NCBI GenBank assembly: GCA_028820655.1
Contig: JAPPIK010000002.1
Span: forward strand, 1-64,000
DNA length: 64,000 nucleotides
Direction of reading: 5' to 3'
From: Candidatus Poribacteria bacterium
GTDB taxonomy: Bacteria; Poribacteria; WGA-4E; JAJDTR01
Positions 1 to 64,000 of the stretch are shown one piece after another (the first letter of the stretch is position 1; each line of letters starts with the position of its first letter). The position numbers and the translations under genes were made by a program. The notes below the pieces were generated by a model. That model searched no databases and was not told where the DNA came from. It saw only the letters and a program-made list of their open reading frames with translations.

Positions 1-42
1 AGAAGAGAAAAGCAAACAAATTGACCAGAAAGCAGTGAACTA

Positions 43-633
43 CTAAGTCCCTAATTTTTTGCCATAGGCTATCCCGTCCACATACTGTATGAGGTCGGTC
101 CCGTTGTAAGTGCCAACCGCGTGATGCCATTTGCCATCCGTGATCTGAATGCCGCGCGCCTGAACATCATTTCGCGGGTTGTTAGTTGTAAACCCAACCG
201 TTACTTGCTCCCGCATCCACATTGAATAATTTCGAGCTAATCCAAAGTTTTCCTTGCTGACAATCATGTTGCAGCAGTCACCGACGAGTTTTTCAGTTTT
301 TACCCATGCGCCAATGGCAAATTCTTCAAGATCCATATCGTCGGTGTGTGGAATAGTGACGGCATTCCATCCCACGCCTGCCGGTCCTACCTTAAGTCCC
401 GCCCCCCAAACTCCTTTATCCCATTTCGGCTTCTGCCTAAACTCGCCGTCATGGCCATTGCCAGAAATATCGTTTAGGGTTCCCTCTGCCACCTGACCGA
501 TTTTTCCATCTCCGGCCGCAAAGGTAAACGCCATAAGGACATCCTCTCTTTCAATCTCGCCGTAAGACAGATTTATCGTGGTGAATAGAACCGCGAAAGT
601 CGAAAACGTTGATTTCGTTGTGAATCGAATCAT
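43..633 (-). CDS. Truncated LamG-domain secreted protein (C-terminally shortened paralog)
   Basis: This 196-aa protein is a shortened copy of the upstream LamG gene at 972-1808. The two proteins are nearly co-linear from the signal peptide to the segment YVDGIAYGK. This copy then ends in KLGT and a TAG stop, where the paralog continues for about 80 residues. The last LamG strands and the shared C-terminal tail are therefore missing. I chose the ATG at 633 because AGGAGG lies 7 bases upstream, and the paralog's signal peptide starts at the equivalent Met; a frame open to 654 adds only a basic extension. An N-terminal hydrophobic segment (TFAVLFTTINLSYG) predicts export. The first 42 bases of the window do not resume the lost sequence in any frame I tried. 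It is probably a decaying tandem duplicate and may not fold. Confidence 0.7.
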   Translation of the reverse strand: MIRFTTKSTFSTFAVLFTTINLSYGEIEREDVLMAFTFAAGDGKIGQVAEGTLNDISGNGHDGEFRQKPKWDKGVWGAGLKVGPAGVGWNAVTIPHTDDMDLEEFAIGAWVKTEKLVGDCCNMIVSKENFGLARNYSMWMREQVTVGFTTNNPRNDVQARGIQITDGKWHHAVGTYNGTDLIQYVDGIAYGKKLGT

Positions 634-971
634 CGTAGTCCTCCTTTTGGGCACGATTGAACAGGCCCAGACACGTATTCATGATTGAAGACCTGGCGAG
701 GAAGCCAAATCCGCACGGTCTTGCCAAGTAAACACCGCAGCAACTTTCTTACCGTAGATGATGGGGGAAACGCACAAATCATCTTATCTAGCTGGTAAAA
801 CCATTCCGTCTTCCGCCAACGAGGCGGATTCTTTCACTACGAACATGAGTGGCAAAGCTCGGGCGCGGTATATCGGATACGTGGGTCATTTGTCCCCCGT
901 AACGAAGCCGCCGGAGGTGAACATTCCCCGCAGGTTCTTCGGCGCACCATTTTAGGTAGAGTGCACTCAGA
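634..971. other. Intergenic spacer between two tandem LamG genes
   Basis: This 338-bp spacer separates the full-length LamG gene from its truncated downstream copy. It holds the AGGAGG ribosome binding site of the truncated gene at its left edge. I see no credible gene, hairpin terminator or repeat. The short open frames crossing it have no recognisable content. Confidence 0.5.
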
Positions 972-1808
972 CTAATACTTGGTCGATTTGAGCCCAGCCC
1001 ATGTAGTCGCCATTTTGTCATGGGGATCGACCGCTCGAAATCCCAGCAACTTTTCTAGTCCTTGCTCCATGAGGGTATTGACTTCCTCTTCTGTTAGCCC
1101 CCGATTGAAAACTACGACATCATCGACAACTCCATGCGTGCCTAGACTGAGGCCGCCCAGCCAAGTGGCTCCAATGTGTAATTGCTGGGAGGGATTAAAA
1201 GAGGGAGTGTGTCCTCCAACCGGATTCTTGCCGTACGCTACCCCGTCCACATACTGAGTGAGGTCCGCCCCGTCGTAAGTGCCTACTGCATGATGCCATT
1301 TGCCATCCGTTATCACTATGCCGCGCGCTTGAACATCATCAAATGGGTTCGTTGTTGTGAATCCAACGGTCACCTGTTCCCGCATCCACATTGAAAAATT
1401 CCGATTTAGACCCCCACCCCAACTTTCCTTGCTAACTATCATGTTGCAACAGTCACCGATGAGTTTTTCAGTTTTAACCCATGCGCCAACGGCAAATTCT
1501 CTAAGATCCATCTTATCGGAGTGTGGAATCGTTGCCGCATTCCAACCTTGCCCCGCCTGCCCTACCTGAAGCCCCGCCCCCCAAACTCCATTAGCCCATT
1601 TCGGCTTCTGCCGAAACTCACCATCATTGCCATTGCCAGAAATATCGTTTAGGGTTCCCTCCGCCACTTGTGCGATTATTCCGTCTCCGGCTGCAAAGGT
1701 AAACGCCATAACGACATCCATTCTCTCAATCTCGCCGTAGGATAGTTGAATTGCGGTGAACAGGACCGCGAAAGTCGAAAACGTTGATTTCGTCGTGGAT
1801 CCAATCAT
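972..1808 (-). CDS. LamG-domain (concanavalin-like) secreted protein
   Basis: This 278-aa protein has an N-terminal signal peptide (TFAVLFTAIQLSYG, residues about 10-25) followed by one LamG/laminin-G-like jelly-roll domain. Diagnostic features are the AFTFAAGDG opening, DISGNGNDG, GVWGAGLQV, FAVGAWVKT, GKWHHAVGTYDG, QYVDGVAYG and a final DDVVVFNRGLTEEEV helix. Such domains bind carbohydrate or protein ligands outside the cell; the ligand is unknown. It ends in MATTWAGLKSTKY, a form of the tail shared by the full-length LamG proteins here. It starts 7 bp after the stop of the LamG gene at 1816-2622, so the two are probably co-transcribed. The ribosome site before its ATG is weak, which suggests translation follows from the upstream gene. 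Confidence 0.85.
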   Translation of the reverse strand: MIGSTTKSTFSTFAVLFTAIQLSYGEIERMDVVMAFTFAAGDGIIAQVAEGTLNDISGNGNDGEFRQKPKWANGVWGAGLQVGQAGQGWNAATIPHSDKMDLREFAVGAWVKTEKLIGDCCNMIVSKESWGGGLNRNFSMWMREQVTVGFTTTNPFDDVQARGIVITDGKWHHAVGTYDGADLTQYVDGVAYGKNPVGGHTPSFNPSQQLHIGATWLGGLSLGTHGVVDDVVVFNRGLTEEEVNTLMEQGLEKLLGFRAVDPHDKMATTWAGLKSTKY

Positions 1809-1815
1809 CGTAGAC

Positions 1816-2622
1816 CTACTTCGAACTCTTTATCCTGCCCCACGTGATAGCCAGTTTTCCACTAATCTCTACGGAATGCGCCAATCCGCCCCGTGCTTCA
1901 AAGTTCTGCTTGATTTCTTCCTCGGTCAGCACGCGTTTGTAAACGCGAATCTCGTCCAGAATTCCTTTCCATCGCTCTCCGCCAGGCCTTCTTCCAATGT
2001 AAAACGGACTCTTATTGTCAATATTCTCTTTCCCTTGAGAATCCGATGGTACGCTGCGCACCGATTCGCCATTTACAAATAACTCGACATCGCCCTTCCG
2101 TTCGAAGACGCCAACAACGTGCGTCCACTGCTCAAAACGCGTCATACCTTCGAGGACGCGGCTTGCATTACCCTTCCCGTCATTTGCGTAGGGTTGAAAT
2201 CCATCCGAGATGTTATGCTCCAGCATATATCCGACATCGCCGCCGTCTTTCTTGTCAATAATGCGCATGGATGAGCCGGTGTTTTTCGGGAATGCCCAAG
2301 CTTCGAGGGTAAAATCGGTTCTCGCGCCGAAATCCAGACTACCATCTGCAGGATCGCCAACGTTGACAGATTGATTGCCCCCGTTAAATTCCATGCCCTC
2401 GCCAATTTTACCCTTTACAACTTTGGGATCGCCCTCAATCTTGCCATTGTTCGCCCCCCAAACGTCCTTGACGGTTTTGCCTTCTATTGTTTCTTGATCG
2501 AAGGACCAGTAGCTAATCAATCCTTCACTGACCGCCCTCTCTCGTCCGAGCGCTGCATCAATCCGCCAAACCAATGTTCCTAGAATCACCAACATGAGAG
2601 TTACCGTGTCTTGCATTTTCAT
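1816..2622 (-). CDS. LamG-domain secreted protein
   Basis: The gene encodes 268 aa from the ATG at 2622, chosen because AGGAG lies about 9 bases upstream and the reading begins with a signal peptide (TLMLVILGTLVWRIDAALG). The frame is open further upstream but without a ribosome site or a plausible signal peptide. The LamG domain spans about residues 30-235: GLISYWSFD, DVWGANNGKIEG, GMEFNGGNQSVNVGD, FTLEAWAFP, WTHVVGVFER, VELFVNGE, FYIGRRPG, LDEIRVYKRVLTEEEI. The protein ends in GKLAITWGRIKSSK, the shared LamG tail. It is more divergent from its two neighbours than they are from each other. It is probably the first gene of a LamG operon running leftward. Confidence 0.85.
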   Translation of the reverse strand: MKMQDTVTLMLVILGTLVWRIDAALGRERAVSEGLISYWSFDQETIEGKTVKDVWGANNGKIEGDPKVVKGKIGEGMEFNGGNQSVNVGDPADGSLDFGARTDFTLEAWAFPKNTGSSMRIIDKKDGGDVGYMLEHNISDGFQPYANDGKGNASRVLEGMTRFEQWTHVVGVFERKGDVELFVNGESVRSVPSDSQGKENIDNKSPFYIGRRPGGERWKGILDEIRVYKRVLTEEEIKQNFEARGGLAHSVEISGKLAITWGRIKSSK

Positions 2623-2808
2623 CCTAGTTTTTCTCCTAATATCATTCTCTTGGAAATCTATTACCCAGAACATCGACGCAACATAAAACATGGTAAATCT
2701 AACGGCGAGTTTCAAAAAGCTTGTAAGTACACGTCCAGTAGTTAAAATGGTAACCTACATCACCAGTTCCTTGTTTACGTACCTGTGGTAGTTCGTATGA
2801 CGCTTAGG

Positions 2809-4539
2809 TCACGTTTTGGTCGCGACGGGTAACAGGATATGCGACGGGTACTTGGCGTTGTGATAAATGGTTTGATTGGCTAATCGGCTCGGTACATCCT
2901 CTCCGATTGGCGCGCCGGTGTTGGGATTCAGGTCATAGGCAGGGTACAAGGACGATGTGACCACGAGGCTCAGCCTTTGACCTCGCCGGAAGACCATTGA
3001 AGTTGCTAGGAATTCAATTGTATATCTGTACACTTCACCCGGAGAGATTGGGGATGGCTGCGGGCTGTCAATCCGGGCTGCACCTGCTCGATAGGAGGCG
3101 CGCATCACAGCCGACGAGATTGGAATCGACTTGCCATCCGGCAAGGCAATACACAGCAGAACAATCCAATCGGTGTCCACACAATCACTAGCAGCATACA
3201 ACGTGATGAACGCCGTACCGGTCACTTCAAGCTCTTCTTTCAGCGGCGCGCTAGAATAAACTACCGTGTCCTCACGATGTTGCGCGTAACGATAATCCAT
3301 TGTCAGTACATTAACGTCGGTTGGAGGTAACGGCGATTCCGGATCGAGCACCGAAGGAACGGGGTCCTCAGGATCATATACGTAGTGGTCGCTCGGTTCA
3401 TTTCGAGGCATCGCCGTATCAAGGGTTCCGTCTCCTTCAAATGTGTTCGCTCTACCGCCGCTGTGGAGATAGAATTTGAGATTCTTCATGTTTGGCATCG
3501 GCCATGATTCCTCCTCTCGCCAGACGTTTTTCCCCATGGTGAATATCTTGACCTTCGAGTCGGCATCATGGCCGTTATCCTCATCTTTCAGCCAATGGTC
3601 GAACCAGCGTAGGTGGATAGATTTTAGGTCCGGCACTGCCTCCTGCGTGAAGGTTAAGTCCCCCAACTGCGCTTGAGGATTAGAGGTTCCGGCGTGATCC
3701 CAAGGACCAATGAGAAGCCACTGTTTACCCCTTGCCGGAGAGCGGGCTACCATCTGATTGTACATATACAGCTCGCCCCATTGACAATTGTCAAACCACC
3801 CAGTGATGTGTAAGGTTGGTATATCCACCTTATCGAAATAATCTTCGAATGACATTTGTTGCCAATATTCATCGTAGGTGTTGTGTTCAAGCCAAGTGCG
3901 CCAGTAGGTATTCGTACGCCCCACTGCCTTGTCGACATCTTTGAGCGGGCGAGTGCGAATTATTTTGTTGAAATTGTATGGCGAGGCTACCCCAGGTTGA
4001 TGTGAGGAGAGAGGTTCAAACGGGTAATGCTGCATGGTGCGTCCTCCCGTCATGTTTAACCACCGAAACTGAAATACGGGGAACTTTCCGTTCATGTAAT
4101 TTTCATCGTGCATCCAACGCATGCCCCCCGTTGCAGTGCTGACTACCGTAACGAGATGTGGCGGACGTTCTCGTGCAGCGAGCCATTGCACCGTGCCGCC
4201 GTACGACACGCCCATCATGCCAATTTTTCCGTTAGACCAAGGTTGACCCGCGATCCACTCGATGGTGTCGTAACCGTCCTTTCCCTCATTTACTCTTGGT
4301 TCAAAGTGACCCTCCGAATCAAAGCGGCCTCGCACGTCCTGAATCACAACGACGTATCCCTCACCGCTGAAATACTGAGCAATCTCGACAAATCGCGGAG
4401 CGATGTTATCGTAAGGGGTACGCAGAAGAATTACGGGGTATCCCACCTCGGCGGCCGGCAGATAGATATCGGCAGATAGTTTGACGCCATCACGCATAGG
4501 GACAGGGGTATCCCACATAAACCGGATGTCGTCGTCCAT
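2809..4539 (-). CDS. CocE/NonD family hydrolase (X-Pro dipeptidyl-peptidase S15-like)
   Basis: This 576-aa alpha/beta hydrolase belongs to the CocE/NonD (peptidase S15) family, whose members cleave acyl or amide bonds by a Ser-Asp-His triad. The nucleophile elbow GVSYGG places Ser at residue 112. The segment HITGWFDN holds the likely catalytic Asp and GPWDHAG the likely His. The N-terminus (PVPMRDGVKLSADIYLP, TPYDN) and the oxyanion-region DVRGRFDSEG are typical. A C-terminal jelly-roll domain (about 390-570; FITLYAASDCVDTDWIV, GQRLSLVVTSS) matches the family's X-Pro C-domain. AAGGAG precedes the ATG at 4539. I see no signal peptide, so it is likely cytoplasmic. The substrate cannot be read from sequence. 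It lies alone between the ceramidase-like and LamG genes on the same strand. Confidence 0.9.
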   Translation of the reverse strand: MDDDIRFMWDTPVPMRDGVKLSADIYLPAAEVGYPVILLRTPYDNIAPRFVEIAQYFSGEGYVVVIQDVRGRFDSEGHFEPRVNEGKDGYDTIEWIAGQPWSNGKIGMMGVSYGGTVQWLAARERPPHLVTVVSTATGGMRWMHDENYMNGKFPVFQFRWLNMTGGRTMQHYPFEPLSSHQPGVASPYNFNKIIRTRPLKDVDKAVGRTNTYWRTWLEHNTYDEYWQQMSFEDYFDKVDIPTLHITGWFDNCQWGELYMYNQMVARSPARGKQWLLIGPWDHAGTSNPQAQLGDLTFTQEAVPDLKSIHLRWFDHWLKDEDNGHDADSKVKIFTMGKNVWREEESWPMPNMKNLKFYLHSGGRANTFEGDGTLDTAMPRNEPSDHYVYDPEDPVPSVLDPESPLPPTDVNVLTMDYRYAQHREDTVVYSSAPLKEELEVTGTAFITLYAASDCVDTDWIVLLCIALPDGKSIPISSAVMRASYRAGAARIDSPQPSPISPGEVYRYTIEFLATSMVFRRGQRLSLVVTSSLYPAYDLNPNTGAPIGEDVPSRLANQTIYHNAKYPSHILLPVATKT

Positions 4540-4751
4540 GATGGCTCCTTCTATTTGCGAAGTTTAGTCTATATTTAGACACGTCGTCGAGTGCTAAAGC
4601 GTTCTATCCCGGGACCCACCAGATTTCAAATCCATCAGGTTGCCAGCGAAATATACGATGAAACTACGTTTATCGCATTGACATGGTGCGCAATTGCTGG
4701 AGGTCTTGGAAACAAATTGAGCACTTGATGCACGAACACTCAATAACTGGC

Positions 4752-6032
4752 TCAATTTGCCCAAAGAGACATGATAGCGCCTTTGATTGCTTCTTCTGTA
4801 CCGATATCTAGCGACGTATGGAGTACACGGACGTTGTGCGACCACAACGACGGGAATGCCCCCGCTTCGTACCCGCCTTTGTCGCCCCGCGCCAGTTCTT
4901 CATCTGTGGCAACATACGTCACCATTCCGTTGGTGTCGCCAAAAACCATTGTATTCGTGAACGGAGATTTTTCGGATACCCACAGTTCATACTCAGCGAA
5001 AGGCTCGTGGGACATCGTTAGAAGACACCATTCCGATCCCATCATTACAGCGTTAATATCAAACCGCAGTTCCGGCTGTTCGCCTCGTTCAATGGCTTCC
5101 TTGATCCCTTCGAGTTGCTCCTTTCGATGGGCATAGGCGTGGAGATCGAGACTCTTGAGTCGGGTGCAGGTTTCCTCCCACTGTTCCATCGATGGTAGCT
5201 TCTTCGTGGGTAGCGTAATACGTATGGACTCCACCGTCAGTTTGTCGGCTTTAATCGCCGCAGTCGCGCGCAGCGTTTGTAGCACGGCATCACCCAATTT
5301 CCTTCCCGCCTCCTCCGCCTTTTTCCACCCGCTCCTCAAAGGGTAGCCATTGATGTTGCCACAGCACCCTTGAGCGAACATCGCCACAACGCCGTGGCCT
5401 AAGGTTTCCTCGATGCGCTGCACGGCAAAGCCGGGAAAGTCGGCCCCGGTTAGGCTGCTGGAGTTATGGACAATGACGGGATGGGCAGCATGTTCGAATA
5501 GCACCGCAAGTGTGTTACCTCCGTCCACCCTAACCTGCAGGACATTTGCCCAAGGCACAATGGCGGCAGTTTCGTTCACCGCCATAACCGTTACGCCAAA
5601 CTCGTCTGCCAAACGACGGTTAAACCCAATTTGCACAGGTGCTTGTCCGGCGTGTAAAGACGCCGGAATACGGTTAGCGTATGCTTCCTCCACGGCATCC
5701 AAGATTGAGCGCTCAACGAGTTCAATCCACTCCTTCTCATGCGGCTCCTCGGGGAAATCGACGGTTCCCGGCGCCGAATGTGTCTGTGAGAAGTTGAGAA
5801 GGTTGTGCTTTATCCCGGTGCGTTCGTCAATCCGTCTCCGCATTTGATCGCAAAACTCGAAACTCCCGTTCAAAAGGTCGATGCACACAATTGCCACTGT
5901 GGTTTGCCCATCGTCCAGTACGAGTGACTTCACGAACAGAGGGTCATGGATTCCCGCACTATATCGCGTGTGGTCCGCAAGTCGTGTGCGTGTAGGCGGC
6001 GTGATATTCTTGCGACTTACTCCAGCTTTCAA
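4752..6032 (-). CDS. Neutral/alkaline ceramidase-like protein (PF04734-type), putative zinc ligand altered
   Basis: This 426-aa protein resembles the N-terminal catalytic domain of neutral/alkaline non-lysosomal ceramidases and related metallohydrolases. The start appears to be TTG at 6032 with AAGGAG about 10 bases upstream. The ATG next to that site is out of frame, and the reading from TTG (KAGVSRKNITPP) matches the MRAGAS start of the paralogs. There is no signal peptide, unlike two paralogs. Motifs: VCIDLL, NFSQTHSAPG, FEHAAHPVIVH, MFAQGCCGNINGYP, GSEWCLLTMSHEPFAEYELW and TYVATDEE. The paralogs read HTH where this protein has Q83-T-H85, so the first metal-binding His of the family is replaced by Gln. 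Activity may differ or be lost. It is divergent from the DUF6785 gene at 6887. Confidence 0.8.
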   Translation of the reverse strand: MKAGVSRKNITPPTRTRLADHTRYSAGIHDPLFVKSLVLDDGQTTVAIVCIDLLNGSFEFCDQMRRRIDERTGIKHNLLNFSQTHSAPGTVDFPEEPHEKEWIELVERSILDAVEEAYANRIPASLHAGQAPVQIGFNRRLADEFGVTVMAVNETAAIVPWANVLQVRVDGGNTLAVLFEHAAHPVIVHNSSSLTGADFPGFAVQRIEETLGHGVVAMFAQGCCGNINGYPLRSGWKKAEEAGRKLGDAVLQTLRATAAIKADKLTVESIRITLPTKKLPSMEQWEETCTRLKSLDLHAYAHRKEQLEGIKEAIERGEQPELRFDINAVMMGSEWCLLTMSHEPFAEYELWVSEKSPFTNTMVFGDTNGMVTYVATDEELARGDKGGYEAGAFPSLWSHNVRVLHTSLDIGTEEAIKGAIMSLWAN

Positions 6033-6886
6033 GTGCTTTCATCTCCTTTTTGCATGTAGGTTAGATGCAATAGCCGCTCCAAAACTTGTTGTCTTGCCCG
6101 TCGCACTGTGTCCCTCGGGCAACCTAATTCTTCCTATATATTCTTATCTCGACTCTGTATATTTAATCGGCAGAGCAGACGGTGTCATTCAAGCGTTAAA
6201 AATAGCGGGGGAGATTTTAGCCATCTGGCCTTTTGAGTTGACCATTGAAAAAGTCGGTAGCGGTTTCCAATATTATCACGGGTTTGGTGTTGTAAGGCTT
6301 TCCGATTGACCCAACAGTAGTACTTTTGTACTGAGTCGAGCCTTGAAAAGAGTCTCAATACATTGATAGAACATTGTACATGAGGCCTAGCGTGCAATGA
6401 CTTACTACACTACGAATTATCCCACACTCTACAATTCCTGTAAAACACTTTTTCACAACAAGCCATGAACATGCCCTGGCGTGAGTATGTCCTCCCCAAA
6501 GTAGCCATTGTGATACTTGCGAGGATTTAGAGCCAAGATCCTCTCCGCGATTGTGCTAAAGGATATGACTAAAGCTGCAGAAGGACATCCCTACCACTGA
6601 CAGAACATCTGCTCTGTCTCGCATAAGCGGACGCAATCGGGAGATCGCTACTACAGTGAATGTAACGTCGAAACAGGAGATGAATCTGGCGAATCTTTGG
6701 TTCTTGAGAAGCCAATGGCGTATTATCCTAAACATATTGACGGCATTTTTTCCCTGTGATAAACTCAAACGTCAGACACGCCTTAAACTGTAGCACCGTC
6801 CTACCTTGAATCTGCCCACTATCCTTCTGGGCAATGTGGTTTATCTCGACGATCACACTCTTCCTTCGCAGATATTAGAGACTGAA
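6033..6886. other. Long intergenic region between divergent genes
   Basis: These 854 bp separate the minus-strand ceramidase-like gene from the plus-strand DUF6785 gene and must hold both promoters. I found no strong -35/-10 pair. A small inverted repeat (AGTAC-TTTT-GTACT) lies near 6316. The frame of the next gene is open back to a TTG at 6806 but has no ribosome site there. No RNA gene or coding sequence is convincing. Confidence 0.4.
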
Positions 6887-8806
6887 ATGAACCCACCGCA
6901 TCAGACCACTGAAAAAGTCACTTCATCCATTCCTGTCCGAGCTATTCTCATCGGACTGTTGCTCATCCCTATAAATGCTTATTGGATTACCGTCGTTAGC
7001 GAACTGTGGGCCACGATGATCGGCATGACCGCAACAACCCTGTTTTTCAATGCGGTCTTCAATCTGTTCTTTCTAACGCTTATCAATATTCCCCTCCGAA
7101 AGTTCCTTCCCAAAGCCGCATTCTCGCGAACCGAAGTCCTCGTTGTCTATGTTATGCTCGTAATGCTATCAACCGTCTGCGGGCACACGATGATGACCTT
7201 CGTTATCGGAACGTTGACTCGTCCGTTTTGGTTTGCGACAGCGGAAAACGAATATGCAGACCTTTTCCACACGTATATTCCATCGTGGATTACGGTTTCG
7301 GACAAACGGGTGTTGAGAGGTTTCTTTGAAGGTGGCGAAACCTTCCATACGGCGGAACACTTCACCACATGGCTAACTCCCGTACTTGTGTGGACAGGGA
7401 TTATATTTGCTATCTTCTTTTCGTTCATTTGTGTGAACATCATCATCCGCAAACAGTGGACCGAACAGGACAAATTGAGCTACCCCATCATTCGAATCCC
7501 GATTGCGCTGACGACGCCGCGGACAATGTCTCGCCCGCATCTTTGGATCGGTTTTTCGGCATCGGCGCTGATCGAGATTCTCAATGGTCTTCACCACCTC
7601 TTTCCCATAATTCCGGGAATCCCGTTACACCACGCCATGTTTTTTTCAGAAAAGCCGTGGCACGCGTTAGGTTGGATGAGATTCTCGTTTAGCCCGTTTG
7701 TAATCGGATTAACATTCTTTGCGCCATTGGATTTGGCATTCTCAGTTTGGTTCTTCTACCTTTTCTTCAAAGCACAGCAGGTAATCGCTTATATGCAATC
7801 TGCGTCGCTCCCGTTCTTCACTCACGGTGTCTACGGGACGGATCAGGGGCTCGGTGCATGGACTACACTAGGTATTCTGTCATTGTGGATAACAAGGCGG
7901 CACCTTAACCTAGTCTGGAAAAGACTGATCGGCCGCACACACTTAGACGATTCAACCGAACCACTAAGGTACCGATCCGCGGCTCTTGGACTGATACTTA
8001 GCATGGCATTTCTCGTGATTCTGCTCCGTAAGGCAGGTTTATCTCTGTCTGTCATGCCATTCTATTTCGCGATTTACCTATTGATGTCGATTGCCATTAC
8101 GCGGGTCCGCGCCGCACTCGGGCCCCCTTTCCATGAGGTTGTCTTCACCCACCCGCAAGGATTTATGGTAAACGTGGTGGGAACCCGTGCACTCGGCGCG
8201 AGTAATCTGACGATACTCTCTTTTCTATACCCCTTCAATAGAGATAACTCCTCACACCCGATGCCGAGCCAGTTAGAAGCCTTCAAGATCGCCGAGCGGA
8301 CGGGAATAAACAACCAACTTCTGTTATCGGGCATGGTGCTTGCCTTGGTAATTAGTATCCTAGCTTCGTTCTGGGCATATTTCCAGATTATGTACGAACA
8401 CGGCGCGGCTGCGAAAGCACGAGGTTATATCCTCGGAATCGGCCGAGAGACGTTTACACAATTGACCTCATGGCTCCAGCACCCAAAGCAGCCCGACTAT
8501 ACCGCTACGCTGTTCATAGCCCTGGGGGCGGCTTTCTCGGTGTTCTTGATGGCGATGCAGCGGCGATTTATCTGGTGGCCATTTCACCCTGGCGGATACG
8601 CTTTGGGTGCGTCGTGGGGCATGGTGCACGTGTGGGCATCGGTCTTGGTTGGCTGGGCTATCAAGGGGATCATCCTAAAATATGGCGGATTGCGAGCATA
8701 TCGAAACGGCGCTCCGTTCTTTCTCGGACTAATTTTGGGCGACCATATTGTGAGCTGCACATGGTCAATTATAGGTGCGGTGTTTCAAGTACCGACATAC
8801 ACATAA
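6887..8806 (+). CDS. DUF6785/DUF6784 family polytopic membrane protein
   Basis: This 639-aa inner-membrane protein has about 12-14 predicted helices and matches what I recognise as the DUF6785 (N-terminal) plus DUF6784 (C-terminal) pair. Landmarks shared with the three paralogs here: IPINAYWITVVSE in the first helix, CGHTMMTFVIGTL, the cytosolic loop RKQWTEQDKLSYPI, ITRVRAALGPPFHE, HPMPSQLEAFKIAERTG and WWPFHPGGYALG. I chose the ATG at 6887 because the fourth paralog starts just before the same first helix. A transporter-like role is plausible from the topology, but no substrate is known. The nearest relative in the window is the gene at 34276. It is followed by a ceramidase-like gene on the same strand. 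Confidence 0.8.
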   Translation: MNPPHQTTEKVTSSIPVRAILIGLLLIPINAYWITVVSELWATMIGMTATTLFFNAVFNLFFLTLINIPLRKFLPKAAFSRTEVLVVYVMLVMLSTVCGHTMMTFVIGTLTRPFWFATAENEYADLFHTYIPSWITVSDKRVLRGFFEGGETFHTAEHFTTWLTPVLVWTGIIFAIFFSFICVNIIIRKQWTEQDKLSYPIIRIPIALTTPRTMSRPHLWIGFSASALIEILNGLHHLFPIIPGIPLHHAMFFSEKPWHALGWMRFSFSPFVIGLTFFAPLDLAFSVWFFYLFFKAQQVIAYMQSASLPFFTHGVYGTDQGLGAWTTLGILSLWITRRHLNLVWKRLIGRTHLDDSTEPLRYRSAALGLILSMAFLVILLRKAGLSLSVMPFYFAIYLLMSIAITRVRAALGPPFHEVVFTHPQGFMVNVVGTRALGASNLTILSFLYPFNRDNSSHPMPSQLEAFKIAERTGINNQLLLSGMVLALVISILASFWAYFQIMYEHGAAAKARGYILGIGRETFTQLTSWLQHPKQPDYTATLFIALGAAFSVFLMAMQRRFIWWPFHPGGYALGASWGMVHVWASVLVGWAIKGIILKYGGLRAYRNGAPFFLGLILGDHIVSCTWSIIGAVFQVPTYT

Positions 8807-8865
8807 ATTACACCGAGAGGGTTTACCAGGAGACTATCCTTGAGGTCTCCCAAAGTCGATTACGA

Positions 8866-8894
8866 TTTCCAGATCATTGCAATCATGCTATAAT
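8866..8894 (+). promoter_or_regulatory. Predicted extended -10 promoter upstream of ceramidase-like gene
   Basis: TTTCCA (8866-8871), a 17-bp spacer and a perfect TATAAT (8889-8894) are preceded by TG at the extended -10 position. The predicted start near 8901 leaves a leader of about 30 bases containing AAGGAGG (8918-8924) before the ATG at 8932. This is the clearest housekeeping-type promoter in this half of the window. Confidence 0.55.
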
Positions 8895-8931
8895 GTTCCC
8901 GATGCCGGTGATGGAAAAAGGAGGAATGGAT

Positions 8932-10173
8932 ATGAGAGCCGGAGCAAGCATAAGAGATGTCACGGTTCCCGAGCTTCTTGGACACCCGTCCGTGCACGAC
9001 GCACTCTTCGCGAGGGTGCTCGTGCTTGATGACGGTACCAATTCAGTGGCTATCTTGTGTTTGGATATGGTTTGGCCATCGTTCCCTGAAATCCGCGAGA
9101 GAATCAAACAGCAGCTTGGAATCTCGCTCACGTTGGTGAACTGCAACCACACACATTCCGACGCGAGAGGCGCGCACGACGACAAGTGGAGAGAAACTGT
9201 TGGACAGTCCATCTACGAAATGGTGGAAGAGGCTTATGCGAACCGGGTACCTGTAACGCTGCATGCCGGTCGGGCATCGGTACAACTGGGAGACAATCGC
9301 TACGGCAGAGACTTTACCCAAGAGGTGATACCATGGGTGAACGTGCTTGCGGTTCGCACGCGAGATGACAACCCGTTGGCGATCCTGTTTGAACATGCCG
9401 CTCACCCCGTAGTAACCCTTGAATGCGGAGCGCTTAGCGCCGACTATCCGGGCTACGCGATTGCCAGAATAAACGAAGAATTTGGAGATGAGGTCGTACC
9501 GATGTTTGCTCAAGGCTGCGGCGGAACTGTTAACGCGGAGCCGGTGGGGTTTACCGTAGAGAGTGGATGGCACGAAAACGCCGAAAAGGCTGGGGGGCAA
9601 CTCGGCGAGGCTGTCATAACAGCGATTCATGACAGCGTCGAGATAGAGGCGGACACGCTTGAGATTCGATCCAAAACCGTCACTCTGCCGCTGCGCGTTC
9701 CCTCGATGAAGCAGTGGGAGAAGCACGTGGAGCATCTCCGGGACCAACACCCGAACGATGAAACCGAATTGAACGCACTGCAATCTATCAAGGGGATCAT
9801 TGAACGAGGCGAACAACCAGGCTTGACATACTGCATTAATGCGGTCATGCTGGGATCGGAGTGGGTGCTCGTGACCATGGCAGGCGATGTATTCGGGGAG
9901 TACGAACTGTTCGTCAACGCATACGCCCCATTTGATCACGATATGACTTTTGGCTACACGAATTCCAGAGAGGGAGAGGACGATCACGAACACTACATTC
10001 TCACGGACAAGGCTATCGCTTTATCCATTAGGAAACCCCACCGCGCTCAGAAAAGCTGTCGAGATGCGCTGCGTGTCATTAAGGCATCGACGCACGAGAA
10101 CGTACGCCTACCCTACGCAGTTGGAATCGAAGCCATTATCCATGACGGCATTAAATCCCTCTGGGCTGAATGA
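8932..10173 (+). CDS. Neutral/alkaline ceramidase-like protein, cytoplasmic form
   Basis: The gene encodes 413 aa of the ceramidase N-terminal-like family. AAGGAGG at 8918-8924 fixes the start at the ATG at 8932 (7-base spacing); the ATG at 8926 is too close. The frame is open back into the preceding gene, but that part encodes nothing sensible. Motifs: MRAGASIRDVTVPELLG, LCLDMVWP, NCNHTHSDARG (H73 and H75, expected metal/catalytic His pair), EHAAHPVVTL, MFAQGCGGTVN, GSEWVLVTMAGDVFGEYELF and HYILTDKA. The position that is Glu in the paralogs (MAGE or LQGE) is Asp here. There is no signal peptide. The family hydrolyses N-acyl sphingosine or other amides; the substrate here is unknown. Similar genes follow at 10268 and 16072. 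Confidence 0.8.
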   Translation: MRAGASIRDVTVPELLGHPSVHDALFARVLVLDDGTNSVAILCLDMVWPSFPEIRERIKQQLGISLTLVNCNHTHSDARGAHDDKWRETVGQSIYEMVEEAYANRVPVTLHAGRASVQLGDNRYGRDFTQEVIPWVNVLAVRTRDDNPLAILFEHAAHPVVTLECGALSADYPGYAIARINEEFGDEVVPMFAQGCGGTVNAEPVGFTVESGWHENAEKAGGQLGEAVITAIHDSVEIEADTLEIRSKTVTLPLRVPSMKQWEKHVEHLRDQHPNDETELNALQSIKGIIERGEQPGLTYCINAVMLGSEWVLVTMAGDVFGEYELFVNAYAPFDHDMTFGYTNSREGEDDHEHYILTDKAIALSIRKPHRAQKSCRDALRVIKASTHENVRLPYAVGIEAIIHDGIKSLWAE

Positions 10174-10267
10174 ATTGGCGGAAATTCCCTTGAGCATTGA
10201 ATTCTCCGAAGGAATCAACAATTAGACAATTCAACGGAGGCGCGCACGGTTTTGTAGCCGATAGGCA

Positions 10268-11659
10268 ATGAAGAGACGAGTTGGAGAAGCATCCTTACGG
10301 TTATATAGTTTTGACGGCAAATATGCTTCGTCGACAATTCTGGTTCTATTTATTATCATTTCGAGTACCTGGCCAGCGGGAGGATCGGCAATGAGAGCAG
10401 GAGCAAGCAAGGTAGATATTACGGTTCCCGAACTTATCGGGAATCAGGAAGTGCATGATCCACTCTATGCGAGAGCACTTGTACTAGACGACGGCGACAA
10501 TGCGGTGTGTATCATCTGTTTGGATATGATAAGCCCATGGTTTCCCGAAGTTCGCGAAGAGATTGGAAGGAAACTCGGAATCGAGTACACGCTTGTCAAC
10601 AACCAACACACTCACTCGAACGGGCGAGGGATGGGACACACCGACGAATGGAGGCAAACCGTTGGCGAGTTGATCTACAACATGGTGGAAGAAGCTTATG
10701 CGAACTTGGTGCCTGCGTCGCTCCACGTTGGACGCACCCGCGTGCAAATTGGGCATAATCGATACGGCGACGCCTTCACTCAGGAAGTAGTACCTTGGGT
10801 GAACGTGCTGGAAGCACGCGCGGCAGACGACCGAAAAATTGCCGTCCTCTTTGAGACTGCGGCTCACCCGGTCATTGCCATGACGCATCCGGGAATCAGC
10901 GCAGATTTCCCCGGATATGCGGTTGACCGGATAAACGAGGAGCTCGGGGATGATGTTGTACCCATGTTCGCTCAAGGATGCGGTGGAAACGTCAACGGAG
11001 ATCACGTGTCCGGAGGGCATGAAAACGCGAAGATAACCGGGAGAAAACTTGGCGACGCGGTCCTGACGGCGCTGCACGAAACTGTACAGATAAAGGCAAG
11101 CAAATTCAACCTAAGGTCGAAAACGATAATGCTCCCGTTGCAGTTGCCCTCCATGGAGAGATGGGATGAGTCTATTCGTCGCATTAAGGTCGGAGGCGAA
11201 GTGCCGCCCAGAGAGGGGTGGCCCAATAACGAGTCCACAATGAAGACAATGCAGACTCTTAAGGGTATGATGGAAAGAGGCGACCAGCCGGAGTTCCCGA
11301 TGGAAATCAACATTGTCGCTCTCGGATCGGAATGGTGTCTGGTTGCCATGGCGGGAGAACTATTCACCGAGTATGAACTGTGGATAAACGCATTGGCACC
11401 ATTCGACCACAATATGGTCTTTGCATTTACGAATGCGGTCGTAGGCGCCACCGATGACGAGTATATTGGGTACATTCCGACCGACAAGGCACTTGCATTG
11501 GGGATTAAAACACCGATTACGGCGGAGACCGCGTGTATGGAGGCGGGATCTTTTCCCGGATTTTTCCACGGCGTCAGAGTTGATGGCGCATATACCTGTT
11601 ATGCGGTTGGCATTGAGAGTCAGATCAAAGAGGCCATTGCTTCACTCTGGACTCGATAA
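10268..11659 (+). CDS. Neutral/alkaline ceramidase-like protein, exported form
   Basis: This 463-aa ceramidase-like protein carries a 40-residue N-terminal extension with a hydrophobic core (STILVLFIIISSTWPAGGSA), which looks like a signal peptide or anchor. MRAGASKVDITVPELIG then marks the point where the cytoplasmic paralog starts. Motifs: NNQHTHSNGRG (H114 and H116), FETAAHPVIAM, MFAQGCGGNVNGD, GSEWCLVAMAGELFTEYELW, GYIPTDKALALG. All putative metal-site positions conserved in the family are present. It lies 94 bp after the paralog at 8932, and a LamG gene follows 173 bp downstream, so the three may be functionally linked. It is an exported candidate hydrolase for lipid or amide substrates. 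Confidence 0.82.
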   Translation: MKRRVGEASLRLYSFDGKYASSTILVLFIIISSTWPAGGSAMRAGASKVDITVPELIGNQEVHDPLYARALVLDDGDNAVCIICLDMISPWFPEVREEIGRKLGIEYTLVNNQHTHSNGRGMGHTDEWRQTVGELIYNMVEEAYANLVPASLHVGRTRVQIGHNRYGDAFTQEVVPWVNVLEARAADDRKIAVLFETAAHPVIAMTHPGISADFPGYAVDRINEELGDDVVPMFAQGCGGNVNGDHVSGGHENAKITGRKLGDAVLTALHETVQIKASKFNLRSKTIMLPLQLPSMERWDESIRRIKVGGEVPPREGWPNNESTMKTMQTLKGMMERGDQPEFPMEINIVALGSEWCLVAMAGELFTEYELWINALAPFDHNMVFAFTNAVVGATDDEYIGYIPTDKALALGIKTPITAETACMEAGSFPGFFHGVRVDGAYTCYAVGIESQIKEAIASLWTR

Positions 11660-11708
11660 TTACCCAACGCAGTGTCATGTGTTTAGATAAGCGAATGCAC
11701 ACAAAAGG

Positions 11709-11736
11709 TTGCAATAACGTAGAGGTTTATTAGAAT
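11709..11736 (+). promoter_or_regulatory. Possible promoter upstream of LamG gene
   Basis: TTGCAA (11709-11714), a 16-bp spacer and TAGAAT (11731-11736) precede the LamG gene at 11833. The match is moderate (4/6 and 5/6). It would give a leader of about 90 bases ending in AAGGAGGGG. Confidence 0.3.
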
Positions 11737-11832
11737 GAGGGAAGCGGATTATGATTAAACGGCTTAAGTTCACCTGTGTCAAGTCTTGTAACATGACCGA
11801 CAAAGCGAACCGTTTAAGGAGGGGATGAGACA

Positions 11833-12627
11833 ATGAGCATGAGATTCCGATGGCTCGGAACGCCTATCGTGTTTTTGATGATCAGTTCGATGAATTGGTG
11901 CTACGCCAAGATAGACCCTGAGACACTGGTAGGTATGTGGCTGTTTGACGACAAGCGCAACCCCGGGAAAGATTCCTCCGGATATGAAAACGACGGAGTT
12001 CTGAAAAACGGCGCCGAATGGACAAAAGACGGACCCTTTGGCGGCGCAGTGTCATTCGATGGCCAAGACGACTATGTTGATTGCGGTCGAGCCGAAAGTT
12101 GCGCCGGATTGGACAATTTTACTGTTGTCGTCTGGTATCTCCAAGCACTGGATTTCGATTCAGGTCCGCTCGTATGCCGAGGCACCGGAAACGGCGAGTG
12201 GAACTTCCACGCCGGTATAAGAGGTCCCGGAAAGCTCTTTAACGAGATAAACATCAACGGCAAGTTTATGGGCGGAGCTTCGGGGGTAACGGGAGCCAAA
12301 GCGGGAACCTGGAACCACGGAGCCTTTACCTATGACGGGAAACGCAGGAAAATGTTCATGAACGGTAAACTGGACTGGAAGGGCGGCGATGAACCGGGAA
12401 AGATCCGTCCTACGACTGAGCATGTTTTGATTGGCGCATGGTCGATTCGTGCCTTGGAGCAGTGGTACAACGGAAAAATCGACGAAGTTGCCATTTTTAA
12501 CGTTGCTCTGGAAGAGGACGACATTCAAACCATCAAGGAGAAAGGGCTGAACGAAGCGCTTGGCAGGCTCTCCGTGTCTTCGAGGGGACGATTGGCAACA
12601 ACTTTGGGACGAGTCAAGTCCAAGTAA
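11833..12627 (+). CDS. LamG-domain secreted protein
   Basis: This 264-aa secreted protein begins with a signal peptide (GTPIVFLMISSMNWCYA, cleavage near residue 25) and has one LamG domain: VGMWLFDD, DSSGYENDGVL, GGAVSFDGQDDYVDCG, FTVVVWYLQ, NHGAFTYDGK, KMFMNGKLDW, VLIGAWS, GKIDEVAIFNVALEEDDI. It ends in GRLATTLGRVKSK, a variant of the shared tail with Leu in place of Trp. AAGGAGG lies 9-12 bases before the ATG at 11833. It is the only LamG gene here embedded on the plus strand among the ceramidase-like and DUF6785 genes. The binding ligand is unknown; carbohydrate or extracellular matrix is typical for the fold. Confidence 0.87.
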   Translation: MSMRFRWLGTPIVFLMISSMNWCYAKIDPETLVGMWLFDDKRNPGKDSSGYENDGVLKNGAEWTKDGPFGGAVSFDGQDDYVDCGRAESCAGLDNFTVVVWYLQALDFDSGPLVCRGTGNGEWNFHAGIRGPGKLFNEININGKFMGGASGVTGAKAGTWNHGAFTYDGKRRKMFMNGKLDWKGGDEPGKIRPTTEHVLIGAWSIRALEQWYNGKIDEVAIFNVALEEDDIQTIKEKGLNEALGRLSVSSRGRLATTLGRVKSK

Positions 12628-12852
12628 TTGCATCGAAACCACAGATCTTCAAGCGGCGATCACGAAGTGAGCCTCCAAATCAGATTGTCTCCCGATCGTC
12701 GATCTTCAACGTGAAAGATTATCCGTCAAGATTCTATCGTGGTCTTCTTCACGGATGCTGTTTTAACCTTAGAGCTAGAAAGCAGAGTTGTCTTCAATTC
12801 TGAATCACACCGAATCAATGAATGCTAGAGAATGTTGAAAGGACGGTTTACA

Positions 12853-13113
12853 ATGAAGGACACTTGGTGGTCGTTAGTTTCTTACTTACTATATTTGGCG
12901 CTGGGGTGCGCCGTGGTCTTTGTCGTTACACGTTCCGCATTAAGTTCAAGTGCAAAGACGGTGTTAATTCCCATGTTTTTCTCCGTGTGTGTCCTGTTAG
13001 TCGCGTTGGAATTGTACCACAAGAATGACAAACTGATGCGGTGTTTGTACGATGACATGAATCGTCAACTTGACGAGATTCGAGTTGACATCAAGGAGTT
13101 GGATCGCGGCTAG
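12853..13113 (+). CDS. Small two-helix membrane protein, unknown function
   Basis: This is a predicted 86-aa protein with two hydrophobic segments (SLVSYLLYLALGCAVVFVV and VLIPMFFSVCVLLVALELY) and a charged, probably coiled-coil C-terminus (DDMNRQLDEIRVDIKELDRG). I chose the ATG at 12853 because GAAAGGA lies about 9 bases upstream; the frame is open to 12832. Small proteins of this shape often assist a larger membrane partner, but I do not recognise a family. It stands alone between a LamG gene and the glycosidase-like gene. Its coherent topology and ribosome site make it more credible than a random frame. Confidence 0.55.
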   Translation: MKDTWWSLVSYLLYLALGCAVVFVVTRSALSSSAKTVLIPMFFSVCVLLVALELYHKNDKLMRCLYDDMNRQLDEIRVDIKELDRG

Positions 13114-13532
13114 AAGGATCGGGCTGCAGAATCTAAATTCAATTTGGACGGAGTGATTCATCCCTCAGCGTGACTTAGCTCACTTTTTGGGAGGACGGCT
13201 CCTACCGCTCCCGGAAAGCCCCGGCGACGATGAAACGTGCGAAAAGATCAAGCGAGATTAAGAAACATCTCATGAGTTGGAACGTAATTCGGTTGGTTAG
13301 TTCGATACAAATTCCTCCTTAAGAACCGTTCGCTTGATCGCTTACAACCGAGAAGTTGGTTTTGACCCGGATTTCCTACGCGTGCGATCTGAATAAGATA
13401 TCGGAAGTCTTCCCTCAATGAAGTTGACCTATGGTTTTCCGCTCAACCCAACCCACTAGCTCAAATTAACTCAAATGGCTGTAAATTCTTTTCTTCGAGT
13501 AGGCTCTAACAAACCACAATTGGGGAACAGTG
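13114..13532. other. Intergenic region
   Basis: These 419 bp contain no convincing gene. A weak GGGAG/CTCCC hairpin lies at 13189-13212. On the minus strand near 13305-13330 there is a short stretch resembling the leader of the LamG gene at 11833 (AGCGAAC followed by TTAAGGAGG), but no open frame follows it. The promoter of the downstream gene is not obvious. Confidence 0.35.
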
Positions 13533-15791
13533 ATGAGGCTCGAGTTGGGTGCATGGTCATTCCTGTGTTTGATAATTGCAAGCCATGGATTACAGGACTC
13601 CTTCGCCGGTGACAAGAGGAAGATGATGACGTCATTTCAGGGATTGATCCATTTCAGCGACCGATACGACATCGGAACGAATGTGGCGATTCTGTATTTC
13701 GAAGACAGCGATACGAACATTACCGCAAGTATCAAGTCTTGGGCAGATCGAGGATATGAACCGTGGGTCATGTTTAACAGCAGCCAGGACTATACGGGCA
13801 CCTACGTCAAAGGGAACTATGATGGGAAAGAACACTTTGACGAGGTGCAATTGTCCGCGGATGAATCCTACAAAACTGTCTTCTCGGAGGGGGCTTACAT
13901 TGTCCCCAACCCCAATTGGCTTCGATACCATAAGGATTTCGTGAGGCGGGCTATCGACGCCGGAGCCAGAGCCATTGTGCCCGAAGAACCGGAATTCTTT
14001 TCAACGGCGGGGTATAGCTCGGTTTTCAAGGAGGCGTGGCGGCAGGAATACGGTGATGACTGGGTAGACCCCGCAACTAACGATACGACCCGCTGGATGT
14101 CTAGGCGACTCATGGCGAAACTCTATGAAAAACATCTCGATGCCGTATTAACTTTTTCAAAAAGCCTGGATCCATCCGTCAAATGCCTTATAGCCGCCCA
14201 CAGTCCGATTGACTACGCCGTAAATCCAATGGTATATCCCCACGCGAAAACTTCCAATCTTGCCGCGCTAGACGGCTACATCGCCCAAGTTTGGTCGGAT
14301 ACTGCCCGTTCGTCTTTTCCAGATCCCACGAAGGACGGTGCCGAGGTCGAAAGCGCTTTCCTTAAGGGTTTCCTCGAATATAACTACTTCTGGAACTTGA
14401 TACGCGATACGGGAAAAGAGCTCATTTACCTGCAGGACCCGAAGAGCGATTCTCCAGGTTTTTCATGGGAGCAATACCGACGGTGGTACGAAGAAACGGT
14501 TATCGCTTCCAGCATCTTTAACGCAACCGATTACGAAGTCATGCCGTGGCCCGACAGATTTTTTGTGCAGGACGCACCCACGGAGCAAAAAACGGTATGC
14601 ATGACGGTCGTGCGCGCCATGCAAGATTTGCCCAACCACGCCAGTAATTACAAGGCGCATCAGGCAATGCTGGTCTCGGACACGATGTTATGGACGAGTC
14701 CGGAACTTCACGAAGCCATTGTTGGACTCGTTGGGATGTGCGTAACTTCGCTTAGGGACGGAGTGCCAATCGATGTGATTCCCGTTGAAAGAGCGAATGA
14801 CACCGGTTTTCTGGATGGGTACAAGGTCATATTCATGAGCTACGACTCTTGGTTGCCTGAACTTAAATCCCACCAAGATGCGATCGTGGATTGGGTAAAG
14901 AACGGAGGGATACTGGCATTTTTCGGCGGGAGTCGATATACCGACATAGAGCATTCTTGGTGGAATAAGATGCACATCCATGAACCTCAAGACGCTCTAT
15001 TCAAGGATTTGGGAGTTGATCTTGACGGCACTCAATTCAAGATTGAACCCAATACTCTCGACTCATTCGATGATTCTCACCCACTTGTGCAAGAACTCGG
15101 GAAAATTCATAATCTGCCGAAATGCGATTACGTTTATTCCTACAACCCCCCATCAGCCCATCGTCTTTACGGAGCGGAAAGTGACAATCAAACTGTGATA
15201 TTCGAGCAGAAAGCCGGGGCGGGATTACTGCTCTACGTCGGGATTCCTACGCACTTTCTGGTTAAATCGAGCGTGGGCGCGCGTATCATTCGAAGCGTTT
15301 CGGAATACCTGAGCGCCGAAGCTAACGCCCCGTATGAACCGAAGAAACATCTGTCTATTCATCGCGGTCCCTATCGCATCGTATACGCCGCAAAGGACGA
15401 GGTCACCCTGAAAGGGGACTTCATTGATCTGTTTGACCACAAACTCCCACTCATTGAGACAAAGAACCTGAATGCCGACCAGTACGCCTTACTATACGAA
15501 ATCAACCCGTTGCCGAACAAAGTCGATATTCTATATTCTTCCTCCTTAATCGAAAGAGACATGCATGAAGAGGGCAGGACTAGATTCCAAGCAAGCGGCC
15601 CGTTCCGGACAGTCGGTGTTGTCACCATCTACAGTCCCAATCTCGAACCTACAAGCGTTTCGGCAAGAGACGGTGTAACCGGAAGAAATCTATTGATCGA
15701 CTGGCTTTGGAACAAGAGCGGACGTACTCTTACCATCGAATATAATCATGCGCCCCACCGAAACAAGGTGGATATTCTCGTAGAATGGTGA
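13533..15791 (+). CDS. Secreted glycoside hydrolase-like protein with GATase-like domain
   Basis: This protein of about 752 aa starts with a signal peptide (SFLCLIIASHGLQDSFAG); I prefer the ATG at 13533 to the GTG three bases earlier. Residues about 50-360 look like a TIM-barrel glycosidase: IVPNPNWLRYHKDFVRRAIDAGARAIVPEEPEF, with acidic residues in PEEPEF as candidate catalytic groups, then YDDWVDP-like and HSPIDYA segments. Residues about 370-590 resemble the glutamine-amidotransferase-like Rossmann domain found in family 42-type beta-galactosidases (LVSDTMLWTS, VKNGGILAFFGGSRY). A beta-rich C-terminus follows. I cannot assign a glycoside hydrolase family with certainty. The export signal and neighbouring LamG and ceramidase-like genes suggest degradation of extracellular glycoconjugates. 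Confidence 0.6.
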   Translation: MRLELGAWSFLCLIIASHGLQDSFAGDKRKMMTSFQGLIHFSDRYDIGTNVAILYFEDSDTNITASIKSWADRGYEPWVMFNSSQDYTGTYVKGNYDGKEHFDEVQLSADESYKTVFSEGAYIVPNPNWLRYHKDFVRRAIDAGARAIVPEEPEFFSTAGYSSVFKEAWRQEYGDDWVDPATNDTTRWMSRRLMAKLYEKHLDAVLTFSKSLDPSVKCLIAAHSPIDYAVNPMVYPHAKTSNLAALDGYIAQVWSDTARSSFPDPTKDGAEVESAFLKGFLEYNYFWNLIRDTGKELIYLQDPKSDSPGFSWEQYRRWYEETVIASSIFNATDYEVMPWPDRFFVQDAPTEQKTVCMTVVRAMQDLPNHASNYKAHQAMLVSDTMLWTSPELHEAIVGLVGMCVTSLRDGVPIDVIPVERANDTGFLDGYKVIFMSYDSWLPELKSHQDAIVDWVKNGGILAFFGGSRYTDIEHSWWNKMHIHEPQDALFKDLGVDLDGTQFKIEPNTLDSFDDSHPLVQELGKIHNLPKCDYVYSYNPPSAHRLYGAESDNQTVIFEQKAGAGLLLYVGIPTHFLVKSSVGARIIRSVSEYLSAEANAPYEPKKHLSIHRGPYRIVYAAKDEVTLKGDFIDLFDHKLPLIETKNLNADQYALLYEINPLPNKVDILYSSSLIERDMHEEGRTRFQASGPFRTVGVVTIYSPNLEPTSVSARDGVTGRNLLIDWLWNKSGRTLTIEYNHAPHRNKVDILVEW

Positions 15792-15966
15792 GCGGACTGC
15801 CTTCACTGTTTAATTCTTCTCAACCTGATTTACCGATGATAGTGTCATAGTCATTTAGACGAAGATGTTCACACATGATAATTGTATGTTAATGAACGTT
15901 AACGATTTGTATTAGCACCCGTAAAATCGGATACACCTCCGTAGCGTAAACTGTTAGTTCGCGCAC

Positions 15967-15989
15967 ACCACAATCTGACAGATTGTGGT
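15967..15989. promoter_or_regulatory. Perfect 11-bp inverted repeat upstream of ceramidase-like gene (candidate operator)
   Basis: ACCACAATCTG (15967-15977) and its exact complement CAGATTGTGGT (15979-15989) are separated by one base. The element sits 83 bp before the ATG at 16072, with no T-run after it. Its size and near-perfect symmetry suit a dimeric regulator's binding site better than a terminator. I did not see a second copy in the window. Confidence 0.45.
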
Positions 15990-16071
15990 ACAGGAGTGTG
16001 TCATTATCCACAGGAATGTGCAATAATTAGTCGCATTGATTATAGACCGTGAAAGCAGTTAGGTGTTCATC

Positions 16072-17442
16072 ATGAATGTAGGAATAACCCGGAGAAGCCC
16101 AACTCATATCGGGTGCGTGGGAAGACCGAACGCATACACGGTTCTTATGCTGTTGATTGGCATTTCTCTGCTTCTGCCTCCGGACGGCATGGCAATGAGA
16201 GCCGGCGTGGCAAAGAGAGATGTGTCTTTTCCCGAACTTCTGGGCGGCGTCAAGGTTCATGACCCTCTCTATGCAAGGGTACTGATACTGGACGATGGTG
16301 ACGACGAAGCCGCAATCATCTGCTTGGACATGGTGGAGCCTTGGTTCCCGGAGGTACGGGCGCGAATTCAACAGAATCTCGGTATCACTCTTACGCTTGT
16401 CAACTGCTCACACACGCATTCGGGAATGAGAACCCTCCACAACGATATGTGGCAGGATGCAGTAGGCAAACTAATCTACGAGGCGGCGGAAGAAGCCTAT
16501 ACTAACTTGGCGCCTGTTTCGCTCCATGCCGGCCGTGCACCGGTGCGAGCAGCGTACAACCGGTACGGCGACGCGTTCTCGCAAGAAGAATTGCCTTGGG
16601 TGAACGTACTGGAAGCACGAACGCAAGATGGAAACACGCTCGCCGTGCTTTTCGAGTATGCGGCGCACCCGGTGATCACCATTGAGGGGCGAGCACTAAG
16701 CGCCGATTATCCCGGATACGCGATAGCGCGAATACACGAAGAATTGGGCGATAAGGTCATGCCTATATTCGCCCAAGGCTGCGGTGGAAACACAAATGGC
16801 TACCCCGTCGGTTTACCTCTTGGCGGGCCCTATGAAAACGCCGCCAACACCGGACGAAAACTAGGTGACGCCGTGTTGAGAGCAATGAAGGACGCCGCTG
16901 AGATCCAGACGGATAAACTGTCTATCCGGACCAAAACTATTTTGCTTCCCCTTCGGGTTCCTTCAATAAGAGAATGGGAGGAGGACGTTTCGCGCCTAGA
17001 ACAGGAATCTCCGGGCGATGAGGCCGCCATGAAGTCCCTGCAGGTCTTAAAGGGCATAATCGAACGCGAGGAGCAGCCCGGGTTGCGGTACCGACTAAAC
17101 GCGCTCATGCTTGGAACGGAATGGTGTCTGCTGGCATTGCAGGGCGAGGTTTTCACCGAATACGAACTGTGGGTGAATGCGTTCGCACCGTTCGACCACA
17201 CAATGGTCTTCGCGTTCACCAACGACTCCACATACGCGAAACCTTCAAATTCGTACGCCTCCTACATCCTCACGGACAAGGCGCTCGCGCTATCAATCAA
17301 GAAACCTCACGAGGCCGAAGCTAGTTGTGCGGAAGCCCTACTGACTCACCGAGCGTCCACACATGAGAATGTGCGTCTCCCTTATGCCGTCGGAATTGAG
17401 GCCGCAATCAAAGACGCCATTTCTTCACTGTGGATTGAATGA
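16072..17442 (+). CDS. Neutral/alkaline ceramidase-like protein, exported form
   Basis: This 456-aa ceramidase-like protein has an N-terminal hydrophobic stretch (YTVLMLLIGISLLLPPDGMA) that predicts export, followed by MRAGVAKRDVSFPELLGG. Motifs: NCSHTHSGMR, FEYAAHPVITI, IFAQGCGGNTNGYP, GTEWCLLALQGEVFTEYELW and SYILTDKALAL. All family metal-site positions are retained. I use the ATG at 16072; a GTG three codons earlier is possible, and the ribosome site (AGGTG) is weak either way. It is closest in motif content to the genes at 8932 and 10268. A candidate operator palindrome lies upstream, and a DUF6785 gene follows on the same strand after 419 bp. Confidence 0.82.
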   Translation: MNVGITRRSPTHIGCVGRPNAYTVLMLLIGISLLLPPDGMAMRAGVAKRDVSFPELLGGVKVHDPLYARVLILDDGDDEAAIICLDMVEPWFPEVRARIQQNLGITLTLVNCSHTHSGMRTLHNDMWQDAVGKLIYEAAEEAYTNLAPVSLHAGRAPVRAAYNRYGDAFSQEELPWVNVLEARTQDGNTLAVLFEYAAHPVITIEGRALSADYPGYAIARIHEELGDKVMPIFAQGCGGNTNGYPVGLPLGGPYENAANTGRKLGDAVLRAMKDAAEIQTDKLSIRTKTILLPLRVPSIREWEEDVSRLEQESPGDEAAMKSLQVLKGIIEREEQPGLRYRLNALMLGTEWCLLALQGEVFTEYELWVNAFAPFDHTMVFAFTNDSTYAKPSNSYASYILTDKALALSIKKPHEAEASCAEALLTHRASTHENVRLPYAVGIEAAIKDAISSLWIE

Positions 17443-17861
17443 GACATGAATTGTCCGTGCTCGCTGAATCTCTCCTAGGCTTTGCTTGGTGAATTGATTC
17501 GGGATTCATACAAAAGTCGGCTGCCTGCGGGAACGCCGGTTTACGCGAGTTGCGCATTTTGAGTGCGGTATTCAGTTCCGGTTTCTTCGAAATCACATCA
17601 TGCCTTCGACCCTTTTTTCTCGCACGGTTGTTTCTTCAAAGCAACGATTCCTGTGATTCACAGATTCGCTGAGCCGACGGAGACTTTGTATTCGGCGATT
17701 CACTCGACTGCACGACAAGGTCTCTTCAAAGTAGCCGTCGATATGTGATTAACCCCTTCCTGCTTGACACCACTAATTTCCATTTCCTGACGATAATATG
17801 ATGCTCTGAGAATCTGTCAATCATCAGATAGAAGTATCTGCACCTTGGCACAGGGATATCC
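17443..17861. other. Intergenic region
   Basis: These 419 bp before the DUF6785 gene hold no credible gene. A perfect TTGACA occurs at 17764-17769, but the nearest -10-like sequence (GATAAT) is 22 bp away, so I do not call a promoter. No terminator hairpin is visible after the ceramidase-like gene. Confidence 0.35.
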
Positions 17862-19739
17862 ATGGATAAATACGCGGGAAGAGAAACCGCCAGAACCCCA
17901 ATCGGACGCGCTTTGATTCTCGGATCCGTGCTGATAGCCGTAAGCGCGTATTGGGTCGTCGGTGTCGAAAACCGTATAATCTGGGAAATTACGGATTTCT
18001 CCATTTTTCCCACCGTTATCTTCGTCCTGTTTTTGCTGGCTCTGCTGAATCTGATACTCGTCCGGTATTTCAATCGATTCTCGCTTAAACCCTCCGAACT
18101 CGCCATCATCTACATCATGCTCTGTATAGCGACCTCTCTGTTTGGGCATGACATGATGCGTCAGTTGATCCCGATGATGACGAATCCATTCTGGTTTGCC
18201 ACGCCCGAGAACGAATGGGAGCAACTTTTTTTTCGGTATATACCTAGATGGCTTACGGTGGATAATCGGGCTTCCCTCCACGAATACTATACCGGTCAGG
18301 AAGATTTCTTTACCCCCCGGAATATGGGCGCCTGGATTCTTCCTGCACTCGCGTGGACCGGATTTCTCTTCGTGTTTCTCTTCAAAATCCTTTGCATAAA
18401 TATCATCGTTAGAAAACAGTGGACGGAGCATGAGAGGCTGAGTTTCCCGATCATCCGCCTTCCACTAGAACTTGCAAGCAACCCAAAAATATTCTCAAAG
18501 AAGCTGATGTGGATCGGCTTTGGCGCAGCGCTTGTAATTGAGCTTCTTGCCGGTCTGGACTACCTCTATCCGATAGTGCCCTCACTCAGGATTAAGATGA
18601 ATATTCGCCAATACTTTGCGAGCAAACCGTGGAATGCCGTGGGCGATTTTCATTTCAACATTTATGCTTTCGTCATGGGGCTTGCCTATTTCACGCCCCT
18701 TTCTCTCTCGTTTTCCCTCTGGTTCTTCCATCTATTCTGGAAACTGCTGCCGGTTGCCTATAGCGCTTTAGGCTGGCGGACCGGAGAGGGCGGACAGATC
18801 CCCCAGCGATTTGGCGCGTGGATCGGAATCGGGGTTCTCGCTCTTTTCACCAGTAGGCACCACATAAAGGATACGATTGTAAAGTTTTTTACGGGTCAAA
18901 ATGAGGGTAACCTATACAGGTTGGCATACAGTGGCTTGGTATTGTCGATTATTCTTATAATGGCTTTTTGGTACTTGGCGGGAAGTTCGCCGTGGATGGT
19001 CGCGCTCTATTTTTCACTATACACGACCCTGTGTATTGCCGTTACACGAATGAGGTCGGAATTGGGACCTCCGACGCACGAACTGCATGGCGCTTCGCCC
19101 GATGGAATGATGGTGGCAGTGGCAGGATCCAAGGCGGTCGGCGCGGCTAACCTGACTAACTTCACTCTTCTTGAATGGATGCCGTATGCTTATAGATGCC
19201 ATCCCATGCCCCATCAGTTGGAAGGCTTCAAGATGTCGGAAAGATTACGAATGAAGGACTCCGCGGTAGTGATAGCCATTCTTCTCGCCGCGCTATTGGG
19301 TTCAATAGCTTCCTTCGCGGCACATCTTGGATTCTATTACAAGTATCCCAATTACGCCATCTGGGGCGTGCATCCCTTCAACCGATTGGGAAGTTGGCTG
19401 TCTAATCCGGTCAGCGGTAATTTCGCTTCCGTAAAGCAGATGGGATTCGGTTTTGTCTTTACCATATTCCTCATGGTAATGAGCAGGCGATACCTCTGGT
19501 GGCAGTTCCATCCCGTTGGATATGCTGTCGGGGTTGGCTGGGCAATAGGCCATATGTGGTTTTCCGTCTTTGTCAGTTGGTTCATCAAGATGCTCATCAT
19601 GATGTATGGAGGACGCAGTGCCTACAGGGCTGCGATTCCAGTATTTCTCGGGTTAATACTCGGTCAGTTCTTCATGGGAAGCCTGTGGAGTTTGATTGGA
19701 TTGGTTCTCAACAGGAACATGTATACATTGTTTCCATGA
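17862..19739 (+). CDS. DUF6785/DUF6784 family polytopic membrane protein
   Basis: This 625-aa member of the DUF6785/DUF6784 type has about 12-14 hydrophobic helices. Family landmarks: LFGHDMMRQLIP, NPFWFATPENEWEQLF, the loop RKQWTEHERLSFPI, LGPPTHELHGASPDGMMVAVAG, HPMPHQLEGFKMSER and WWQFHPVGYAVG. The ATG at 17862 follows an AGGGATAT ribosome-like sequence. It is the second of four paralogs in the window and, with the gene at 20246, follows the exported ceramidase-like gene. The conserved cytosolic loop and the amphipathic PxPxQLExF segment suggest a specific transport or scaffold function, but none is established. Confidence 0.8.
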   Translation: MDKYAGRETARTPIGRALILGSVLIAVSAYWVVGVENRIIWEITDFSIFPTVIFVLFLLALLNLILVRYFNRFSLKPSELAIIYIMLCIATSLFGHDMMRQLIPMMTNPFWFATPENEWEQLFFRYIPRWLTVDNRASLHEYYTGQEDFFTPRNMGAWILPALAWTGFLFVFLFKILCINIIVRKQWTEHERLSFPIIRLPLELASNPKIFSKKLMWIGFGAALVIELLAGLDYLYPIVPSLRIKMNIRQYFASKPWNAVGDFHFNIYAFVMGLAYFTPLSLSFSLWFFHLFWKLLPVAYSALGWRTGEGGQIPQRFGAWIGIGVLALFTSRHHIKDTIVKFFTGQNEGNLYRLAYSGLVLSIILIMAFWYLAGSSPWMVALYFSLYTTLCIAVTRMRSELGPPTHELHGASPDGMMVAVAGSKAVGAANLTNFTLLEWMPYAYRCHPMPHQLEGFKMSERLRMKDSAVVIAILLAALLGSIASFAAHLGFYYKYPNYAIWGVHPFNRLGSWLSNPVSGNFASVKQMGFGFVFTIFLMVMSRRYLWWQFHPVGYAVGVGWAIGHMWFSVFVSWFIKMLIMMYGGRSAYRAAIPVFLGLILGQFFMGSLWSLIGLVLNRNMYTLFP

Positions 19740-20245
19740 CGTGAAGGATTTGATAGATTCGTAGTTGAGAATCTCATCTTCCGCATAATATACTTCTGAT
19801 ATTCTGCCATCTAATGGGATTTTACTATTGACATCTCACTCCGCTGGTGTGAAAACCATTCCGAGAAGGGATGCTTTTTCAAAACCTGTCATAGATCGTG
19901 ATTGAGCGTCAATTGAGGAATGAAATGTTCCGACAGAAATAATGGTGTGCTATCAACATACCGCTCCTCTGGAGCGGATGACACAAAGCCAACCAGTTGC
20001 ATAGAGCACAGATAGAGTTGTCAATACACCAATTAGTACCTAGAACGAATCGTAAGTTTATTGTTGAAACTTGCTTGGGTAAGATCTTCCAAGTGGGATG
20101 TAACACGGAGGATTGTTCGTAAAACTGTGTTTAGTGTAGCAACGATTACGATGCTTTGAATCGGATTTGTGTCGCTACACAATGAATTGAACCATATAAA
20201 CAATGATCCGGGAGAGTTTTGCTGGCGCGGAAGTTCACACCCACC
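19740..20245. other. Intergenic region between two DUF6785 genes
   Basis: This spacer of about 500 bp separates two paralogous membrane-protein genes. It has no credible gene, repeat or terminator. The downstream gene's frame is open back to a TTG at 20219, preceded closely by GGGAG, so its true start could lie inside this interval. Confidence 0.35.
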
Positions 20246-22270
20246 ATGCGCGAAAATCCAAAGTCGATCACCCACCAATCGAATTTGACGGCGAGAGCCT
20301 GCAAGCTTCTGTTCATCGCGGTTGTCATGCTCCCACTCAACAATTTATGGGTTGTTGACACGGGAATTACGGGACACGGCACGAACTTTACCCGGGTGTC
20401 GCTGTTCATGAACGTTGTCTTCGTTACCTTCGTATTGAGCCTGATAAATCTGCTGCTCAAGCGGTTTAAGGCAAAATTAGCGCTAGCGACGGGTGACATG
20501 GTGCTAATCTATTCTATGCTGTGCGTCTCCTCCGCGATAGCGGGGCACGACATCATCCAGCGCATGTTTCCGCTTATCGGATATGCGTTTCATTTCGCTA
20601 CTCCCGAAAACGATTGGCAAGCTCTTTTCCACAGATATGTTCCCGATTGGTTAGTTGTCGCGGAAAAATCCGTGTTGGTCGGGTACTACAAAGATCGCGA
20701 ACCAATTTACGCGAACACGTTATACATTCCCGAATACCTCCAGACGTGGATCGGACCTTGCCTCGCGTGGTCTACCGTAATTTTCGCCGTGCTGGCTTGT
20801 ATGCTCTGTATCAACGTCATCGTTCGAAAACAGTGGTCGGAACGCGAACGTCTTGCCTATCCTCTCGCCCACATTCCGCTTCAAATTATCGACAGCGGTT
20901 CCAAGATTTTTTCCAATCGTTTGCTATGGGTCGGATTTAGCGTCGCCGTTATATTCAACCTTATTAACGGGTTGCATTTTCTCTTTCCGTCGGTGCCGGG
21001 AATATTTTACGGGGGGTTCGACCTTGGAAGATATTTCACCACGAAGCCGTGGAACGCTCTGGGCGAACTCCCGATCCGTTTTCATCCGTTTGCTATCGGA
21101 TTGGCATTCTTCATGCCGCTCGATCTCGCCTTTTCCTGCTGGTTTTTTTACTGGTTCTGGCGGATTGAACAGGTGGCCGGAGTTGCTCTCTATAGCAGCG
21201 GAATGCTCGGTGGGCTTGCGGGATATGGGGACAGCATCGCAGGGTTTCCGTATGTGTGGGCACAGTCTATCGGCACATGCGGCGCGATTCTGTTAATGAC
21301 GCTGTGGGTGTTGCGATTTACCGGAAAGGACGTGTTATTTGGCATCTTCCAGAGACCACGCATCACCGGACCTTCAGGATTGACCGGCAACGGGAGTGAG
21401 AATGCCGCGTCCCAAATCGCGGAAAACCGTGCGGAGATGCGGCAGTATCGGAGGGCAATCATAGGAATTATCGCCAGCCTGAGCTATCTGGTGGGGTTCT
21501 GCTACATCGCAGGCATGTCCGTTTGGGTTGCCACTGCGTTCTTCGTCATCCTCTTCGCCATTTCAACCGTAGTGACACGAATCCGCGCCGAAGCGGGATA
21601 TCCTATGCACGATTTCGTGTTCCGTCCGGACGAGATCATGGTGGCGGGGCTAGGCACAAGGGCAATTGGCGCGCGAAATCTGACGCTATTTTCCTACCTT
21701 CACTTTCTCGTCTACGCACAGCGCAGCAACCCGCAGCCGCAGCAACTTGAGGCATTCAGGCTTTCCGACCGGATGAATCTGGGAATGGACAAAATGTTGA
21801 TTGCCGGCCTTCTAATTGCCGCCGTGGCAGGGTCCATTGCCGCTTGCTGGGCTTACCTGCATACCGCTTATCGCTACCCGGTACTTACTTTCCACCCAAG
21901 CGATCCAGTATACACGCGATTGAAGAATTGGCTGATTTATCCCAAGGAAATAGATGTCAATTCGTTAGTCTTCATGGGTGTAGGGTTCGGGGTTGGGATG
22001 TGGTTTATGATCATGCGTCGATTGTTCCTATGGTGGCCCTTTCATCCAGCAGGTTACGTCATCGGCGGCACATGGTCGCTCAATCTCTTGTGGTTCTCTA
22101 TTTTCGTAAGCTGGGCGGTAAAGTTAATCGTACTTCGCTTCGGTGGACGCAGGCTGCATCAACAGGTTGGGATATTTTTTATCGGTCTTGTCCTCGGCGA
22201 ATTTGTTGCGGCAAGTTCGTGGGGAATTGTCGGCACGATAATGGGCGAGAGAACGTATGGGTTCATCTGA
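20246..22270 (+). CDS. DUF6785/DUF6784 family polytopic membrane protein
   Basis: This is the longest of the four paralogs (674 aa from the ATG at 20246, or 683 aa from a TTG at 20219). It keeps the family landmarks SAIAGHDIIQRMFPLIG, RKQWSERERLAYPL, VVTRIRAEAGYPMHDFVFRPD, NPQPQQLEAFRLSDRMN and WWPFHPAGYVIGG. It is more divergent than the pair at 6887 and 34276. A polar, Asn/Ser-rich loop around residues 370-405 (TGPSGLTGNGSENAASQIAE) is an insertion relative to the shorter paralogs. The start is uncertain because neither candidate has an ideal ribosome site. Its substrate is unknown. Confidence 0.78.
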   Translation: MRENPKSITHQSNLTARACKLLFIAVVMLPLNNLWVVDTGITGHGTNFTRVSLFMNVVFVTFVLSLINLLLKRFKAKLALATGDMVLIYSMLCVSSAIAGHDIIQRMFPLIGYAFHFATPENDWQALFHRYVPDWLVVAEKSVLVGYYKDREPIYANTLYIPEYLQTWIGPCLAWSTVIFAVLACMLCINVIVRKQWSERERLAYPLAHIPLQIIDSGSKIFSNRLLWVGFSVAVIFNLINGLHFLFPSVPGIFYGGFDLGRYFTTKPWNALGELPIRFHPFAIGLAFFMPLDLAFSCWFFYWFWRIEQVAGVALYSSGMLGGLAGYGDSIAGFPYVWAQSIGTCGAILLMTLWVLRFTGKDVLFGIFQRPRITGPSGLTGNGSENAASQIAENRAEMRQYRRAIIGIIASLSYLVGFCYIAGMSVWVATAFFVILFAISTVVTRIRAEAGYPMHDFVFRPDEIMVAGLGTRAIGARNLTLFSYLHFLVYAQRSNPQPQQLEAFRLSDRMNLGMDKMLIAGLLIAAVAGSIAACWAYLHTAYRYPVLTFHPSDPVYTRLKNWLIYPKEIDVNSLVFMGVGFGVGMWFMIMRRLFLWWPFHPAGYVIGGTWSLNLLWFSIFVSWAVKLIVLRFGGRRLHQQVGIFFIGLVLGEFVAASSWGIVGTIMGERTYGFI

Positions 22271-22590
22271 TTTGATGATTGCCGCCTGTAACCGATGGGC
22301 TGGCGCCAAACCCGGATCCAAGTGGAGATTACATCCACAGGCATGAGAGTTTTGTATTTCGGATTATTTTTGACTGTGCTAAACTGATGTTGGATTGCTT
22401 GCTTGGTTCACGTTCCCCGGCGGTCAGATTTCAATACTCTGCAACTCCAATTTGCGATCTGAGCGCCCATGCCGTGAATCAAGATTTCACGCGTTAAACG
22501 GAGTCACGGCTTACTCTTTCTCATTACCTACCGTTGAATTGTCGGTCTTTAACTTTTCACGTTGTATGACCTGAGGAACTCACTGACCTC
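22271..22590. other. Intergenic region before the TPR/FG-GAP cluster
   Basis: These 320 bp should carry the promoter of the coupled trio starting at 22591. I see no consensus promoter, hairpin or small gene that I would defend. Confidence 0.3.
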
Positions 22591-24318
22591 ATGATACATT
22601 CAATTCTCTACTCGTCGATTAAAAAACAGCGTTCTGCGTGGTGCTTAAGGCTAATTCTAATTGGTATTATTGGACTATACTGCCCGACCGCAACGCAGGC
22701 GCGGGACGAAGTCGATCTCATTAAGAATCTGGCAGATGCCAAGCAGGATGTCGAGGCAAATCCCGCGTCATTGGAGGCCCATCTAAACCTCGGATTTGCC
22801 TATATGGAACTTGGATCTATGCACCGGGCCGAGGTTGCATTTGAGACCGTAATACGTCTCGATCCGTACGCTCCAAGTGGACATTATTGGTTGGGGGGCG
22901 TGTATTTCTTGCAAGCAAAATATGAAAAATCGATTGATGTCTTCAAACGATCGCTTGAAAAGTTGCCAGATTGGAGTGCGGCGCATCACGCTTTGGGCAT
23001 GTCATACTTTGAACGACACAATCACGAGGCGGCGGAGATTGCTTTTTCCAAAGCGCTGGCACTGATGCAGAAATCGGATTCACCCCGTTATGAGGTACCC
23101 AGGTCGTCATTCAGATCAAGAGGTTACGGATGGAGTATAAAATTGTCTCCAGCCAACACCTTTTACTTTCTCGGTCTTATCGCCTCGCACCGCGGCAGGC
23201 TTGACAGAGCCGTGACATTCTGGCGGCAAGCCATCGAAGTGGGTCCGCCTCTTGCGGAAGTGTACTTTGAACTGGGGGTCGCACACAATAAGGCAGGAAA
23301 ATGGAAGGACTCTGTTCACGCCCTCCGCGAGGCAATCCGACTGCGTCCGGAAATGCCGGCGGCCCACTATCAGTTGGCGCGGGCGTATTTAAAGCAGGGA
23401 AGAACCTCCGAAGGAAATACGGAATTGGAGGAATTTAAACGACTAAAAACATCCTACGACCAACTGAACGCGCAGCATACCATGATTAGGCAGGCTCCGG
23501 ACGCGGCTATCACGCTCTTTAGACTGGCTAGAAGGTTTATGCGGCAGCGAAAATATGTCGAAGCAAGTCGAGAATTTCAGAAAGCTCTCTGGCACGACCC
23601 CAACCTTGTGGAAGCGCATAGTGGATTGGGGCATGCGTATTTTGGGCTGGGACGCCTCGACGACGCCCTTAAAGCACAACAAAAGGCCATTGAGCTGCAA
23701 CCGGACATGGCAGAGGCCCACGTCGCCAAGGGGTTAATCTTGCTTCAAAGGGCTGAAAAGTCTGAGGCAAAAGCCGATTATGAACGAGCCATCTCAGCTT
23801 TCCGGAAGGGCATCGAACTGAATTCCAAGCTTGAAATCCCGATCCTTGTTCGCGCCTCCCTAGGAAGGATTTATCTGCAAGAGGGAAAACTCAAGGAGGC
23901 CAGCCATCAGTTTGAAGAAATCCTCAAGGTGGATCCGAACTCCGGAGATGCGCATTACTACCTGGGGACGCTCCATGTCCGGCGCCGCAACTATGAGAAA
24001 GCGGAAGAATCCTACGGTCATGCGATCAAGCTAGACCCCACTTCAGCCAAAGCATACGAACGACTGGCGCATCTGTATGGTAGCCGTGGCATTCGTCGCA
24101 ATACGGCAGTCCGACTCGCACAAAAAGCGGTCGAGCTTCAACCTGATTCAGCGGCATGTTTCAATACACTCTCGTGGCTTCACTACCTAAACAAAGACTT
24201 TGAGAAAGCCGAAGCCGCCGTTAAAAAGGCATTAGCGTTGCAGCCGAACAATCAGCTATACAGCGAAGGTTTAACAGTTATCCAGCAAGCCAGACTAGCC
24301 GAGGACGACGGAAAGTGA
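22591..24318 (+). CDS. Exported TPR-repeat protein
   Basis: This 575-aa protein has a signal peptide (LRLILIGIIGLYCPTATQA, cleavage near residue 37) followed by tetratricopeptide repeats along nearly the whole chain. Clear repeats include NLGFAYMELGSMHRAEVAFETVIRLDP, ALGMSYFERHNHEAAEIAFSKAL, GLGHAYFGLGRLDDALKAQQKAIELQP and YLGTLHVRRRNYEKAEESYGHAIKLDP, about ten in all. TPRs form protein-binding superhelices, here probably in the periplasm. The stop overlaps the GTG start of the next gene (GTGA), so translation is coupled to the FG-GAP/UnbV protein that follows. TPR proteins commonly partner with UnbV/CRTAC1-type proteins. Confidence 0.88.
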   Translation: MIHSILYSSIKKQRSAWCLRLILIGIIGLYCPTATQARDEVDLIKNLADAKQDVEANPASLEAHLNLGFAYMELGSMHRAEVAFETVIRLDPYAPSGHYWLGGVYFLQAKYEKSIDVFKRSLEKLPDWSAAHHALGMSYFERHNHEAAEIAFSKALALMQKSDSPRYEVPRSSFRSRGYGWSIKLSPANTFYFLGLIASHRGRLDRAVTFWRQAIEVGPPLAEVYFELGVAHNKAGKWKDSVHALREAIRLRPEMPAAHYQLARAYLKQGRTSEGNTELEEFKRLKTSYDQLNAQHTMIRQAPDAAITLFRLARRFMRQRKYVEASREFQKALWHDPNLVEAHSGLGHAYFGLGRLDDALKAQQKAIELQPDMAEAHVAKGLILLQRAEKSEAKADYERAISAFRKGIELNSKLEIPILVRASLGRIYLQEGKLKEASHQFEEILKVDPNSGDAHYYLGTLHVRRRNYEKAEESYGHAIKLDPTSAKAYERLAHLYGSRGIRRNTAVRLAQKAVELQPDSAACFNTLSWLHYLNKDFEKAEAAVKKALALQPNNQLYSEGLTVIQQARLAEDDGK

Positions 24319-26036
24319 GGGACAAGAATCAAGCGTCTCCATTCGATGAACATCACAAGGCGAACTCCGTGTTCCGTTCTAAATTCCTCAAAGAATGCGT
24401 AATCGGGATTGTATTTCTCTGTTTTTCGGCCGTTTTCGTCGAGGCACAGCCGCGATTCACGAATGCGACTTCGAACTCAGGAATCAATTTCCGCCATGAA
24501 GACGGCCGTAGCGGTGCGTTCTATTTTCTCGAAACCCTCGGAGCGGGTGCCGCATGGTTTGACTATGACCAAGATGGGGACATCGACATCTATTTTGTCA
24601 ATGGAGCAGACCTTCCCGGTATGGAGTCGGATGTTACTCCGACAAATGCGCTCTATCGCAATGATGGCGGCGGTAACTTTACCGATGTGACTAATGAAGC
24701 AAGCGTAGGAGACCCGGGGTACGGATTCAGTTGCGCCGTGGGAGATTACGACAATAACGGATTTCCCGATATCTATATCACAAATTTCGGGCCAAACACT
24801 CTTTATCGAAACAATGGCGACGGCACTTTTACCGATGCGACGATGCAAGCAGGGGTTGGCGACTCACTGTGGGGAGCTTCGGCCGCTTTTGCCGATTATG
24901 ACAATGACGGGTACTTGGACCTATTTGTGGCTAACTACGTGCAGTTCGCGGTGAATAGCAATCCGGAGTGCGGCGCGATTGGAATACGCACGCACTGCGG
25001 CCCCGGAGCCTTCCAAGGGACGGCAAGTGTCCTGTATAGAAATAGCGGGGATGGCACTTTTACCGATGAAACCGAGAAAGCCGGAGTGTGGAACCCCGAC
25101 GGAAAGGGAATGGGTGTCATTTGGTGTGATTACGACAACGATGCCGATCTCGACCTTTTCGTAGCGAACGACAAAGTCGAAGATTGGCTTTATCGCAATG
25201 AGGGAAATGGCTCGTTCAAAGATGTCGGACTCACGAGCGGAGTTGCTCTCAACGAGATGGGAGCTGCGTACTCCAGCATGGCGCCTGTTTTTGGCGACAT
25301 CGATAACAACGGCTGGTTCGATCTGGTAATTACGAACTTTCAGGATGAACCCAACAGCGTCTATTACAACGATGGAGACGGCTTTTTTTCCGATATAACC
25401 TATCAATCGAAAATTGGCGGTCCAACGCTGGCACGTCTCGCATGGGGCGCCGATTTTGCCGATCTAGACAACGACAGTCGGATAGATCTCTTTGTTGCGA
25501 CTGGACATCTTGAAGAAAAGGTACATCTCCTAAATCCAACGACCACCTATCCGCAGCAGAATCAGCTCTTTTGGAACCGGGGCGATCGCACATTCGACGA
25601 CGTTTCCGGTTCGTCGGGCGACGGATTGTTACTGAAAAAAGTGAGCCGCGGCGCGGCGTTTGGAGATTACGACAACGATGGGGATATCGATATTCTTGTC
25701 ACCAACTCCTATCAGACTCCTGATCTCCTGCGAAATGACACTGTCAACCGGAATCGCTGGCTTGTTATCGCTACGATTGGAACGCTCAGCAATCGAAGCG
25801 GCATCGGAACTCGCATCACGGTGACTGCGGGGGAAAGCAAACAGATGCGCGAGGTCAAGAGCGGCGGGAGTTATCCGTCTCACAGCGACATGCGGTTACA
25901 CTTTGGTCTAGGCGAATCCGCCTTTGCCGAACACATTGAAATTCGCTGGCCAAGCGGTTTGGTTGAACACTTCAAGAATATTGAGACCAACCGATTCCTA
26001 ATTGCAACGGAGGGAAAAGGATTGAAAGAGCCCTGA
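24315..26036 (+). CDS. FG-GAP repeat protein with ASPIC/UnbV (CRTAC1-like) domain
   Basis: The gene encodes 573 aa starting at GTG (24315), which overlaps the upstream stop as GTGA. A signal peptide (CVIGIVFLCFSAVFVEA, cleavage near residue 44) precedes about seven FG-GAP/VCBS-type repeats, each with a DxDxDG calcium-binding loop: DYDQDGDIDIYF, DYDNNGFPDIYI, DYDNDGYLDLFV, DYDNDADLDLFV, DIDNNGWFDLVI, DLDNDSRIDLFV, DYDNDGDIDILV. The C-terminal 75 residues (NRSGIGTRITVTAG, YPSHSDMRLHFGLG, EIRWPSGLVEHF) form an ASPIC/UnbV domain. The repeats should build an extracytoplasmic beta-propeller. Its stop TGA shares one base with the next ATG. Its function is unknown; related proteins bind surface or matrix partners. 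Confidence 0.9.
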   Translation: MRDKNQASPFDEHHKANSVFRSKFLKECVIGIVFLCFSAVFVEAQPRFTNATSNSGINFRHEDGRSGAFYFLETLGAGAAWFDYDQDGDIDIYFVNGADLPGMESDVTPTNALYRNDGGGNFTDVTNEASVGDPGYGFSCAVGDYDNNGFPDIYITNFGPNTLYRNNGDGTFTDATMQAGVGDSLWGASAAFADYDNDGYLDLFVANYVQFAVNSNPECGAIGIRTHCGPGAFQGTASVLYRNSGDGTFTDETEKAGVWNPDGKGMGVIWCDYDNDADLDLFVANDKVEDWLYRNEGNGSFKDVGLTSGVALNEMGAAYSSMAPVFGDIDNNGWFDLVITNFQDEPNSVYYNDGDGFFSDITYQSKIGGPTLARLAWGADFADLDNDSRIDLFVATGHLEEKVHLLNPTTTYPQQNQLFWNRGDRTFDDVSGSSGDGLLLKKVSRGAAFGDYDNDGDIDILVTNSYQTPDLLRNDTVNRNRWLVIATIGTLSNRSGIGTRITVTAGESKQMREVKSGGSYPSHSDMRLHFGLGESAFAEHIEIRWPSGLVEHFKNIETNRFLIATEGKGLKEP

Positions 26037-28336
26037 TGAAGAACGTGAGGATTGACTTCGAGAGAAAATTGAAATTCTTGTGTGTATTTATTTCTTTAAG
26101 CACCGCGTGGTTAATGACATTGACCGCCGTTGTGCCCATTTTGCAGGCTGCGCCTCTTCGTGACAATGCCGGAGCGATGTCGCTCCCTTCCGAACCTGCC
26201 ACGTCAGTCGGACACGATAAGATGCTGGCACTGCTTCAACGAATCGCCGACAGAACTTCTGATGAAAACCCGTTTCTTGGTGATAAAACGGCTCGCAAGC
26301 TACGCAAGCGGCTAAATTCGTTGCCTTCAAATACATCAAACCCCATCAAATGGAAACTTCATATGCAGGTTGGTGAGAAGGAACTTCGCCTCGGCAATGA
26401 AGCCGAGGCCATCAACCACTTTAAAGAAGCCCTGGCAATTACTCGATTGAGCCGAGCCGAAGTGCCTCCACATGCGGTGATTGAGTCCCATTTCTACCTG
26501 GGCCTTGCCTACATGAGAATGGCCGAAACACGGAACTGCTGCCTCCGTCACACCCCCGAGAGCTGCATTCTACCGATTCGAGGTAAAGGGATTCACACCG
26601 AACAAGAATCATCACGGCAGGCAATATCGCAATTTACCGAGGTACTTAAACGAACCACAAAAAACACGCGGCCGGTTTTTTCTCTCGGCACAAGATGGTT
26701 GCTTAACATTGCTTACATGACGATTGGCACTTACCCCGATGATGTGCCGAGTCAATACCTCATTCCGCCGCCTGCCTTCGATTCGAAAGAAAAAATTCCG
26801 CGTTTCAATAACATCGCGCCGAGGTTGGGACTTGACGTGTTTGATTTGTCAGGGGGTGCAATTGCTGACGATTTTGACAATGACGGATACATAGACATCG
26901 TTGTCTCGACTTGGGACGCGAAAGGGCAGATGCGATATTTCCGCAACAATCGGGACGGGACATTTTCTGATCGAACGCGGGAATCGGGTTTGTTGGGCTT
27001 GTATGGTGGACTCAACCTCGTGCAGGCAGATTACGACAATGACGGATATGTTGACATCTTGGTATTGCGAGGGGCTTGGTTGGGGAGGAATGGACGACAT
27101 CCGAATTCTTTGTTGCGCAACAATGGAGATGGCACCTTTACGGATCGCACATTTGAAGCCGGATTGGGCGAAGTGCATTACCCAACCCAGACCGCATCTT
27201 GGGGAGATTATGACAATGACGGAGATTTAGACTTATATATTGGCAATGAATCGTCCAAGGCATTCATTGCCCCATGTCAACTCTTTGAAAACAATGGCGC
27301 CGGTATGTTTACGGATGTCGCGGAAAGAGCGGGTGTACAGAACCATCGCCTTGCAAAATCAGTGATTTGGGGAGACTTCAATGACGATGGATTTCCCGAC
27401 CTTTATGTGTCAAATCTTGAGAAAAGCAACCGCCTGTACCGAAATAACGGGGATGGTACATTCACAGATGAGGCGAAGCGTCTTGAGGTCCACACACCGC
27501 GCCGCAGCTTTCCCTCATGGTTTTGGGACTTTGATAACGATGGTGCGCTTGATATCTACGTGTCCGCCTATTCTTCCGGCATTGAGCATGCGGCGGCGGA
27601 CGCACTCGGTCTGGCGGTGAACACCGGGATAGCGCGTTTATATCGCGGGGACGGCGGCAGCGGATTCAGCGAAGTTTCCGAGCAGTACAACTTGGTGTCC
27701 CCAACCGCACCGATGGGGTCCAATTTCGGCGATCTGGATAACGACGGCTATCTTGATTTTTATCTAGGTACCGGGTGGCCGAATTACTGGGAACTCATGC
27801 CCAACATCCTCTACCGCAATAGGGACGGCGAGGGCTTTACCGATGTCACGTATGCCGGCGGCTTCGGTCACCTGCAGAAGGGTCATGCCATCGCATTCGC
27901 CGACTTCGACAATGATGGCGATCAAGATGTATTTGAACAGATGGGAGGGGCGTACCCCGGCGACGCGTATAACAACGCCTTGTATGAGAACCCGGGATTT
28001 GGAAATAACTGGATTTCCGTACAACTGATCGGCGTCCAGTCAAATCGATCGGCAATTGGCGCACGCATTCATTTGAAAGTCCTTGAAAACGGGTCGGCTC
28101 GTTCAGTTTACAAGCATGTCAACAGTGGCGGCACATTTGGTTGTAACCCACTTCGACAGACGATCGGACTCGGAAAATCCAATGAAATTGAACGACTTGA
28201 GGTGTATTGGCCCACCACAGGGTTGACACAATCGTTTGAGAATGTACCCGGTAATCAGTTTATTCAAATCGTTGAGGGGGCTCGAGATTATACCTTACTG
28301 AAACTGAGACGGTTGACCCTAGGAAAAAGCTACTGA
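26036..28336 (+). CDS. TPR-like plus FG-GAP and ASPIC/UnbV exported protein
   Basis: This 766-aa protein starts at an ATG overlapping the preceding stop (TGATG). After a signal peptide (FLCVFISLSTAWLMTLTAVVPILQAA) comes a helical TPR-like part, about residues 60-220 (KLHMQVGEKELRLGNEAEAINHFKEAL, SHFYLGLAYMRMAE). About seven FG-GAP repeats follow (DFDNDGYIDIVVS, DYDNDGYVDILV, DYDNDGDLDLYI, DFNDDGFPDLYV, DFDNDGALDIYV, DLDNDGYLDFYL, DFDNDGDQDVFE). The chain closes with an ASPIC/UnbV domain (NRSAIGARIHLKV, LGKSNEIERLEVYWP). It thus fuses the two architectures of its upstream partners. A Cys-rich patch (NCCLRHTPESCIL) sits between the helical part and the propeller. Confidence 0.88.
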   Translation: MKNVRIDFERKLKFLCVFISLSTAWLMTLTAVVPILQAAPLRDNAGAMSLPSEPATSVGHDKMLALLQRIADRTSDENPFLGDKTARKLRKRLNSLPSNTSNPIKWKLHMQVGEKELRLGNEAEAINHFKEALAITRLSRAEVPPHAVIESHFYLGLAYMRMAETRNCCLRHTPESCILPIRGKGIHTEQESSRQAISQFTEVLKRTTKNTRPVFSLGTRWLLNIAYMTIGTYPDDVPSQYLIPPPAFDSKEKIPRFNNIAPRLGLDVFDLSGGAIADDFDNDGYIDIVVSTWDAKGQMRYFRNNRDGTFSDRTRESGLLGLYGGLNLVQADYDNDGYVDILVLRGAWLGRNGRHPNSLLRNNGDGTFTDRTFEAGLGEVHYPTQTASWGDYDNDGDLDLYIGNESSKAFIAPCQLFENNGAGMFTDVAERAGVQNHRLAKSVIWGDFNDDGFPDLYVSNLEKSNRLYRNNGDGTFTDEAKRLEVHTPRRSFPSWFWDFDNDGALDIYVSAYSSGIEHAAADALGLAVNTGIARLYRGDGGSGFSEVSEQYNLVSPTAPMGSNFGDLDNDGYLDFYLGTGWPNYWELMPNILYRNRDGEGFTDVTYAGGFGHLQKGHAIAFADFDNDGDQDVFEQMGGAYPGDAYNNALYENPGFGNNWISVQLIGVQSNRSAIGARIHLKVLENGSARSVYKHVNSGGTFGCNPLRQTIGLGKSNEIERLEVYWPTTGLTQSFENVPGNQFIQIVEGARDYTLLKLRRLTLGKSY

Positions 28337-28441
28337 GCATGATGCACTACTCTACAACTAACAAATTGAACATCGACCGGTACAGCGTTGTGACCCCTTT
28401 GTCTCCTGCACCGCGCCGCTGGCGAAATCGAGATGTAATTC

Positions 28442-29329
28442 TCATTCTCCTTCCCGACGCGGCCTCACCACACTAACACCGTCGTCTTCAATCATTGGGT
28501 GATGATATATATATGGCGGTTCGAGGGCCGCCTGTTGTGCTTCGGATAGCTCAGACACCCATTCCGGCAATTGGGTCTCATAGGTGCCGGGAACATAGGT
28601 AAGGTACTTCGGAGTGTACCGGAATAGCAATGTCCGCCGTTCGCCCTTCCCTTTCCAAGGAAGGGTGCCGTGGCTCGTAGCTTCATTAAAGATAACGAGG
28701 TCTCCCGCCTTGAGGGTCGGCTGAAACACCAATTCTTTGTTGGCTTCCCACGTCATAATATCTTCTGGCGCTTCAAAGTTGGATTTGTGACTGCCCGGTA
28801 TAACACAGAGACCGCCATCGCCAGGATTCACGTCGGTCAACGCATACTGGAAGACTATCAAACCGCAACGCATACGACCGTTCTGGTAAGCATAGAACCG
28901 GGACCCGCTAAACGTTAGGTTGCCGGAGCCGTGAAGTTTCAATCCCTCGCAGCCATCCACGGAATTGAGCAAGTCTACTCCGTGGTCCAGTTTCCAGCCG
29001 CGCCCAAGCATAGTGTTGAGGTACGGAATCGCATTGGGATGAGCCAGCATGTCGCGGAAGGGTTGGCACCAGGGCTGTTCCCACGTCAACATGCCCTTGT
29101 AATGCCGGAATGGACTGAAAATTCCCTCAAGCGGCCTGCCTTCCCAGTTGCCGCTTATGGCGTTTGGATTTCCGAAATCCCCGCGCTTGTCAGTGTTCGC
29201 ATCTAACGCCTCGTTCAGCGCGTTAACCTCTTCTTGCGAGAGAATACCCCTGACCACCAGATAGCCTTGAAGATCGAAGAGATAACACTCTCGATCATCC
29301 ATAGTCGCGTAATCCACTTGTTCCTTCAT
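28442..29329 (-). CDS. Phytanoyl-CoA dioxygenase (PhyH) family protein
   Basis: This 295-aa protein resembles the PhyH family of Fe(II)/2-oxoglutarate oxygenases. The N-terminal FDLQGYLVVRGILSQEEVNALNEALD is typical. The core has QYALTDVNPGDGGLCVIPGSHKSNF, AGDLVIFNEATSHGTLPW (probable distal iron His) and GERRTLLFRYTPKYLTY (probable 2-oxoglutarate Arg). I do not see a clear HxD pair in the expected place before GGLCVIPGSH; the region reads FYAYQNGRMRCGLIVFQY. The iron site may therefore be atypical. GGAGA precedes the ATG at 29329. It is probably cytoplasmic. Many symbiont genomes carry large PhyH families with unknown substrates. It lies just downstream of the LamG array on the same strand. 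Confidence 0.82.
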   Translation of the reverse strand: MKEQVDYATMDDRECYLFDLQGYLVVRGILSQEEVNALNEALDANTDKRGDFGNPNAISGNWEGRPLEGIFSPFRHYKGMLTWEQPWCQPFRDMLAHPNAIPYLNTMLGRGWKLDHGVDLLNSVDGCEGLKLHGSGNLTFSGSRFYAYQNGRMRCGLIVFQYALTDVNPGDGGLCVIPGSHKSNFEAPEDIMTWEANKELVFQPTLKAGDLVIFNEATSHGTLPWKGKGERRTLLFRYTPKYLTYVPGTYETQLPEWVSELSEAQQAALEPPYIYHHPMIEDDGVSVVRPRREGE

Positions 29330-29454
29330 CAGTCATCATCTCCAATTAAGGACGCTGCTGCGGTGAGAAGATTCATGCAATGCCCACGAAGAGAAGATTG
29401 TGCCAGTGAGAACCTAATGATCACCCTATTGGCTTTTACCACATGTGACAATCT

Positions 29455-30399
29455 TCATTCCGCTTTGAGTTGTGCCCAGGTTGTCGCTAATTTGCCCCTT
29501 GGATCAACGGGTCGGTAACCGTATTTCCCTGCCAATCCCAGTTCCATAATACTCTTGAGTGTTTCCGGTGCCAACCCAACGTTGTAAAGTGCGACTTCGT
29601 CCACAACACCTCCAACCCCTTGAATTCCTTTTTCAAAAACATGCTCGCCTACAAGAGGCTGCGGTTGTTGTTGTGCGCCAATATACAACGGTGCTTTTAC
29701 CTTATGTAGCTTGGGTGTTATCCCTTGAATTTTCTTATTCTCTATCTTTGAGAGTTCGTTTCCATCCACAAATGCGCTTAACGTGTTCCCATCGAACGCG
29801 CAGGCGACGAAATGCCATTCGTCATCCGTGACCTTCTTTGTTCTCTCGGTCTCGAGGGGATTCTTTTCCGGAAACGCGTTCCAAAATCCACATGCGAACG
29901 ATCCAGGACTCCCATCGGCGCGTATCCACATCGAGTAATTCCGATTCTTCACGGCGGCAACCTTATTGGGAGCTATCAACAACACCTCTTTATCGACAAT
30001 CATTTGTGCCGGTTCAGCGTCGGTCTTGACCTTTTTCTGTGGACCAATAAGCTTCGCCACCTTTATCCATGCGGTTATGGTGAACGATTGAAGACTGAGA
30101 TCATCATGATGCGGAACTTGGACGTGCCCCCAATCTTCATCGTCCGAGAGAAACTCCAATGCCATACCGAACCTACCCCTGCGCCATTTAACGTCGCCGA
30201 CAATCCGTCCATCATGCCCATTGCCGGTGCGATCTTCGACCACACCAGCCGCAACTTGATTTAATTTTCCGAATCCTTCGTCAAACAGCCATGCTGCAAT
30301 GGGAGTGACTTCCAAGTCGTCCTGAGCATGACTGAAAGGTGGGATGACGAGGCAACTAGCTAAAAAAACGAATAGACTCACTAAAATGAAGATATTCAC
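29455..30399 (-). CDS. LamG-domain secreted protein
   Basis: This 314-aa protein starts at a GTG (30399) with GGGAGG about 8-9 bases upstream. It has a signal peptide (FILVSLFVFLASCLVIPPFSHA) and a LamG domain: AAWLFDEGFGKLN, DRTGNGHDGRIVGDVKWRRG, ALEFLSDDEDWGHVQVPHHDDL, FTITAWIKV, WHFVACAFDGNTL, AFVDGNELS, LYIGAQQQP, GVVDEVALYNVGL. The chain ends in GKLATTWAQLKAE. It is the most downstream of four co-directional LamG genes (33757 to 29455), all with strong Shine-Dalgarno sites. Closest relatives are the genes at 30496 and 32834, which share the AWLFDEGxGKLN start and GLAGKY near the end. Confidence 0.88.
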   Translation of the reverse strand: MNIFILVSLFVFLASCLVIPPFSHAQDDLEVTPIAAWLFDEGFGKLNQVAAGVVEDRTGNGHDGRIVGDVKWRRGRFGMALEFLSDDEDWGHVQVPHHDDLSLQSFTITAWIKVAKLIGPQKKVKTDAEPAQMIVDKEVLLIAPNKVAAVKNRNYSMWIRADGSPGSFACGFWNAFPEKNPLETERTKKVTDDEWHFVACAFDGNTLSAFVDGNELSKIENKKIQGITPKLHKVKAPLYIGAQQQPQPLVGEHVFEKGIQGVGGVVDEVALYNVGLAPETLKSIMELGLAGKYGYRPVDPRGKLATTWAQLKAE

Positions 30400-30495
30400 G
30401 GGGCTTCCCTCCCTTTTGCCGTGCTAACATAGGTTTGGTTTCGGTTAAGCGACGAAGTATAGGAGAACTATGTCATGCATGCATCAATATGAAAC

Positions 30496-31461
30496 TTACA
30501 TTTTTTTTGCTTTGATTTTCCCCCACGTGGTTGCCAATTTCCCCGTCAAATCGACAGATCGATAGCCATATTTCCCAGACAACCCCAATTCCATGAGATT
30601 CTTGATTTCGGCTTCTGGCAAACCGGAGGCAAAAAGGGCGACCTCGTCGATAAGTCCGCCTAATCCGTCCCTACCCTTCTCAAAATCCAGCGGGGTACCG
30701 GGAGCCACATCGACCCGGTTTAACTGTTGTATCGGTCGGGCTCCAATAAACACCGGCATTTCGTGTTTTGTATGAGGTTTACCTAGCAAGCCATTCTTCT
30801 TGTTCTCCGATTTACCGACCTGCTTTCCGTCGACATAAGCTATCAACCACGGTGGGTCGTATGCGCAGGCGACAAATCGCCATTTGTCATCCGTTACGGC
30901 TGCCGTACCTCTTTCGATCCATACCCCTTTATCGCTCGGGAAACTTATAAAGAACCCGCACGAAAGATTGCCCGGACCGTTTGGCGGAAAGGCACCGTGA
31001 ACGTTTTCACGCGAACTGATCCACATAAAATAGTTCGTGTAATCCATCCCCTTGGGAGGAACATTCACCACCTTGCCAACTATCGACTGTAACGGCGGAA
31101 CAATATCTTTGACTTTAATCCACGCCGTCATGGTGAATTCTCTCAGCGACAAGTCTTCATGATGCGCCACTCTGATGAAAGACCACGATGTTCCATTCGG
31201 GTCTCCCGGATCCAGCCCGAACTGTAGGGCGGTGCCGTATCGTCCCCACCGCCATTTCGGCGATCCCACTACTTCGCCGTCATGACCATTGCCCGAACTG
31301 TCCTTTACCATTCCGGTCGCGCTGCGGTTGAGTCTCCCAATCCCTTCGTCAAATAGCCATGCGGCGATTGGCTGTTCTCCGCCCTGGCTAAAAGCCAAAG
31401 GGGACATCACAAAGAAACTAACTGACATGGCCACCAAACTCAAAATTGCCGTGGATTTCAC
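30496..31461 (-). CDS. LamG-domain secreted protein
   Basis: The gene encodes 321 aa from a GTG at 31461, preceded by AGGAGGAG. It has a signal peptide (ILSLVAMSVSFFVMSPLAFS) and a LamG domain: AAWLFDEGIGRLN, DSSGNGHDGEVVGSPKWRWG, ALQFGLDPGD, FIRVAHHEDLSLREFTMTAWIKV, WRFVACAYDP, AYVDGKQVG, VFIGARPI, GLIDEVALFASGLPEAEI. The protein ends in GKLATTWGKIKAKKM. An intrinsic terminator at 31573-31607 separates it from the upstream LamG gene, so it probably has its own promoter within 31462-31572. Its function is probably extracellular ligand binding; the ligand is unknown. Confidence 0.88.
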   Translation of the reverse strand: MKSTAILSLVAMSVSFFVMSPLAFSQGGEQPIAAWLFDEGIGRLNRSATGMVKDSSGNGHDGEVVGSPKWRWGRYGTALQFGLDPGDPNGTSWSFIRVAHHEDLSLREFTMTAWIKVKDIVPPLQSIVGKVVNVPPKGMDYTNYFMWISSRENVHGAFPPNGPGNLSCGFFISFPSDKGVWIERGTAAVTDDKWRFVACAYDPPWLIAYVDGKQVGKSENKKNGLLGKPHTKHEMPVFIGARPIQQLNRVDVAPGTPLDFEKGRDGLGGLIDEVALFASGLPEAEIKNLMELGLSGKYGYRSVDLTGKLATTWGKIKAKKM

Positions 31462-31572
31462 TTTGTTCTCCTCCTATTGCGATAGCCCTCAATAATACAT
31501 CAAAACCGGTCCGCATGACCCTGTGAAGTGCTTAGATTATTGTTTCGTTCACAGAATTGGTGATGTCGTGCC

Positions 31573-31607
31573 AAAAAAAAGCATCGAGAGCGAACTCCCG
31601 ATGCTTT
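31573..31607 (-). terminator. Rho-independent terminator after LamG gene (minus strand)
   Basis: Read on the minus strand, AAAGCATCG pairs with CGATGCTTT, extended by GAG/CTC past one mismatch, with a 4-base loop. A run of eight T (complement of 31573-31580) follows directly. It lies 26 bases past the stop of the LamG gene ending at 31633 and should end its transcript. Confidence 0.85.
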
Positions 31608-31632
31608 GAAATGCTGACATTGCAGGCTGGCT

Positions 31633-32583
31633 TTACTGCAGCCGTTTGATGTCGCCCCATTGGGTAGTCAACTTGCCAACCGATTCAACGGAAGTCGCAG
31701 CGCAATCAATTCCAAGAATGTCCATGCCCTCATTGGAGCATGCTCCACTTGCCATGATTGCCGCGATATCGTCCTCATCCAGGGCGTATGTGGTAATGAC
31801 GATCTCGTCCGCCCTTGTTCCGAGTGGTAAGCCGTGACCCGTTCCGCCCGGAGCACCTCCATACAGCGCGCCTATGCTGATTGGCGACAAGGTAGCGGCT
31901 GGACCATTTGCCGTGTTAGGTTCCGATGGATGGGGATTTACTCCCACTTCCTCGCCATCTATATAGACTCTTACGTTTTGCCCATCATACGTGCCGCCAA
32001 GGTGGCGCCACGTGCCATCATGGATATGATCCGAGTCAGGAGAATTGCCCACGCGGTCACCGCCGCCACCCAGGTCGCCATTGTCTCGCCAGCCGAAGAG
32101 CAACTTGCTCGGGGCGCCCCCAGGATGATGATCCCAAAGCGAGAAATTTCGCGGCAACTCCGAGGCGCATCCCCAACAAGATTTGTCTACAAGAAAACTG
32201 TCGTTCCCGATCTTACCGTCTAGCATAAACCACCCCATGACGGTCATGGTATGCATTGCATGAGATGGATCGGGAGCAATTTTTACGGTCTTGAATGCCT
32301 CAACGACCTCAGACGGCCCGAGACCGATTCCTCCTCCAAACTTGCCATCCACCCAGTTTGCGCCTGCACTCAACAAGCCATCATTTCCGGTGCCCGACAT
32401 ATCGGTTGACACGTCGCCCGATCCCTCTTCAAAGGTTAACACGACAACTGCTTGCTCATTCAGGTTGGGGGTTTCGGTCCAACCTGGCACCCAATCGGGA
32501 AAATCAACGTTCTCGTCGACTGAATATGCAAACGGCAACGATACCATAAGACTTGCGAGAACGATTAGCATGCCCAATCTCAT
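31633..32583 (-). CDS. LamG-domain secreted protein, divergent member
   Basis: This 316-aa protein starts at the ATG at 32583, set by AGGAGG about 7 bases upstream; the open frame continues to 32616 without another ribosome site. A signal peptide (LIVLASLMVSLPFAYS) precedes a LamG domain: AVVLTFEEGSGDVSTDMSGTGNDGLLS, GGIGLGPSEVVEAFKTVKI, MTVMGWFML, WRHLGGTYDGQNVRVYIDGEEVG, ISIGALYGG, ADEIVITTYALDEDDI. Its core is the most divergent of the LamG set, with extra Cys residues (CWGCASE, ACSNEG, IDCAA). Even so it ends in GKLTTQWGDIKRLQ, preserving the shared tail. A strong terminator follows. Confidence 0.86.
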   Translation of the reverse strand: MRLGMLIVLASLMVSLPFAYSVDENVDFPDWVPGWTETPNLNEQAVVVLTFEEGSGDVSTDMSGTGNDGLLSAGANWVDGKFGGGIGLGPSEVVEAFKTVKIAPDPSHAMHTMTVMGWFMLDGKIGNDSFLVDKSCWGCASELPRNFSLWDHHPGGAPSKLLFGWRDNGDLGGGGDRVGNSPDSDHIHDGTWRHLGGTYDGQNVRVYIDGEEVGVNPHPSEPNTANGPAATLSPISIGALYGGAPGGTGHGLPLGTRADEIVITTYALDEDDIAAIMASGACSNEGMDILGIDCAATSVESVGKLTTQWGDIKRLQ

Positions 32584-32833
32584 TATATTTCCTCCTATTT
32601 TGTAACAACAATTCAAAGTTATACCGATTTTACGGATTAGTTGATTTTTTCGCGCATTCAGATAGTTCCTGCTTACGCATTGGGGGCAGTATAGCCGTTT
32701 GTTAGTGCTCTGTCAATAAAAAAACGACATTGTTCGGACCATCGTACAAAATCCCTTTAAGAGTGTTTCGTTTTTTCTCGCCACTTCCATGCCCCGCTTC
32801 CAGCGATTCACAGAAGTGAATGTCATGATTGCA

Positions 32834-33757
32834 TCACTTCGCTTTCAGGGAAGCCCATGTGGTCGCCAATTTGCCGACCCGATTGACGGCGAGGAATTCA
32901 TATTTGCCGGCCAATCCCATTTCCATGATACCTTTAATCTCTTCTGCTGTTAAGCCGGTGTTGAAGAGTGCGACTTCGTCGACCAACCCGGAGATTCCCT
33001 CAACGCCTTTTTTGAAAGGGCGTTGATTGCCCTCCCAGCCGTGCAATGCTCGAGCACCGATAAGAAGCGGGGCGCCCTTTGGCTTGTTGGCTCTGGGGCG
33101 CAATCCTTGGTCCACTTTGTTCTCTTCGGCGGCTTCTTTCTTTCCATCAATGTACGCCGTCATGGTTATTCCGTCAAAACTACAGGCTATGAAATGCCAT
33201 TTATTGTCTGTCACCGGTCGCGTTTTTTTGACACCGATATGCTTTACCGCCGGAAAAGTGGACCCGATTGCACACGCGAAGTGTCCGGAATCTCCCTGTC
33301 CTCCCAATTGTCCATCGGCCGGTGTACGTATCCAAAGGGCATAATTTCGCAGATCGGGATTCACTTCCCGATTAATTATCATTTGTAGGGGTTCCAGCGC
33401 CGCGGCCACCTTTATCCACGCGGTGAAAGTAAATTCGCTAAGGTCCAAATCTTTGTGGTAGGGCACTTTGATGTATGACCAACCGGTACCTTCGTTGTCG
33501 TCCGGATCCAGCCCGAACTGCATGGCGGCACCGAATTTGCCCCAGCGCCATTTCGGAGACCCGACAATCTCACCGTCAAACCCGTTACCGGAATTGTCTT
33601 TGAGGGTGCCTTTGGCAACGCGATTCAATTTTCCGAGGCCTTCATCAAAAAGCCAGGCACCGAGGGGACGTACCTCCCCCTGTGCATATGTCTTCGGCAC
33701 AATGGCAAAAAAACTTACGCAACCAACTAGGAAAATCGACCGTGTTAGGATTTTCAC
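32834..33757 (-). CDS. LamG-domain secreted protein
   Basis: The gene encodes 307 aa from a GTG at 33757 with AAGGAG about 7 bases upstream. It has a signal peptide (SIFLVGCVSFFAIVPKTYA) and a LamG domain: GAWLFDEGLGKLN, DNSGNGFDGEIVGSPKWRWG, AMQFGLDPDD, YIKVPYHKDLDLSEFTFTAWIKV, WHFIACSFDGITMTAYIDGK, LLIGARAL, GLVDEVALFNTGLTAEEI. It ends in GKLATTWASLKAK. It is the first gene of the four-gene LamG series running leftward. The spacer to the next LamG start is about 250 bp, so it may be transcribed separately. Confidence 0.88.
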   Translation of the reverse strand: MKILTRSIFLVGCVSFFAIVPKTYAQGEVRPLGAWLFDEGLGKLNRVAKGTLKDNSGNGFDGEIVGSPKWRWGKFGAAMQFGLDPDDNEGTGWSYIKVPYHKDLDLSEFTFTAWIKVAAALEPLQMIINREVNPDLRNYALWIRTPADGQLGGQGDSGHFACAIGSTFPAVKHIGVKKTRPVTDNKWHFIACSFDGITMTAYIDGKKEAAEENKVDQGLRPRANKPKGAPLLIGARALHGWEGNQRPFKKGVEGISGLVDEVALFNTGLTAEEIKGIMEMGLAGKYEFLAVNRVGKLATTWASLKAK

Positions 33758-34275
33758 TTTGTTTCTCCTTTCTACCGACGTTCGACAGCGAGACCATCAA
33801 TTGCCTATTATCACGCCGCTCAATACAATTTCAATATAGCATGCTTGCGCAAATCTGTCAAGGAAATAGCACGGGACTTTCGGGAGTAGAGAATATCAAC
33901 TTTGCTCGAAACCGGCTATAAATCGTTAAACCCGCGGTTCTTGTTCCTCGCTTTCCGCTGCATGTTCGGCCCGGATCGAGGCAACCAACACCTAACACGC
34001 CAAATCGCAAGTGTCATATCCCTTTGCACACGACATACTGGTCTAGTAATTCGTAGCGGAAGTAGATATAATCTGAAGACCGGTTGGATTTCATGTTCCA
34101 GCGAAACCGCGGAGATTGTTCCGGACCTTGCAAGAACATTAAGGTCACAATGATGCCGCGGAGGAAAAGCGGTGAGACGACGGCGGTCAATTAAAATCCA
34201 GCCAAATAGTAACTGCTGAATCATCTTTTCTCTACCCACCGCAATCAACTCACGAATCCGATGTGATACAAAGTT
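33758..34275. other. Intergenic region between divergent LamG and DUF6785 genes
   Basis: These 518 bp lie between divergently transcribed genes and should contain both promoters. I saw no strong promoter pair, hairpin or small gene; short open frames here have no recognisable content. Confidence 0.35.
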
Positions 34276-36189
34276 GTGGAAAAGAACACGCCACCCGTTC
34301 CAACGAGAGCGCTTCTTGTTGGTATTCTTCTCATTCCTATTAATGCTTATTGGATCACGATTGTGGCCGAGTTGCATGCCACCCTCGGGGGAATGACCGG
34401 ATCGGCGCTTTTCTTCAATCCAGTCTTCAACCTATTCTTCCTGACGCTCATAAACCTCGCATTTCAGAAATTCCTTCCCACATTCGCTTTCTCTCGATCT
34501 GAGCTTCTCACGATCTACGTGATGTTGGTGATGCTATCCACCGTCTGCGGTGTCACGATGATGACGTTCGTCATCGGAACGTTGACGCACCCATTCTGGT
34601 TCGCCTCACCGGAAAATGAATACGCCGATCTCTTCCACAGGTACATTCCATCTTGGTTCACCGTTAGCGACAAAGGCGTGCTGAGGGGATTCTTTGAAGG
34701 GGATGAAAACTTTCACTCTCCCGAGCACTTCGGCGCATGGTTAACACCTATAGTGGTGTGGTCGGGGATTACGTTCGCAACATTCTACAGCTTCATTAGC
34801 ATGAACATCATTCTAAGAAAGCAGTGGACGGAACGAGACAGGTTAAGTTATCCGATTGTGCAGGTTCCGATTGAACTGACTGCGCCGCGCACATTGGCTC
34901 GAAAGCTCCTCTGGGCCGGTTTCGGGGTATCCGCTTGCATCGAAATTCTGAACGGCCTGCACCATCTCTTCCCCGCTATCCCTGGCATTCCTATGTTTCA
35001 CGGGTACTACCGGCTGACCGAGAAACCGTGGCACACGATAGGTCTGATGAAATTCTCTATCTATCCGTTTTTTGTCGGGTTAACATACTTTGTACCGCTG
35101 GACTTATCGTTCTCGATTTGGTTTTTTTACATCTTCTTTAAGGCTCAGCAGGTCGTGGCTTATGTCAGTTCACCGTCGGTCGGTATCTTCACAATGGGTG
35201 TTTATGGAAACGAACAGGGGCTTGGCGCTTGGATGACAATTGGCGTTGCGCTTCTATGGATGGGCAGAAAGCATCTAAGGCAGGTCTGGAATAGTGTAAC
35301 CGCGAATCCTCGCGCCGTTGATGATTCTAATGAACCGATGCGATATAGATTCGCGTTCGTTGGATTGGCGCTGTCGCTCATCTTCCTTGTGTTCCTACTG
35401 AACCGGGCGGGATTGTCGCTCGCACTTCTCCCACTTTATCTATGCATTTACATACTTATGTCGATTGCCATCACACGCGTCCGAGCGGCACTCGGTCCCC
35501 CATTCCACGAAATCGTCTTCACCAATCCACAGGGTTTAATGGTGAATCTTTTAGGGACACGCGCCATAGGAGCCAGAAGTCTGACGATTCTCTATTTCAT
35601 GTACCCTTTCAATAGGGATAGTACGTCGCATCCCATGCCAAGCCAGTTAGAGGGGTTCAAAATCGCGGAGCGCACGGGAATAAACAACAGGCATCTGCTG
35701 TTAGCAATGGTTCTGGCGCTCATGGCGAGCATCATCGTGTCATTCTGGAGTTACCTATTTGTGATGTACGAAAACGGTGCAACGGCAAAAGGGCGCGGGT
35801 ATCTGATCGGCATCGGCTACGAGACATTCAGAACGCTGACAAAATGGCTGCAGTATCCACAGCCGCCGGACGCTACTGCGATGCTCTTTGTAGGGGTTGG
35901 CGGGATATTCACGTGGGTATTGATGGGGATGCAGAGGCGGTTCATCTGGTGGCCCTTTCATCCCGGGGGATATGCGCTCGGCGCATCATGGGGCATGATT
36001 CACTCATGGTCGTCCGTGCTTGTCGGATGGGCGATTAAGGTTCTTATCTTTCGGCTCGGGGGTCTGAAGGCGTATCGCAGGGGCATACCGTTTTTCATTG
36101 GCCTCATCCTCGGTGACCAGATTATTGGCTGCATTTGGTCGATTATTGGCGCCGTATTTGGGATACCAACCTATAGCGTATTTCCGTAG
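34276..36189 (+). CDS. DUF6785/DUF6784 family polytopic membrane protein
   Basis: This 637-aa paralog is very similar to the protein at 6887: IPINAYWITIVAEL, STVCGVTMMTFVIGTL, NEYADLFHRYIPSWFTVSDKGVLRGFFEG, RKQWTERDRLSYPI, ITRVRAALGPPFHEIVFTNPQG, HPMPSQLEGFKIAERTG and WWPFHPGGYALG. The start appears to be GTG (34276), directly ahead of the first helix, with no clear ribosome site. One or two residues conserved as His in other copies differ (CGVTMM versus CGHTMM). It is separated from the other DUF6785 genes by the TPR, PhyH and LamG blocks and lies next to the LamG array. The function is unknown; a transporter-like role is suggested only by topology. Confidence 0.8.
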   Translation: MEKNTPPVPTRALLVGILLIPINAYWITIVAELHATLGGMTGSALFFNPVFNLFFLTLINLAFQKFLPTFAFSRSELLTIYVMLVMLSTVCGVTMMTFVIGTLTHPFWFASPENEYADLFHRYIPSWFTVSDKGVLRGFFEGDENFHSPEHFGAWLTPIVVWSGITFATFYSFISMNIILRKQWTERDRLSYPIVQVPIELTAPRTLARKLLWAGFGVSACIEILNGLHHLFPAIPGIPMFHGYYRLTEKPWHTIGLMKFSIYPFFVGLTYFVPLDLSFSIWFFYIFFKAQQVVAYVSSPSVGIFTMGVYGNEQGLGAWMTIGVALLWMGRKHLRQVWNSVTANPRAVDDSNEPMRYRFAFVGLALSLIFLVFLLNRAGLSLALLPLYLCIYILMSIAITRVRAALGPPFHEIVFTNPQGLMVNLLGTRAIGARSLTILYFMYPFNRDSTSHPMPSQLEGFKIAERTGINNRHLLLAMVLALMASIIVSFWSYLFVMYENGATAKGRGYLIGIGYETFRTLTKWLQYPQPPDATAMLFVGVGGIFTWVLMGMQRRFIWWPFHPGGYALGASWGMIHSWSSVLVGWAIKVLIFRLGGLKAYRRGIPFFIGLILGDQIIGCIWSIIGAVFGIPTYSVFP

Positions 36190-36311
36190 ATTTCTTGAAA
36201 TACATAGTTTCGCAACCAAGTGGGCATGAGACTTAGCTAGTCTGTGTGGGCGCAAGACGCAGTTTATCCATGAGAATATACAAAGCAAATCTCAAGAACA
36301 TCTATTCCGCA

Positions 36312-36899
36312 CTAGCGCGACATGCTTTGTTCACGATGCTGCAGATGGAGTTTAGCTCTTTGCTCTTTAGTCACTTGTTGTGCTCCTTGATCGGAGTAAA
36401 CTACATGCGGCGTGATAAATACCATTAATTCTGTCTTTTCGACCCGCGTGTCCGTCCGCCGAAAGAGTCTGCCAAGCAATGGAATGTCTCCCAAAAATGA
36501 GATTTTGTGAACGGTCTCGGTCTTGTCGTCCTTAATCATCCCACCGATCACCATGGTCTGTCTGTCATTTATTGTAACCGAGGCTGTTGCCTCCCGCGTC
36601 GAGATAATCGGAGCGTCAAACAGTGTGAACTCAATGAGGCTGTTAATCTGTTGGTTCAGGTCCAGAGAGACTGTTCCCGATCTGTTAATCCTCGGCGTGA
36701 CGGTGAGGATCACGCCGACATTTCGAAAGTCCGTGCTGGTCAACACACCCCCGGTAGCTGTTTCTTGAGTGCTGACGAGGAACGGTACCTCTTGACCGAC
36801 ATTAATAATTGCTTCTTGATTGTTTTTCGTCATTATTCGGGGTGTGGAGAGGATATTAACTTTGGTGTCTTTTGTCAGTGCATGAAGCATCGTGTCCAA
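36312..36899 (-). CDS. gspD: Type II secretion-type secretin GspD, C-terminal part downstream of an in-frame TAG
   Basis: This segment encodes the secretin (outer-membrane beta-barrel) domain of a GspD-like protein: NILSTPRIMTKNNQEAIINVGQEVPF, VGVILTVTPRIN, ISTREATASVTINDRQTMVIGGMI and IPLLGRLFRRTDTRVEKTELMVFITPHVV. It is in the same frame as the upstream part (37002-38738). Between them lies only one TAG (37004-37002), and the 34 intervening codons read through as sensible GspD sequence (GTTIKESAYR, LVDEIFGLKYG). No good ribosome site precedes the nominal TTG at 36899. It is thus the back half of one broken or read-through gene, not an independent gene. Without read-through the secretin pore could not form. 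Confidence 0.85.
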   Translation of the reverse strand: MDTMLHALTKDTKVNILSTPRIMTKNNQEAIINVGQEVPFLVSTQETATGGVLTSTDFRNVGVILTVTPRINRSGTVSLDLNQQINSLIEFTLFDAPIISTREATASVTINDRQTMVIGGMIKDDKTETVHKISFLGDIPLLGRLFRRTDTRVEKTELMVFITPHVVYSDQGAQQVTKEQRAKLHLQHREQSMSR

Positions 36900-37001
36900 C
36901 TTCTCGGAGAGGATTCCGTATTTCAGACCGAAGATTTCGTCAACCAGTCCAAAATTGGTTGCCCCGTCTTGCCGATAGGCGCTCTCTTTGATGGTGGTTC
37001 C

Positions 37002-38738
37002 CTACTCCCACATCCATTCAACTCCAAAGGCACTTTCGTCGTCAAGTGTTACTTCAATTATCTGGGCTTCAATCAACACTTGTGGAAGCAGCACGTCAAG
37101 TTTCTTGATCAGATTTTCAACGGAAGGAAAGTTTCGGACAAAGGTGGTAATGAGAAGCGAGTTTGTATCCTCATCGGCGACAATCTTTACGTTGCCCGTA
37201 AGTCCCCGCGCGGCGTCGGCGGTCTGCGCGCTAGATCCTAGCGCTCCGGCTGAAAATGTTCTGCCGCCAAATCTTCCTCCGAACCCGCCGCCGAATCCGC
37301 CTCCAAAACCGCCTCCGAAATTTCCACGTGTCGCCGCTTGACGCTCAAAGAGTTCAGTCGACAGCAATTCGTTAAGTATTGTTTCCAAATTCGCGGCATC
37401 GGCATGTTCGAGGACAAAAACCCGCGTATCTTCTGCAAAGTCTGCGATGTCTCGATCTAGCTGCTCAATCAAATTCCCAACAGACTCCATTTGCTGAGCG
37501 GTAGTTGTGACAATGACCGAGTTCGTTCGCGCATCCGGCACCGCCGTCAACTCCGGTAAACCGAGTACTCCTTGACCGCTTTGTTCGTTGGCCCGCTGTT
37601 GTTGCTCGAGAAAGAAGCGTCTGCCTCTTCCGCCGAATCCGCCAAATCCACCGAACCCTCCGCCGGTAAACACGTTTTGGGCTGCACTGGAAAATGCTTG
37701 GTTCAGTTCATTGGCGATTTCGGTGGCATCGCCATGATCTAGAGAAAATACGCGCGTTTCTGGCTGTGAAAATCGCTGAGTATCAAGTTCACTGACTAGC
37801 CTCCTGATGACATCAAGATTCTGTTGGCTCGCAGAGACAATAAGGGAATTGGTGTTTTCGTCAGCAATCGCCTTGACTTCCCCGAGCAGTTGAAGCGCCC
37901 CTCCTTCCGTGGGACTGCTTTGCTCGAACTGAGCAGCTCCATTTCTCCCGAAGTCATCGCCTCCCCCGAATGGACCGCGCCCGCCGAAACCTCCTCGGCG
38001 CCTTCGTTGTTGACGTTCTTGCTCCGCGGCGGCGGCTGCATCCGCCGGTTTTTCAAACAGTTTAGTAATCACTTCGGCTAAGGCCGCCGCGTCCGAGTAT
38101 TGAAGTGCAAACACCTCTATCTTTATTCGGTCCCCCATTGACACGTCCAGTTGCGTGACTATCTCTGCCAGTCTCTTGATTTGAGCAGAAGACGCAGTGA
38201 TGATCAACGTATTGCTTCGGCCGTACGCGGTCATTACCCCATACTGTGGAATAAATTCCTTAAGATCTTTTACGAGTTGCGTGGCGTCCGCAGAGTTGAG
38301 GGGCAGTACCTGCGTGACTATGGTATCGTCCGGCTTTATGCCTTGCGGATCGCTCCCAATCCGTATCGGAGTGGCTTCCAGTTTTGCCTCCTCCAACGGG
38401 ACGATTTTTGCGCTGTTACCGTTGATGATGCTAGTGTATCCTTTGATCGCTAGCACGGCGTTCAGCACTGTAAAGGCCTCATCCACGGGCATATCATCGG
38501 GGCTGATAATGGTTACACGCATGTCTAAATCCGCGGATTTGACAACCGTGTAACCGGTCACTTCGGAAAGGAATTCCAAGACATGGTCGATTGCCGCATC
38601 TTTGAAACGCATAGAAATACGCCGCGATTGGACTTCAGTATCGACGACCGCCTGATCGGCGACTCCCCTCACGCATTCGGTACCGACAAGACAGAATACA
38701 AAAATGAGAAGAGACGTCCCGCGCGTGAATTCAGTCAT
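37002..38738 (-). CDS. gspD: Type II secretion-type secretin GspD, N-terminal part ending at an in-frame TAG
   Basis: This 578-aa part starts with a signal peptide (LLIFVFCLVGTECVRG), then an N0/STN-like domain (ISMRFKDAAIDHVLEFLSEVTGYTVV) and three N-domains (QVLPLNSADATQLVKDL, EVFALQYSDAAALAEVI, RVFSLDHGDATEIANEL, RVFVLEHADAANLETIL). The domain linkers carry Gly-rich inserts (RRRRGGFGGRGPFGGGDD; GGFGGFGGFGGRGRR; GGGFGGGFGGGFGGRFGG). It stops at TAG 37002-37004 after AFGVEWMWE, just where the secretin core begins, and the frame continues in the entry at 36312. The complete product would be about 808 residues. The ATG at 38738 overlaps the upstream stop as ATGA, so it is coupled to the GspC-like gene. 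Whether the TAG is real, an error or suppressed cannot be decided here. Confidence 0.9.
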   Translation of the reverse strand: MTEFTRGTSLLIFVFCLVGTECVRGVADQAVVDTEVQSRRISMRFKDAAIDHVLEFLSEVTGYTVVKSADLDMRVTIISPDDMPVDEAFTVLNAVLAIKGYTSIINGNSAKIVPLEEAKLEATPIRIGSDPQGIKPDDTIVTQVLPLNSADATQLVKDLKEFIPQYGVMTAYGRSNTLIITASSAQIKRLAEIVTQLDVSMGDRIKIEVFALQYSDAAALAEVITKLFEKPADAAAAAEQERQQRRRRGGFGGRGPFGGGDDFGRNGAAQFEQSSPTEGGALQLLGEVKAIADENTNSLIVSASQQNLDVIRRLVSELDTQRFSQPETRVFSLDHGDATEIANELNQAFSSAAQNVFTGGGFGGFGGFGGRGRRFFLEQQQRANEQSGQGVLGLPELTAVPDARTNSVIVTTTAQQMESVGNLIEQLDRDIADFAEDTRVFVLEHADAANLETILNELLSTELFERQAATRGNFGGGFGGGFGGGFGGRFGGRTFSAGALGSSAQTADAARGLTGNVKIVADEDTNSLLITTFVRNFPSVENLIKKLDVLLPQVLIEAQIIEVTLDDESAFGVEWMWE

Positions 38739-39403
38739 TGGTTTAATTCGTTCCTCCTCCTCTCACGCATCCGCTCAATCAAGTCTTGTCCACTTTCGTC
38801 TTCCGGCGCTTCAAGCGCCCGCTGTTTAGCAATTTTGCCAAATATGACTCGCCCATCCGTTCCGTATTCAATGCGTTCGCCCAATGCGAGATTTACAGCC
38901 ATATCCCCGCGTGTCAAGGTTATATGGCCTGGAGCGATCTCCCGAATTCTGGTGTCTTTGAGCGTCTCTCCGCTGCGAAGAAAAACACCGGATTTCATTC
39001 TTTGATCCTCTACCACAGCAAGAAAGTGTGTTCCCCTTTTCACGATTCCCGTCAAGGAAAGGCCGTATGTGGGTGGAGGGGAAAGCGATGCGGCAACGAG
39101 TTCAGGCCCGAGAGTCACACTTTGTTCCATCGGCGGATTGACATCGCGCTTCCAACCGAGGGGACGAAAAAGACTGTTTTCAACAATAATGTCATAATTC
39201 TTCGGTTCTCGGTCAATGGGGGATGATATTCCCGCTTTGGAAGCAGCAGACCTGGCGGGCACAAAACGCCGCTCCGACCGAACCGGTAAAGAAGCGGCAT
39301 TTCGCCATATAATCCTGAGAGTTATGAAACATACGACCAACCCCAAGATCGCCAGGCAAAAGATTGTGGTTTTCCGATGTGCCTTCGTCAATGTTTCATC
39401 CAC
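38735..39403 (-). CDS. GspC/PulC-like type II secretion inner-membrane protein
   Basis: This 222-aa bitopic protein has one N-terminal transmembrane helix (TIFCLAILGLVVCFITLRIIW) and a periplasmic part with a homology-region-like domain, about residues 115-185 (YGLSLTGIVKRGTHFLAVVED, VFLRSGETLKDTRIREIAPGHITLTRGDMAVNLALGE). The fold pattern and the gene directly before gspD suggest GspC, the clamp that contacts the secretin. The start is probably GTG at 39403, overlapping the upstream stop by 8 bases (GTGGATGA); the frame is open further but there it only antiparallels the upstream gene. Its stop overlaps the gspD start. It lacks an obvious PDZ domain, so it is a short GspC type. Confidence 0.65.
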   Translation of the reverse strand: MDETLTKAHRKTTIFCLAILGLVVCFITLRIIWRNAASLPVRSERRFVPARSAASKAGISSPIDREPKNYDIIVENSLFRPLGWKRDVNPPMEQSVTLGPELVAASLSPPPTYGLSLTGIVKRGTHFLAVVEDQRMKSGVFLRSGETLKDTRIREIAPGHITLTRGDMAVNLALGERIEYGTDGRVIFGKIAKQRALEAPEDESGQDLIERMRERRRNELNQ

Positions 39404-39767
39404 CCTGATTATTGAATTTTCGCCAGCGGCCCGCGACCCACACCCAGCCGTCCGGACGCCTTTCCCAACGACCGGAGATCCAAGCACCACGCGGATTCCG
39501 CTCCCAGTGCCCACGCACCCAGACATATTTCCTGCCTGCCCAACGCCAATGCCCGCCAACCCAAACTGCCTTCGGATTCGGCTTCCGAGGCCGACGTTCC
39601 GCGATTAGCGCTGGTGGGGGTTCATGAACGTAAACTAACTTGACTCGCTCGATTTTCCTTCGAGGTAGCGGATAAACCGCACAACCGATTGAAGTGGCCA
39701 ACAAACTGGCAAGCATTAGAAACAAAATAATCAACTTGCATGTTCCTTTAATTTGCCGATTGTTCAT
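39396..39767 (-). CDS. YXWGXW-repeat lipoprotein
   Basis: This 123-aa lipoprotein has a lipobox (LLATSIGC) after a hydrophobic signal. The mature part holds four repeats of the W-G-x-W type: WVGGHWRWAGRKYVW, VRGHWERNPRGAW, ISGRWERRPDGWVW, VAGRWRKFN. These resemble YXWGXW repeat proteins, often found in predicted envelope proteins of unknown role. The ATG at 39767 follows GGAG by about 7 bases; the frame is open to 39815 without a ribosome site. It starts 48 bp after the preceding lipoprotein gene and overlaps the GspC-like gene by 8 bp. The aromatic-rich repeats may bind peptidoglycan or another envelope polymer. Confidence 0.75.
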   Translation of the reverse strand: MNNRQIKGTCKLIILFLMLASLLATSIGCAVYPLPRRKIERVKLVYVHEPPPALIAERRPRKPNPKAVWVGGHWRWAGRKYVWVRGHWERNPRGAWISGRWERRPDGWVWVAGRWRKFNNQGG

Positions 39768-39815
39768 TGTGGTTCTCCGTCTTACTGTTCTGGTCAGATT
39801 GTGGTTGGCTATCAA

Positions 39816-40376
39816 TCAAAATGCGCCAAATCTACGTCCGCCGCCACGCCTTCGATTGCCTCCGGTCCCGCCTGCTCGTCCGATTTCGGGCACTGTAAGA
39901 TCGGGCAGTTTTATATCGGAAAACTTCTCCCGCTGTTCGTCGTCAAGAATGTCCTGAATCTCTGCAACTACAGCATCAATCCGGTTTTGATAATCCTTGC
40001 GCTGCCGATAGAACAATTGCATCTTTGCTTGCGGGCCGCTAACAGAAGCGGCGCCTCTTCTGCCAAACCCGACGCCACCCGCACGCCTTTGGTTCCGCAT
40101 CTCGGACAGTTCAGTCTCCAATGTCTCTTTCTCTAACTCGTAATCTTCGACTAGCTTCTCGATCTGCTGAATTTTAGTACGAGCTATTTCGCGCTGATCA
40201 GCCGAGAGTTTTAGGGCTTTCGAGGTTTTGTCGATATCCAGAAGTTTAGTGCCGGCACAACCAGACACCACAAGAATCGCAATGACGAAGGTGAGCCCAA
40301 TATATGATTTTCGGAATATCATCCGTTTTGTCCTCATGGTCCGATTATGCTGTGAACGAGGGGAAAGCAATTTCAT
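39816..40376 (-). CDS. Lipoprotein with coiled-coil and Gly/Arg-rich tail
   Basis: This protein of up to 186 aa has a lipoprotein signal (LTFVIAILVVSGC, lipobox Cys) followed by a charged helical segment (ALKLSADQREIARTKIQQIEKLVEDYELEKETLETELSEMR), which should form a coiled coil. A second helical part (FYRQRKDYQNRIDAVVAEIQDILDDEQREKF) follows. The C-terminus is Gly/Arg-rich (RRRGGGRRFG). The LSADQ and DEQREKF segments recall Spy/CpxP-like LTXXQ repeats. The start is uncertain: the ATG at 40376 has GGGG close by, while the ATG at 40322 has GAGGA at a better distance and gives a more typical signal. It lies between the Spy-like gene and the YXWGXW gene in one operon. Confidence 0.65.
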   Translation of the reverse strand: MKLLSPRSQHNRTMRTKRMIFRKSYIGLTFVIAILVVSGCAGTKLLDIDKTSKALKLSADQREIARTKIQQIEKLVEDYELEKETLETELSEMRNQRRAGGVGFGRRGAASVSGPQAKMQLFYRQRKDYQNRIDAVVAEIQDILDDEQREKFSDIKLPDLTVPEIGRAGGTGGNRRRGGGRRFGAF

Positions 40377-40408
40377 TTCCCCTTTTCTGACGCGTTCAAG
40401 TTTCGATA

Positions 40409-41017
40409 CTACCGATCGCGGCGAGGTCGGTCGCCGCGGCGCCCATCTCCGCCCCCTGTGCGTCCTCGACGTCCGCCGAATCCTCCGAATCCGCCGCTAT
40501 TGTTAACAATTCCAGCGACGGTTAACTGGGCTTCTTGGCGCACAGTGAGAAGCTCAACCAGACTTTTCTCCAATGAATCGGATTTCGTCTTCTGCTCATT
40601 CTGCTTTGCTTTAAGAGCATCGAGTGCGGCTTTAATCTTCATATTATCCCCGGCTTCAACCGCTGAACGAACCGCTTGCATTAAAGGCCGCAACTCTTGG
40701 CGTCGTCCCAGTCGATATTCCGCTATCGCCTTGATTCGGGGAACCAAAACGGTTTTCTCATCTTCAGAAAGGCTTAATCCCTCTATGGCGCGCCGGGTTT
40801 GTCGCTCGACCATCTCTTCAAGATTGAATTCCCCTCTCCTTCCACCGCCCCGATCGCCGCGTCCCGATTCACGACGGCCAGAACGGTCAGGCCGCGTATC
40901 CTCTTGCGCAGAAATGTAGTATGCACCGGAAAACACGGATCCGATGATGAATACAAGCGCGAGAAGGTAAGCTAACTTCGTCCTTAATGGGTTTGATTTT
41001 CTCGGTGTGATTGACAT
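40409..41017 (-). CDS. Exported Spy/CpxP-like helical protein with RGG-rich ends
   Basis: This 202-aa protein begins with a signal anchor (LAYLLALVFIIGSVFSGAYYISA). An Arg/Gly-rich stretch (SGRRESGRGDRGGGRRGEF) follows, then a helical core (LSLSEDEKTVLVPRIKAIAEYRLGRRQELRPLM, MKIKAALDALKAKQNEQKTKSDSLEKSLVELLTVRQEAQL) and a Gly/Arg-rich tail (GGFGGFGGRRGRTGGGDG). The helical core with LSxxE and QEAQL spacing resembles Spy/CpxP-type periplasmic proteins. The ATG at 41017 is set by GGAGG 8 bases upstream. It is the first gene of the operon leading to gspD. The RGG-like tracts recur in the lipoprotein and in GspD. Confidence 0.65.
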   Translation of the reverse strand: MSITPRKSNPLRTKLAYLLALVFIIGSVFSGAYYISAQEDTRPDRSGRRESGRGDRGGGRRGEFNLEEMVERQTRRAIEGLSLSEDEKTVLVPRIKAIAEYRLGRRQELRPLMQAVRSAVEAGDNMKIKAALDALKAKQNEQKTKSDSLEKSLVELLTVRQEAQLTVAGIVNNSGGFGGFGGRRGRTGGGDGRRGDRPRRDR

Positions 41018-41440
41018 TGTGCTATCCTCCATAACGACATGAGTGAGTTAGTTCTAGTTTGATTGACGCGATACTCCCCAAAATGTTAGACAGACGACGA
41101 CAACAAAAGTTCGCAAATTAATACATCAATGCGAGGAGATTCTACCGCATTTCGCCCCATGAGATACTTATTTCGGTCGGACTGGAAGCGGGAATCCCCA
41201 TTACAACGATTCGATGGTCAATAAAGAGGACAATTGAGGGGGTAAAGTAATCTGTCCGTATGTGCTTGGATTGTTGAAAGTTTCTCGCTATAATGAAATG
41301 GAGATAGTTGGATTCAATAAATTTCCTATTCCCTTTACAATCGCCTACGGGCCTCTGTTAATGTTGAGCCCTGCCTTTGGACCGAGATTTAGAAGCTACG
41401 TACTGTATCGAAAACCAAGAAGTATCAATCTGATGATACG
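41018..41440. other. Intergenic region between divergent secretin operon and ankyrin gene
   Basis: This 423-bp region separates divergent transcripts. It contains a plausible promoter for the ankyrin gene (see 41266-41294). I saw no convincing promoter for the leftward secretin operon and no RNA gene. Confidence 0.4.
41266..41294 (+). promoter_or_regulatory. Predicted promoter upstream of ankyrin gene
   Basis: TTGGAT (41266-41271), a 17-bp spacer and a perfect TATAAT (41289-41294). The -35 match is only 3/6. The predicted start near 41300 leaves a leader of about 140 bases to the ATG at 41441. Confidence 0.4.
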
Positions 41441-43105
41441 ATGACTACGATGAATCCAATCTCCGATAGCCGCACGTCCGATGAAAAGATTGAAGCCATC
41501 CTTCGCCCGAAATGGTGCGAGATTTCCGAGGACGGTCGGCTCTATTGGGATTTGATTTGCGCCGCTATCCGCAACGACGTGAAGACAATACTCGATAATC
41601 TTAAAGCGGAACCGGATTGCGCGCGACTGGAGTTCTGGTACACGCCTCCCATCCACTTTGCCGTCCGCGAGGGCAATTTGGACGCGGCGCGAATACTTTG
41701 GGAGGCATACCCGTACGACGAAGTGACGGGGCTCATTAGGACGGCAGAGGATCGCAGCCATACTGATGTCGCAGACTTCTTACGTACGGCAATCGGTGCA
41801 GAGGCTTCATGCGCCGATCTTCGGTTGCACCAAGCCGTGGAAACCGGAAATCAAGAGGAAATTCAACGCCTATTGGCTAACATGCCGGACATTAGTGCAA
41901 ATCGCGATTCAAACGGACGTACAGCGTTGCACCTCGCCGTGATCGCCGGCGAAAAAGATGCGGTGGGTGGACTACTCGCGAATGGCATTGATATTGACTG
42001 CACGGATCACGCTGGCTTTCGTGCGATTCACTATGCCTACTGGTCCAATCAATATTGGACGCTGGCAGAGAATGTAGACAGGCTGTTAGAGATGTTGCTC
42101 GAAGCAGGGGCGGCCGACAGTGCAACACTTGCGTCGGCTCGCGGGGATATGGCTGAACTACAAGCCTTCATCGCGGCGGATCCGGCGCTTGTTAACGATG
42201 GCGAGGCATTGCAGAAGCGCCCACTCTCTGCCGCGGCAGAGCGGGGCCACCACAAGATTGTGCGTTACCTCCTCGACCACGGCGCAAATCCATCGCTGCG
42301 GGAAGGACGGATGTGTCCGCACGGTTCCGCGCTGATGGCGGCCTCCGTGAGAAACGATCTCAAAATGGCGCGATGGCTGCTTGAGGCCGGCGCCGATCCT
42401 AATGGAGACATTGACTCGTCTGGCACACCGGCAATACGCGCCTCGTCCGATGCGATGCGAGGGCTCATGTACGAGTACGGCGGACGCACCGGAACAGCAT
42501 GGGGTTTTGCTCAGAGCGGCAATCTTGAGACCTTGGCGGCAATCCTCCGATACTGCGGCGACCCGTTTTCGGACGAAGAGAGCGAATACCTTACAACGCC
42601 GTACACCGCCATAATTAGCGGTTACAGGCGTCAACTGGACAAAAAACTGAGCACCGACGCCCATGAGGCTATGCTGAACATGTTCTTGCGCCGTGGGCAC
42701 CCGATGCCTAAGGCGCTTACCGAGTGCAAAACATACCTCTACCATGTTCCGCACATGACGCAGCGGTTGCTGAATCACGGGCTGAATCCAAATTTGCCCG
42801 ACTGGCAGCGTCGCACCCCATTGCACGACCTGTGTGCCGGAATCCGACACGTAAATGATGCACCGGAATTGGTGCAGCTCTTTATCGACTACGGCGCCGA
42901 CATAGACGCTATTGACGAGGAAGACCGCTCTACGCCATTGGGCATAGCCGCCCGCGAAGGAAACGTGGAACTTGTCGCGCTGTTACGTTCCAACGGTGCC
43001 GATCCAAATGCCGCGGGCGCGAATTGGGCAACACCGCTCGCTTGGGCAGAGCGCCGAGGGCACGAGAAAATCGCGTCAATGTTGCGAGAATGCGAAGCAG
43101 GCTAA
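41441..43105 (+). CDS. Ankyrin-repeat protein
   Basis: This 554-aa protein has ankyrin repeats over most of its length. Clear copies: NGRTALHLAVIAGEKDAVGGLLANGIDI, KRPLSAAAERGHHKIVRYLLDHGANPSL, GSALMAASVRNDLKMARWLLEAGADPNG, RTPLHDLCAGIRHVNDAPELVQLFIDYGADIDA, STPLGIAAREGNVELVALLRSNGADPNA and ATPLAWAERRGHEKIASML. There is no signal peptide or membrane segment, so it is probably cytoplasmic, or exported by a route not visible here. Ankyrin repeats bind proteins and are often abundant in symbionts. It starts at ATG 41441 after a predicted promoter and appears to be a single-gene unit. A smaller ankyrin protein lies at 56571. Confidence 0.9.
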   Translation: MTTMNPISDSRTSDEKIEAILRPKWCEISEDGRLYWDLICAAIRNDVKTILDNLKAEPDCARLEFWYTPPIHFAVREGNLDAARILWEAYPYDEVTGLIRTAEDRSHTDVADFLRTAIGAEASCADLRLHQAVETGNQEEIQRLLANMPDISANRDSNGRTALHLAVIAGEKDAVGGLLANGIDIDCTDHAGFRAIHYAYWSNQYWTLAENVDRLLEMLLEAGAADSATLASARGDMAELQAFIAADPALVNDGEALQKRPLSAAAERGHHKIVRYLLDHGANPSLREGRMCPHGSALMAASVRNDLKMARWLLEAGADPNGDIDSSGTPAIRASSDAMRGLMYEYGGRTGTAWGFAQSGNLETLAAILRYCGDPFSDEESEYLTTPYTAIISGYRRQLDKKLSTDAHEAMLNMFLRRGHPMPKALTECKTYLYHVPHMTQRLLNHGLNPNLPDWQRRTPLHDLCAGIRHVNDAPELVQLFIDYGADIDAIDEEDRSTPLGIAAREGNVELVALLRSNGADPNAAGANWATPLAWAERRGHEKIASMLRECEAG

Positions 43106-43230
43106 CCCTATCATCCCTCCCGATACCCTCCATAGAATCAATCGGACCGCTAGTAGCGCCCGATTTCTCGCCCATACATCAAATAGCCACCTATTTTGTT
43201 CTAACTGCCTAAAATTCAGATGTTTAGATG

Positions 43231-43247
43231 CCTAAAATTTAGGCAAT
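43231..43247. promoter_or_regulatory. Palindromic motif upstream of porin (candidate operator)
   Basis: TGCCTAAAATTTAGGCA is a 17-bp palindrome around a single central base. A related TGCCTAAAATT is at 43208-43218 and an inverted AATTTTAGG at 43331-43339. Three similar sites within about 130 bp, upstream of a porin-urea transporter unit, suggest binding of a repressor or activator; which one is unknown. Confidence 0.4.
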
Positions 43248-43475
43248 TTCATCGGAGACACCATTTTCCTAAGCACTTGGCTTGCCAATACAACCTTCTC
43301 CAAATCCGCGCAACATAGGTGTTTGTCCGAAATTTTAGGTGCAGTCCATCACAAATAGCGCGCTGCCTGCGGGTTGGCATTGCTCTTGCTGATAGTGCTT
43401 CTGTCTAGTGGGCGGAAAAATGAAATGTGTCCGTCTATCTGAAGAGATGAAGAAGCCTGTATGTGAACAGAGTGG

Positions 43476-43503
43476 TTGAAAGTGGACGGGGACTGGCTAT
43501 TCT
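43476..43503 (+). promoter_or_regulatory. Possible promoter of the porin gene
   Basis: TTGAAA (43476-43481), a 16-bp spacer and TATTCT (43498-43503) lie about 54 bp before the ATG at 43557, with GGAGG in the leader. The hexamers match consensus 5/6 and 4/6. Confidence 0.33.
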
Positions 43504-43556
43504 CCTAGTATTTCAACAGCATCTCATCAACATCGTTTGAATAATGGAGGAAACTA

Positions 43557-44525
43557 ATGATTTTGTCAAATTCGAGGTTTAAAGGCACGCAATCGTATCT
43601 CTGCGCCGTTGTTCTGCTGGTTTTCGTCTGCGCGATCGGTTCCGCGTCCGCAGAAATCAAACTAACCGACAGCCTTTCAGTTTCAGGATTCTTGGATATG
43701 TCATCCACTACGACTAGCGGTGGTGATGAGACTGAAATAGGCTTGAATTTCGACCAATTTGAGTTGGATTTCAAGATTGAGCAAGGATCGGTCACCGGAT
43801 ATGTTGACATCGACAGCACGGGCCCGGACGCGGGAATTAAGTTGGAACAGGGGTATGTAACTTACACGCTGCCCGATTCGACCATTTCCGGAATGAGCAT
43901 CAAAGCCGGCCGATTCCTGAGTGCCATGGGGTTTGAAGCGGCTGAACCGACGGGATTGTTTCAGTACTCGTTCTCCGAAGGAATTCCCTATCCCGGTTAT
44001 CAAAACGGAATCGGGATCGATGTGAAACCCGCCGAACAGGTCGGGATTTACGTCGCGCTCCTGTCTGGTGTCTGGGATGTTAATGACACCAACGTGAAGG
44101 ATCCCGGCATCGAGGCACAAGTGGCACTGACACCGATTGAGCAAGTCATCGCCAAGGTCGGTTATGCGATGGACAAACTGGAAGACTACTCACAGAGCGA
44201 ACTCAACGCCTGGGTGCAGTTCGCGCAAGGGCCGTTGACGTTAGCTGGTGAATTTGACGTATTGACAAACTGGGGCGCCGACGGCAAGAACGGTACTCAC
44301 TTTCTCGGTATGGCAAATCTATCATTGGCGGACATGATAGCTGCGCCTGTCGCCGTAACCCTTCGATTCAGCGGAATCAGTCTGGATGATGAAGACGGTT
44401 CCAACGAGTTCACGCTCAGCCCATCTTACTCGGCGACGGATAACTGGTTGCTTCTCGCGGAATTCAAGCAGCGGCTCGACAAAGAAGAAACAATCATCGC
44501 CGTCGAATCACTTTTCACATTTTAA
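43557..44525 (+). CDS. Outer-membrane porin-like beta-barrel protein
   Basis: This 322-aa protein has a signal peptide (YLCAVVLLVFVCAIGSASA, cleavage near residue 32) and a chain of alternating beta-strands ending in Phe (VESLFTF), the usual C-terminal outer-membrane barrel signal. Features: VSGFLDMSSTTTSG, SVTGYVDIDSTG, AGRFLSAMGFEAAEPTGLFQYSF, GYQNGIGIDVKP and LLLAEFKQRLD. The pattern resembles porins encoded beside amide and urea transporters (FmdC-like). GGAGG lies 7-8 bases before the ATG. It is 47 bp upstream of urtA, probably in one transcript, so a role in urea passage across the outer membrane is likely. Confidence 0.75.
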   Translation: MILSNSRFKGTQSYLCAVVLLVFVCAIGSASAEIKLTDSLSVSGFLDMSSTTTSGGDETEIGLNFDQFELDFKIEQGSVTGYVDIDSTGPDAGIKLEQGYVTYTLPDSTISGMSIKAGRFLSAMGFEAAEPTGLFQYSFSEGIPYPGYQNGIGIDVKPAEQVGIYVALLSGVWDVNDTNVKDPGIEAQVALTPIEQVIAKVGYAMDKLEDYSQSELNAWVQFAQGPLTLAGEFDVLTNWGADGKNGTHFLGMANLSLADMIAAPVAVTLRFSGISLDDEDGSNEFTLSPSYSATDNWLLLAEFKQRLDKEETIIAVESLFTF

Positions 44526-44572
44526 CTTAAAGTAAGAAAGCTCAAACTTCCAAGTTCTAAGGAGGATTTCAA

Positions 44573-45865
44573 ATGTTACGCTTTACACTAAAGTTGCGCG
44601 GTATCATCGCGATCGGTATGCTACTCTTGGCTGTAGGAATGTTCGGCGCTGGACATGTGAACGCCGGAGACCACGAAGTAAAAATTGGTGTGCTCCACTC
44701 GTTGAGCGGTACGATGGCAATCTCCGAGACTTCCCTCAAGGATGTCGTCCTTATGGCTGTTGAAGAGATTAACGCGGCTGGCGGAGTGATGGGAAAACAG
44801 ATAGAGCCCGTAGTCGTTGATCCGGCAAGTGACTGGGATCTATTCGCGGAAAAAGCAAAAGACCTGATTATTAAAGACGAGGTAGCTACGGTTTTTGGCT
44901 GCTGGACCTCCGTGAGCCGGAAGTCGGTTCTCCCGGTCTTTGAAGAACACAATGCGCTCCTATTCTATCCGGTGCAGTATGAAGGCGAAGAACAATCTCT
45001 CAACGTATTCTATACCGCCGCAACTCCCAATCAGCAGTTGGTACCCGCCGCCGAATACATGATGGAAGAAATCGGCGCCAAGAAGTTCTATCTGCTCGGA
45101 ACCGACTATGTTTTCCCGCGTACGGCTAACAAAGTGCTCAAAGCCTTCCTCAAGACCAAGGGAGTACCTGATGAAAATATCGTGGAAGAATACACTCCCT
45201 TCCATCACCAAGACTATCAGACAATCGTTGGCAAAATAAAGAAGTTCGCCGCCGGTGGTGACGCCTGCGTGTTGTCCACGATTAACGGCGACAGTAACGT
45301 GCCGTTTTACAAAGAGTTTGCCAACCAAGGACTAACCTCTGATGACTGCCCGATAATGGCTTTCTCGGTGGCGGAGGATGAGTTGCGAGCAATGGATGTG
45401 CCGCCGCTGGTCGGACACCTTGCCACGTGGAACTATTTTCAGAGTATCAAGACGCCTGAAAATAAGAAATTCGTGAAGAACTTCAAGGCGTTCTGTGAAA
45501 GAGAAAACCTCCCCGGCGGTTCAAAACGCGTAACCGACGATCCCATTGAAGCCGCTTACTTTGGCGTCTACGTCTGGAAGGCAGCAGTCGAGAAGGCGAA
45601 ATCCTTTGAGGTCGACAAGGTGCGTGATGCTGTGTACGGGTTGGAATTTGACGCTCCCGGCGGCAAGAAAAAGATGCACGCCAACAACCAGCACACGCTC
45701 AAGCCTGTTTACGTTGGCGAAATCATGAAGAACGGTCAATTCAAGATCATCTACAAGTCTGACGGACTGGTTTCGCCCGATTCCTACAGCGCTTATCTCC
45801 ATCCGGACGGCAATTTCCCGGCGCCGACCGGTGGTCCCAAGGGAAGGACAACCGCTGGTATGTAA
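44573..45865 (+). CDS. urtA: Urea ABC transporter substrate-binding protein UrtA
   Basis: This 430-aa periplasmic binding protein of the branched-chain amino acid/amide type starts with a signal peptide (IIAIGMLLLAVGMFGAGHVNAG). UrtA-type motifs: IGVLHSLSGTMAISETSLKDVVLMAVEEINAAGGVMGKQI, VFGCWTSVSRKSVLPVFE, LLFYPVQYEGEEQS, FYLLGTDYVFPRTANK, STINGDSNVPFYKEF, AFSVAEDEL and VGHLATWNYFQS. It delivers urea to the UrtBC permease. AAGGAGG precedes the ATG. A terminator-like hairpin directly after it (45910) should make urtA more abundant than the downstream genes, a common arrangement for binding proteins. Confidence 0.96.
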   Translation: MLRFTLKLRGIIAIGMLLLAVGMFGAGHVNAGDHEVKIGVLHSLSGTMAISETSLKDVVLMAVEEINAAGGVMGKQIEPVVVDPASDWDLFAEKAKDLIIKDEVATVFGCWTSVSRKSVLPVFEEHNALLFYPVQYEGEEQSLNVFYTAATPNQQLVPAAEYMMEEIGAKKFYLLGTDYVFPRTANKVLKAFLKTKGVPDENIVEEYTPFHHQDYQTIVGKIKKFAAGGDACVLSTINGDSNVPFYKEFANQGLTSDDCPIMAFSVAEDELRAMDVPPLVGHLATWNYFQSIKTPENKKFVKNFKAFCERENLPGGSKRVTDDPIEAAYFGVYVWKAAVEKAKSFEVDKVRDAVYGLEFDAPGGKKKMHANNQHTLKPVYVGEIMKNGQFKIIYKSDGLVSPDSYSAYLHPDGNFPAPTGGPKGRTTAGM

Positions 45866-45909
45866 CGGGGTTGTTCGTAGGTTGTTTATTTCTGCATCAT
45901 AGAGAATGT

Positions 45910-45957
45910 AAAGCGCAAGGTACCTTCCGGTCTTTGCGCTTTGCGACTCTTTTTTTG
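45910..45957 (+). terminator. Terminator/attenuator between urtA and urtB
   Basis: AAAGCGCAA (45910-45918) pairs exactly with TTGCGCTTT (45934-45942), with a 15-base loop, and a run of seven T follows at 45950-45956. It sits 45 bp past the urtA stop and 76 bp before urtB. It probably stops part of the transcripts. Confidence 0.7.
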
Positions 45958-46032
45958 TGCTAATTCAACGATCTTTACAGCAACGCTCACATCTGTCGCC
46001 CCGCCTTCGAACCAAATCCGAGACAAGTTCAA

Positions 46033-47760
46033 ATGCAAAGAGTTACTTTATTCTATCTCATCGCCCTACTCTTTACTTCATTTTCCCTCAGTTTGGCGTT
46101 ACCTAGTTCCGCACAATCTAGCGATGAATTCATCCGTGCCGAAGTCCGGAACCTTGCTGACGAGAGCAGGTCGATTCGCAAGGCGGCGGTGATGGCGCTG
46201 GCAAAGACCGGCGACATGCGCGTAGAGGCAATCTTGGAGTCGTTCAAATTGGGGGAACTCTATCTCTGGTCCGATGTGGTCGTTCTGTGTAAAGAGACGT
46301 TTGAAGACGACGATTACAACGAATTCTGCCGCCTCGTTGATGTGTTGACCGGCGAACCGATGTTGGATGCAGGTGGGAAGCGGTATGAAATCCCAATTGA
46401 AGAGTTGGAGGAAATATCGGTATCACGTGCGGAACGTAAACTGGCGAACAACGCCAAGTTTCTCGTCAGGCTCTCCTCGCCGGACAATGAAATCCGCATG
46501 TCGGGCGCAAAAAAGTGCGGTGACCCGCCCGGAATCATCGAATCGGTCCCACAGTTGGAGCAAATGTCAGCACATGATTCGGTCAAAAAGATTCGGTATA
46601 TAGCCAAGGAAAGCCTACTTCTAATTCGCTTGAACCAGACCTCCCTAGAAAAAGACGCAGAACCACATCTTGCCATTGTCAGTGAATTGGGAAACATGAA
46701 GAGTATGCGCGGATTGCCTCGCCTGCAGGAAACGTACCATGAATTATCGGCGGGACTTGCACTTCCTGAAGCCACCGAGGAAGAGGCTACGAATACATAT
46801 AAATTCGCAATCGACCAAATCAACGGATATCAAAGTTTCGTCGGTGGGATCGGGAACATATTCCGGGGACTGTCTCTCGGATCTGTGCTCATACTCATGG
46901 CGCTAGGCCTCGCCATTACGTTCGGATTGATGGGCGTCATCAATATGGCGCACGGCGAATTGATGATGATTGGAGCTTACGCGACCTTCGAGATGCAGAG
47001 GGTGTTCGGTCACACACCGGACAATCCATCGGACTTGTATTATGTAGCGGCATTGCCTGTCGCGTTTCTAACGGCTGCATTTGTCGGCTACCTCATTGAA
47101 ATCTCGGTTGTTCGCCACCTTTATCGGCGTCCACTGGAGTCATTATTGGCAACGTGGGGAATCGGGCTCATCCTGATTCAAGTCGTGCGTATTCGATACG
47201 GAGACAATATCGGCGTCAATGCCCCAACGTGGGCGCGAGGAGGGCTTGAAGTTATGCAAGACCTCATTGTGCCGTACAGTCGTTGTTTTATCATCGTTCT
47301 GTGCGGATTGTGCGTACTGCTCATATACTACCTGATGAATCACACGAAATTGGGCTTGCGAATGCGGGCGACGATGCAGAATCGAAACATGGCGAACAGC
47401 GTGGGCGTGAACACTCAACGCGTTGACCGGTACACCTTCGCGTTCGGTTCGGGGATCGCCGGGGTCGCAGGCTACGCGTGGACGCTCATCGGCGGCGTGA
47501 CGCCAGACATGGGACAAACCAACTTCATCATCGATTCCTTCCTTGTCGTTGTCACAGGTGGCGTCGGCGAACTGATCGGCGTCATTTGCGCCGGGTTGGG
47601 AATTGGAGTGCTGACGAAGGTAATTGAACCCATGACAATCGGGCCGTTTGTAGTAGGAGCAATCTGGGCAAAAATTTTACTGCTACTTATTATTGTGGGC
47701 TTCATCCAGTTCAAGCCCGCGGGGCTGTTCTCGCCCAAAGGCAGACTCAGCGATGTTTAA
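46033..47760 (+). CDS. urtB: Urea ABC transporter permease UrtB
   Basis: This 575-aa protein has a signal-like N-terminus (LFYLIALLFTSFSLSLALPSSA) and a helical extracytoplasmic region to about residue 265 (ADESRSIRKAAVMALAKTGDMRVEAIL, HEAT-like). About eight membrane helices then form a LivH-type permease (GSVLILMALGLAITFGLMGVINMAHGELMMIGAYATF, GLRMRATMQNRNMANSVGVNTQRVD, FVVGAIWAKILLLLIIVGFIQFKPAGLF). The long N-terminal domain is usual for UrtB. With UrtC it forms the urea channel. Its stop overlaps the urtC start by 8 bases, indicating coupled translation. Confidence 0.95.
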   Translation: MQRVTLFYLIALLFTSFSLSLALPSSAQSSDEFIRAEVRNLADESRSIRKAAVMALAKTGDMRVEAILESFKLGELYLWSDVVVLCKETFEDDDYNEFCRLVDVLTGEPMLDAGGKRYEIPIEELEEISVSRAERKLANNAKFLVRLSSPDNEIRMSGAKKCGDPPGIIESVPQLEQMSAHDSVKKIRYIAKESLLLIRLNQTSLEKDAEPHLAIVSELGNMKSMRGLPRLQETYHELSAGLALPEATEEEATNTYKFAIDQINGYQSFVGGIGNIFRGLSLGSVLILMALGLAITFGLMGVINMAHGELMMIGAYATFEMQRVFGHTPDNPSDLYYVAALPVAFLTAAFVGYLIEISVVRHLYRRPLESLLATWGIGLILIQVVRIRYGDNIGVNAPTWARGGLEVMQDLIVPYSRCFIIVLCGLCVLLIYYLMNHTKLGLRMRATMQNRNMANSVGVNTQRVDRYTFAFGSGIAGVAGYAWTLIGGVTPDMGQTNFIIDSFLVVVTGGVGELIGVICAGLGIGVLTKVIEPMTIGPFVVGAIWAKILLLLIIVGFIQFKPAGLFSPKGRLSDV

Positions 47761-48955
47761 AGATGGCGCAGCCAAGCAATTAACCGATTTTTTGCAAGCT
47801 GTCGGGGTACAGAAACAGTCAACCGTGACCAATCACGGGATTTCGTTCCTCGTGCCGTGGGTGCTGTTTTTCATCGGATTAGTCGTTATCCCGGTCCTTT
47901 ACTACGCCGGGCTAATAACTGTCGGCACAGTAAATATGCTCGGTCGGTATATGGCGTTTGCTATCGTCGCCGTCGGGTTGGACCTGATTTGGGGCTACAC
48001 CGGTATTCTGAGTCTATGCCAAGCCTTCTTCTTCTCACTGGGCGGCTACGCGATGGGGATGTATTTGGCGCATCATGGCGGTCCGGAGGGAATAATTGAC
48101 GCCAACGGTTGGAAGATTCCGGCATGTCTTTACGTAGTGTATCCTTACAAGGTAGGTGAGGCACCGGCAGACGCCCTCGTTCCCTGGTTTTGGAAGCCGT
48201 TTTATACCCTTCCGGTCACGACAATCTTGGGGTTGCTCGTACCGGGACTGGCTGCGCTTGCGATCGGCTTCGTTGGCTTCCGCAGCCGCGTTCGTGGTGT
48301 GTATTTCGCCATATTGACACAGGCGATTACCGTGGCGGGTTGGTTGGTGTTCTGCATGAACAACATGAAATTGTGCGGCACAAATGGATTGACACGGTTT
48401 GACCGAATTGCCGGATTCCAACTGACCAACCCCAATGTTAAAGTTAGCCTTTACGTTATTACGCTGTTGGCGCTCGCCGGCGTCTACCTCCTTTGTCAGC
48501 ATGTCGTAAAATCACGCGTGGGACGCATCCTTATCGCAATTCGAGATGACGAGCCAACCTTGCGATTTTCCGGTTATAAGCCCTATATCTATAAACTATT
48601 CGCGTTCTGCCTTGCCGGGATGATTGCCGGGCTTGGCGGCATGCTTTACGCACCTCAGATGGGCATCTTCACGCCAACGAATATGGAGGCGAGTGCCTCG
48701 ATTTTGGTGGTCGTCTGGGTTGCGGTTGGCGGGCGTGGCGCGCTTTCCGGTGCAATCTTGGGCGCTCTGACGGTAAATCTTCTCTATAACTTTTTTACCT
48801 CGGAGAAAAATCTACTGATTCTCACTTGGAAAGCGGAGTATTGGCAATTTGTCTTGGGCAGCCTGTTCATCGGCGTTGTTCTACTCTTTCCCGGTGGCTT
48901 AATTGATTTATGGCGTCGCTTGGCAGGCATAATTAGGCAAAGAGCAATCATCTAG
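47753..48955 (+). CDS. urtC: Urea ABC transporter permease UrtC
   Basis: This 400-aa LivM-type permease starts at the ATG at 47753, inside the end of urtB (ATGTTTAA), rather than at an earlier in-frame codon that would lie deep in urtB. It has about nine helices: GTVNMLGRYMAFAIVAVGLDLIWGYTGILSLCQAFFFSLGGYAMGMYL, VGFRSRVRGVYFAILTQAITVA, KLCGTNGLTRF, GRILIAIRDDEPTLRFSGYK and FCLAGMIAGLGGMLYAPQMGIFTP. It pairs with UrtB. It ends with TAG, showing that TAG is used here as an ordinary stop. urtD starts 43 bp downstream. Confidence 0.95.
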   Translation: MFKDGAAKQLTDFLQAVGVQKQSTVTNHGISFLVPWVLFFIGLVVIPVLYYAGLITVGTVNMLGRYMAFAIVAVGLDLIWGYTGILSLCQAFFFSLGGYAMGMYLAHHGGPEGIIDANGWKIPACLYVVYPYKVGEAPADALVPWFWKPFYTLPVTTILGLLVPGLAALAIGFVGFRSRVRGVYFAILTQAITVAGWLVFCMNNMKLCGTNGLTRFDRIAGFQLTNPNVKVSLYVITLLALAGVYLLCQHVVKSRVGRILIAIRDDEPTLRFSGYKPYIYKLFAFCLAGMIAGLGGMLYAPQMGIFTPTNMEASASILVVVWVAVGGRGALSGAILGALTVNLLYNFFTSEKNLLILTWKAEYWQFVLGSLFIGVVLLFPGGLIDLWRRLAGIIRQRAII

Positions 48956-48998
48956 ATTCAGCCGTCGACAAGAGCCGATTCAACCCAGAACCCATAGC

Positions 48999-49799
48999 AT
49001 GGATCAAACTCAGCGAACCGCCGAATATAAGGAATACAGTCCCCGGGAAAGCCGGCTATCCGAGGAACGATATCTACTATTTTTAGAAGATATCACCGCC
49101 GTCTTTGATGGATTCAAAGCTTTGGATGTCCAAGCGCTTGGCATTGAACACAATGAACTCCGAGTGATTATTGGCCCCAATGGCGCAGGCAAAACAACAC
49201 TCTGCGACGTTGTGAGCGGAAAAACTCGCCCAACGACCGGGTACGTATTTTTCGACGGAGCCGATATCACGCACCTCACGGAGGAAGAAATTGCGTTGCG
49301 GGGCATCGGGAGAAAATTTCAAACGCCCACAGTCTTTGACAGCCTGACAACGTTCGAGAATATGGAACTCGCGCTTCCGGGTCAATATCGCTTGTGGTCC
49401 AACCTGTTTGGATCAACAACGAAGGTTCAGGAGGAGCGAATCTTGGAGATTTTGGAGCGAGTGGGGCTTATTGATGAGTCGCACCGAGAAGCCAAGTACC
49501 TGAGTCATGGTCAACGCCAATGGTTGGCGATTAGCACGCTGATTTTGTCGAATCCGAAATTGCTGCTCGTAGACGAACCCGCCGCCGGATTAACGGACGC
49601 GGAAACGGCGCTGACCGCCGAACTCCTTCTTGAGCTAAAGGACGACCATACCTTAATCGTGATCGAACACGATATGGATTTTGTGCGCCAGCTGGATTCA
49701 TTTGTCACGGTGCTGAACGAAGGCATCATCATGGCAGAAGGGATGATGCGCGAGGTTCAGCAGGATGGAGAGGTCATTGAAGCGTACCTCGGCAGATGA
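48999..49799 (+). CDS. urtD: Urea ABC transporter ATP-binding protein UrtD
   Basis: This 266-aa LivG-type ATPase has Walker A GPNGAGKTT, the UrtD/LivG-type segment IGRKFQTPTVFDSLTTFENM, ABC signature LSHGQRQWL, Walker B LLLVDEPAAGL and a switch His in VIEHDMDFV. It powers UrtBC together with UrtE. It is followed by 383 bp containing a promoter, and then by an unrelated ATPase, so urtD and urtE are not adjacent as they usually are. Confidence 0.96.
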   Translation: MDQTQRTAEYKEYSPRESRLSEERYLLFLEDITAVFDGFKALDVQALGIEHNELRVIIGPNGAGKTTLCDVVSGKTRPTTGYVFFDGADITHLTEEEIALRGIGRKFQTPTVFDSLTTFENMELALPGQYRLWSNLFGSTTKVQEERILEILERVGLIDESHREAKYLSHGQRQWLAISTLILSNPKLLLVDEPAAGLTDAETALTAELLLELKDDHTLIVIEHDMDFVRQLDSFVTVLNEGIIMAEGMMREVQQDGEVIEAYLGR

Positions 49800-49840
49800 T
49801 CCAATTATGTCCGTGGAAAGTCGAATGCCAATCTTAAACG

Positions 49841-49869
49841 TTGATGGATGCTTGAAATCCTGTTATAAT
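49841..49869 (+). promoter_or_regulatory. Predicted internal promoter between urtD and the AAA ATPase
   Basis: TTGATG (49841-49846), an exact 17-bp spacer and a perfect TATAAT (49864-49869), starting 41 bp after the urtD stop. Transcription would begin near 49876 and could drive the ATPase, urtE and ureDABC. Confidence 0.55.
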
Positions 49870-49881
49870 TACGAATGAGAG

Positions 49882-50127
49882 GTGATTGCCAAATTCGTGA
49901 GTTTGATCCGACAGAAATTCGTGTACGGTCAGACTCAAGATACCGGACACGCTTCGCTGCACACCTCACCCAAGGCGCAAGGACATCTTTGCCAGCCGTT
50001 AATCGATCCCACTACTCCACACAACTATATCCACGATGACGGCTGTTGGGATGAACATATGCCGACTTGCCGCCCGGTCCGCAACTTGGAGATCGAGTTC
50101 CCAGTAAGTATCAAATCCGGGCGATGA
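49882..50127 (+). CDS. Possible small protein (81 codons), unknown
   Basis: An open frame from GTG (49882) encodes 81 aa directly after the predicted start of transcription. It has no recognisable domain, an unremarkable composition and a weak AGAGG-like site that overlaps the start. It could be a leader peptide, a remnant left by insertion of the ATPase gene, or chance. The rest of the 49800-50182 gap holds only the promoter above. Confidence 0.2.
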   Translation: MIAKFVSLIRQKFVYGQTQDTGHASLHTSPKAQGHLCQPLIDPTTPHNYIHDDGCWDEHMPTCRPVRNLEIEFPVSIKSGR

Positions 50128-50182
50128 GATGCCGGTTATTCGTGTCAAAGATCACACATTATAGTGCCTATTTGGAGCAGAA

Positions 50183-51949
50183 ATGCTTACAAAATTGATC
50201 TGCCGAAATTTCAAATGCTTTGGAGAGGTCCAAATCGAACTGGGCAATCCGGTTGTATTCATTGGACCGAACAACTCGGGCAAAACGACGGCTTTGCAGG
50301 CACTCGCACTTTGGGATGTGGGGCTTAAGCGATGGCACGAACATCGAAAGGGAAAACCAAGACCCGAAAGACGTCCGGGGGTTGCTATCAATCGGCGCGA
50401 TCTTATTTCCGTTCCCATTCCGAGCGCCAGGCTGCTTTGGCAAAATCTGCGAGTTCGCGATGTTCAACGTGTGAATAATCAGCAGCGCACCCAAAATATT
50501 CGGATGGACATAGTCGTTGAAGGCGTTACCTTCGGAAGAAAATGGACATGTGGTCTGGAGTTCGATTATGCCAACGAGGAGTCCTTTTATTGCCGCCCTC
50601 TCCGATTGACAGAAGGGGAAGGAGAGGGATTACAGCGTATGTCTATCCCCGAAGAGACGGCAAACCTTGATGTTGCCTTTCTTCGACCTATGTCCGGGTT
50701 AGCGTCGAACGAAACACGGCTCGATCCCGGGGCCATAAATGTTCGAGTTGGAGAAGGGCGTACTTCGGAGGTGCTTCGCAATCTCTGTTTTCAGGTGCTG
50801 CATGAGCGTCAAGATGAAGAAACATGGGAATCCATCTGCGGGCGGATCCGAGAATTGTTTGGTGTCCAGCTTGATGAACCGGTCTATATTCATGAGCGGG
50901 GCGAAATTGAAATGAACTACCGGGACAGTTCGGGAGTTTCCCTTGCGCTGTCGTCAGCCGGCCTCGGGTTGCAACAGACGCTGCTCTTACTCGCCTATAT
51001 TTCGGCGCGTCCCGGGTCGGTTCTTTTGCTTGACGAACCCGATGCACACCTTGAGATCCTGCGGCAGAGGCAGATTTACCAGATTCTCACGGAATTGGCG
51101 AGGAAACAGGACAGTCAAATTATAGCCGCCAGTCATTCCGAGATAATTCTCAATGAGGCGGCGGACCGCGATGTCGTTATTGCCTTCCTCGGAAAACCGC
51201 ATCGGATTGACGACCGAGGCGGCAGCCAACTCCTGAAATCACTTAGGAAAATCGGATTTGAGCAATATTATCAGGCGGAACAGAATGGCTGGGTTCTTTA
51301 CCTTGAAGGACCAACTAACCTTGCCATTCTACAGGCGTTCGCCGAAAAACTGCGGCACCCCGCAAAAGACATATTGGAACGCCCTTTTGTGCACTACGTG
51401 GGCAATGAACCGGAAACAGCACGCGAACATTTTGACGGACTCAGAGAGGCGAAGGCGGACTGCGTCGGATTCTGTCTTTTCGATCGGACGGATTACGAAT
51501 TTCAACACAGAACTGAACTACGAGAATATATGTGGAAGCGCCGCGAGATTGAAAACTATCTCTGTTGTAAAGAGGTTCTAATCGAGTGGGCGAAAGACAA
51601 GGGAGAAGAGACCGAAGGACCGCTGTTTTCTCATCAATGGGTTCATACTATGGAGGAAGCCATAACCGAGACCGAGAAAAACCTTGAGATGCTCGGCAAG
51701 GGTTCACCATGGTCGCCGGAAACCAAAGTTAGCGACGATTTTCTTAATCCTCTTTTCGACACCTTCTTTAAGAAATTGAAGTTGGATAACCTCATGCAGC
51801 GGACAAATTATCACTCGCTTGTCCAATATGTTCCTTCGGACGGGATTGATCCCGAGGTTGCCGACGTGCTAGACGGAATTTTGGAGATTGCATGCCAAGC
51901 AGCACCGATGTCCGATGTGTCAAGCATCACAAGCGTAGATTCAAAGTAA
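50183..51949 (+). CDS. OLD-like AAA ATPase with TOPRIM-type C-terminal domain, embedded in the urea operon
   Basis: This 588-aa SMC/ABC-like ATPase has Walker A GPNNSGKTT (residues 28-36), a signature-like LSSAGLGLQQTLLLLAYI, Walker B VLLLDEPDAHLE (about 285) and a switch segment IIAASHSEIIL. A TOPRIM-like domain follows: VLYLEGPTNLAIL (acidic start), CLFDRTDYE (D-x-x-x-D) and KRREIENYL, a segment typical of this nuclease-like group. Proteins of this type (OLD family, AAA_15/AAA_21) act as ATP-regulated nucleases, often in phage defence or DNA repair. GGAG precedes the ATG. Its TAA is one base from the urtE ATG, so it is tightly coupled to a transporter gene it has no obvious link with. It may be a genomic passenger or a lineage-specific addition. 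Confidence 0.82.
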   Translation: MLTKLICRNFKCFGEVQIELGNPVVFIGPNNSGKTTALQALALWDVGLKRWHEHRKGKPRPERRPGVAINRRDLISVPIPSARLLWQNLRVRDVQRVNNQQRTQNIRMDIVVEGVTFGRKWTCGLEFDYANEESFYCRPLRLTEGEGEGLQRMSIPEETANLDVAFLRPMSGLASNETRLDPGAINVRVGEGRTSEVLRNLCFQVLHERQDEETWESICGRIRELFGVQLDEPVYIHERGEIEMNYRDSSGVSLALSSAGLGLQQTLLLLAYISARPGSVLLLDEPDAHLEILRQRQIYQILTELARKQDSQIIAASHSEIILNEAADRDVVIAFLGKPHRIDDRGGSQLLKSLRKIGFEQYYQAEQNGWVLYLEGPTNLAILQAFAEKLRHPAKDILERPFVHYVGNEPETAREHFDGLREAKADCVGFCLFDRTDYEFQHRTELREYMWKRREIENYLCCKEVLIEWAKDKGEETEGPLFSHQWVHTMEEAITETEKNLEMLGKGSPWSPETKVSDDFLNPLFDTFFKKLKLDNLMQRTNYHSLVQYVPSDGIDPEVADVLDGILEIACQAAPMSDVSSITSVDSK

Positions 51950-51950
51950 T

Positions 51951-52646
51951 ATGTTAAACGTCCAAAATCTTTCTTTTTCATACGGCGAAGTCCAATTACT
52001 GCGCGGAATTGACGTCCACGTGCCCGCAGAGACAGTCGTTTCCGTGATGGGTAGGAACGGCGTAGGAAAAACAACATTGATGAACAATATCATCGGTCTT
52101 CTCAAGCCGTCAAGCGGTTCGATTCAAATTGAAGACCGGGAACTCGTGGGTGTTTCGACCCACCGCCGAATTCGCGCCGGGTTGGGGTACGTACCACAGG
52201 GGAGGATGATTTTTCCCAAACTTACCGTCGAGGAGAATCTACGCGTTGGGCTTTCAGCGAGGGGCGACAAAATGACACAAATCCCTGACGACATCTACGA
52301 ACTCTTCCCTATTCTGAAGGAGATGGGAAAACGTATGGGCGGCGACCTCTCCGGTGGCCAACAACAGCAACTTGCTATCGGGCGTGCTCTAGTTACCGAT
52401 CCCAAAGTTCTTATCCTTGATGAACCGACCGAAGGCATACAGCCGAACATCATCCAACAGATTGGCGCAGTGCTTCGGAAACTCGTGGAAACCCAACGGA
52501 TGACGATTCTTATCGTTGAACAGTATCTTGATTTCGTGCGCGAGTTTTGCCAGCAGTTTTACATCATGAATCGCGGCGAGATTGTCGCACACGGCGAAAC
52601 GGACTCACTTGGCCAAGCCATGATTCAGGAGTACCTGAGCGTCTAA
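51951..52646 (+). CDS. urtE: Urea ABC transporter ATP-binding protein UrtE
   Basis: This 231-aa LivF-type ATPase has Walker A GRNGVGKTT, GYVPQGRMIFPKLTVEENL, ABC signature LSGGQQQQL, Walker B VLILDEPTEGIQPN and switch IVEQYLDFV. The EGIQPNII segment is characteristic of UrtE. It completes the UrtABCDE importer. It starts one base after the ATPase gene and ends one base before ureD (TAA-G-ATG), which links urea import and urease expression. Confidence 0.96.
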   Translation: MLNVQNLSFSYGEVQLLRGIDVHVPAETVVSVMGRNGVGKTTLMNNIIGLLKPSSGSIQIEDRELVGVSTHRRIRAGLGYVPQGRMIFPKLTVEENLRVGLSARGDKMTQIPDDIYELFPILKEMGKRMGGDLSGGQQQQLAIGRALVTDPKVLILDEPTEGIQPNIIQQIGAVLRKLVETQRMTILIVEQYLDFVREFCQQFYIMNRGEIVAHGETDSLGQAMIQEYLSV

Positions 52647-52647
52647 G

Positions 52648-53496
52648 ATGTCTCGTATCAAGTCTATTGCCGGACGGCACGGTGTGCTCAAATTGGGGTT
52701 CGCACGGCGAAACGGACGCACCGTGTTGGCGGATAGCTTTTTTCGGGTGCCGCTGCAAGTAATGAAGCCTCGTTACGATGAGTCGGGTACTGCGTGTGTG
52801 TACCTTTTGAGTCCGACGGGCGGCGTGGTGCAAGGCGACGACTATCAGATCGAAGTGGCGCTCTCACCTAACTCCCATGCTACGCTGACAACTCAAGCCG
52901 CGACGAAGGTTTACGCCATGCCAATTCAAGGTGCGGCGCAATCGTTGAGCGGGCAGATTGGCAAAAACGCTATTTTCGAATATCTTCCCGACCCCACGAT
53001 TTTGTTTAGTGACGCAAACTTCACCCAGCGTATCGCCTTCAGCTTGGCGCCCGGGGCAATGTTGGTCATGCAGGAGATTGTCATGCCGGGCAGGTTAGCA
53101 CGGGGCGAAAGGTTGGCATTTGCCCAATATCAGAGTCATCTTGAGGTGTCAGACTCGAATGGAGTGTTGCTGTTTGATTCCTTTTGCCTAAAGCCCAAAC
53201 ATCAACCCTATCTAGCGGGATTTGGAGTGCTGGATGGTTATGCCTGTTGGGGAAGTTGGTTTCTCGTCGGTGATTTCGAGATGCCGGAATGGGATGCGCT
53301 ATGTGAGATTGCCGGACCGCTGCTTAATTGCGCAAACAAAACCATCGGCGGGTTGTCGAAACTGAGTCGTAACGGTATCGCTATGCGGATGCTGGCTCAC
53401 AACGCAGGCGCAATTCAGTCCACATTTCAAACAATATGGGATTGGCTAAAACTGAAACACTTTGGACTGGGAACAGTTGATTTACGGAAATATTGA
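52648..53496 (+). CDS. ureD: Urease accessory protein UreD
   Basis: This 282-aa protein matches UreD/UreH, the scaffold that holds apo-urease during nickel insertion. Motifs: VYLLSPTGGVVQGDDYQIEVAL, ATLTTQAATKVYAM, IFEYLPDPTILFSDANFTQRIAFSLAPGAMLVMQEIVMPGRLARGE and LAHNAGAIQSTF. It starts one base after urtE and is followed 18 bp later by ureA. It is expected to work with UreF and UreG; ureF is at 62293, and ureG is not in the window. Confidence 0.94.
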   Translation: MSRIKSIAGRHGVLKLGFARRNGRTVLADSFFRVPLQVMKPRYDESGTACVYLLSPTGGVVQGDDYQIEVALSPNSHATLTTQAATKVYAMPIQGAAQSLSGQIGKNAIFEYLPDPTILFSDANFTQRIAFSLAPGAMLVMQEIVMPGRLARGERLAFAQYQSHLEVSDSNGVLLFDSFCLKPKHQPYLAGFGVLDGYACWGSWFLVGDFEMPEWDALCEIAGPLLNCANKTIGGLSKLSRNGIAMRMLAHNAGAIQSTFQTIWDWLKLKHFGLGTVDLRKY

Positions 53497-53514
53497 ATTT
53501 GGAGGAAGCAATTA

Positions 53515-53817
53515 GTGAACCTCACACCGCGTGAGCAAGAGAAATTGATGATCTACGTTGCCGCACAACTTGCCGAGGATAGACGGGCGCGCGGTTTGAA
53601 ACTTAACTACCCGGAAGCGGTTGCCATCATCACTGCCGAAATCTTGGAGGGAATACGTGAAGGAAAATCGGTCGCCGAACTGATGCAATACGGCACAACG
53701 TTGCTAAAGAGAGATGATGTGATGGAGGGTGTCCCGGAGATGCTTCATGACGTTCAGGTCGAGGGCACGTTTCCCGATGGAACGAAGCTAGTTACCGTCC
53801 ACAACCCCATTCGGTAG
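53515..53817 (+). CDS. ureA: Urease subunit gamma UreA
   Basis: This 100-aa small structural subunit of urease starts at GTG (53515) with GGAGG upstream. The sequence [55 protein letters not shown] and [33 protein letters not shown] is canonical for UreA. The subunit surrounds the active-site alpha subunit in the trimer of UreABC units. Confidence 0.97.
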
Positions 53818-53844
53818 AATAGAACAAGAGGCAACGTGTTGACT

Positions 53845-54159
53845 ATGATACCCGGAGAATACATACTTGCGGAAGAAACCATAACCGCCAACGCCACGCG
53901 CGATACCATTGAGCTAACCGTCGCCAATAGCGGTGACAGGCCGATACAGGTCGGATCGCACTTTCACTTTTTTGAGGTCAACGCGGCACTGCAGTTTGAT
54001 CGAGAAAAGGCTTTTGGTATGAGATTAAATATCCCTTCCGGTGTTGCAGTTCGATTTGAACCGGGTGACGAGAAAACGGTCTCGCTCACTGAAATCGCCG
54101 GCAACCGGATTGTGCATGGATTAAACAATAAAACCAACGGACAAATAAACAAAAGGTAA
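53845..54159 (+). CDS. ureB: Urease subunit beta UreB
   Basis: This 104-aa beta subunit has the typical [13 protein letters not shown] start, [53 protein letters not shown] and a short polar tail. I use the ATG at 53845, where the family begins. GTG (53836) and TTG (53839) lie in frame upstream, and AGAGG at 53827-53831 is better spaced for TTG, so the exact start is uncertain by up to three codons. The gene lies between ureA and ureC in one transcript. Confidence 0.95.
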
Positions 54160-54169
54160 AGAGTGTCGA

Positions 54170-55888
54170 ATGTCTCTTGAAATCACTCGACGCGTATACA
54201 CAGACATTTACGGCCCAACCGTAGGCGATAGGGTCCGCCTCGCCGATACCGAGTTGTTTATCGAAGTTGAGAAAGACCACACCGTCTATGGCGATGAGTC
54301 GAAGTTCGGAGGTGGAAAGACACTTCGCGATGGCATGGGTCAGATGCCGGGCGCCACAAGGGAAGACGGCGTCTTGGATCTTGTCCTGACAAATGCGCTG
54401 ATCCTTGACTATTGGGGAATTGTCAAGGCGGACATCGGAGTACGTAATGGCAAGATTGTTGGGATCGGCAAAGCCGGAAACCCAAACATCATGGATGGCG
54501 TCTCTGATGGCATGATCGTCGGAGCGGGCACCGAAGTCATAGCCGCCGAGGGGATGATTGTGACTCCCGGAGGACTTGACGTTCACATCCACTTTATCTG
54601 CCCACAGCAGATTGACGAAGCCCTCTCGTCGGGAATCACCACGATGATTGGCGGAGGTACGGGACCCGCCACCGGTACAAACGCCACGACCTGCACGCCC
54701 GGGGCGTGGAACATCGCGCGAATGCTCGAAGCCGCCGAGGGATTTCCGATTAACCTCGGCTTCTTGGGAAAAGGGAATTCGTCTCTGCCCGAGTCGCTGG
54801 TTGAACAGATTGACGCCGGGGCGTTGGGGCTAAAACTACACGAAGATTGGGGGACAACCCCCGCGGCGATTGATTGCTGTCTAGCTGTCGCTGACAATTA
54901 CGATGTGCAGGTCGCCATCCACACCGACACCCTGAACGAAGCTGGGTTCGTCGAAGATTCGATTGCCGCTTTCAAGGGGCGCACCATTCACACATACCAC
55001 ACCGAAGGCGCCGGCGGCGGACACGCCCCGGATATCATTAAGGTGTGCGGTCAAAGCAATGTGCTCCCCTCCTCGACCAATCCGACCCGACCATTCACGG
55101 TCAACACCATCGACGAACACCTCGACATGCTGATGGTGTGCCATCATTTGGATTCCTCCATCCCCGAAGACCTCGCCTTTGCAGAGTCTCGAATCCGACC
55201 GGAGACTATCGCCGCCGAAGATATTCTACATGATCTCGGTGCCTTCAGTATGATGGCTTCCGATTCTCAGGCGATGGGACGCGTCGGCGAAGTCATACTC
55301 CGCACATGGCAGACTGCCCACAAAATGAAAGTCCAGCGCGGGCCGCTCCCCGATGAAACGGGAGACAACGACAATGTCCGCGCGAAACGATACGTTGCCA
55401 AATTCGCCATTAACCCGGCAATCACGCACGGAATCAGCAACTACGTTGGTTCAATTGAAGTGGGCAAACTGGCGGACCTCGTGGTCTGGAATCCGGCGTT
55501 TTTTGGGGTTAAACCGCAACTCGTGCTAAAAGGAGGATTCCTTGTGTGGGCTGCCATGGGTGACGCAAACGCTTCGATTCCTACTCCGCAACCGGTGCTT
55601 GGGCGTCCGATGTTTGGCGCGTTTGGGCGTGTGCCGTATTCGGCATCCTACACGTTCGTCTCCCAGGCGGGAGTCGATGCAGAAGTCGGAAAACGTCTCG
55701 GGCTCCAAAAGCCGACCGTCCCCGTGATAAATTGCCGCGAGCTTGACAAATCCGGTATGGTCAACAACTCCTACCTGCCTAAGATTGAGGTCAACCCCGA
55801 GACGTACGAAGTCCGCGCCGACGGCGAACTTCTCACCTGCGAACCCGCCGAAATCCTTCCCATGGCACAGCGTTATTTTCTGTTTTGA
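54170..55888 (+). CDS. ureC: Urease subunit alpha UreC (catalytic)
   Basis: This 572-aa catalytic subunit hydrolyses urea to ammonia and carbamate at a di-nickel centre. All key motifs are present: [13 protein letters not shown] (nickel His pair), [11 protein letters not shown] (carbamylated Lys), [48 protein letters not shown] (flap Cys/His) and [14 protein letters not shown] (nickel Asp). The length is usual. SS replaces the common PK in the flap segment, a mild variation. It ends the ureDABC run. The next urease gene, ureE, is about 6 kb away. Confidence 0.98.
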
Positions 55889-55933
55889 CGTAATTCCTGC
55901 CAGAATATTCGGTCACTTGCTTCTAGGTATTCC

Positions 55934-55963
55934 TTGATTTCCATCCTACCATTCCATTATAAT
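55934..55963 (+). promoter_or_regulatory. Predicted promoter upstream of rhodanese-like gene
   Basis: TTGATT (55934-55939), an 18-bp spacer and a perfect TATAAT (55958-55963) lie just after the ureC stop. The predicted start near 55970 gives a leader of about 59 bases with GAAAGG before the ATG at 56029. Confidence 0.45.
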
Positions 55964-56028
55964 TCGTCCTGCACTCAACGTGCACTCAATCTCTTCAATT
56001 TCACATTATTTGAAAGGTCAAGCACTTA

Positions 56029-56391
56029 ATGCAGGATAAGATCCGACACTACGAAGAAAAATTAGACCACGAAACAGACTCATGGGATCTCAATGATGCC
56101 ATCCTAAACGGCGAGAACATCCTCGTAATCGACGCTCGCTCCGCCGAGGCGTTCGCTGAAGAGCATATTCCGGGAGCCGTCAGTTTGCCGCATCGGATGA
56201 TGAATGCCGAGACCACATCGCATCTTGATCGGGAAGCACTCTATGTGACATACTGCGACGGTATCGGCTGCAACGCCTCAACGAAAGGGGCGCTCAAGAT
56301 GGCGCAGTTAGGATATCGCGTGAAGGAACTAATCGGCGGCTTGGATTGGTGGAAACGCGATGGCTATCCCACGGAAACGTCCGATGATTAA
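56029..56391 (+). CDS. Rhodanese-like domain protein
   Basis: This 120-aa single-domain rhodanese homology protein has LVIDARSAEAFAEEHIPGAVSLPHRMM (CH2A-like), an active loop TYCDGIGCNASTKGAL with the catalytic Cys in the usual position, and ELIGGLDWWKRDGYP at the end. Rhodaneses move sulfane sulfur, and single-domain forms may act in sulfur trafficking or stress. No signal peptide, so cytoplasmic. It has its own predicted promoter after ureC and stands before an ankyrin gene. The loop has a second Cys (CDGIGC), which may alter chemistry. Confidence 0.88.
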   Translation: MQDKIRHYEEKLDHETDSWDLNDAILNGENILVIDARSAEAFAEEHIPGAVSLPHRMMNAETTSHLDREALYVTYCDGIGCNASTKGALKMAQLGYRVKELIGGLDWWKRDGYPTETSDD

Positions 56392-56570
56392 TGTTCGCAC
56401 ACACAACCAACATCATTCGATTGTCCATAATACACTACCGCCTAATCCATCAAATATGGCGGATAGGAATCCCATGCCTTCGTGCCTATGTCTCCGGTTT
56501 TGAATCGCTGAATTACGAGGCATCGAACGCTTTACTCATTTGATCCGTCACAGAATCGAAGGGGCTGCCC

Positions 56571-57131
56571 ATGCAATACGACGAAGATTCACCATTCTAC
56601 AAACTGCTTGATACGAAGTATGAGGAAGAAGAGGAAGACCTTGGCATCGCCATCGTCGAATCTCATCCGGAGATCGCAAAATTGGAGTGGCCCGGTCCAG
56701 ATGAAGAGGGGCAGCCATTTATCAAAGGGAGCACGGCACTGCACTACGCCGCCAATGACGGGAAAGATCGGCTAGTCGTCAAACTTCTCGCACATGGCGC
56801 CGACATCAATGCCAGCAATGCGAATTGGTATCGCTCCGTGCTTTCTTGGGCTGCAAACAATGCGAGGATTTCAACCATCCGTTTGCTACTTGAAAACGGT
56901 GCCGACCCAAAATCTCTTGACGCCGTGCATGCCGCCGCCTATGGCGGATCCGCGTGCGGCGAAGGCGAAGAGGAAGAATATGCCGACTCACTACGGATTC
57001 TGATCGCGGCGGGAGCTGACATGAATGATCGAAGGCATTATCTCAACCAAACACCCCTTGGAATCGCGTTGAATAGCGGTAACAAAGGTGCAATCGAGTG
57101 TCTGTCTGGAATTGGCGCCGCGGAGGAATAG
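56571..57131 (+). CDS. Small ankyrin-repeat protein
   Basis: This 186-aa protein has about four ankyrin repeats: STALHYAANDGKDRLVVKLLAHGADINASNAN, RSVLSWAANNARISTIRLLLENGADPK, a degenerate repeat with an acidic insert (ACGEGEEEEYADSLRILIAAGADMND) and QTPLGIALNSGNKGAIECLSGIGA. The N-terminus is acidic (YEEEEEDLG). There is no signal peptide. It is much shorter than the ankyrin protein at 41441 and not obviously a recent copy. It is likely a cytoplasmic protein-binding module. The repeat array at 57219 follows it. Confidence 0.86.
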   Translation: MQYDEDSPFYKLLDTKYEEEEEDLGIAIVESHPEIAKLEWPGPDEEGQPFIKGSTALHYAANDGKDRLVVKLLAHGADINASNANWYRSVLSWAANNARISTIRLLLENGADPKSLDAVHAAAYGGSACGEGEEEEYADSLRILIAAGADMNDRRHYLNQTPLGIALNSGNKGAIECLSGIGAAEE

Positions 57132-57218
57132 ATTCAGCGTAACTGTTCGTTGCCTCGATTGGTTCGTAGTATTACAAATCATCGCACCATCGGTTTAGCA
57201 TGCAAGTCCCCGATTAAT

Positions 57219-57643
57219 CGGAATTATCACTGTACCTCCCTATTCGGAGCGGTCCCGGGTCCCCCGCTCGGTCTGGATTGACAAATCCAGACCCATAGAT
57301 TAAACAGTCACTAATGTACTTTGTCTAACGCACCAACACAGAGCTAGAACATACTCAACGGAATTGTCACTGTACTTCACTATTCGGAGCGGTTCCTGGC
57401 CCCCCGCTCGGTCTGGATTGGCAAATCCAGACCCATAGATTAAACAGATACGAATTAGCTTTGTCTAAAACACCAACACAGATCTAGAACATACTCAATC
57501 GGAATTAGCACTGTACTTCCCTAATCGGAGCGGTCCCGGCCCCTCCCCCCGCTCGGCCTGGATTGGCAAATCCAGACCGATAGATTAAACAGTCACTAAT
57601 GTACTTTGTCTAACGCACCAACGCAAATTTAGAACATACTCAA
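57219..57643. repeat. Three tandem 140-bp repeats with conserved hairpins
   Basis: Three direct copies lie at 57219-57358, 57359-57499 and 57500-57643, each opening with CGGAATT and ending near AACATACTCAA. Each contains an outer GAGCGG/CCGCTC arm pair and then a hairpin of GGTCTGGATT, a 4-base loop and AATCCAGACC (57270-57293, 57410-57433, 57555-57578). In copy 3 one stem base is changed. The conservation is highest around the stems. The array fills most of the 540-bp gap between the ankyrin and SIMPL genes. It does not look like CRISPR (no spacers) and has no open frame. Confidence 0.85.
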
Positions 57644-57671
57644 GAACAGTTATAATTGGGAGACTCCGATC

Positions 57672-58403
57672 GTGAACAACGCCAAAGCTCTCATACCACT
57701 CGGTTTTTTGCTCGCACTCGGTCTTGTAATTTCGACATACCTCGTTACTAATGTAGCGCGAGACATCCTCATGGCTCACCAAATTATCAAGGTAAGAGGA
57801 TATGCCGAGATTCCCGTCGAGTCTGATTTGGCAGGTTGGCAAATCACCGTGAAAGCGAAAGACAGTAACGTCGCATATGCATATCCAATCCTCGCATCAC
57901 ATCGCGATGACGTGCTGACTTTTCTTGAAGAAAACGGAGTGAAACCGGTAGAAATCAAGATCAATCCGGTTCAAATGCGCGAGCGGATGAAGCGGACCGA
58001 AAAGGGACACGAGACGAGCGAGATTGAGGCTTTCCAACTATCACAGGATATTACGGTCAAATCGAAGGACGTGCACAACATTTCAAGAATGGCAATGTCT
58101 ATAGCAGATCTTCTCGGACGTGGAGTTCACCTAAAGACCGAAATGCCCAGTTACTACTACACGGGAGTCAACGCCTTGAAGAGTCAGTTGCTCGTCGAGG
58201 CGACCAAAGATGCACGAATGCGGGCGAAGACTTTGGCTGAAGGCAGCGGCGCAAATCTGGGACCGCTCCGCGCCGCACGTCAAGGCGTATTCAGCGTTCA
58301 ATCCGCGGACGCAAGCAGCATAGCCGAAAAACCCGGTGATGATGTTTCGTCTATAGCCAAGAAAGTCACCGCAGTCGTAACATTCGACTATGTAATGCGA
58401 TGA
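57672..58403 (+). CDS. SIMPL-domain (DUF541) protein
   Basis: This 243-aa protein has an N-terminal membrane helix (LIPLGFLLALGLVISTYLVTNVA) and a SIMPL/DUF541 domain: IIKVRGYAEIPVESDLAGWQITVKAKDSN, EENGVKPVEIKINPVQMRERM, QDITVKSKDVHNISRMAMSIADLL, LLVEATKDARMRAKTLAEGSGANLGPLRAARQGVFSVQ and KVTAVVTFDYVM. Members are periplasmic or membrane-anchored proteins of unclear function, some linked to stress. The start is GTG at 57672 with GGGAG about 9 bases upstream, just outside the third 140-bp repeat. Confidence 0.87.
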   Translation: MNNAKALIPLGFLLALGLVISTYLVTNVARDILMAHQIIKVRGYAEIPVESDLAGWQITVKAKDSNVAYAYPILASHRDDVLTFLEENGVKPVEIKINPVQMRERMKRTEKGHETSEIEAFQLSQDITVKSKDVHNISRMAMSIADLLGRGVHLKTEMPSYYYTGVNALKSQLLVEATKDARMRAKTLAEGSGANLGPLRAARQGVFSVQSADASSIAEKPGDDVSSIAKKVTAVVTFDYVMR

Positions 58404-58492
58404 AACATGATACCCCCTTCCACCAGCGCGAAATCGAAAGAGTTTTGTTTCTCTCCCGCAGCAACTGAACCCTGATTCTTGGGAAAACTGGA

Positions 58493-58969
58493 ATGAGTGA
58501 AAAAGAGGTTTCAATATACACGGACGGCGCCTGCCTGGGGAATCCCGGCAGCGGTGGATACGGCGTCGTGCTTTGTTATCACGGCAACCAGAAGCAGTTG
58601 TCCGGAGGATTTCGTCTCACCACAAACAACCGGATGGAGATTATGGCAGCCATCGTCGGATTAGAGGCGTTAAAAACCCGCTGTACGGTACATCTTTACA
58701 CCGATTCCAAATACTTGGCTGATGCCATGACAAAGGGATGGGCACAGCGCTGGAAGATGAATGGGTGGCGGCGAAACAAGAGAGAAAAAGCCGTAAATCC
58801 GGACTTATGGTCGAAACTGCTGAAATTGTGCGGGCAACATACCGTGAGTTTTCGCTGGATAAAGGGGCACGCGGGTCACGAATGGAATGAAATCTGCGAC
58901 AGGCTTTCAAAGCAAGCCGCAAGCGAGAACAACCTTCCCGATGACAATGGATATATCTCCAATCAGTAG
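58493..58969 (+). CDS. rnhA: Ribonuclease HI
   Basis: This 158-aa enzyme degrades RNA in RNA-DNA hybrids, for example primers and R-loops. The catalytic carboxylates are visible in [11 protein letters not shown] (Asp), [10 protein letters not shown] (Glu), [11 protein letters not shown] (Asp) and [12 protein letters not shown] (Asp), with GHAGHEWNE holding the conserved His. The basic handle ([24 protein letters not shown]) is complete. It is a cytoplasmic housekeeping enzyme located inside the accessory block that splits the urease genes. Confidence 0.96.
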
Positions 58970-59200
58970 AATCCTCTTTAGAAGAACCAAGCAAAATTAA
59001 CCTTCAAGCGCTTAGCATGCGGGCGCATAGCGAAACATTATGTCCTAGTTTCAAGCGAATTTAGGAAGGAAACCTGAATTTTACAACAAGCCAATAATTT
59101 CAATGACAAGGTGCTTAATCCATCGCTGATGTATCATTTGATGTACTATAGCGATTAGATGGTAGACTGAAAGAATGATACTCAGAATTCGGAGTCATCT

Positions 59201-59482
59201 ATGTTCGAACGGATTTTGAATCGAATTCGAGAAAAAGTTCGAACGCTTGAGTATGTGATGTCGATCCATGCCGAGGAAGAAATGAACGATGATGGGTTGA
59301 CCATCTACGACATTGAGCATGTTCTCCTCAATGGCGAGATTGTTTCAAGGCAGAAGGACCTGCTGACTGGCGAATGGAAATATCTCGTAGAAGATCGAAC
59401 ATTAGGTTCAGAGGCCGTCGTTGTTGTGACTAAACTGAGTTTAACTAGCAAATTAGTCATCATCACTGTCTATGTCGAATAA
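59201..59482 (+). CDS. DUF4258-type protein, candidate toxin of a toxin-antitoxin pair
   Basis: This 93-aa protein resembles DUF4258 (TLEYVMSIHAEEEMNDDGLTIYDIEHVLLNGEIVSRQKDLLTGEWKYLVEDRTLGSEAVVVVTKLSLTSKLVIITVYVE by parts: HAEEEM, DIEHVLLNGEIV and VIITVY). This fold is related to RelE/BrnT-type small proteins. It is followed 19 bp later by a zinc-finger gene of the YgiT type. DUF4258 and YgiT-like genes are commonly paired, so a toxin-antitoxin function is likely but unproven. The predicted start ATG lies at 59201. Confidence 0.75.
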   Translation: MFERILNRIREKVRTLEYVMSIHAEEEMNDDGLTIYDIEHVLLNGEIVSRQKDLLTGEWKYLVEDRTLGSEAVVVVTKLSLTSKLVIITVYVE

Positions 59483-59501
59483 AATATCAGGAGGCAGTAC
59501 T

Positions 59502-59729
59502 ATGGTATGCGATCTTTGCGGAAAAACCGGAGTACGCCGGCGTTTTATTTCGAAGAGTTACGGGAGCGGAGAGTCACTTCTTGTGATTGAAGGTGTACCG
59601 GTAATGAGTTGTCCCCATTGTGGCGAGAGCTACCTGACCGGTCATACACTGCACGAAGTAGAGCGAATCAAACGCCAACGAGAAGGAATTGCGACTAAAC
59701 GCCCGGTGGCGGTCGCCGCTTTTGGATAA
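59502..59729 (+). CDS. YgiT-type zinc-finger protein, candidate antitoxin
   Basis: This 75-aa protein (from the ATG at 59502) has two CxxC knuckles, CDLC and CPHC, around a short beta domain (VIEGVPVMSCPHCGESYLTGHTLHEVERIKRQRE), the MqsA/YgiT N-terminal zinc-finger pattern. AGGAGG lies about 8 bases upstream and decides the start; an earlier ATG at 59472 overlaps the end of the DUF4258 gene. No helix-turn-helix domain follows, so DNA binding would need a partner. Confidence 0.8.
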   Translation: MVCDLCGKTGVRRRFISKSYGSGESLLVIEGVPVMSCPHCGESYLTGHTLHEVERIKRQREGIATKRPVAVAAFG

Positions 59730-60013
59730 TCTGCACAGAACGATAATCTCCATTTGAAATCGGATTGCAAATGTTCTAACCTCGGTATTTTAGTCTACAG
59801 CGCATGCAAACATACTCAACCCTGAATGGGTGAAAATTGTTCAAATCCTCCCGTTGGGAATAGCGTTGGGATTTCTCTTCAAAACGACCGGACTAGAAAT
59901 CTGCATCGTTGCCCATGGGATCTTCAACCTAAAAATGATGTGCTTGAGTCCATATCTCCTAACGCAGTTTCATTGAGGTCGAATCGAGAGATGTACATAA
60001 GGAACGCCGTGCT

Positions 60014-60844
60014 ATGCTTATGTTCGACATTCTGCAAAGCATGAATCCAAACCTCGATCCGGCGGAAGCCAAACTGCACCTCGCAACTTGGAATGGGGTG
60101 GAACAGCCAATTGATGTTTATCTTGCCGGCAACTTCAGCGACTGGCAGAGTTGGCAAAGTAAGAAGAATTTTGAGCGCAAAATGGTAGTATCTTTAATTA
60201 ATCCACCTCACCAAAAGTATAAATGGCTATTCGCGGGGGTCTATCAATCGGCCGGTGTAGAACGAAAGTGGTCAGAGCGCCATCAAACGCATCACTACTG
60301 GTACGAGTTAACTGAACACATAGACTACAAAGAGATGAACGGACGCATGGTGGTAACATTCACCAAGCCGAGCCGTGGGTCGTACCTATACGCAGAGAAA
60401 TGGTGCAGTCGGATTTTCCTCAGTGAGATTTACGCTGAAAAGCAATCTATCGGTGAATTTCCGGGCTTCAAAGCCGTTAACCTCACAAAGGCGCAACTCG
60501 ATCTTATCGTGCAGAAAGCGCCTGAATCGTGGTACACCGCACTCTCCAATGTGGCAGGGGTATACATGGTTTCCGATACCGTAACCGGAAGGTTTTACGT
60601 TGGCAGCGCCTATGGTGAGGGTGGAATATGGCACCGCTGGTCGGAATACGCAAACAATGGACACGGTGGAAACGTGGAACTCAAAGAATTGATCGCCGAT
60701 AAGGGATTGAAATATACCGAGAATTTTCGTTTTTCAATCCTTGAGATATCGGACTTGCACGACAGCCACGACAACATTCTTCAGCGAGAATCACATTGGA
60801 AAGATATTTTAATGTCTCGCATCTACGGATTGAACGCAAACTAG
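60014..60844 (+). CDS. GIY-YIG nuclease-domain protein
   Basis: This 276-aa protein ends in a GIY-YIG domain, about residues 180-275: AGVYMVSDTVTGRFYVGSAYGEGGIWHRWSEYA (GVY and YVG, with a conserved Arg/Trp-rich follow-up), FRFSILEIS and ILQRESHWKDILMSRIYGLNAN (the metal-binding Glu is probably in QRESHWK). The N-terminal 170 residues (IDVYLAGNFSDWQSWQSKKNFERKMVVSL, KYKWLFAGVYQSAG) match no domain I recognise with confidence. Such proteins may be DNA-cleaving enzymes in repair, restriction or homing-type elements. It starts at ATG 60014, after 284 bp of spacer with no clear promoter. It has no signal peptide. Confidence 0.85.
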   Translation: MLMFDILQSMNPNLDPAEAKLHLATWNGVEQPIDVYLAGNFSDWQSWQSKKNFERKMVVSLINPPHQKYKWLFAGVYQSAGVERKWSERHQTHHYWYELTEHIDYKEMNGRMVVTFTKPSRGSYLYAEKWCSRIFLSEIYAEKQSIGEFPGFKAVNLTKAQLDLIVQKAPESWYTALSNVAGVYMVSDTVTGRFYVGSAYGEGGIWHRWSEYANNGHGGNVELKELIADKGLKYTENFRFSILEISDLHDSHDNILQRESHWKDILMSRIYGLNAN

Positions 60845-60941
60845 GATTCGATTGAAAACGTGAACCGGCAGACCGCTAAACTGCCGCTCGTTTCGGTGTC
60901 GGGCGAGCCCGCATATTACTTTCAACAAGGTGAACAGAACC

Positions 60942-61331
60942 ATGATTAAAAGAATTGCGACTGCCGCAATCTATGTGACCGATCAGGAAGTTGCCAACCG
61001 CTTCTGGGAAGCGCAAGTCGGGTTTGAAATTCGTAGAGACTTGTCCATGGGCGCCGAAGCCAGATGGGTTGAAATGGCGCCGCCGGGTGCCGATTCCTGC
61101 ATTGTCATTTTTCCGAAGAGCATGATGGACGATTGGCATGAGCGAAAGCCGTCGCTCGTGTTTGAATGCGGCGATATTGAAGAAACCCACAAGTCAATGT
61201 CGGCGCGTGGCGTGGAGTTTTCTCAAGAGCCTAAAGAAATGCCGTGGGGAAAATTCGCCATCTTCCTCGATCCGGAGGGCAATTGGTACGGCCTGCGGGA
61301 AATACCAGAATTAAACTCTCAACGTGACTAG
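60942..61331 (+). CDS. VOC-family (glyoxalase/bleomycin-resistance fold) protein
   Basis: This 129-aa single-domain VOC protein has IKRIATAAIYVTDQEVANRFWEAQVGFEIRRD, ARWVEMAPPGADSCIVIF, PSLVFECGDIEETHKSMSARGVEFSQEPKEMPWGKFAIFLDPEGNWYGLRE. The DPEGN end is typical. The family includes glyoxalases, dioxygenases and drug-binding proteins; the activity cannot be deduced. I use the ATG at 60942 (AAGGTG about 9 bases upstream) rather than the GTG four codons earlier. It is probably cytoplasmic. Confidence 0.88.
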   Translation: MIKRIATAAIYVTDQEVANRFWEAQVGFEIRRDLSMGAEARWVEMAPPGADSCIVIFPKSMMDDWHERKPSLVFECGDIEETHKSMSARGVEFSQEPKEMPWGKFAIFLDPEGNWYGLREIPELNSQRD

Positions 61332-61367
61332 GCAAGCCGGGCATCTAGGCCGGGGAATGGACACACG

Positions 61368-61835
61368 TTGGTACGCCTAATCGTGATATACTGCATTTTC
61401 TCGCCGTTGTGCGGATGTGACATCCTTAGACTAGGCGATGACCGACATGTTGACACCCAATCACTGCTAGACGACAATCGAAAGATGTGGGATTCGCAGA
61501 TGGCGCCCAACTATCGATTTGACTTCCGATGGTCCTGCTACTGCACTATGGACTTTGTCGCTGAAGTCAATATCACGGTGCGCGAAAATCGGATTCACGG
61601 TGCTGTTCTTGTCGAAGGCGATGTTCCGATTCCTCTCGACGACGCCATTGAACGCTACAAAGCTATGGATAACCTCTTCGATCTTCTACAGTCGGCAATC
61701 GACGAGAATGCTTATACAATATCGGCAAAATATCACCCCGAGTTGGGGTATCCAACCGATGTGTGGATTGACTACGAACAGCACTCGGTAGACGAAGAAC
61801 TCGGGTTCTCAATTCACAATCTAATCCTTGAATAG
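61368..61835 (+). CDS. DUF6174-like lipoprotein
   Basis: This protein of about 155 aa begins (TTG at 61368) with a short lipoprotein signal (LIVIYCIFSPLCGC, lipobox Cys). The mature part has a segment characteristic of DUF6174-type proteins (WDSQMAPNYRFDFRWSCYCTMDFVAEVNITVRENRIHGA, MDNLFDLLQSAIDENAYTISAKYHPELGYPTDVWIDYEQH SVDEELGFSIHNLIL by parts). The function is unknown. The start is the least certain point, as no ATG is available. It lies 18 bp before ureE and could share its transcript. Confidence 0.65.
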   Translation: MVRLIVIYCIFSPLCGCDILRLGDDRHVDTQSLLDDNRKMWDSQMAPNYRFDFRWSCYCTMDFVAEVNITVRENRIHGAVLVEGDVPIPLDDAIERYKAMDNLFDLLQSAIDENAYTISAKYHPELGYPTDVWIDYEQHSVDEELGFSIHNLILE

Positions 61836-61853
61836 TCATATACCGGAAGCACA

Positions 61854-62303
61854 ATGCTCCTCGCCCAAGAGATCGTCACAGAAGTTGCCAAAGTCTCGTC
61901 GCTAGAGCGCGATGTAGTAAAGTTGGATTGGGAATCTCGTCAAAAGTGCCGCCAAAGACTCAAGTCGGAAGCCGGACGGGAGATCGGTCTCGCACTGCCT
62001 ACCGGGACGGTATTACTCCCCGGAAACATCTTGTACCGGGATGCCGAAGTGGAAATTGTGGTTGAAGGGGCGCCCGAAAAGGTTTTTGTTCTTCGTCCGG
62101 AATCGACCGAGGATTACGGTCTAACCTGTTACCAGATAGGAAATCTTCATCGCGCCATCGGATTCGATAACGGCGCAATTCTCGTTCCTTATGAACCCGT
62201 GCTTGAGAATCAATTCTGCCGCTTGGGATTTCAATACACCATTGAGGAACGCACCTTCACTCACGCTGCCCGCCAATCCGCACCTCACGCGCATGCCCAC
62301 TGA
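61854..62303 (+). CDS. ureE: Urease accessory protein UreE
   Basis: This 149-aa nickel metallochaperone has LDWESRQKCRQRLKSEAGREIGLALPTGTVLLPGNILY in its peptide-binding half and CYQIGNLHRAIGFDNGAILVPYEPVLENQFCRLGF in the metal half. The C-terminal tail HAARQSAPHAHAH is a short His-rich nickel-binding extension. It delivers nickel to the UreDFG-urease complex. Its end overlaps the ureF start by 11 bases. Confidence 0.95.
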   Translation: MLLAQEIVTEVAKVSSLERDVVKLDWESRQKCRQRLKSEAGREIGLALPTGTVLLPGNILYRDAEVEIVVEGAPEKVFVLRPESTEDYGLTCYQIGNLHRAIGFDNGAILVPYEPVLENQFCRLGFQYTIEERTFTHAARQSAPHAHAH

Positions 62304-62991
62304 TTCCACGTTAACGAGCGAATCCCTATTGGCTCTCCTTCAATTCACAGATAGTTTCTTCCCTACAGGCGCGTTTGCCCACTCCTTCGGGCTTGAATCC
62401 TATGTGCAAGACGGAAGCGTCCACAATCGCGAGACGCTTGAATCCTTTCTCCGCGCTGCCCTCCATTACGGTATCCGGACCGGTGATGCCCTTGCAGTAG
62501 CATCGGCGTATCACGCAACTGAGGTCAATAGGATTGAGCACCTTGACCAAAGGTTATCGGCAATGAAAATCTCCCGCGAATCGCGAGAAGGTAGCGTCAA
62601 GATTGGTAAACAGTTTCTCCGCAATGCCGGGACATTTGCTGAGAGTGAGATGTTGGACGAATACTTGAAACGGATCCAATCGGGAAAATGCGCCGGGCAC
62701 CACGCCATCGCCTACGGATTGGTTGCGTCCGGAGCGAAGATCGACCTGCGCTCCACGCTGCTGGGCTATCTTCACGCTTTTGTCGTAAACCAAGTGTCTG
62801 CCGCGGTACGGTTGATTCCACTGAAACCAACGGATGGGCAGCGAATAATCCAGCACGTTCGCTCCGATCTTATAGAAGTCGGGGATTTTGCATGCATCGC
62901 GGTTATGGAGGATCTCGGCGGTTTTACCCCCGGTCTTGATATCCAAAGTATGCGGCACGAAAGTCTATATTCGAGGCTATTCATTTCTTAA
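62293..62991 (+). CDS. ureF: Urease accessory protein UreF
   Basis: This 232-aa UreF starts at ATG 62293 within the end of ureE (11-base overlap); an open frame to 62191 would lie inside ureE and encodes nothing sensible. Motifs: LLALLQFTDSFFPTGAFAHSFGLESYV, AVASAYHATEVNRIEHLDQRLSAMK, ESREGSVKIGKQFL, HHAIAYGLVASGAKIDLRSTLLGYLHAFVVNQVSAAVRLIPLKPTDGQRII. It regulates nickel insertion with UreD and the GTPase UreG. ureG does not follow in the remaining kilobase of the window. Confidence 0.94.
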   Translation: MPTDSTLTSESLLALLQFTDSFFPTGAFAHSFGLESYVQDGSVHNRETLESFLRAALHYGIRTGDALAVASAYHATEVNRIEHLDQRLSAMKISRESREGSVKIGKQFLRNAGTFAESEMLDEYLKRIQSGKCAGHHAIAYGLVASGAKIDLRSTLLGYLHAFVVNQVSAAVRLIPLKPTDGQRIIQHVRSDLIEVGDFACIAVMEDLGGFTPGLDIQSMRHESLYSRLFIS

Positions 62992-63128
62992 TTTAGTCCT
63001 GATACCCTAGCCAACGGAACTATCAGACTGAAATGGTTCTACAAAGTTACGTGTGCGATTCGTCCGTTCCGCACGAAGGCGCGTATGCGCTTTGCGTCAC
63101 AATCGTGAATAATCCCCGGGTTTTATGA

Positions 63129-63157
63129 TTGATAACTTTACACATGTATAGTATAAT
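63129..63157 (+). promoter_or_regulatory. Consensus-like promoter without a downstream coding frame
   Basis: TTGATA (63129-63134), a 17-bp spacer and a perfect TATAAT (63152-63157); this is the best -35/-10 pair in the window (5/6 and 6/6). Transcription would start near 63164. No open frame with a ribosome site follows on the plus strand. Confidence 0.5.
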
Positions 63158-63839
63158 AATGCCTGTTAGCGTTGATCGCGGTCCTATTATTGTCGGGATG
63201 CGACTCACGCCGATAATCTCCGTGTGTCCCGTAGGTACGCTGTTTTTGTTCGTATCCGCTGGGTCTGTGCTGCCAGAGGAACCCGCGGTCACTTGAGAAG
63301 TCAAATCGCGACCAAAGCGTTGTGCTGAGAACTCAATCCACCTCACCTTGCGCGAGATTTTTTGCCGTGACAAAAGGAAAGCCCCAAGACGGAAATGTCT
63401 AATCTGCTTTTCATCAACTGTCCTGCCCATCTGTTGCCCCTTGGCCGCGCCGGTTTAGTCGGCACACGGGTGAATCTCGGCAGTTTCAGGTTATGGCCTC
63501 TGACGCACATTTTGGGAGTCCCTTAGCCGCCGCAGGGAGGGGAGCCTATCCTATATTCGCAGAAAATCGCAGACGTTCGCACACTCGAACACGACGCAAA
63601 AATCATGTACGAAGCCATGCTGCCACACGCTTCGATGCTATTCGGGAATCGTAACGCTTTGACTGCGATAGATTTTCGGCAATCGATACCTATAAAGTAG
63701 GAGCGATCAAACGTACGGATAGATTAAATGAGGGATTAGACACGGCTATAGAACTTCCATATTGATCCTGGTGCAATAGAGATTCCTCTACCGGTGACGA
63801 CCAATCAACCTGTTGATACATGGGGGATTCAAATGAGTG

Positions 63840-63890
63840 GATAGCGAATGCGATAGCTAATTCCGATAGCCAATCTTGATAGCTAATGCA
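63840..63890. repeat. Four-copy ~13-bp tandem repeat
   Basis: Units GATAGCGAATGC, GATAGCTAATTCC, GATAGCCAATCTT and GATAGCTAATGCA follow directly, sharing GATAGCnAAT every 12-13 bases. Confidence 0.7.
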
Positions 63891-63911
63891 TGTTGCTACG
63901 CATTCCGGTAG

Positions 63912-63930
63912 GTCGGGCTTCTGGCCCGAC
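63912..63930. repeat. REP-like hairpin
   Basis: GTCGGGC (63912-63918), a 5-base loop and GCCCGAC (63924-63930) form a perfect 7-bp stem without a T-run. GC-rich palindromes with CTTCTGG-type loops are often dispersed intergenic repeats; only one copy is visible here. Confidence 0.5.
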
Positions 63931-64000
63931 ACTCTTATGGGATGTGTCGCAAACCGTGTCAATGCACGTTAAATTGATGGAATCTGCTCGCAATGGATTG

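Follow-up and report, generated by a model that had tools for sequence, protein, structure and literature searches.

A short C-terminal tail shared by unrelated exported proteins of Poribacteria is a candidate sorting or docking tag

Results and discussion

Seven LamG proteins end in the same tail

The window analysed here, the first 64,000 nucleotides of contig JAPPIK010000002.1 from a Candidatus Poribacteria bacterium, raises a simple question: why do all of its full-length LamG proteins end in versions of the same few residues? A check of the ORFs confirmed the pattern described in the sequence-only reading, and the tail was found letter for letter at the C-terminus in 7/7 proteins. All seven match LamG_3 (PF13385), for which residue ranges are given here. 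On the reverse strand, the protein at 972-1808 (LamG_3 at residues 90-244 of 278; signal-peptide-like N-terminus) ends in AVDPHDKMATTWAGLKSTKY (975-1034; profile E=8.7e-7), that at 1816-2715 (111-269 of 299; modelled below) in SVEISGKLAITWGRIKSSK (1819-1875; E=2.3e-7), that at 29455-30399 (91-279 of 314) in PVDPRGKLATTWAQLKAE (29458-29511; E=1.7e-7), that at 30496-31461 (98-287 of 321) in SVDLTGKLATTWGKIKAKKM (30499-30558; E=1.9e-7), that at 31633-32616 (115-285 of 327) in SVESVGKLTTQWGDIKRLQ (31636-31692; E=6.6e-7) and that at 32834-33757 (94-275 of 307) in AVNRVGKLATTWASLKAK (32837-32890; E=1.0e-5). The protein on the forward strand, at 11833-12627 (76-232 of 264), ends in SVSSRGRLATTLGRVKSK (12571-12624; E=3.3e-5), with L for W and R for K.

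The consensus of the seven tails is [AS/P]V-x-x-x-[GD]-K-[LI]-[AT]-T-T-[WL]-[GA]-x-[ILV]-K, followed by a few residues. The shared ending had been recognised before, but its length had been put at 11-15 residues; the conserved unit comprises 16 residues, with [AS]V as its beginning and K six residues further on. The first 87 tails collected from the same genome with a regular expression follow the pattern [AS]-V-x-[PS]-x-[GD]-K-[LI]-[AT]-[TV]-T-W-[GA]-x-[ILV]-K, then 1 to 10 residues, and among them V is present in 80/87, the first K in 78/87, W in 85/87 and the last K in 85/87. A broken LamG copy next to the end of the contig (43-654, reverse strand) had been read as having lost the tail. That ORF breaks off in the middle of the LamG domain, with only 42 bases of contig left, and therefore allows no inference about its tail.

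Strict position and selection

A profile of the tail was applied to 6975 ORFs, that is, to all DNA fetched from the bacterium's own genome and from other Poribacteria. It gave 296 matches at E<=0.01, of which 295 lie no more than 13 residues from the stop codon. The same profile gave no matches in these 6975 ORFs when they were reversed, and none when their last 40 residues were shuffled. The first core DNA pattern had matched 32 times, compared to 9 for the reversed control. A set of 115 loci from other bacteria, nearly all of them Poribacteria, was chosen by the DNA pattern of the motif with stop codons playing no part in the choice, and here the tail was found within 12 residues of the end in 162/162 tail ORFs. 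The tail is thus far beyond chance.

Conservation is concentrated in this segment. In an alignment of 70 LamG sequences the tail is the best-conserved 16-residue window, at 3.12 bits per column vs 1.68 for the LamG domain. Across 147 tails, identity is 48% for residues and 59%, 68% and 36% for codon positions one, two and three, respectively, and all 147 tail DNA sequences are distinct. Since third positions are less alike than residues and every DNA sequence differs, the tail is conserved as protein and not as a recent DNA copy, and the codon pattern indicates that selection acts on its protein sequence. Recent DNA copying or gene conversion of the tails was rejected on the same figures.

Carrier proteins and their export

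The earlier reading had tied the tail to LamG proteins. A PF13385 search of the genome (5.9 Mb in 61 contigs) revealed 85 LamG places. Of the LamG ORFs read over their whole length, almost every small one has the tail at its end, and three large LamG-containing ORFs (750-860 aa) lack it. The tail also occurs well beyond this domain. Non-LamG carriers in the same genome include PD40 (TolB-like) propellers, BNR/sortilin-like propellers, a Kelch propeller, a cohesin-domain protein, a DUF3108-like protein and several proteins with no Pfam match, while carriers in other genomes include LamG, CBM9, F5/8C and 3-keto-disaccharide hydrolase-like proteins. With the tail removed, 153 carriers from other Poribacteria fell into 29 BLAST clusters (E<=1e-5), some of which may be remotely related, many carriers being beta-rich. 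Descent within a single LamG paralog family, one of two outcomes that had been named as speaking against a signal, was therefore not what we found, and it was rejected on the 29 clusters together with the PD40, BNR, Kelch, cohesin, CBM9 and F5/8 carriers. Carriers often stand in tandem arrays.

Of 162 carriers, 149 have a strongly hydrophobic stretch close to the N-terminus or a possible start, and most of the exceptions were fragments. The measure is one of simple hydrophobicity, not a trained predictor, and it also passes many membrane or exported proteins that carry no tail. Since 20 of the 29 non-tail ORFs in the window likewise pass, the count of 149 expresses compatibility with export and not enrichment. 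Strict C-terminal position, many unrelated carriers as judged by clusters and Pfam diversity, and N-terminal export signals as judged by the hydrophobic-segment count are the general features of a C-terminal sorting signal, and all three were observed. The check proposed with the sequence-only reading was whether the tail stands at the extreme C-terminus of several exported domains that are unrelated, and the result was strongly positive across many carrier families.

Distribution across genomes

A search of related genomes with the tail profile had also been proposed. All 59 Poribacteria genomes in a sample that spans the phylum contained matches, ranging from 36 to at least 150 each; a 19-position profile built from 72 tails matched at least 150 times in the bacterium's own genome. 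In a Planctomycetota sample, 57 of 59 genomes had no match and one had a single weak match. Good tails were found in the remaining one, G060, a metagenome-assembled genome (MAG) that entered the sample through the tail pattern search. With 71% identity between its LamG tail protein and one from Poribacteria, the G060 tails probably lie on contaminating Poribacteria contigs.

The second control phylum (labelled Pseudomonadota) gave no match in 51 of 56 genomes, one weak match in each of three, and several matches in G059 and G139. G059 is the MAG that brought this phylum into the sampling; in G139, approximately 10 good tails are spread over one 2.84-Mb contig. All tails of this second lineage are at extreme C-termini. 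Some of their carriers have ankyrin repeats and a weak metzincin-like match, and others have no Pfam match. A distribution confined to Poribacteria was at first supported by 78 of the 80 pattern matches listed, which came from this phylum, and by the Planctomycetota control, but was overturned by G139. The tail is universal in the sampled Poribacteria and sporadic elsewhere.

Comparison with known C-terminal signals

In the carriers that were scanned, the tail fell outside every Pfam and NCBIfam match. In its logic the tail is like the PEP-CTERM, LPXTG and type IX secretion system (T9SS) signals, but it lacks the defining features of each. The T9SS type A domain (TIGR04183 / PF18962) is likewise a C-terminal signal on many unrelated Sec-exported proteins; it occurs in the same genome as the tail, and in FG-GAP proteins the tail motif directly precedes it. 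That domain is about 60-100 residues long, folds as a beta-sandwich and contains motifs B, D and E, unlike the tail with its 16 residues and 1-10 more. A scan of four window carriers for TIGR04183 (NCBIfam, E<=10) gave no match, and the TIGR04183-bearing proteins of the genome are other proteins than these four. LPXTG (sortase) signals are also C-terminal signals on exported surface proteins, but the tail has neither an LPXTG motif nor a transmembrane segment. The encapsulation peptides of microcompartments and encapsulins combine a short conserved terminal peptide, possibly an amphipathic helix, with a flexible linker. Their cargo is cytoplasmic, in contrast to the tail carriers with their signal-peptide-like N-termini.

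PEP-CTERM, a short C-terminal homology domain on diverse signal-peptide proteins that is sporadic across phyla, was recognised from sequence before its machine was tested (PMC1569441). The tail shares this format and distribution, but its residue frequencies and hydrophobicity profile reveal neither the PEP motif nor the hydrophobic helix of a signal that is defined by a PEP motif, a transmembrane helix and a basic cluster (PMC1569441). The tail is also more numerous, with 36 to at least 150 copies per genome vs a reported median of eight for PEP-CTERM (PMC1569441). A search of the open literature for the tail core string, or for a Poribacteria sorting signal, found no mention of the tail. In the portion of Kamke et al. 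2014 (PMC3909097) considered here, the C-terminal sorting domains of Poribacteria are the long T9SS domain, and the short tail is not mentioned.

A probable sorting or docking tag

We consider it likely that this short C-terminal segment serves Sec-exported proteins as a tag for sorting or docking, because it combines an export signal, a folded domain, a flexible linker and a short conserved end on many unrelated carriers across a whole phylum. The carrier would cross the inner membrane by means of its N-terminal signal peptide, and its domain would then fold, leaving the tail hanging from the end on the flexible linker. A putative dedicated receptor in the envelope would bind the tail through its conserved residues (V, K, L, T-T, W, G, I and K) and either bring the carrier to its final location or retain it there, the cell surface or outer membrane being the most likely place; both the receptor and this destination are inferred. 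The earlier proposal of a sorting, attachment or assembly signal is supported for the three as a group by the C-terminal position on unrelated, export-compatible carriers. That the tail marks an undescribed sorting or surface-display system with its own receptor, present in all Poribacteria and sporadically in other bacteria, and with a cargo larger than the set of T9SS-domain proteins in the same cell, is plausible, though we put it slightly short of an even chance.

Every sampled Poribacteria genome encodes from dozens to over 150 exported proteins that bear the tail and are otherwise unrelated. The tail gives a sequence handle on how these bacteria arrange their many exported lectin-like and propeller proteins, which may face the host, Poribacteria often being prominent sponge symbionts. 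It turns many 'hypothetical' proteins into one cargo class, and its profile fills a gap in the protein-family databases searched (Pfam and NCBIfam). The tag reading also predicts a receptor that could be traced through comparison of tail-bearing genomes with genomes that lack the tail.

Relation to type IX secretion

The genome contains 78 TIGR04183 matches, and the organism also encodes homologues of the translocon on which T9SS cargo depends. A 2155-aa ORF matches TIGR04189 (SprA/Sov) with E=2.7e-44; its score of 151 bits does not reach the equivalog cut-off of 200. A PorV-like protein scores over its model cut-off, whereas two PorU-like ORFs of 2.1 kaa stay below the cut-off of the PorU sortase model, with E values of approximately 1e-85. 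An SprA homologue, again below the equivalog cut-off, was found in 40/40 Poribacteria vs 0/14 control genomes. By these matches homologues of the T9SS core are encoded in Poribacteria, in disagreement with the single-cell study of 2014 (PMC3909097), which describes TIGR04183 on eukaryote-like repeat proteins of Poribacteria and reports no structural T9SS genes. SprA, PorV, PorU and PNPF were also sought in the tail-bearing G139, with no match in 14% of that genome, a result that is neutral with regard to a T9SS link.

Among 68 proteins with the poribacterial C-terminal sorting domain (CTD), 22 FG-GAP proteins have their best tail-matrix window exactly 7 residues before the PNPF of that domain, as in AVEPFGLAVTTIGGIK-RSALFQNF-PNPF. 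These windows score 3.6 to 22 bits, with a background median of -10. A WD40-like protein bears PVEARDKQIVEWGQVKQNRLLQNYPNPF directly before its CTD (18.8 bits, PVEARDKQIVEWGQVK-QNRLLQNY-PNPF), and in some other WD40 CTD proteins TTWGxIK stands approximately 30 residues ahead of the CTD. The FG-GAP copies differ from the tail at K and W, usually having L in both places, so the motif has drifted in proteins with a CTD behind it. Tail and CTD may have overlapping roles, with the tail relaxing in the presence of a CTD; alternatively, the motif before the CTD may belong to the CTD junction. The 22 FG-GAP proteins are one family, so their adjacency may represent a single event. A relative combining FG-GAP and CTD was sought in viral contigs, and none was found there.

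These arrangements allow a different explanation of the tail itself, in which the motif is a T9SS junction, the segment just before the CTD and perhaps a PorU-like cleavage or attachment site, and tail-only proteins mimic the end of cleaved cargo, having lost the CTD or never had one. The 7-residue spacing in the FG-GAP proteins, the WD40-like protein and the T9SS core homologues all point this way, as does the cleavage-site motif located immediately N-terminal to the CTD in Prevotella (PMC11969387). We nevertheless regard it as unlikely. The motif is retained by at least 150 proteins of the genome, most of which have no CTD, so it is no mere vestige, and it is absent from roughly 40 of the 68 CTD proteins, so it is not needed for CTD cleavage in general. 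Moreover, no CTD remnant was present in any frame within 600 bases downstream of 154 tail-only stop codons. Readthrough or frameshift past the tail stop into a T9SS domain was rejected on the same search. The stop codons of tail genes are evenly mixed.

For the sorting or docking tag, a T9SS-like branch is the most likely neighbourhood, because the motif directly precedes the sorting domain in some proteins and the SprA homologue is present in 40/40 genomes. That the tail actually uses a T9SS branch is a tentative proposal, which we think somewhat less likely than not.

Assembly or structural roles

The tail could instead be an interaction peptide that docks secreted beta-rich domains on a common scaffold, such as a surface lattice or extracellular complex, in the fashion of cohesin and dockerin, with no part in routing. 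A short exposed tail on a flexible linker, the many lectin-like and propeller domains and the frequent tandem arrays of carriers would all suit such an assembly tag, but so many unrelated carriers are more typical of routing, no scaffold with repeated receptor domains turned up incidentally, and we think an assembly tag improbable. It may also be that the tail has some general structural function which exported proteins share.

The tail and the LamG fold

It is highly improbable that the tail is an ordinary last LamG strand or was inherited within one close LamG paralog family: LamG proteins do account for most window carriers and approximately half of those found in the genome, but the modelled tail follows the jelly roll and a trailing helix, many carrier families are unrelated in sequence, and larger LamG-containing proteins lack the tail. 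In the seven window proteins the Pfam LamG_3 matches stop 30-42 residues short of the C-terminus, and a role as a LamG strand, the other outcome that had been named as speaking against a signal, was rejected on these domain limits and on the AlphaFold model. A second AlphaFold model, of a CBM9-like carrier, was poor overall and placed a strand at the tail with very low confidence. Modelling of a LamG protein had been suggested as a check, and the one at 1816-2715 was modelled with AlphaFold2 using 70 aligned relatives (mean pLDDT 82). Its jelly-roll strands occupy residues 66-259, mostly at high confidence, and are followed by a helix at 265-275 and a linker at approximately 278-287 with pLDDT below 50. 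The tail, at 287-297, is predicted as a separate helix (pLDDT approximately 64) that lies outside the jelly roll in this model and is probably exposed.

Type IX secretion homologues in Poribacteria

Homologues of three core proteins of type IX secretion (T9SS) were located in the window's own genome (G000; C-numbers denote its contigs and L-numbers the loci read), namely SprA-like at G000:C1:24490-28323 (L222, L262), PorV-like at G000:C4:164791-165372 (L274) and PorU-like at G000:C4:319810 together with C5:5413 (L263-L265). A SprA homologue was present in all 40 of the 40 Poribacteria genomes. Poribacteria encode T9SS core homologues, in contrast with a 2014 single-cell study, which reports that no structural Por genes were found in Poribacteria (PMC3909097).

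Distribution and form of tail carriers

An exception to the strict C-terminal placement of the tail was a 325 aa ORF on the minus strand of L062, in which a tail copy (SVPPDRGLATTWGQLK), scoring below the E-value threshold of the tail count, is followed by 25 more residues; this is possibly a frameshifted gene end. At window positions 43-654, 42 bases from the contig start, two stop codons break a LamG copy mid-domain.

Paralogous carriers (PD40 propellers, BNR-like propellers and LamG proteins) form long tandem arrays at L074 (G000:C7:27000-45198), L076 (G000:C61:21500-36500) and L042 (G000:C15:221000-231500). In a second lineage, labelled Pseudomonadota (genomes G139 and G059; L277-L288), about 10 tail proteins occur in one genome. 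Some of this lineage's tail proteins carry ankyrin repeats and a weak metzincin-like match, and several have two hydrophobic N-terminal segments.

Other genes in the window

A secretin-like protein (37002-38738, minus strand) matches Secretin_N four times and also contains a GspD N0 domain, with no secretin barrel match reported at the threshold used. Two copies of large DUF6785/DUF6784 family membrane proteins lie at 6806-8806 and 20219-22270. The urease alpha subunit gene (54170-55888; Urease_alpha and Amidohydro_1 matches) is immediately preceded by small ORFs whose agreement with the remaining subunits is in size alone.
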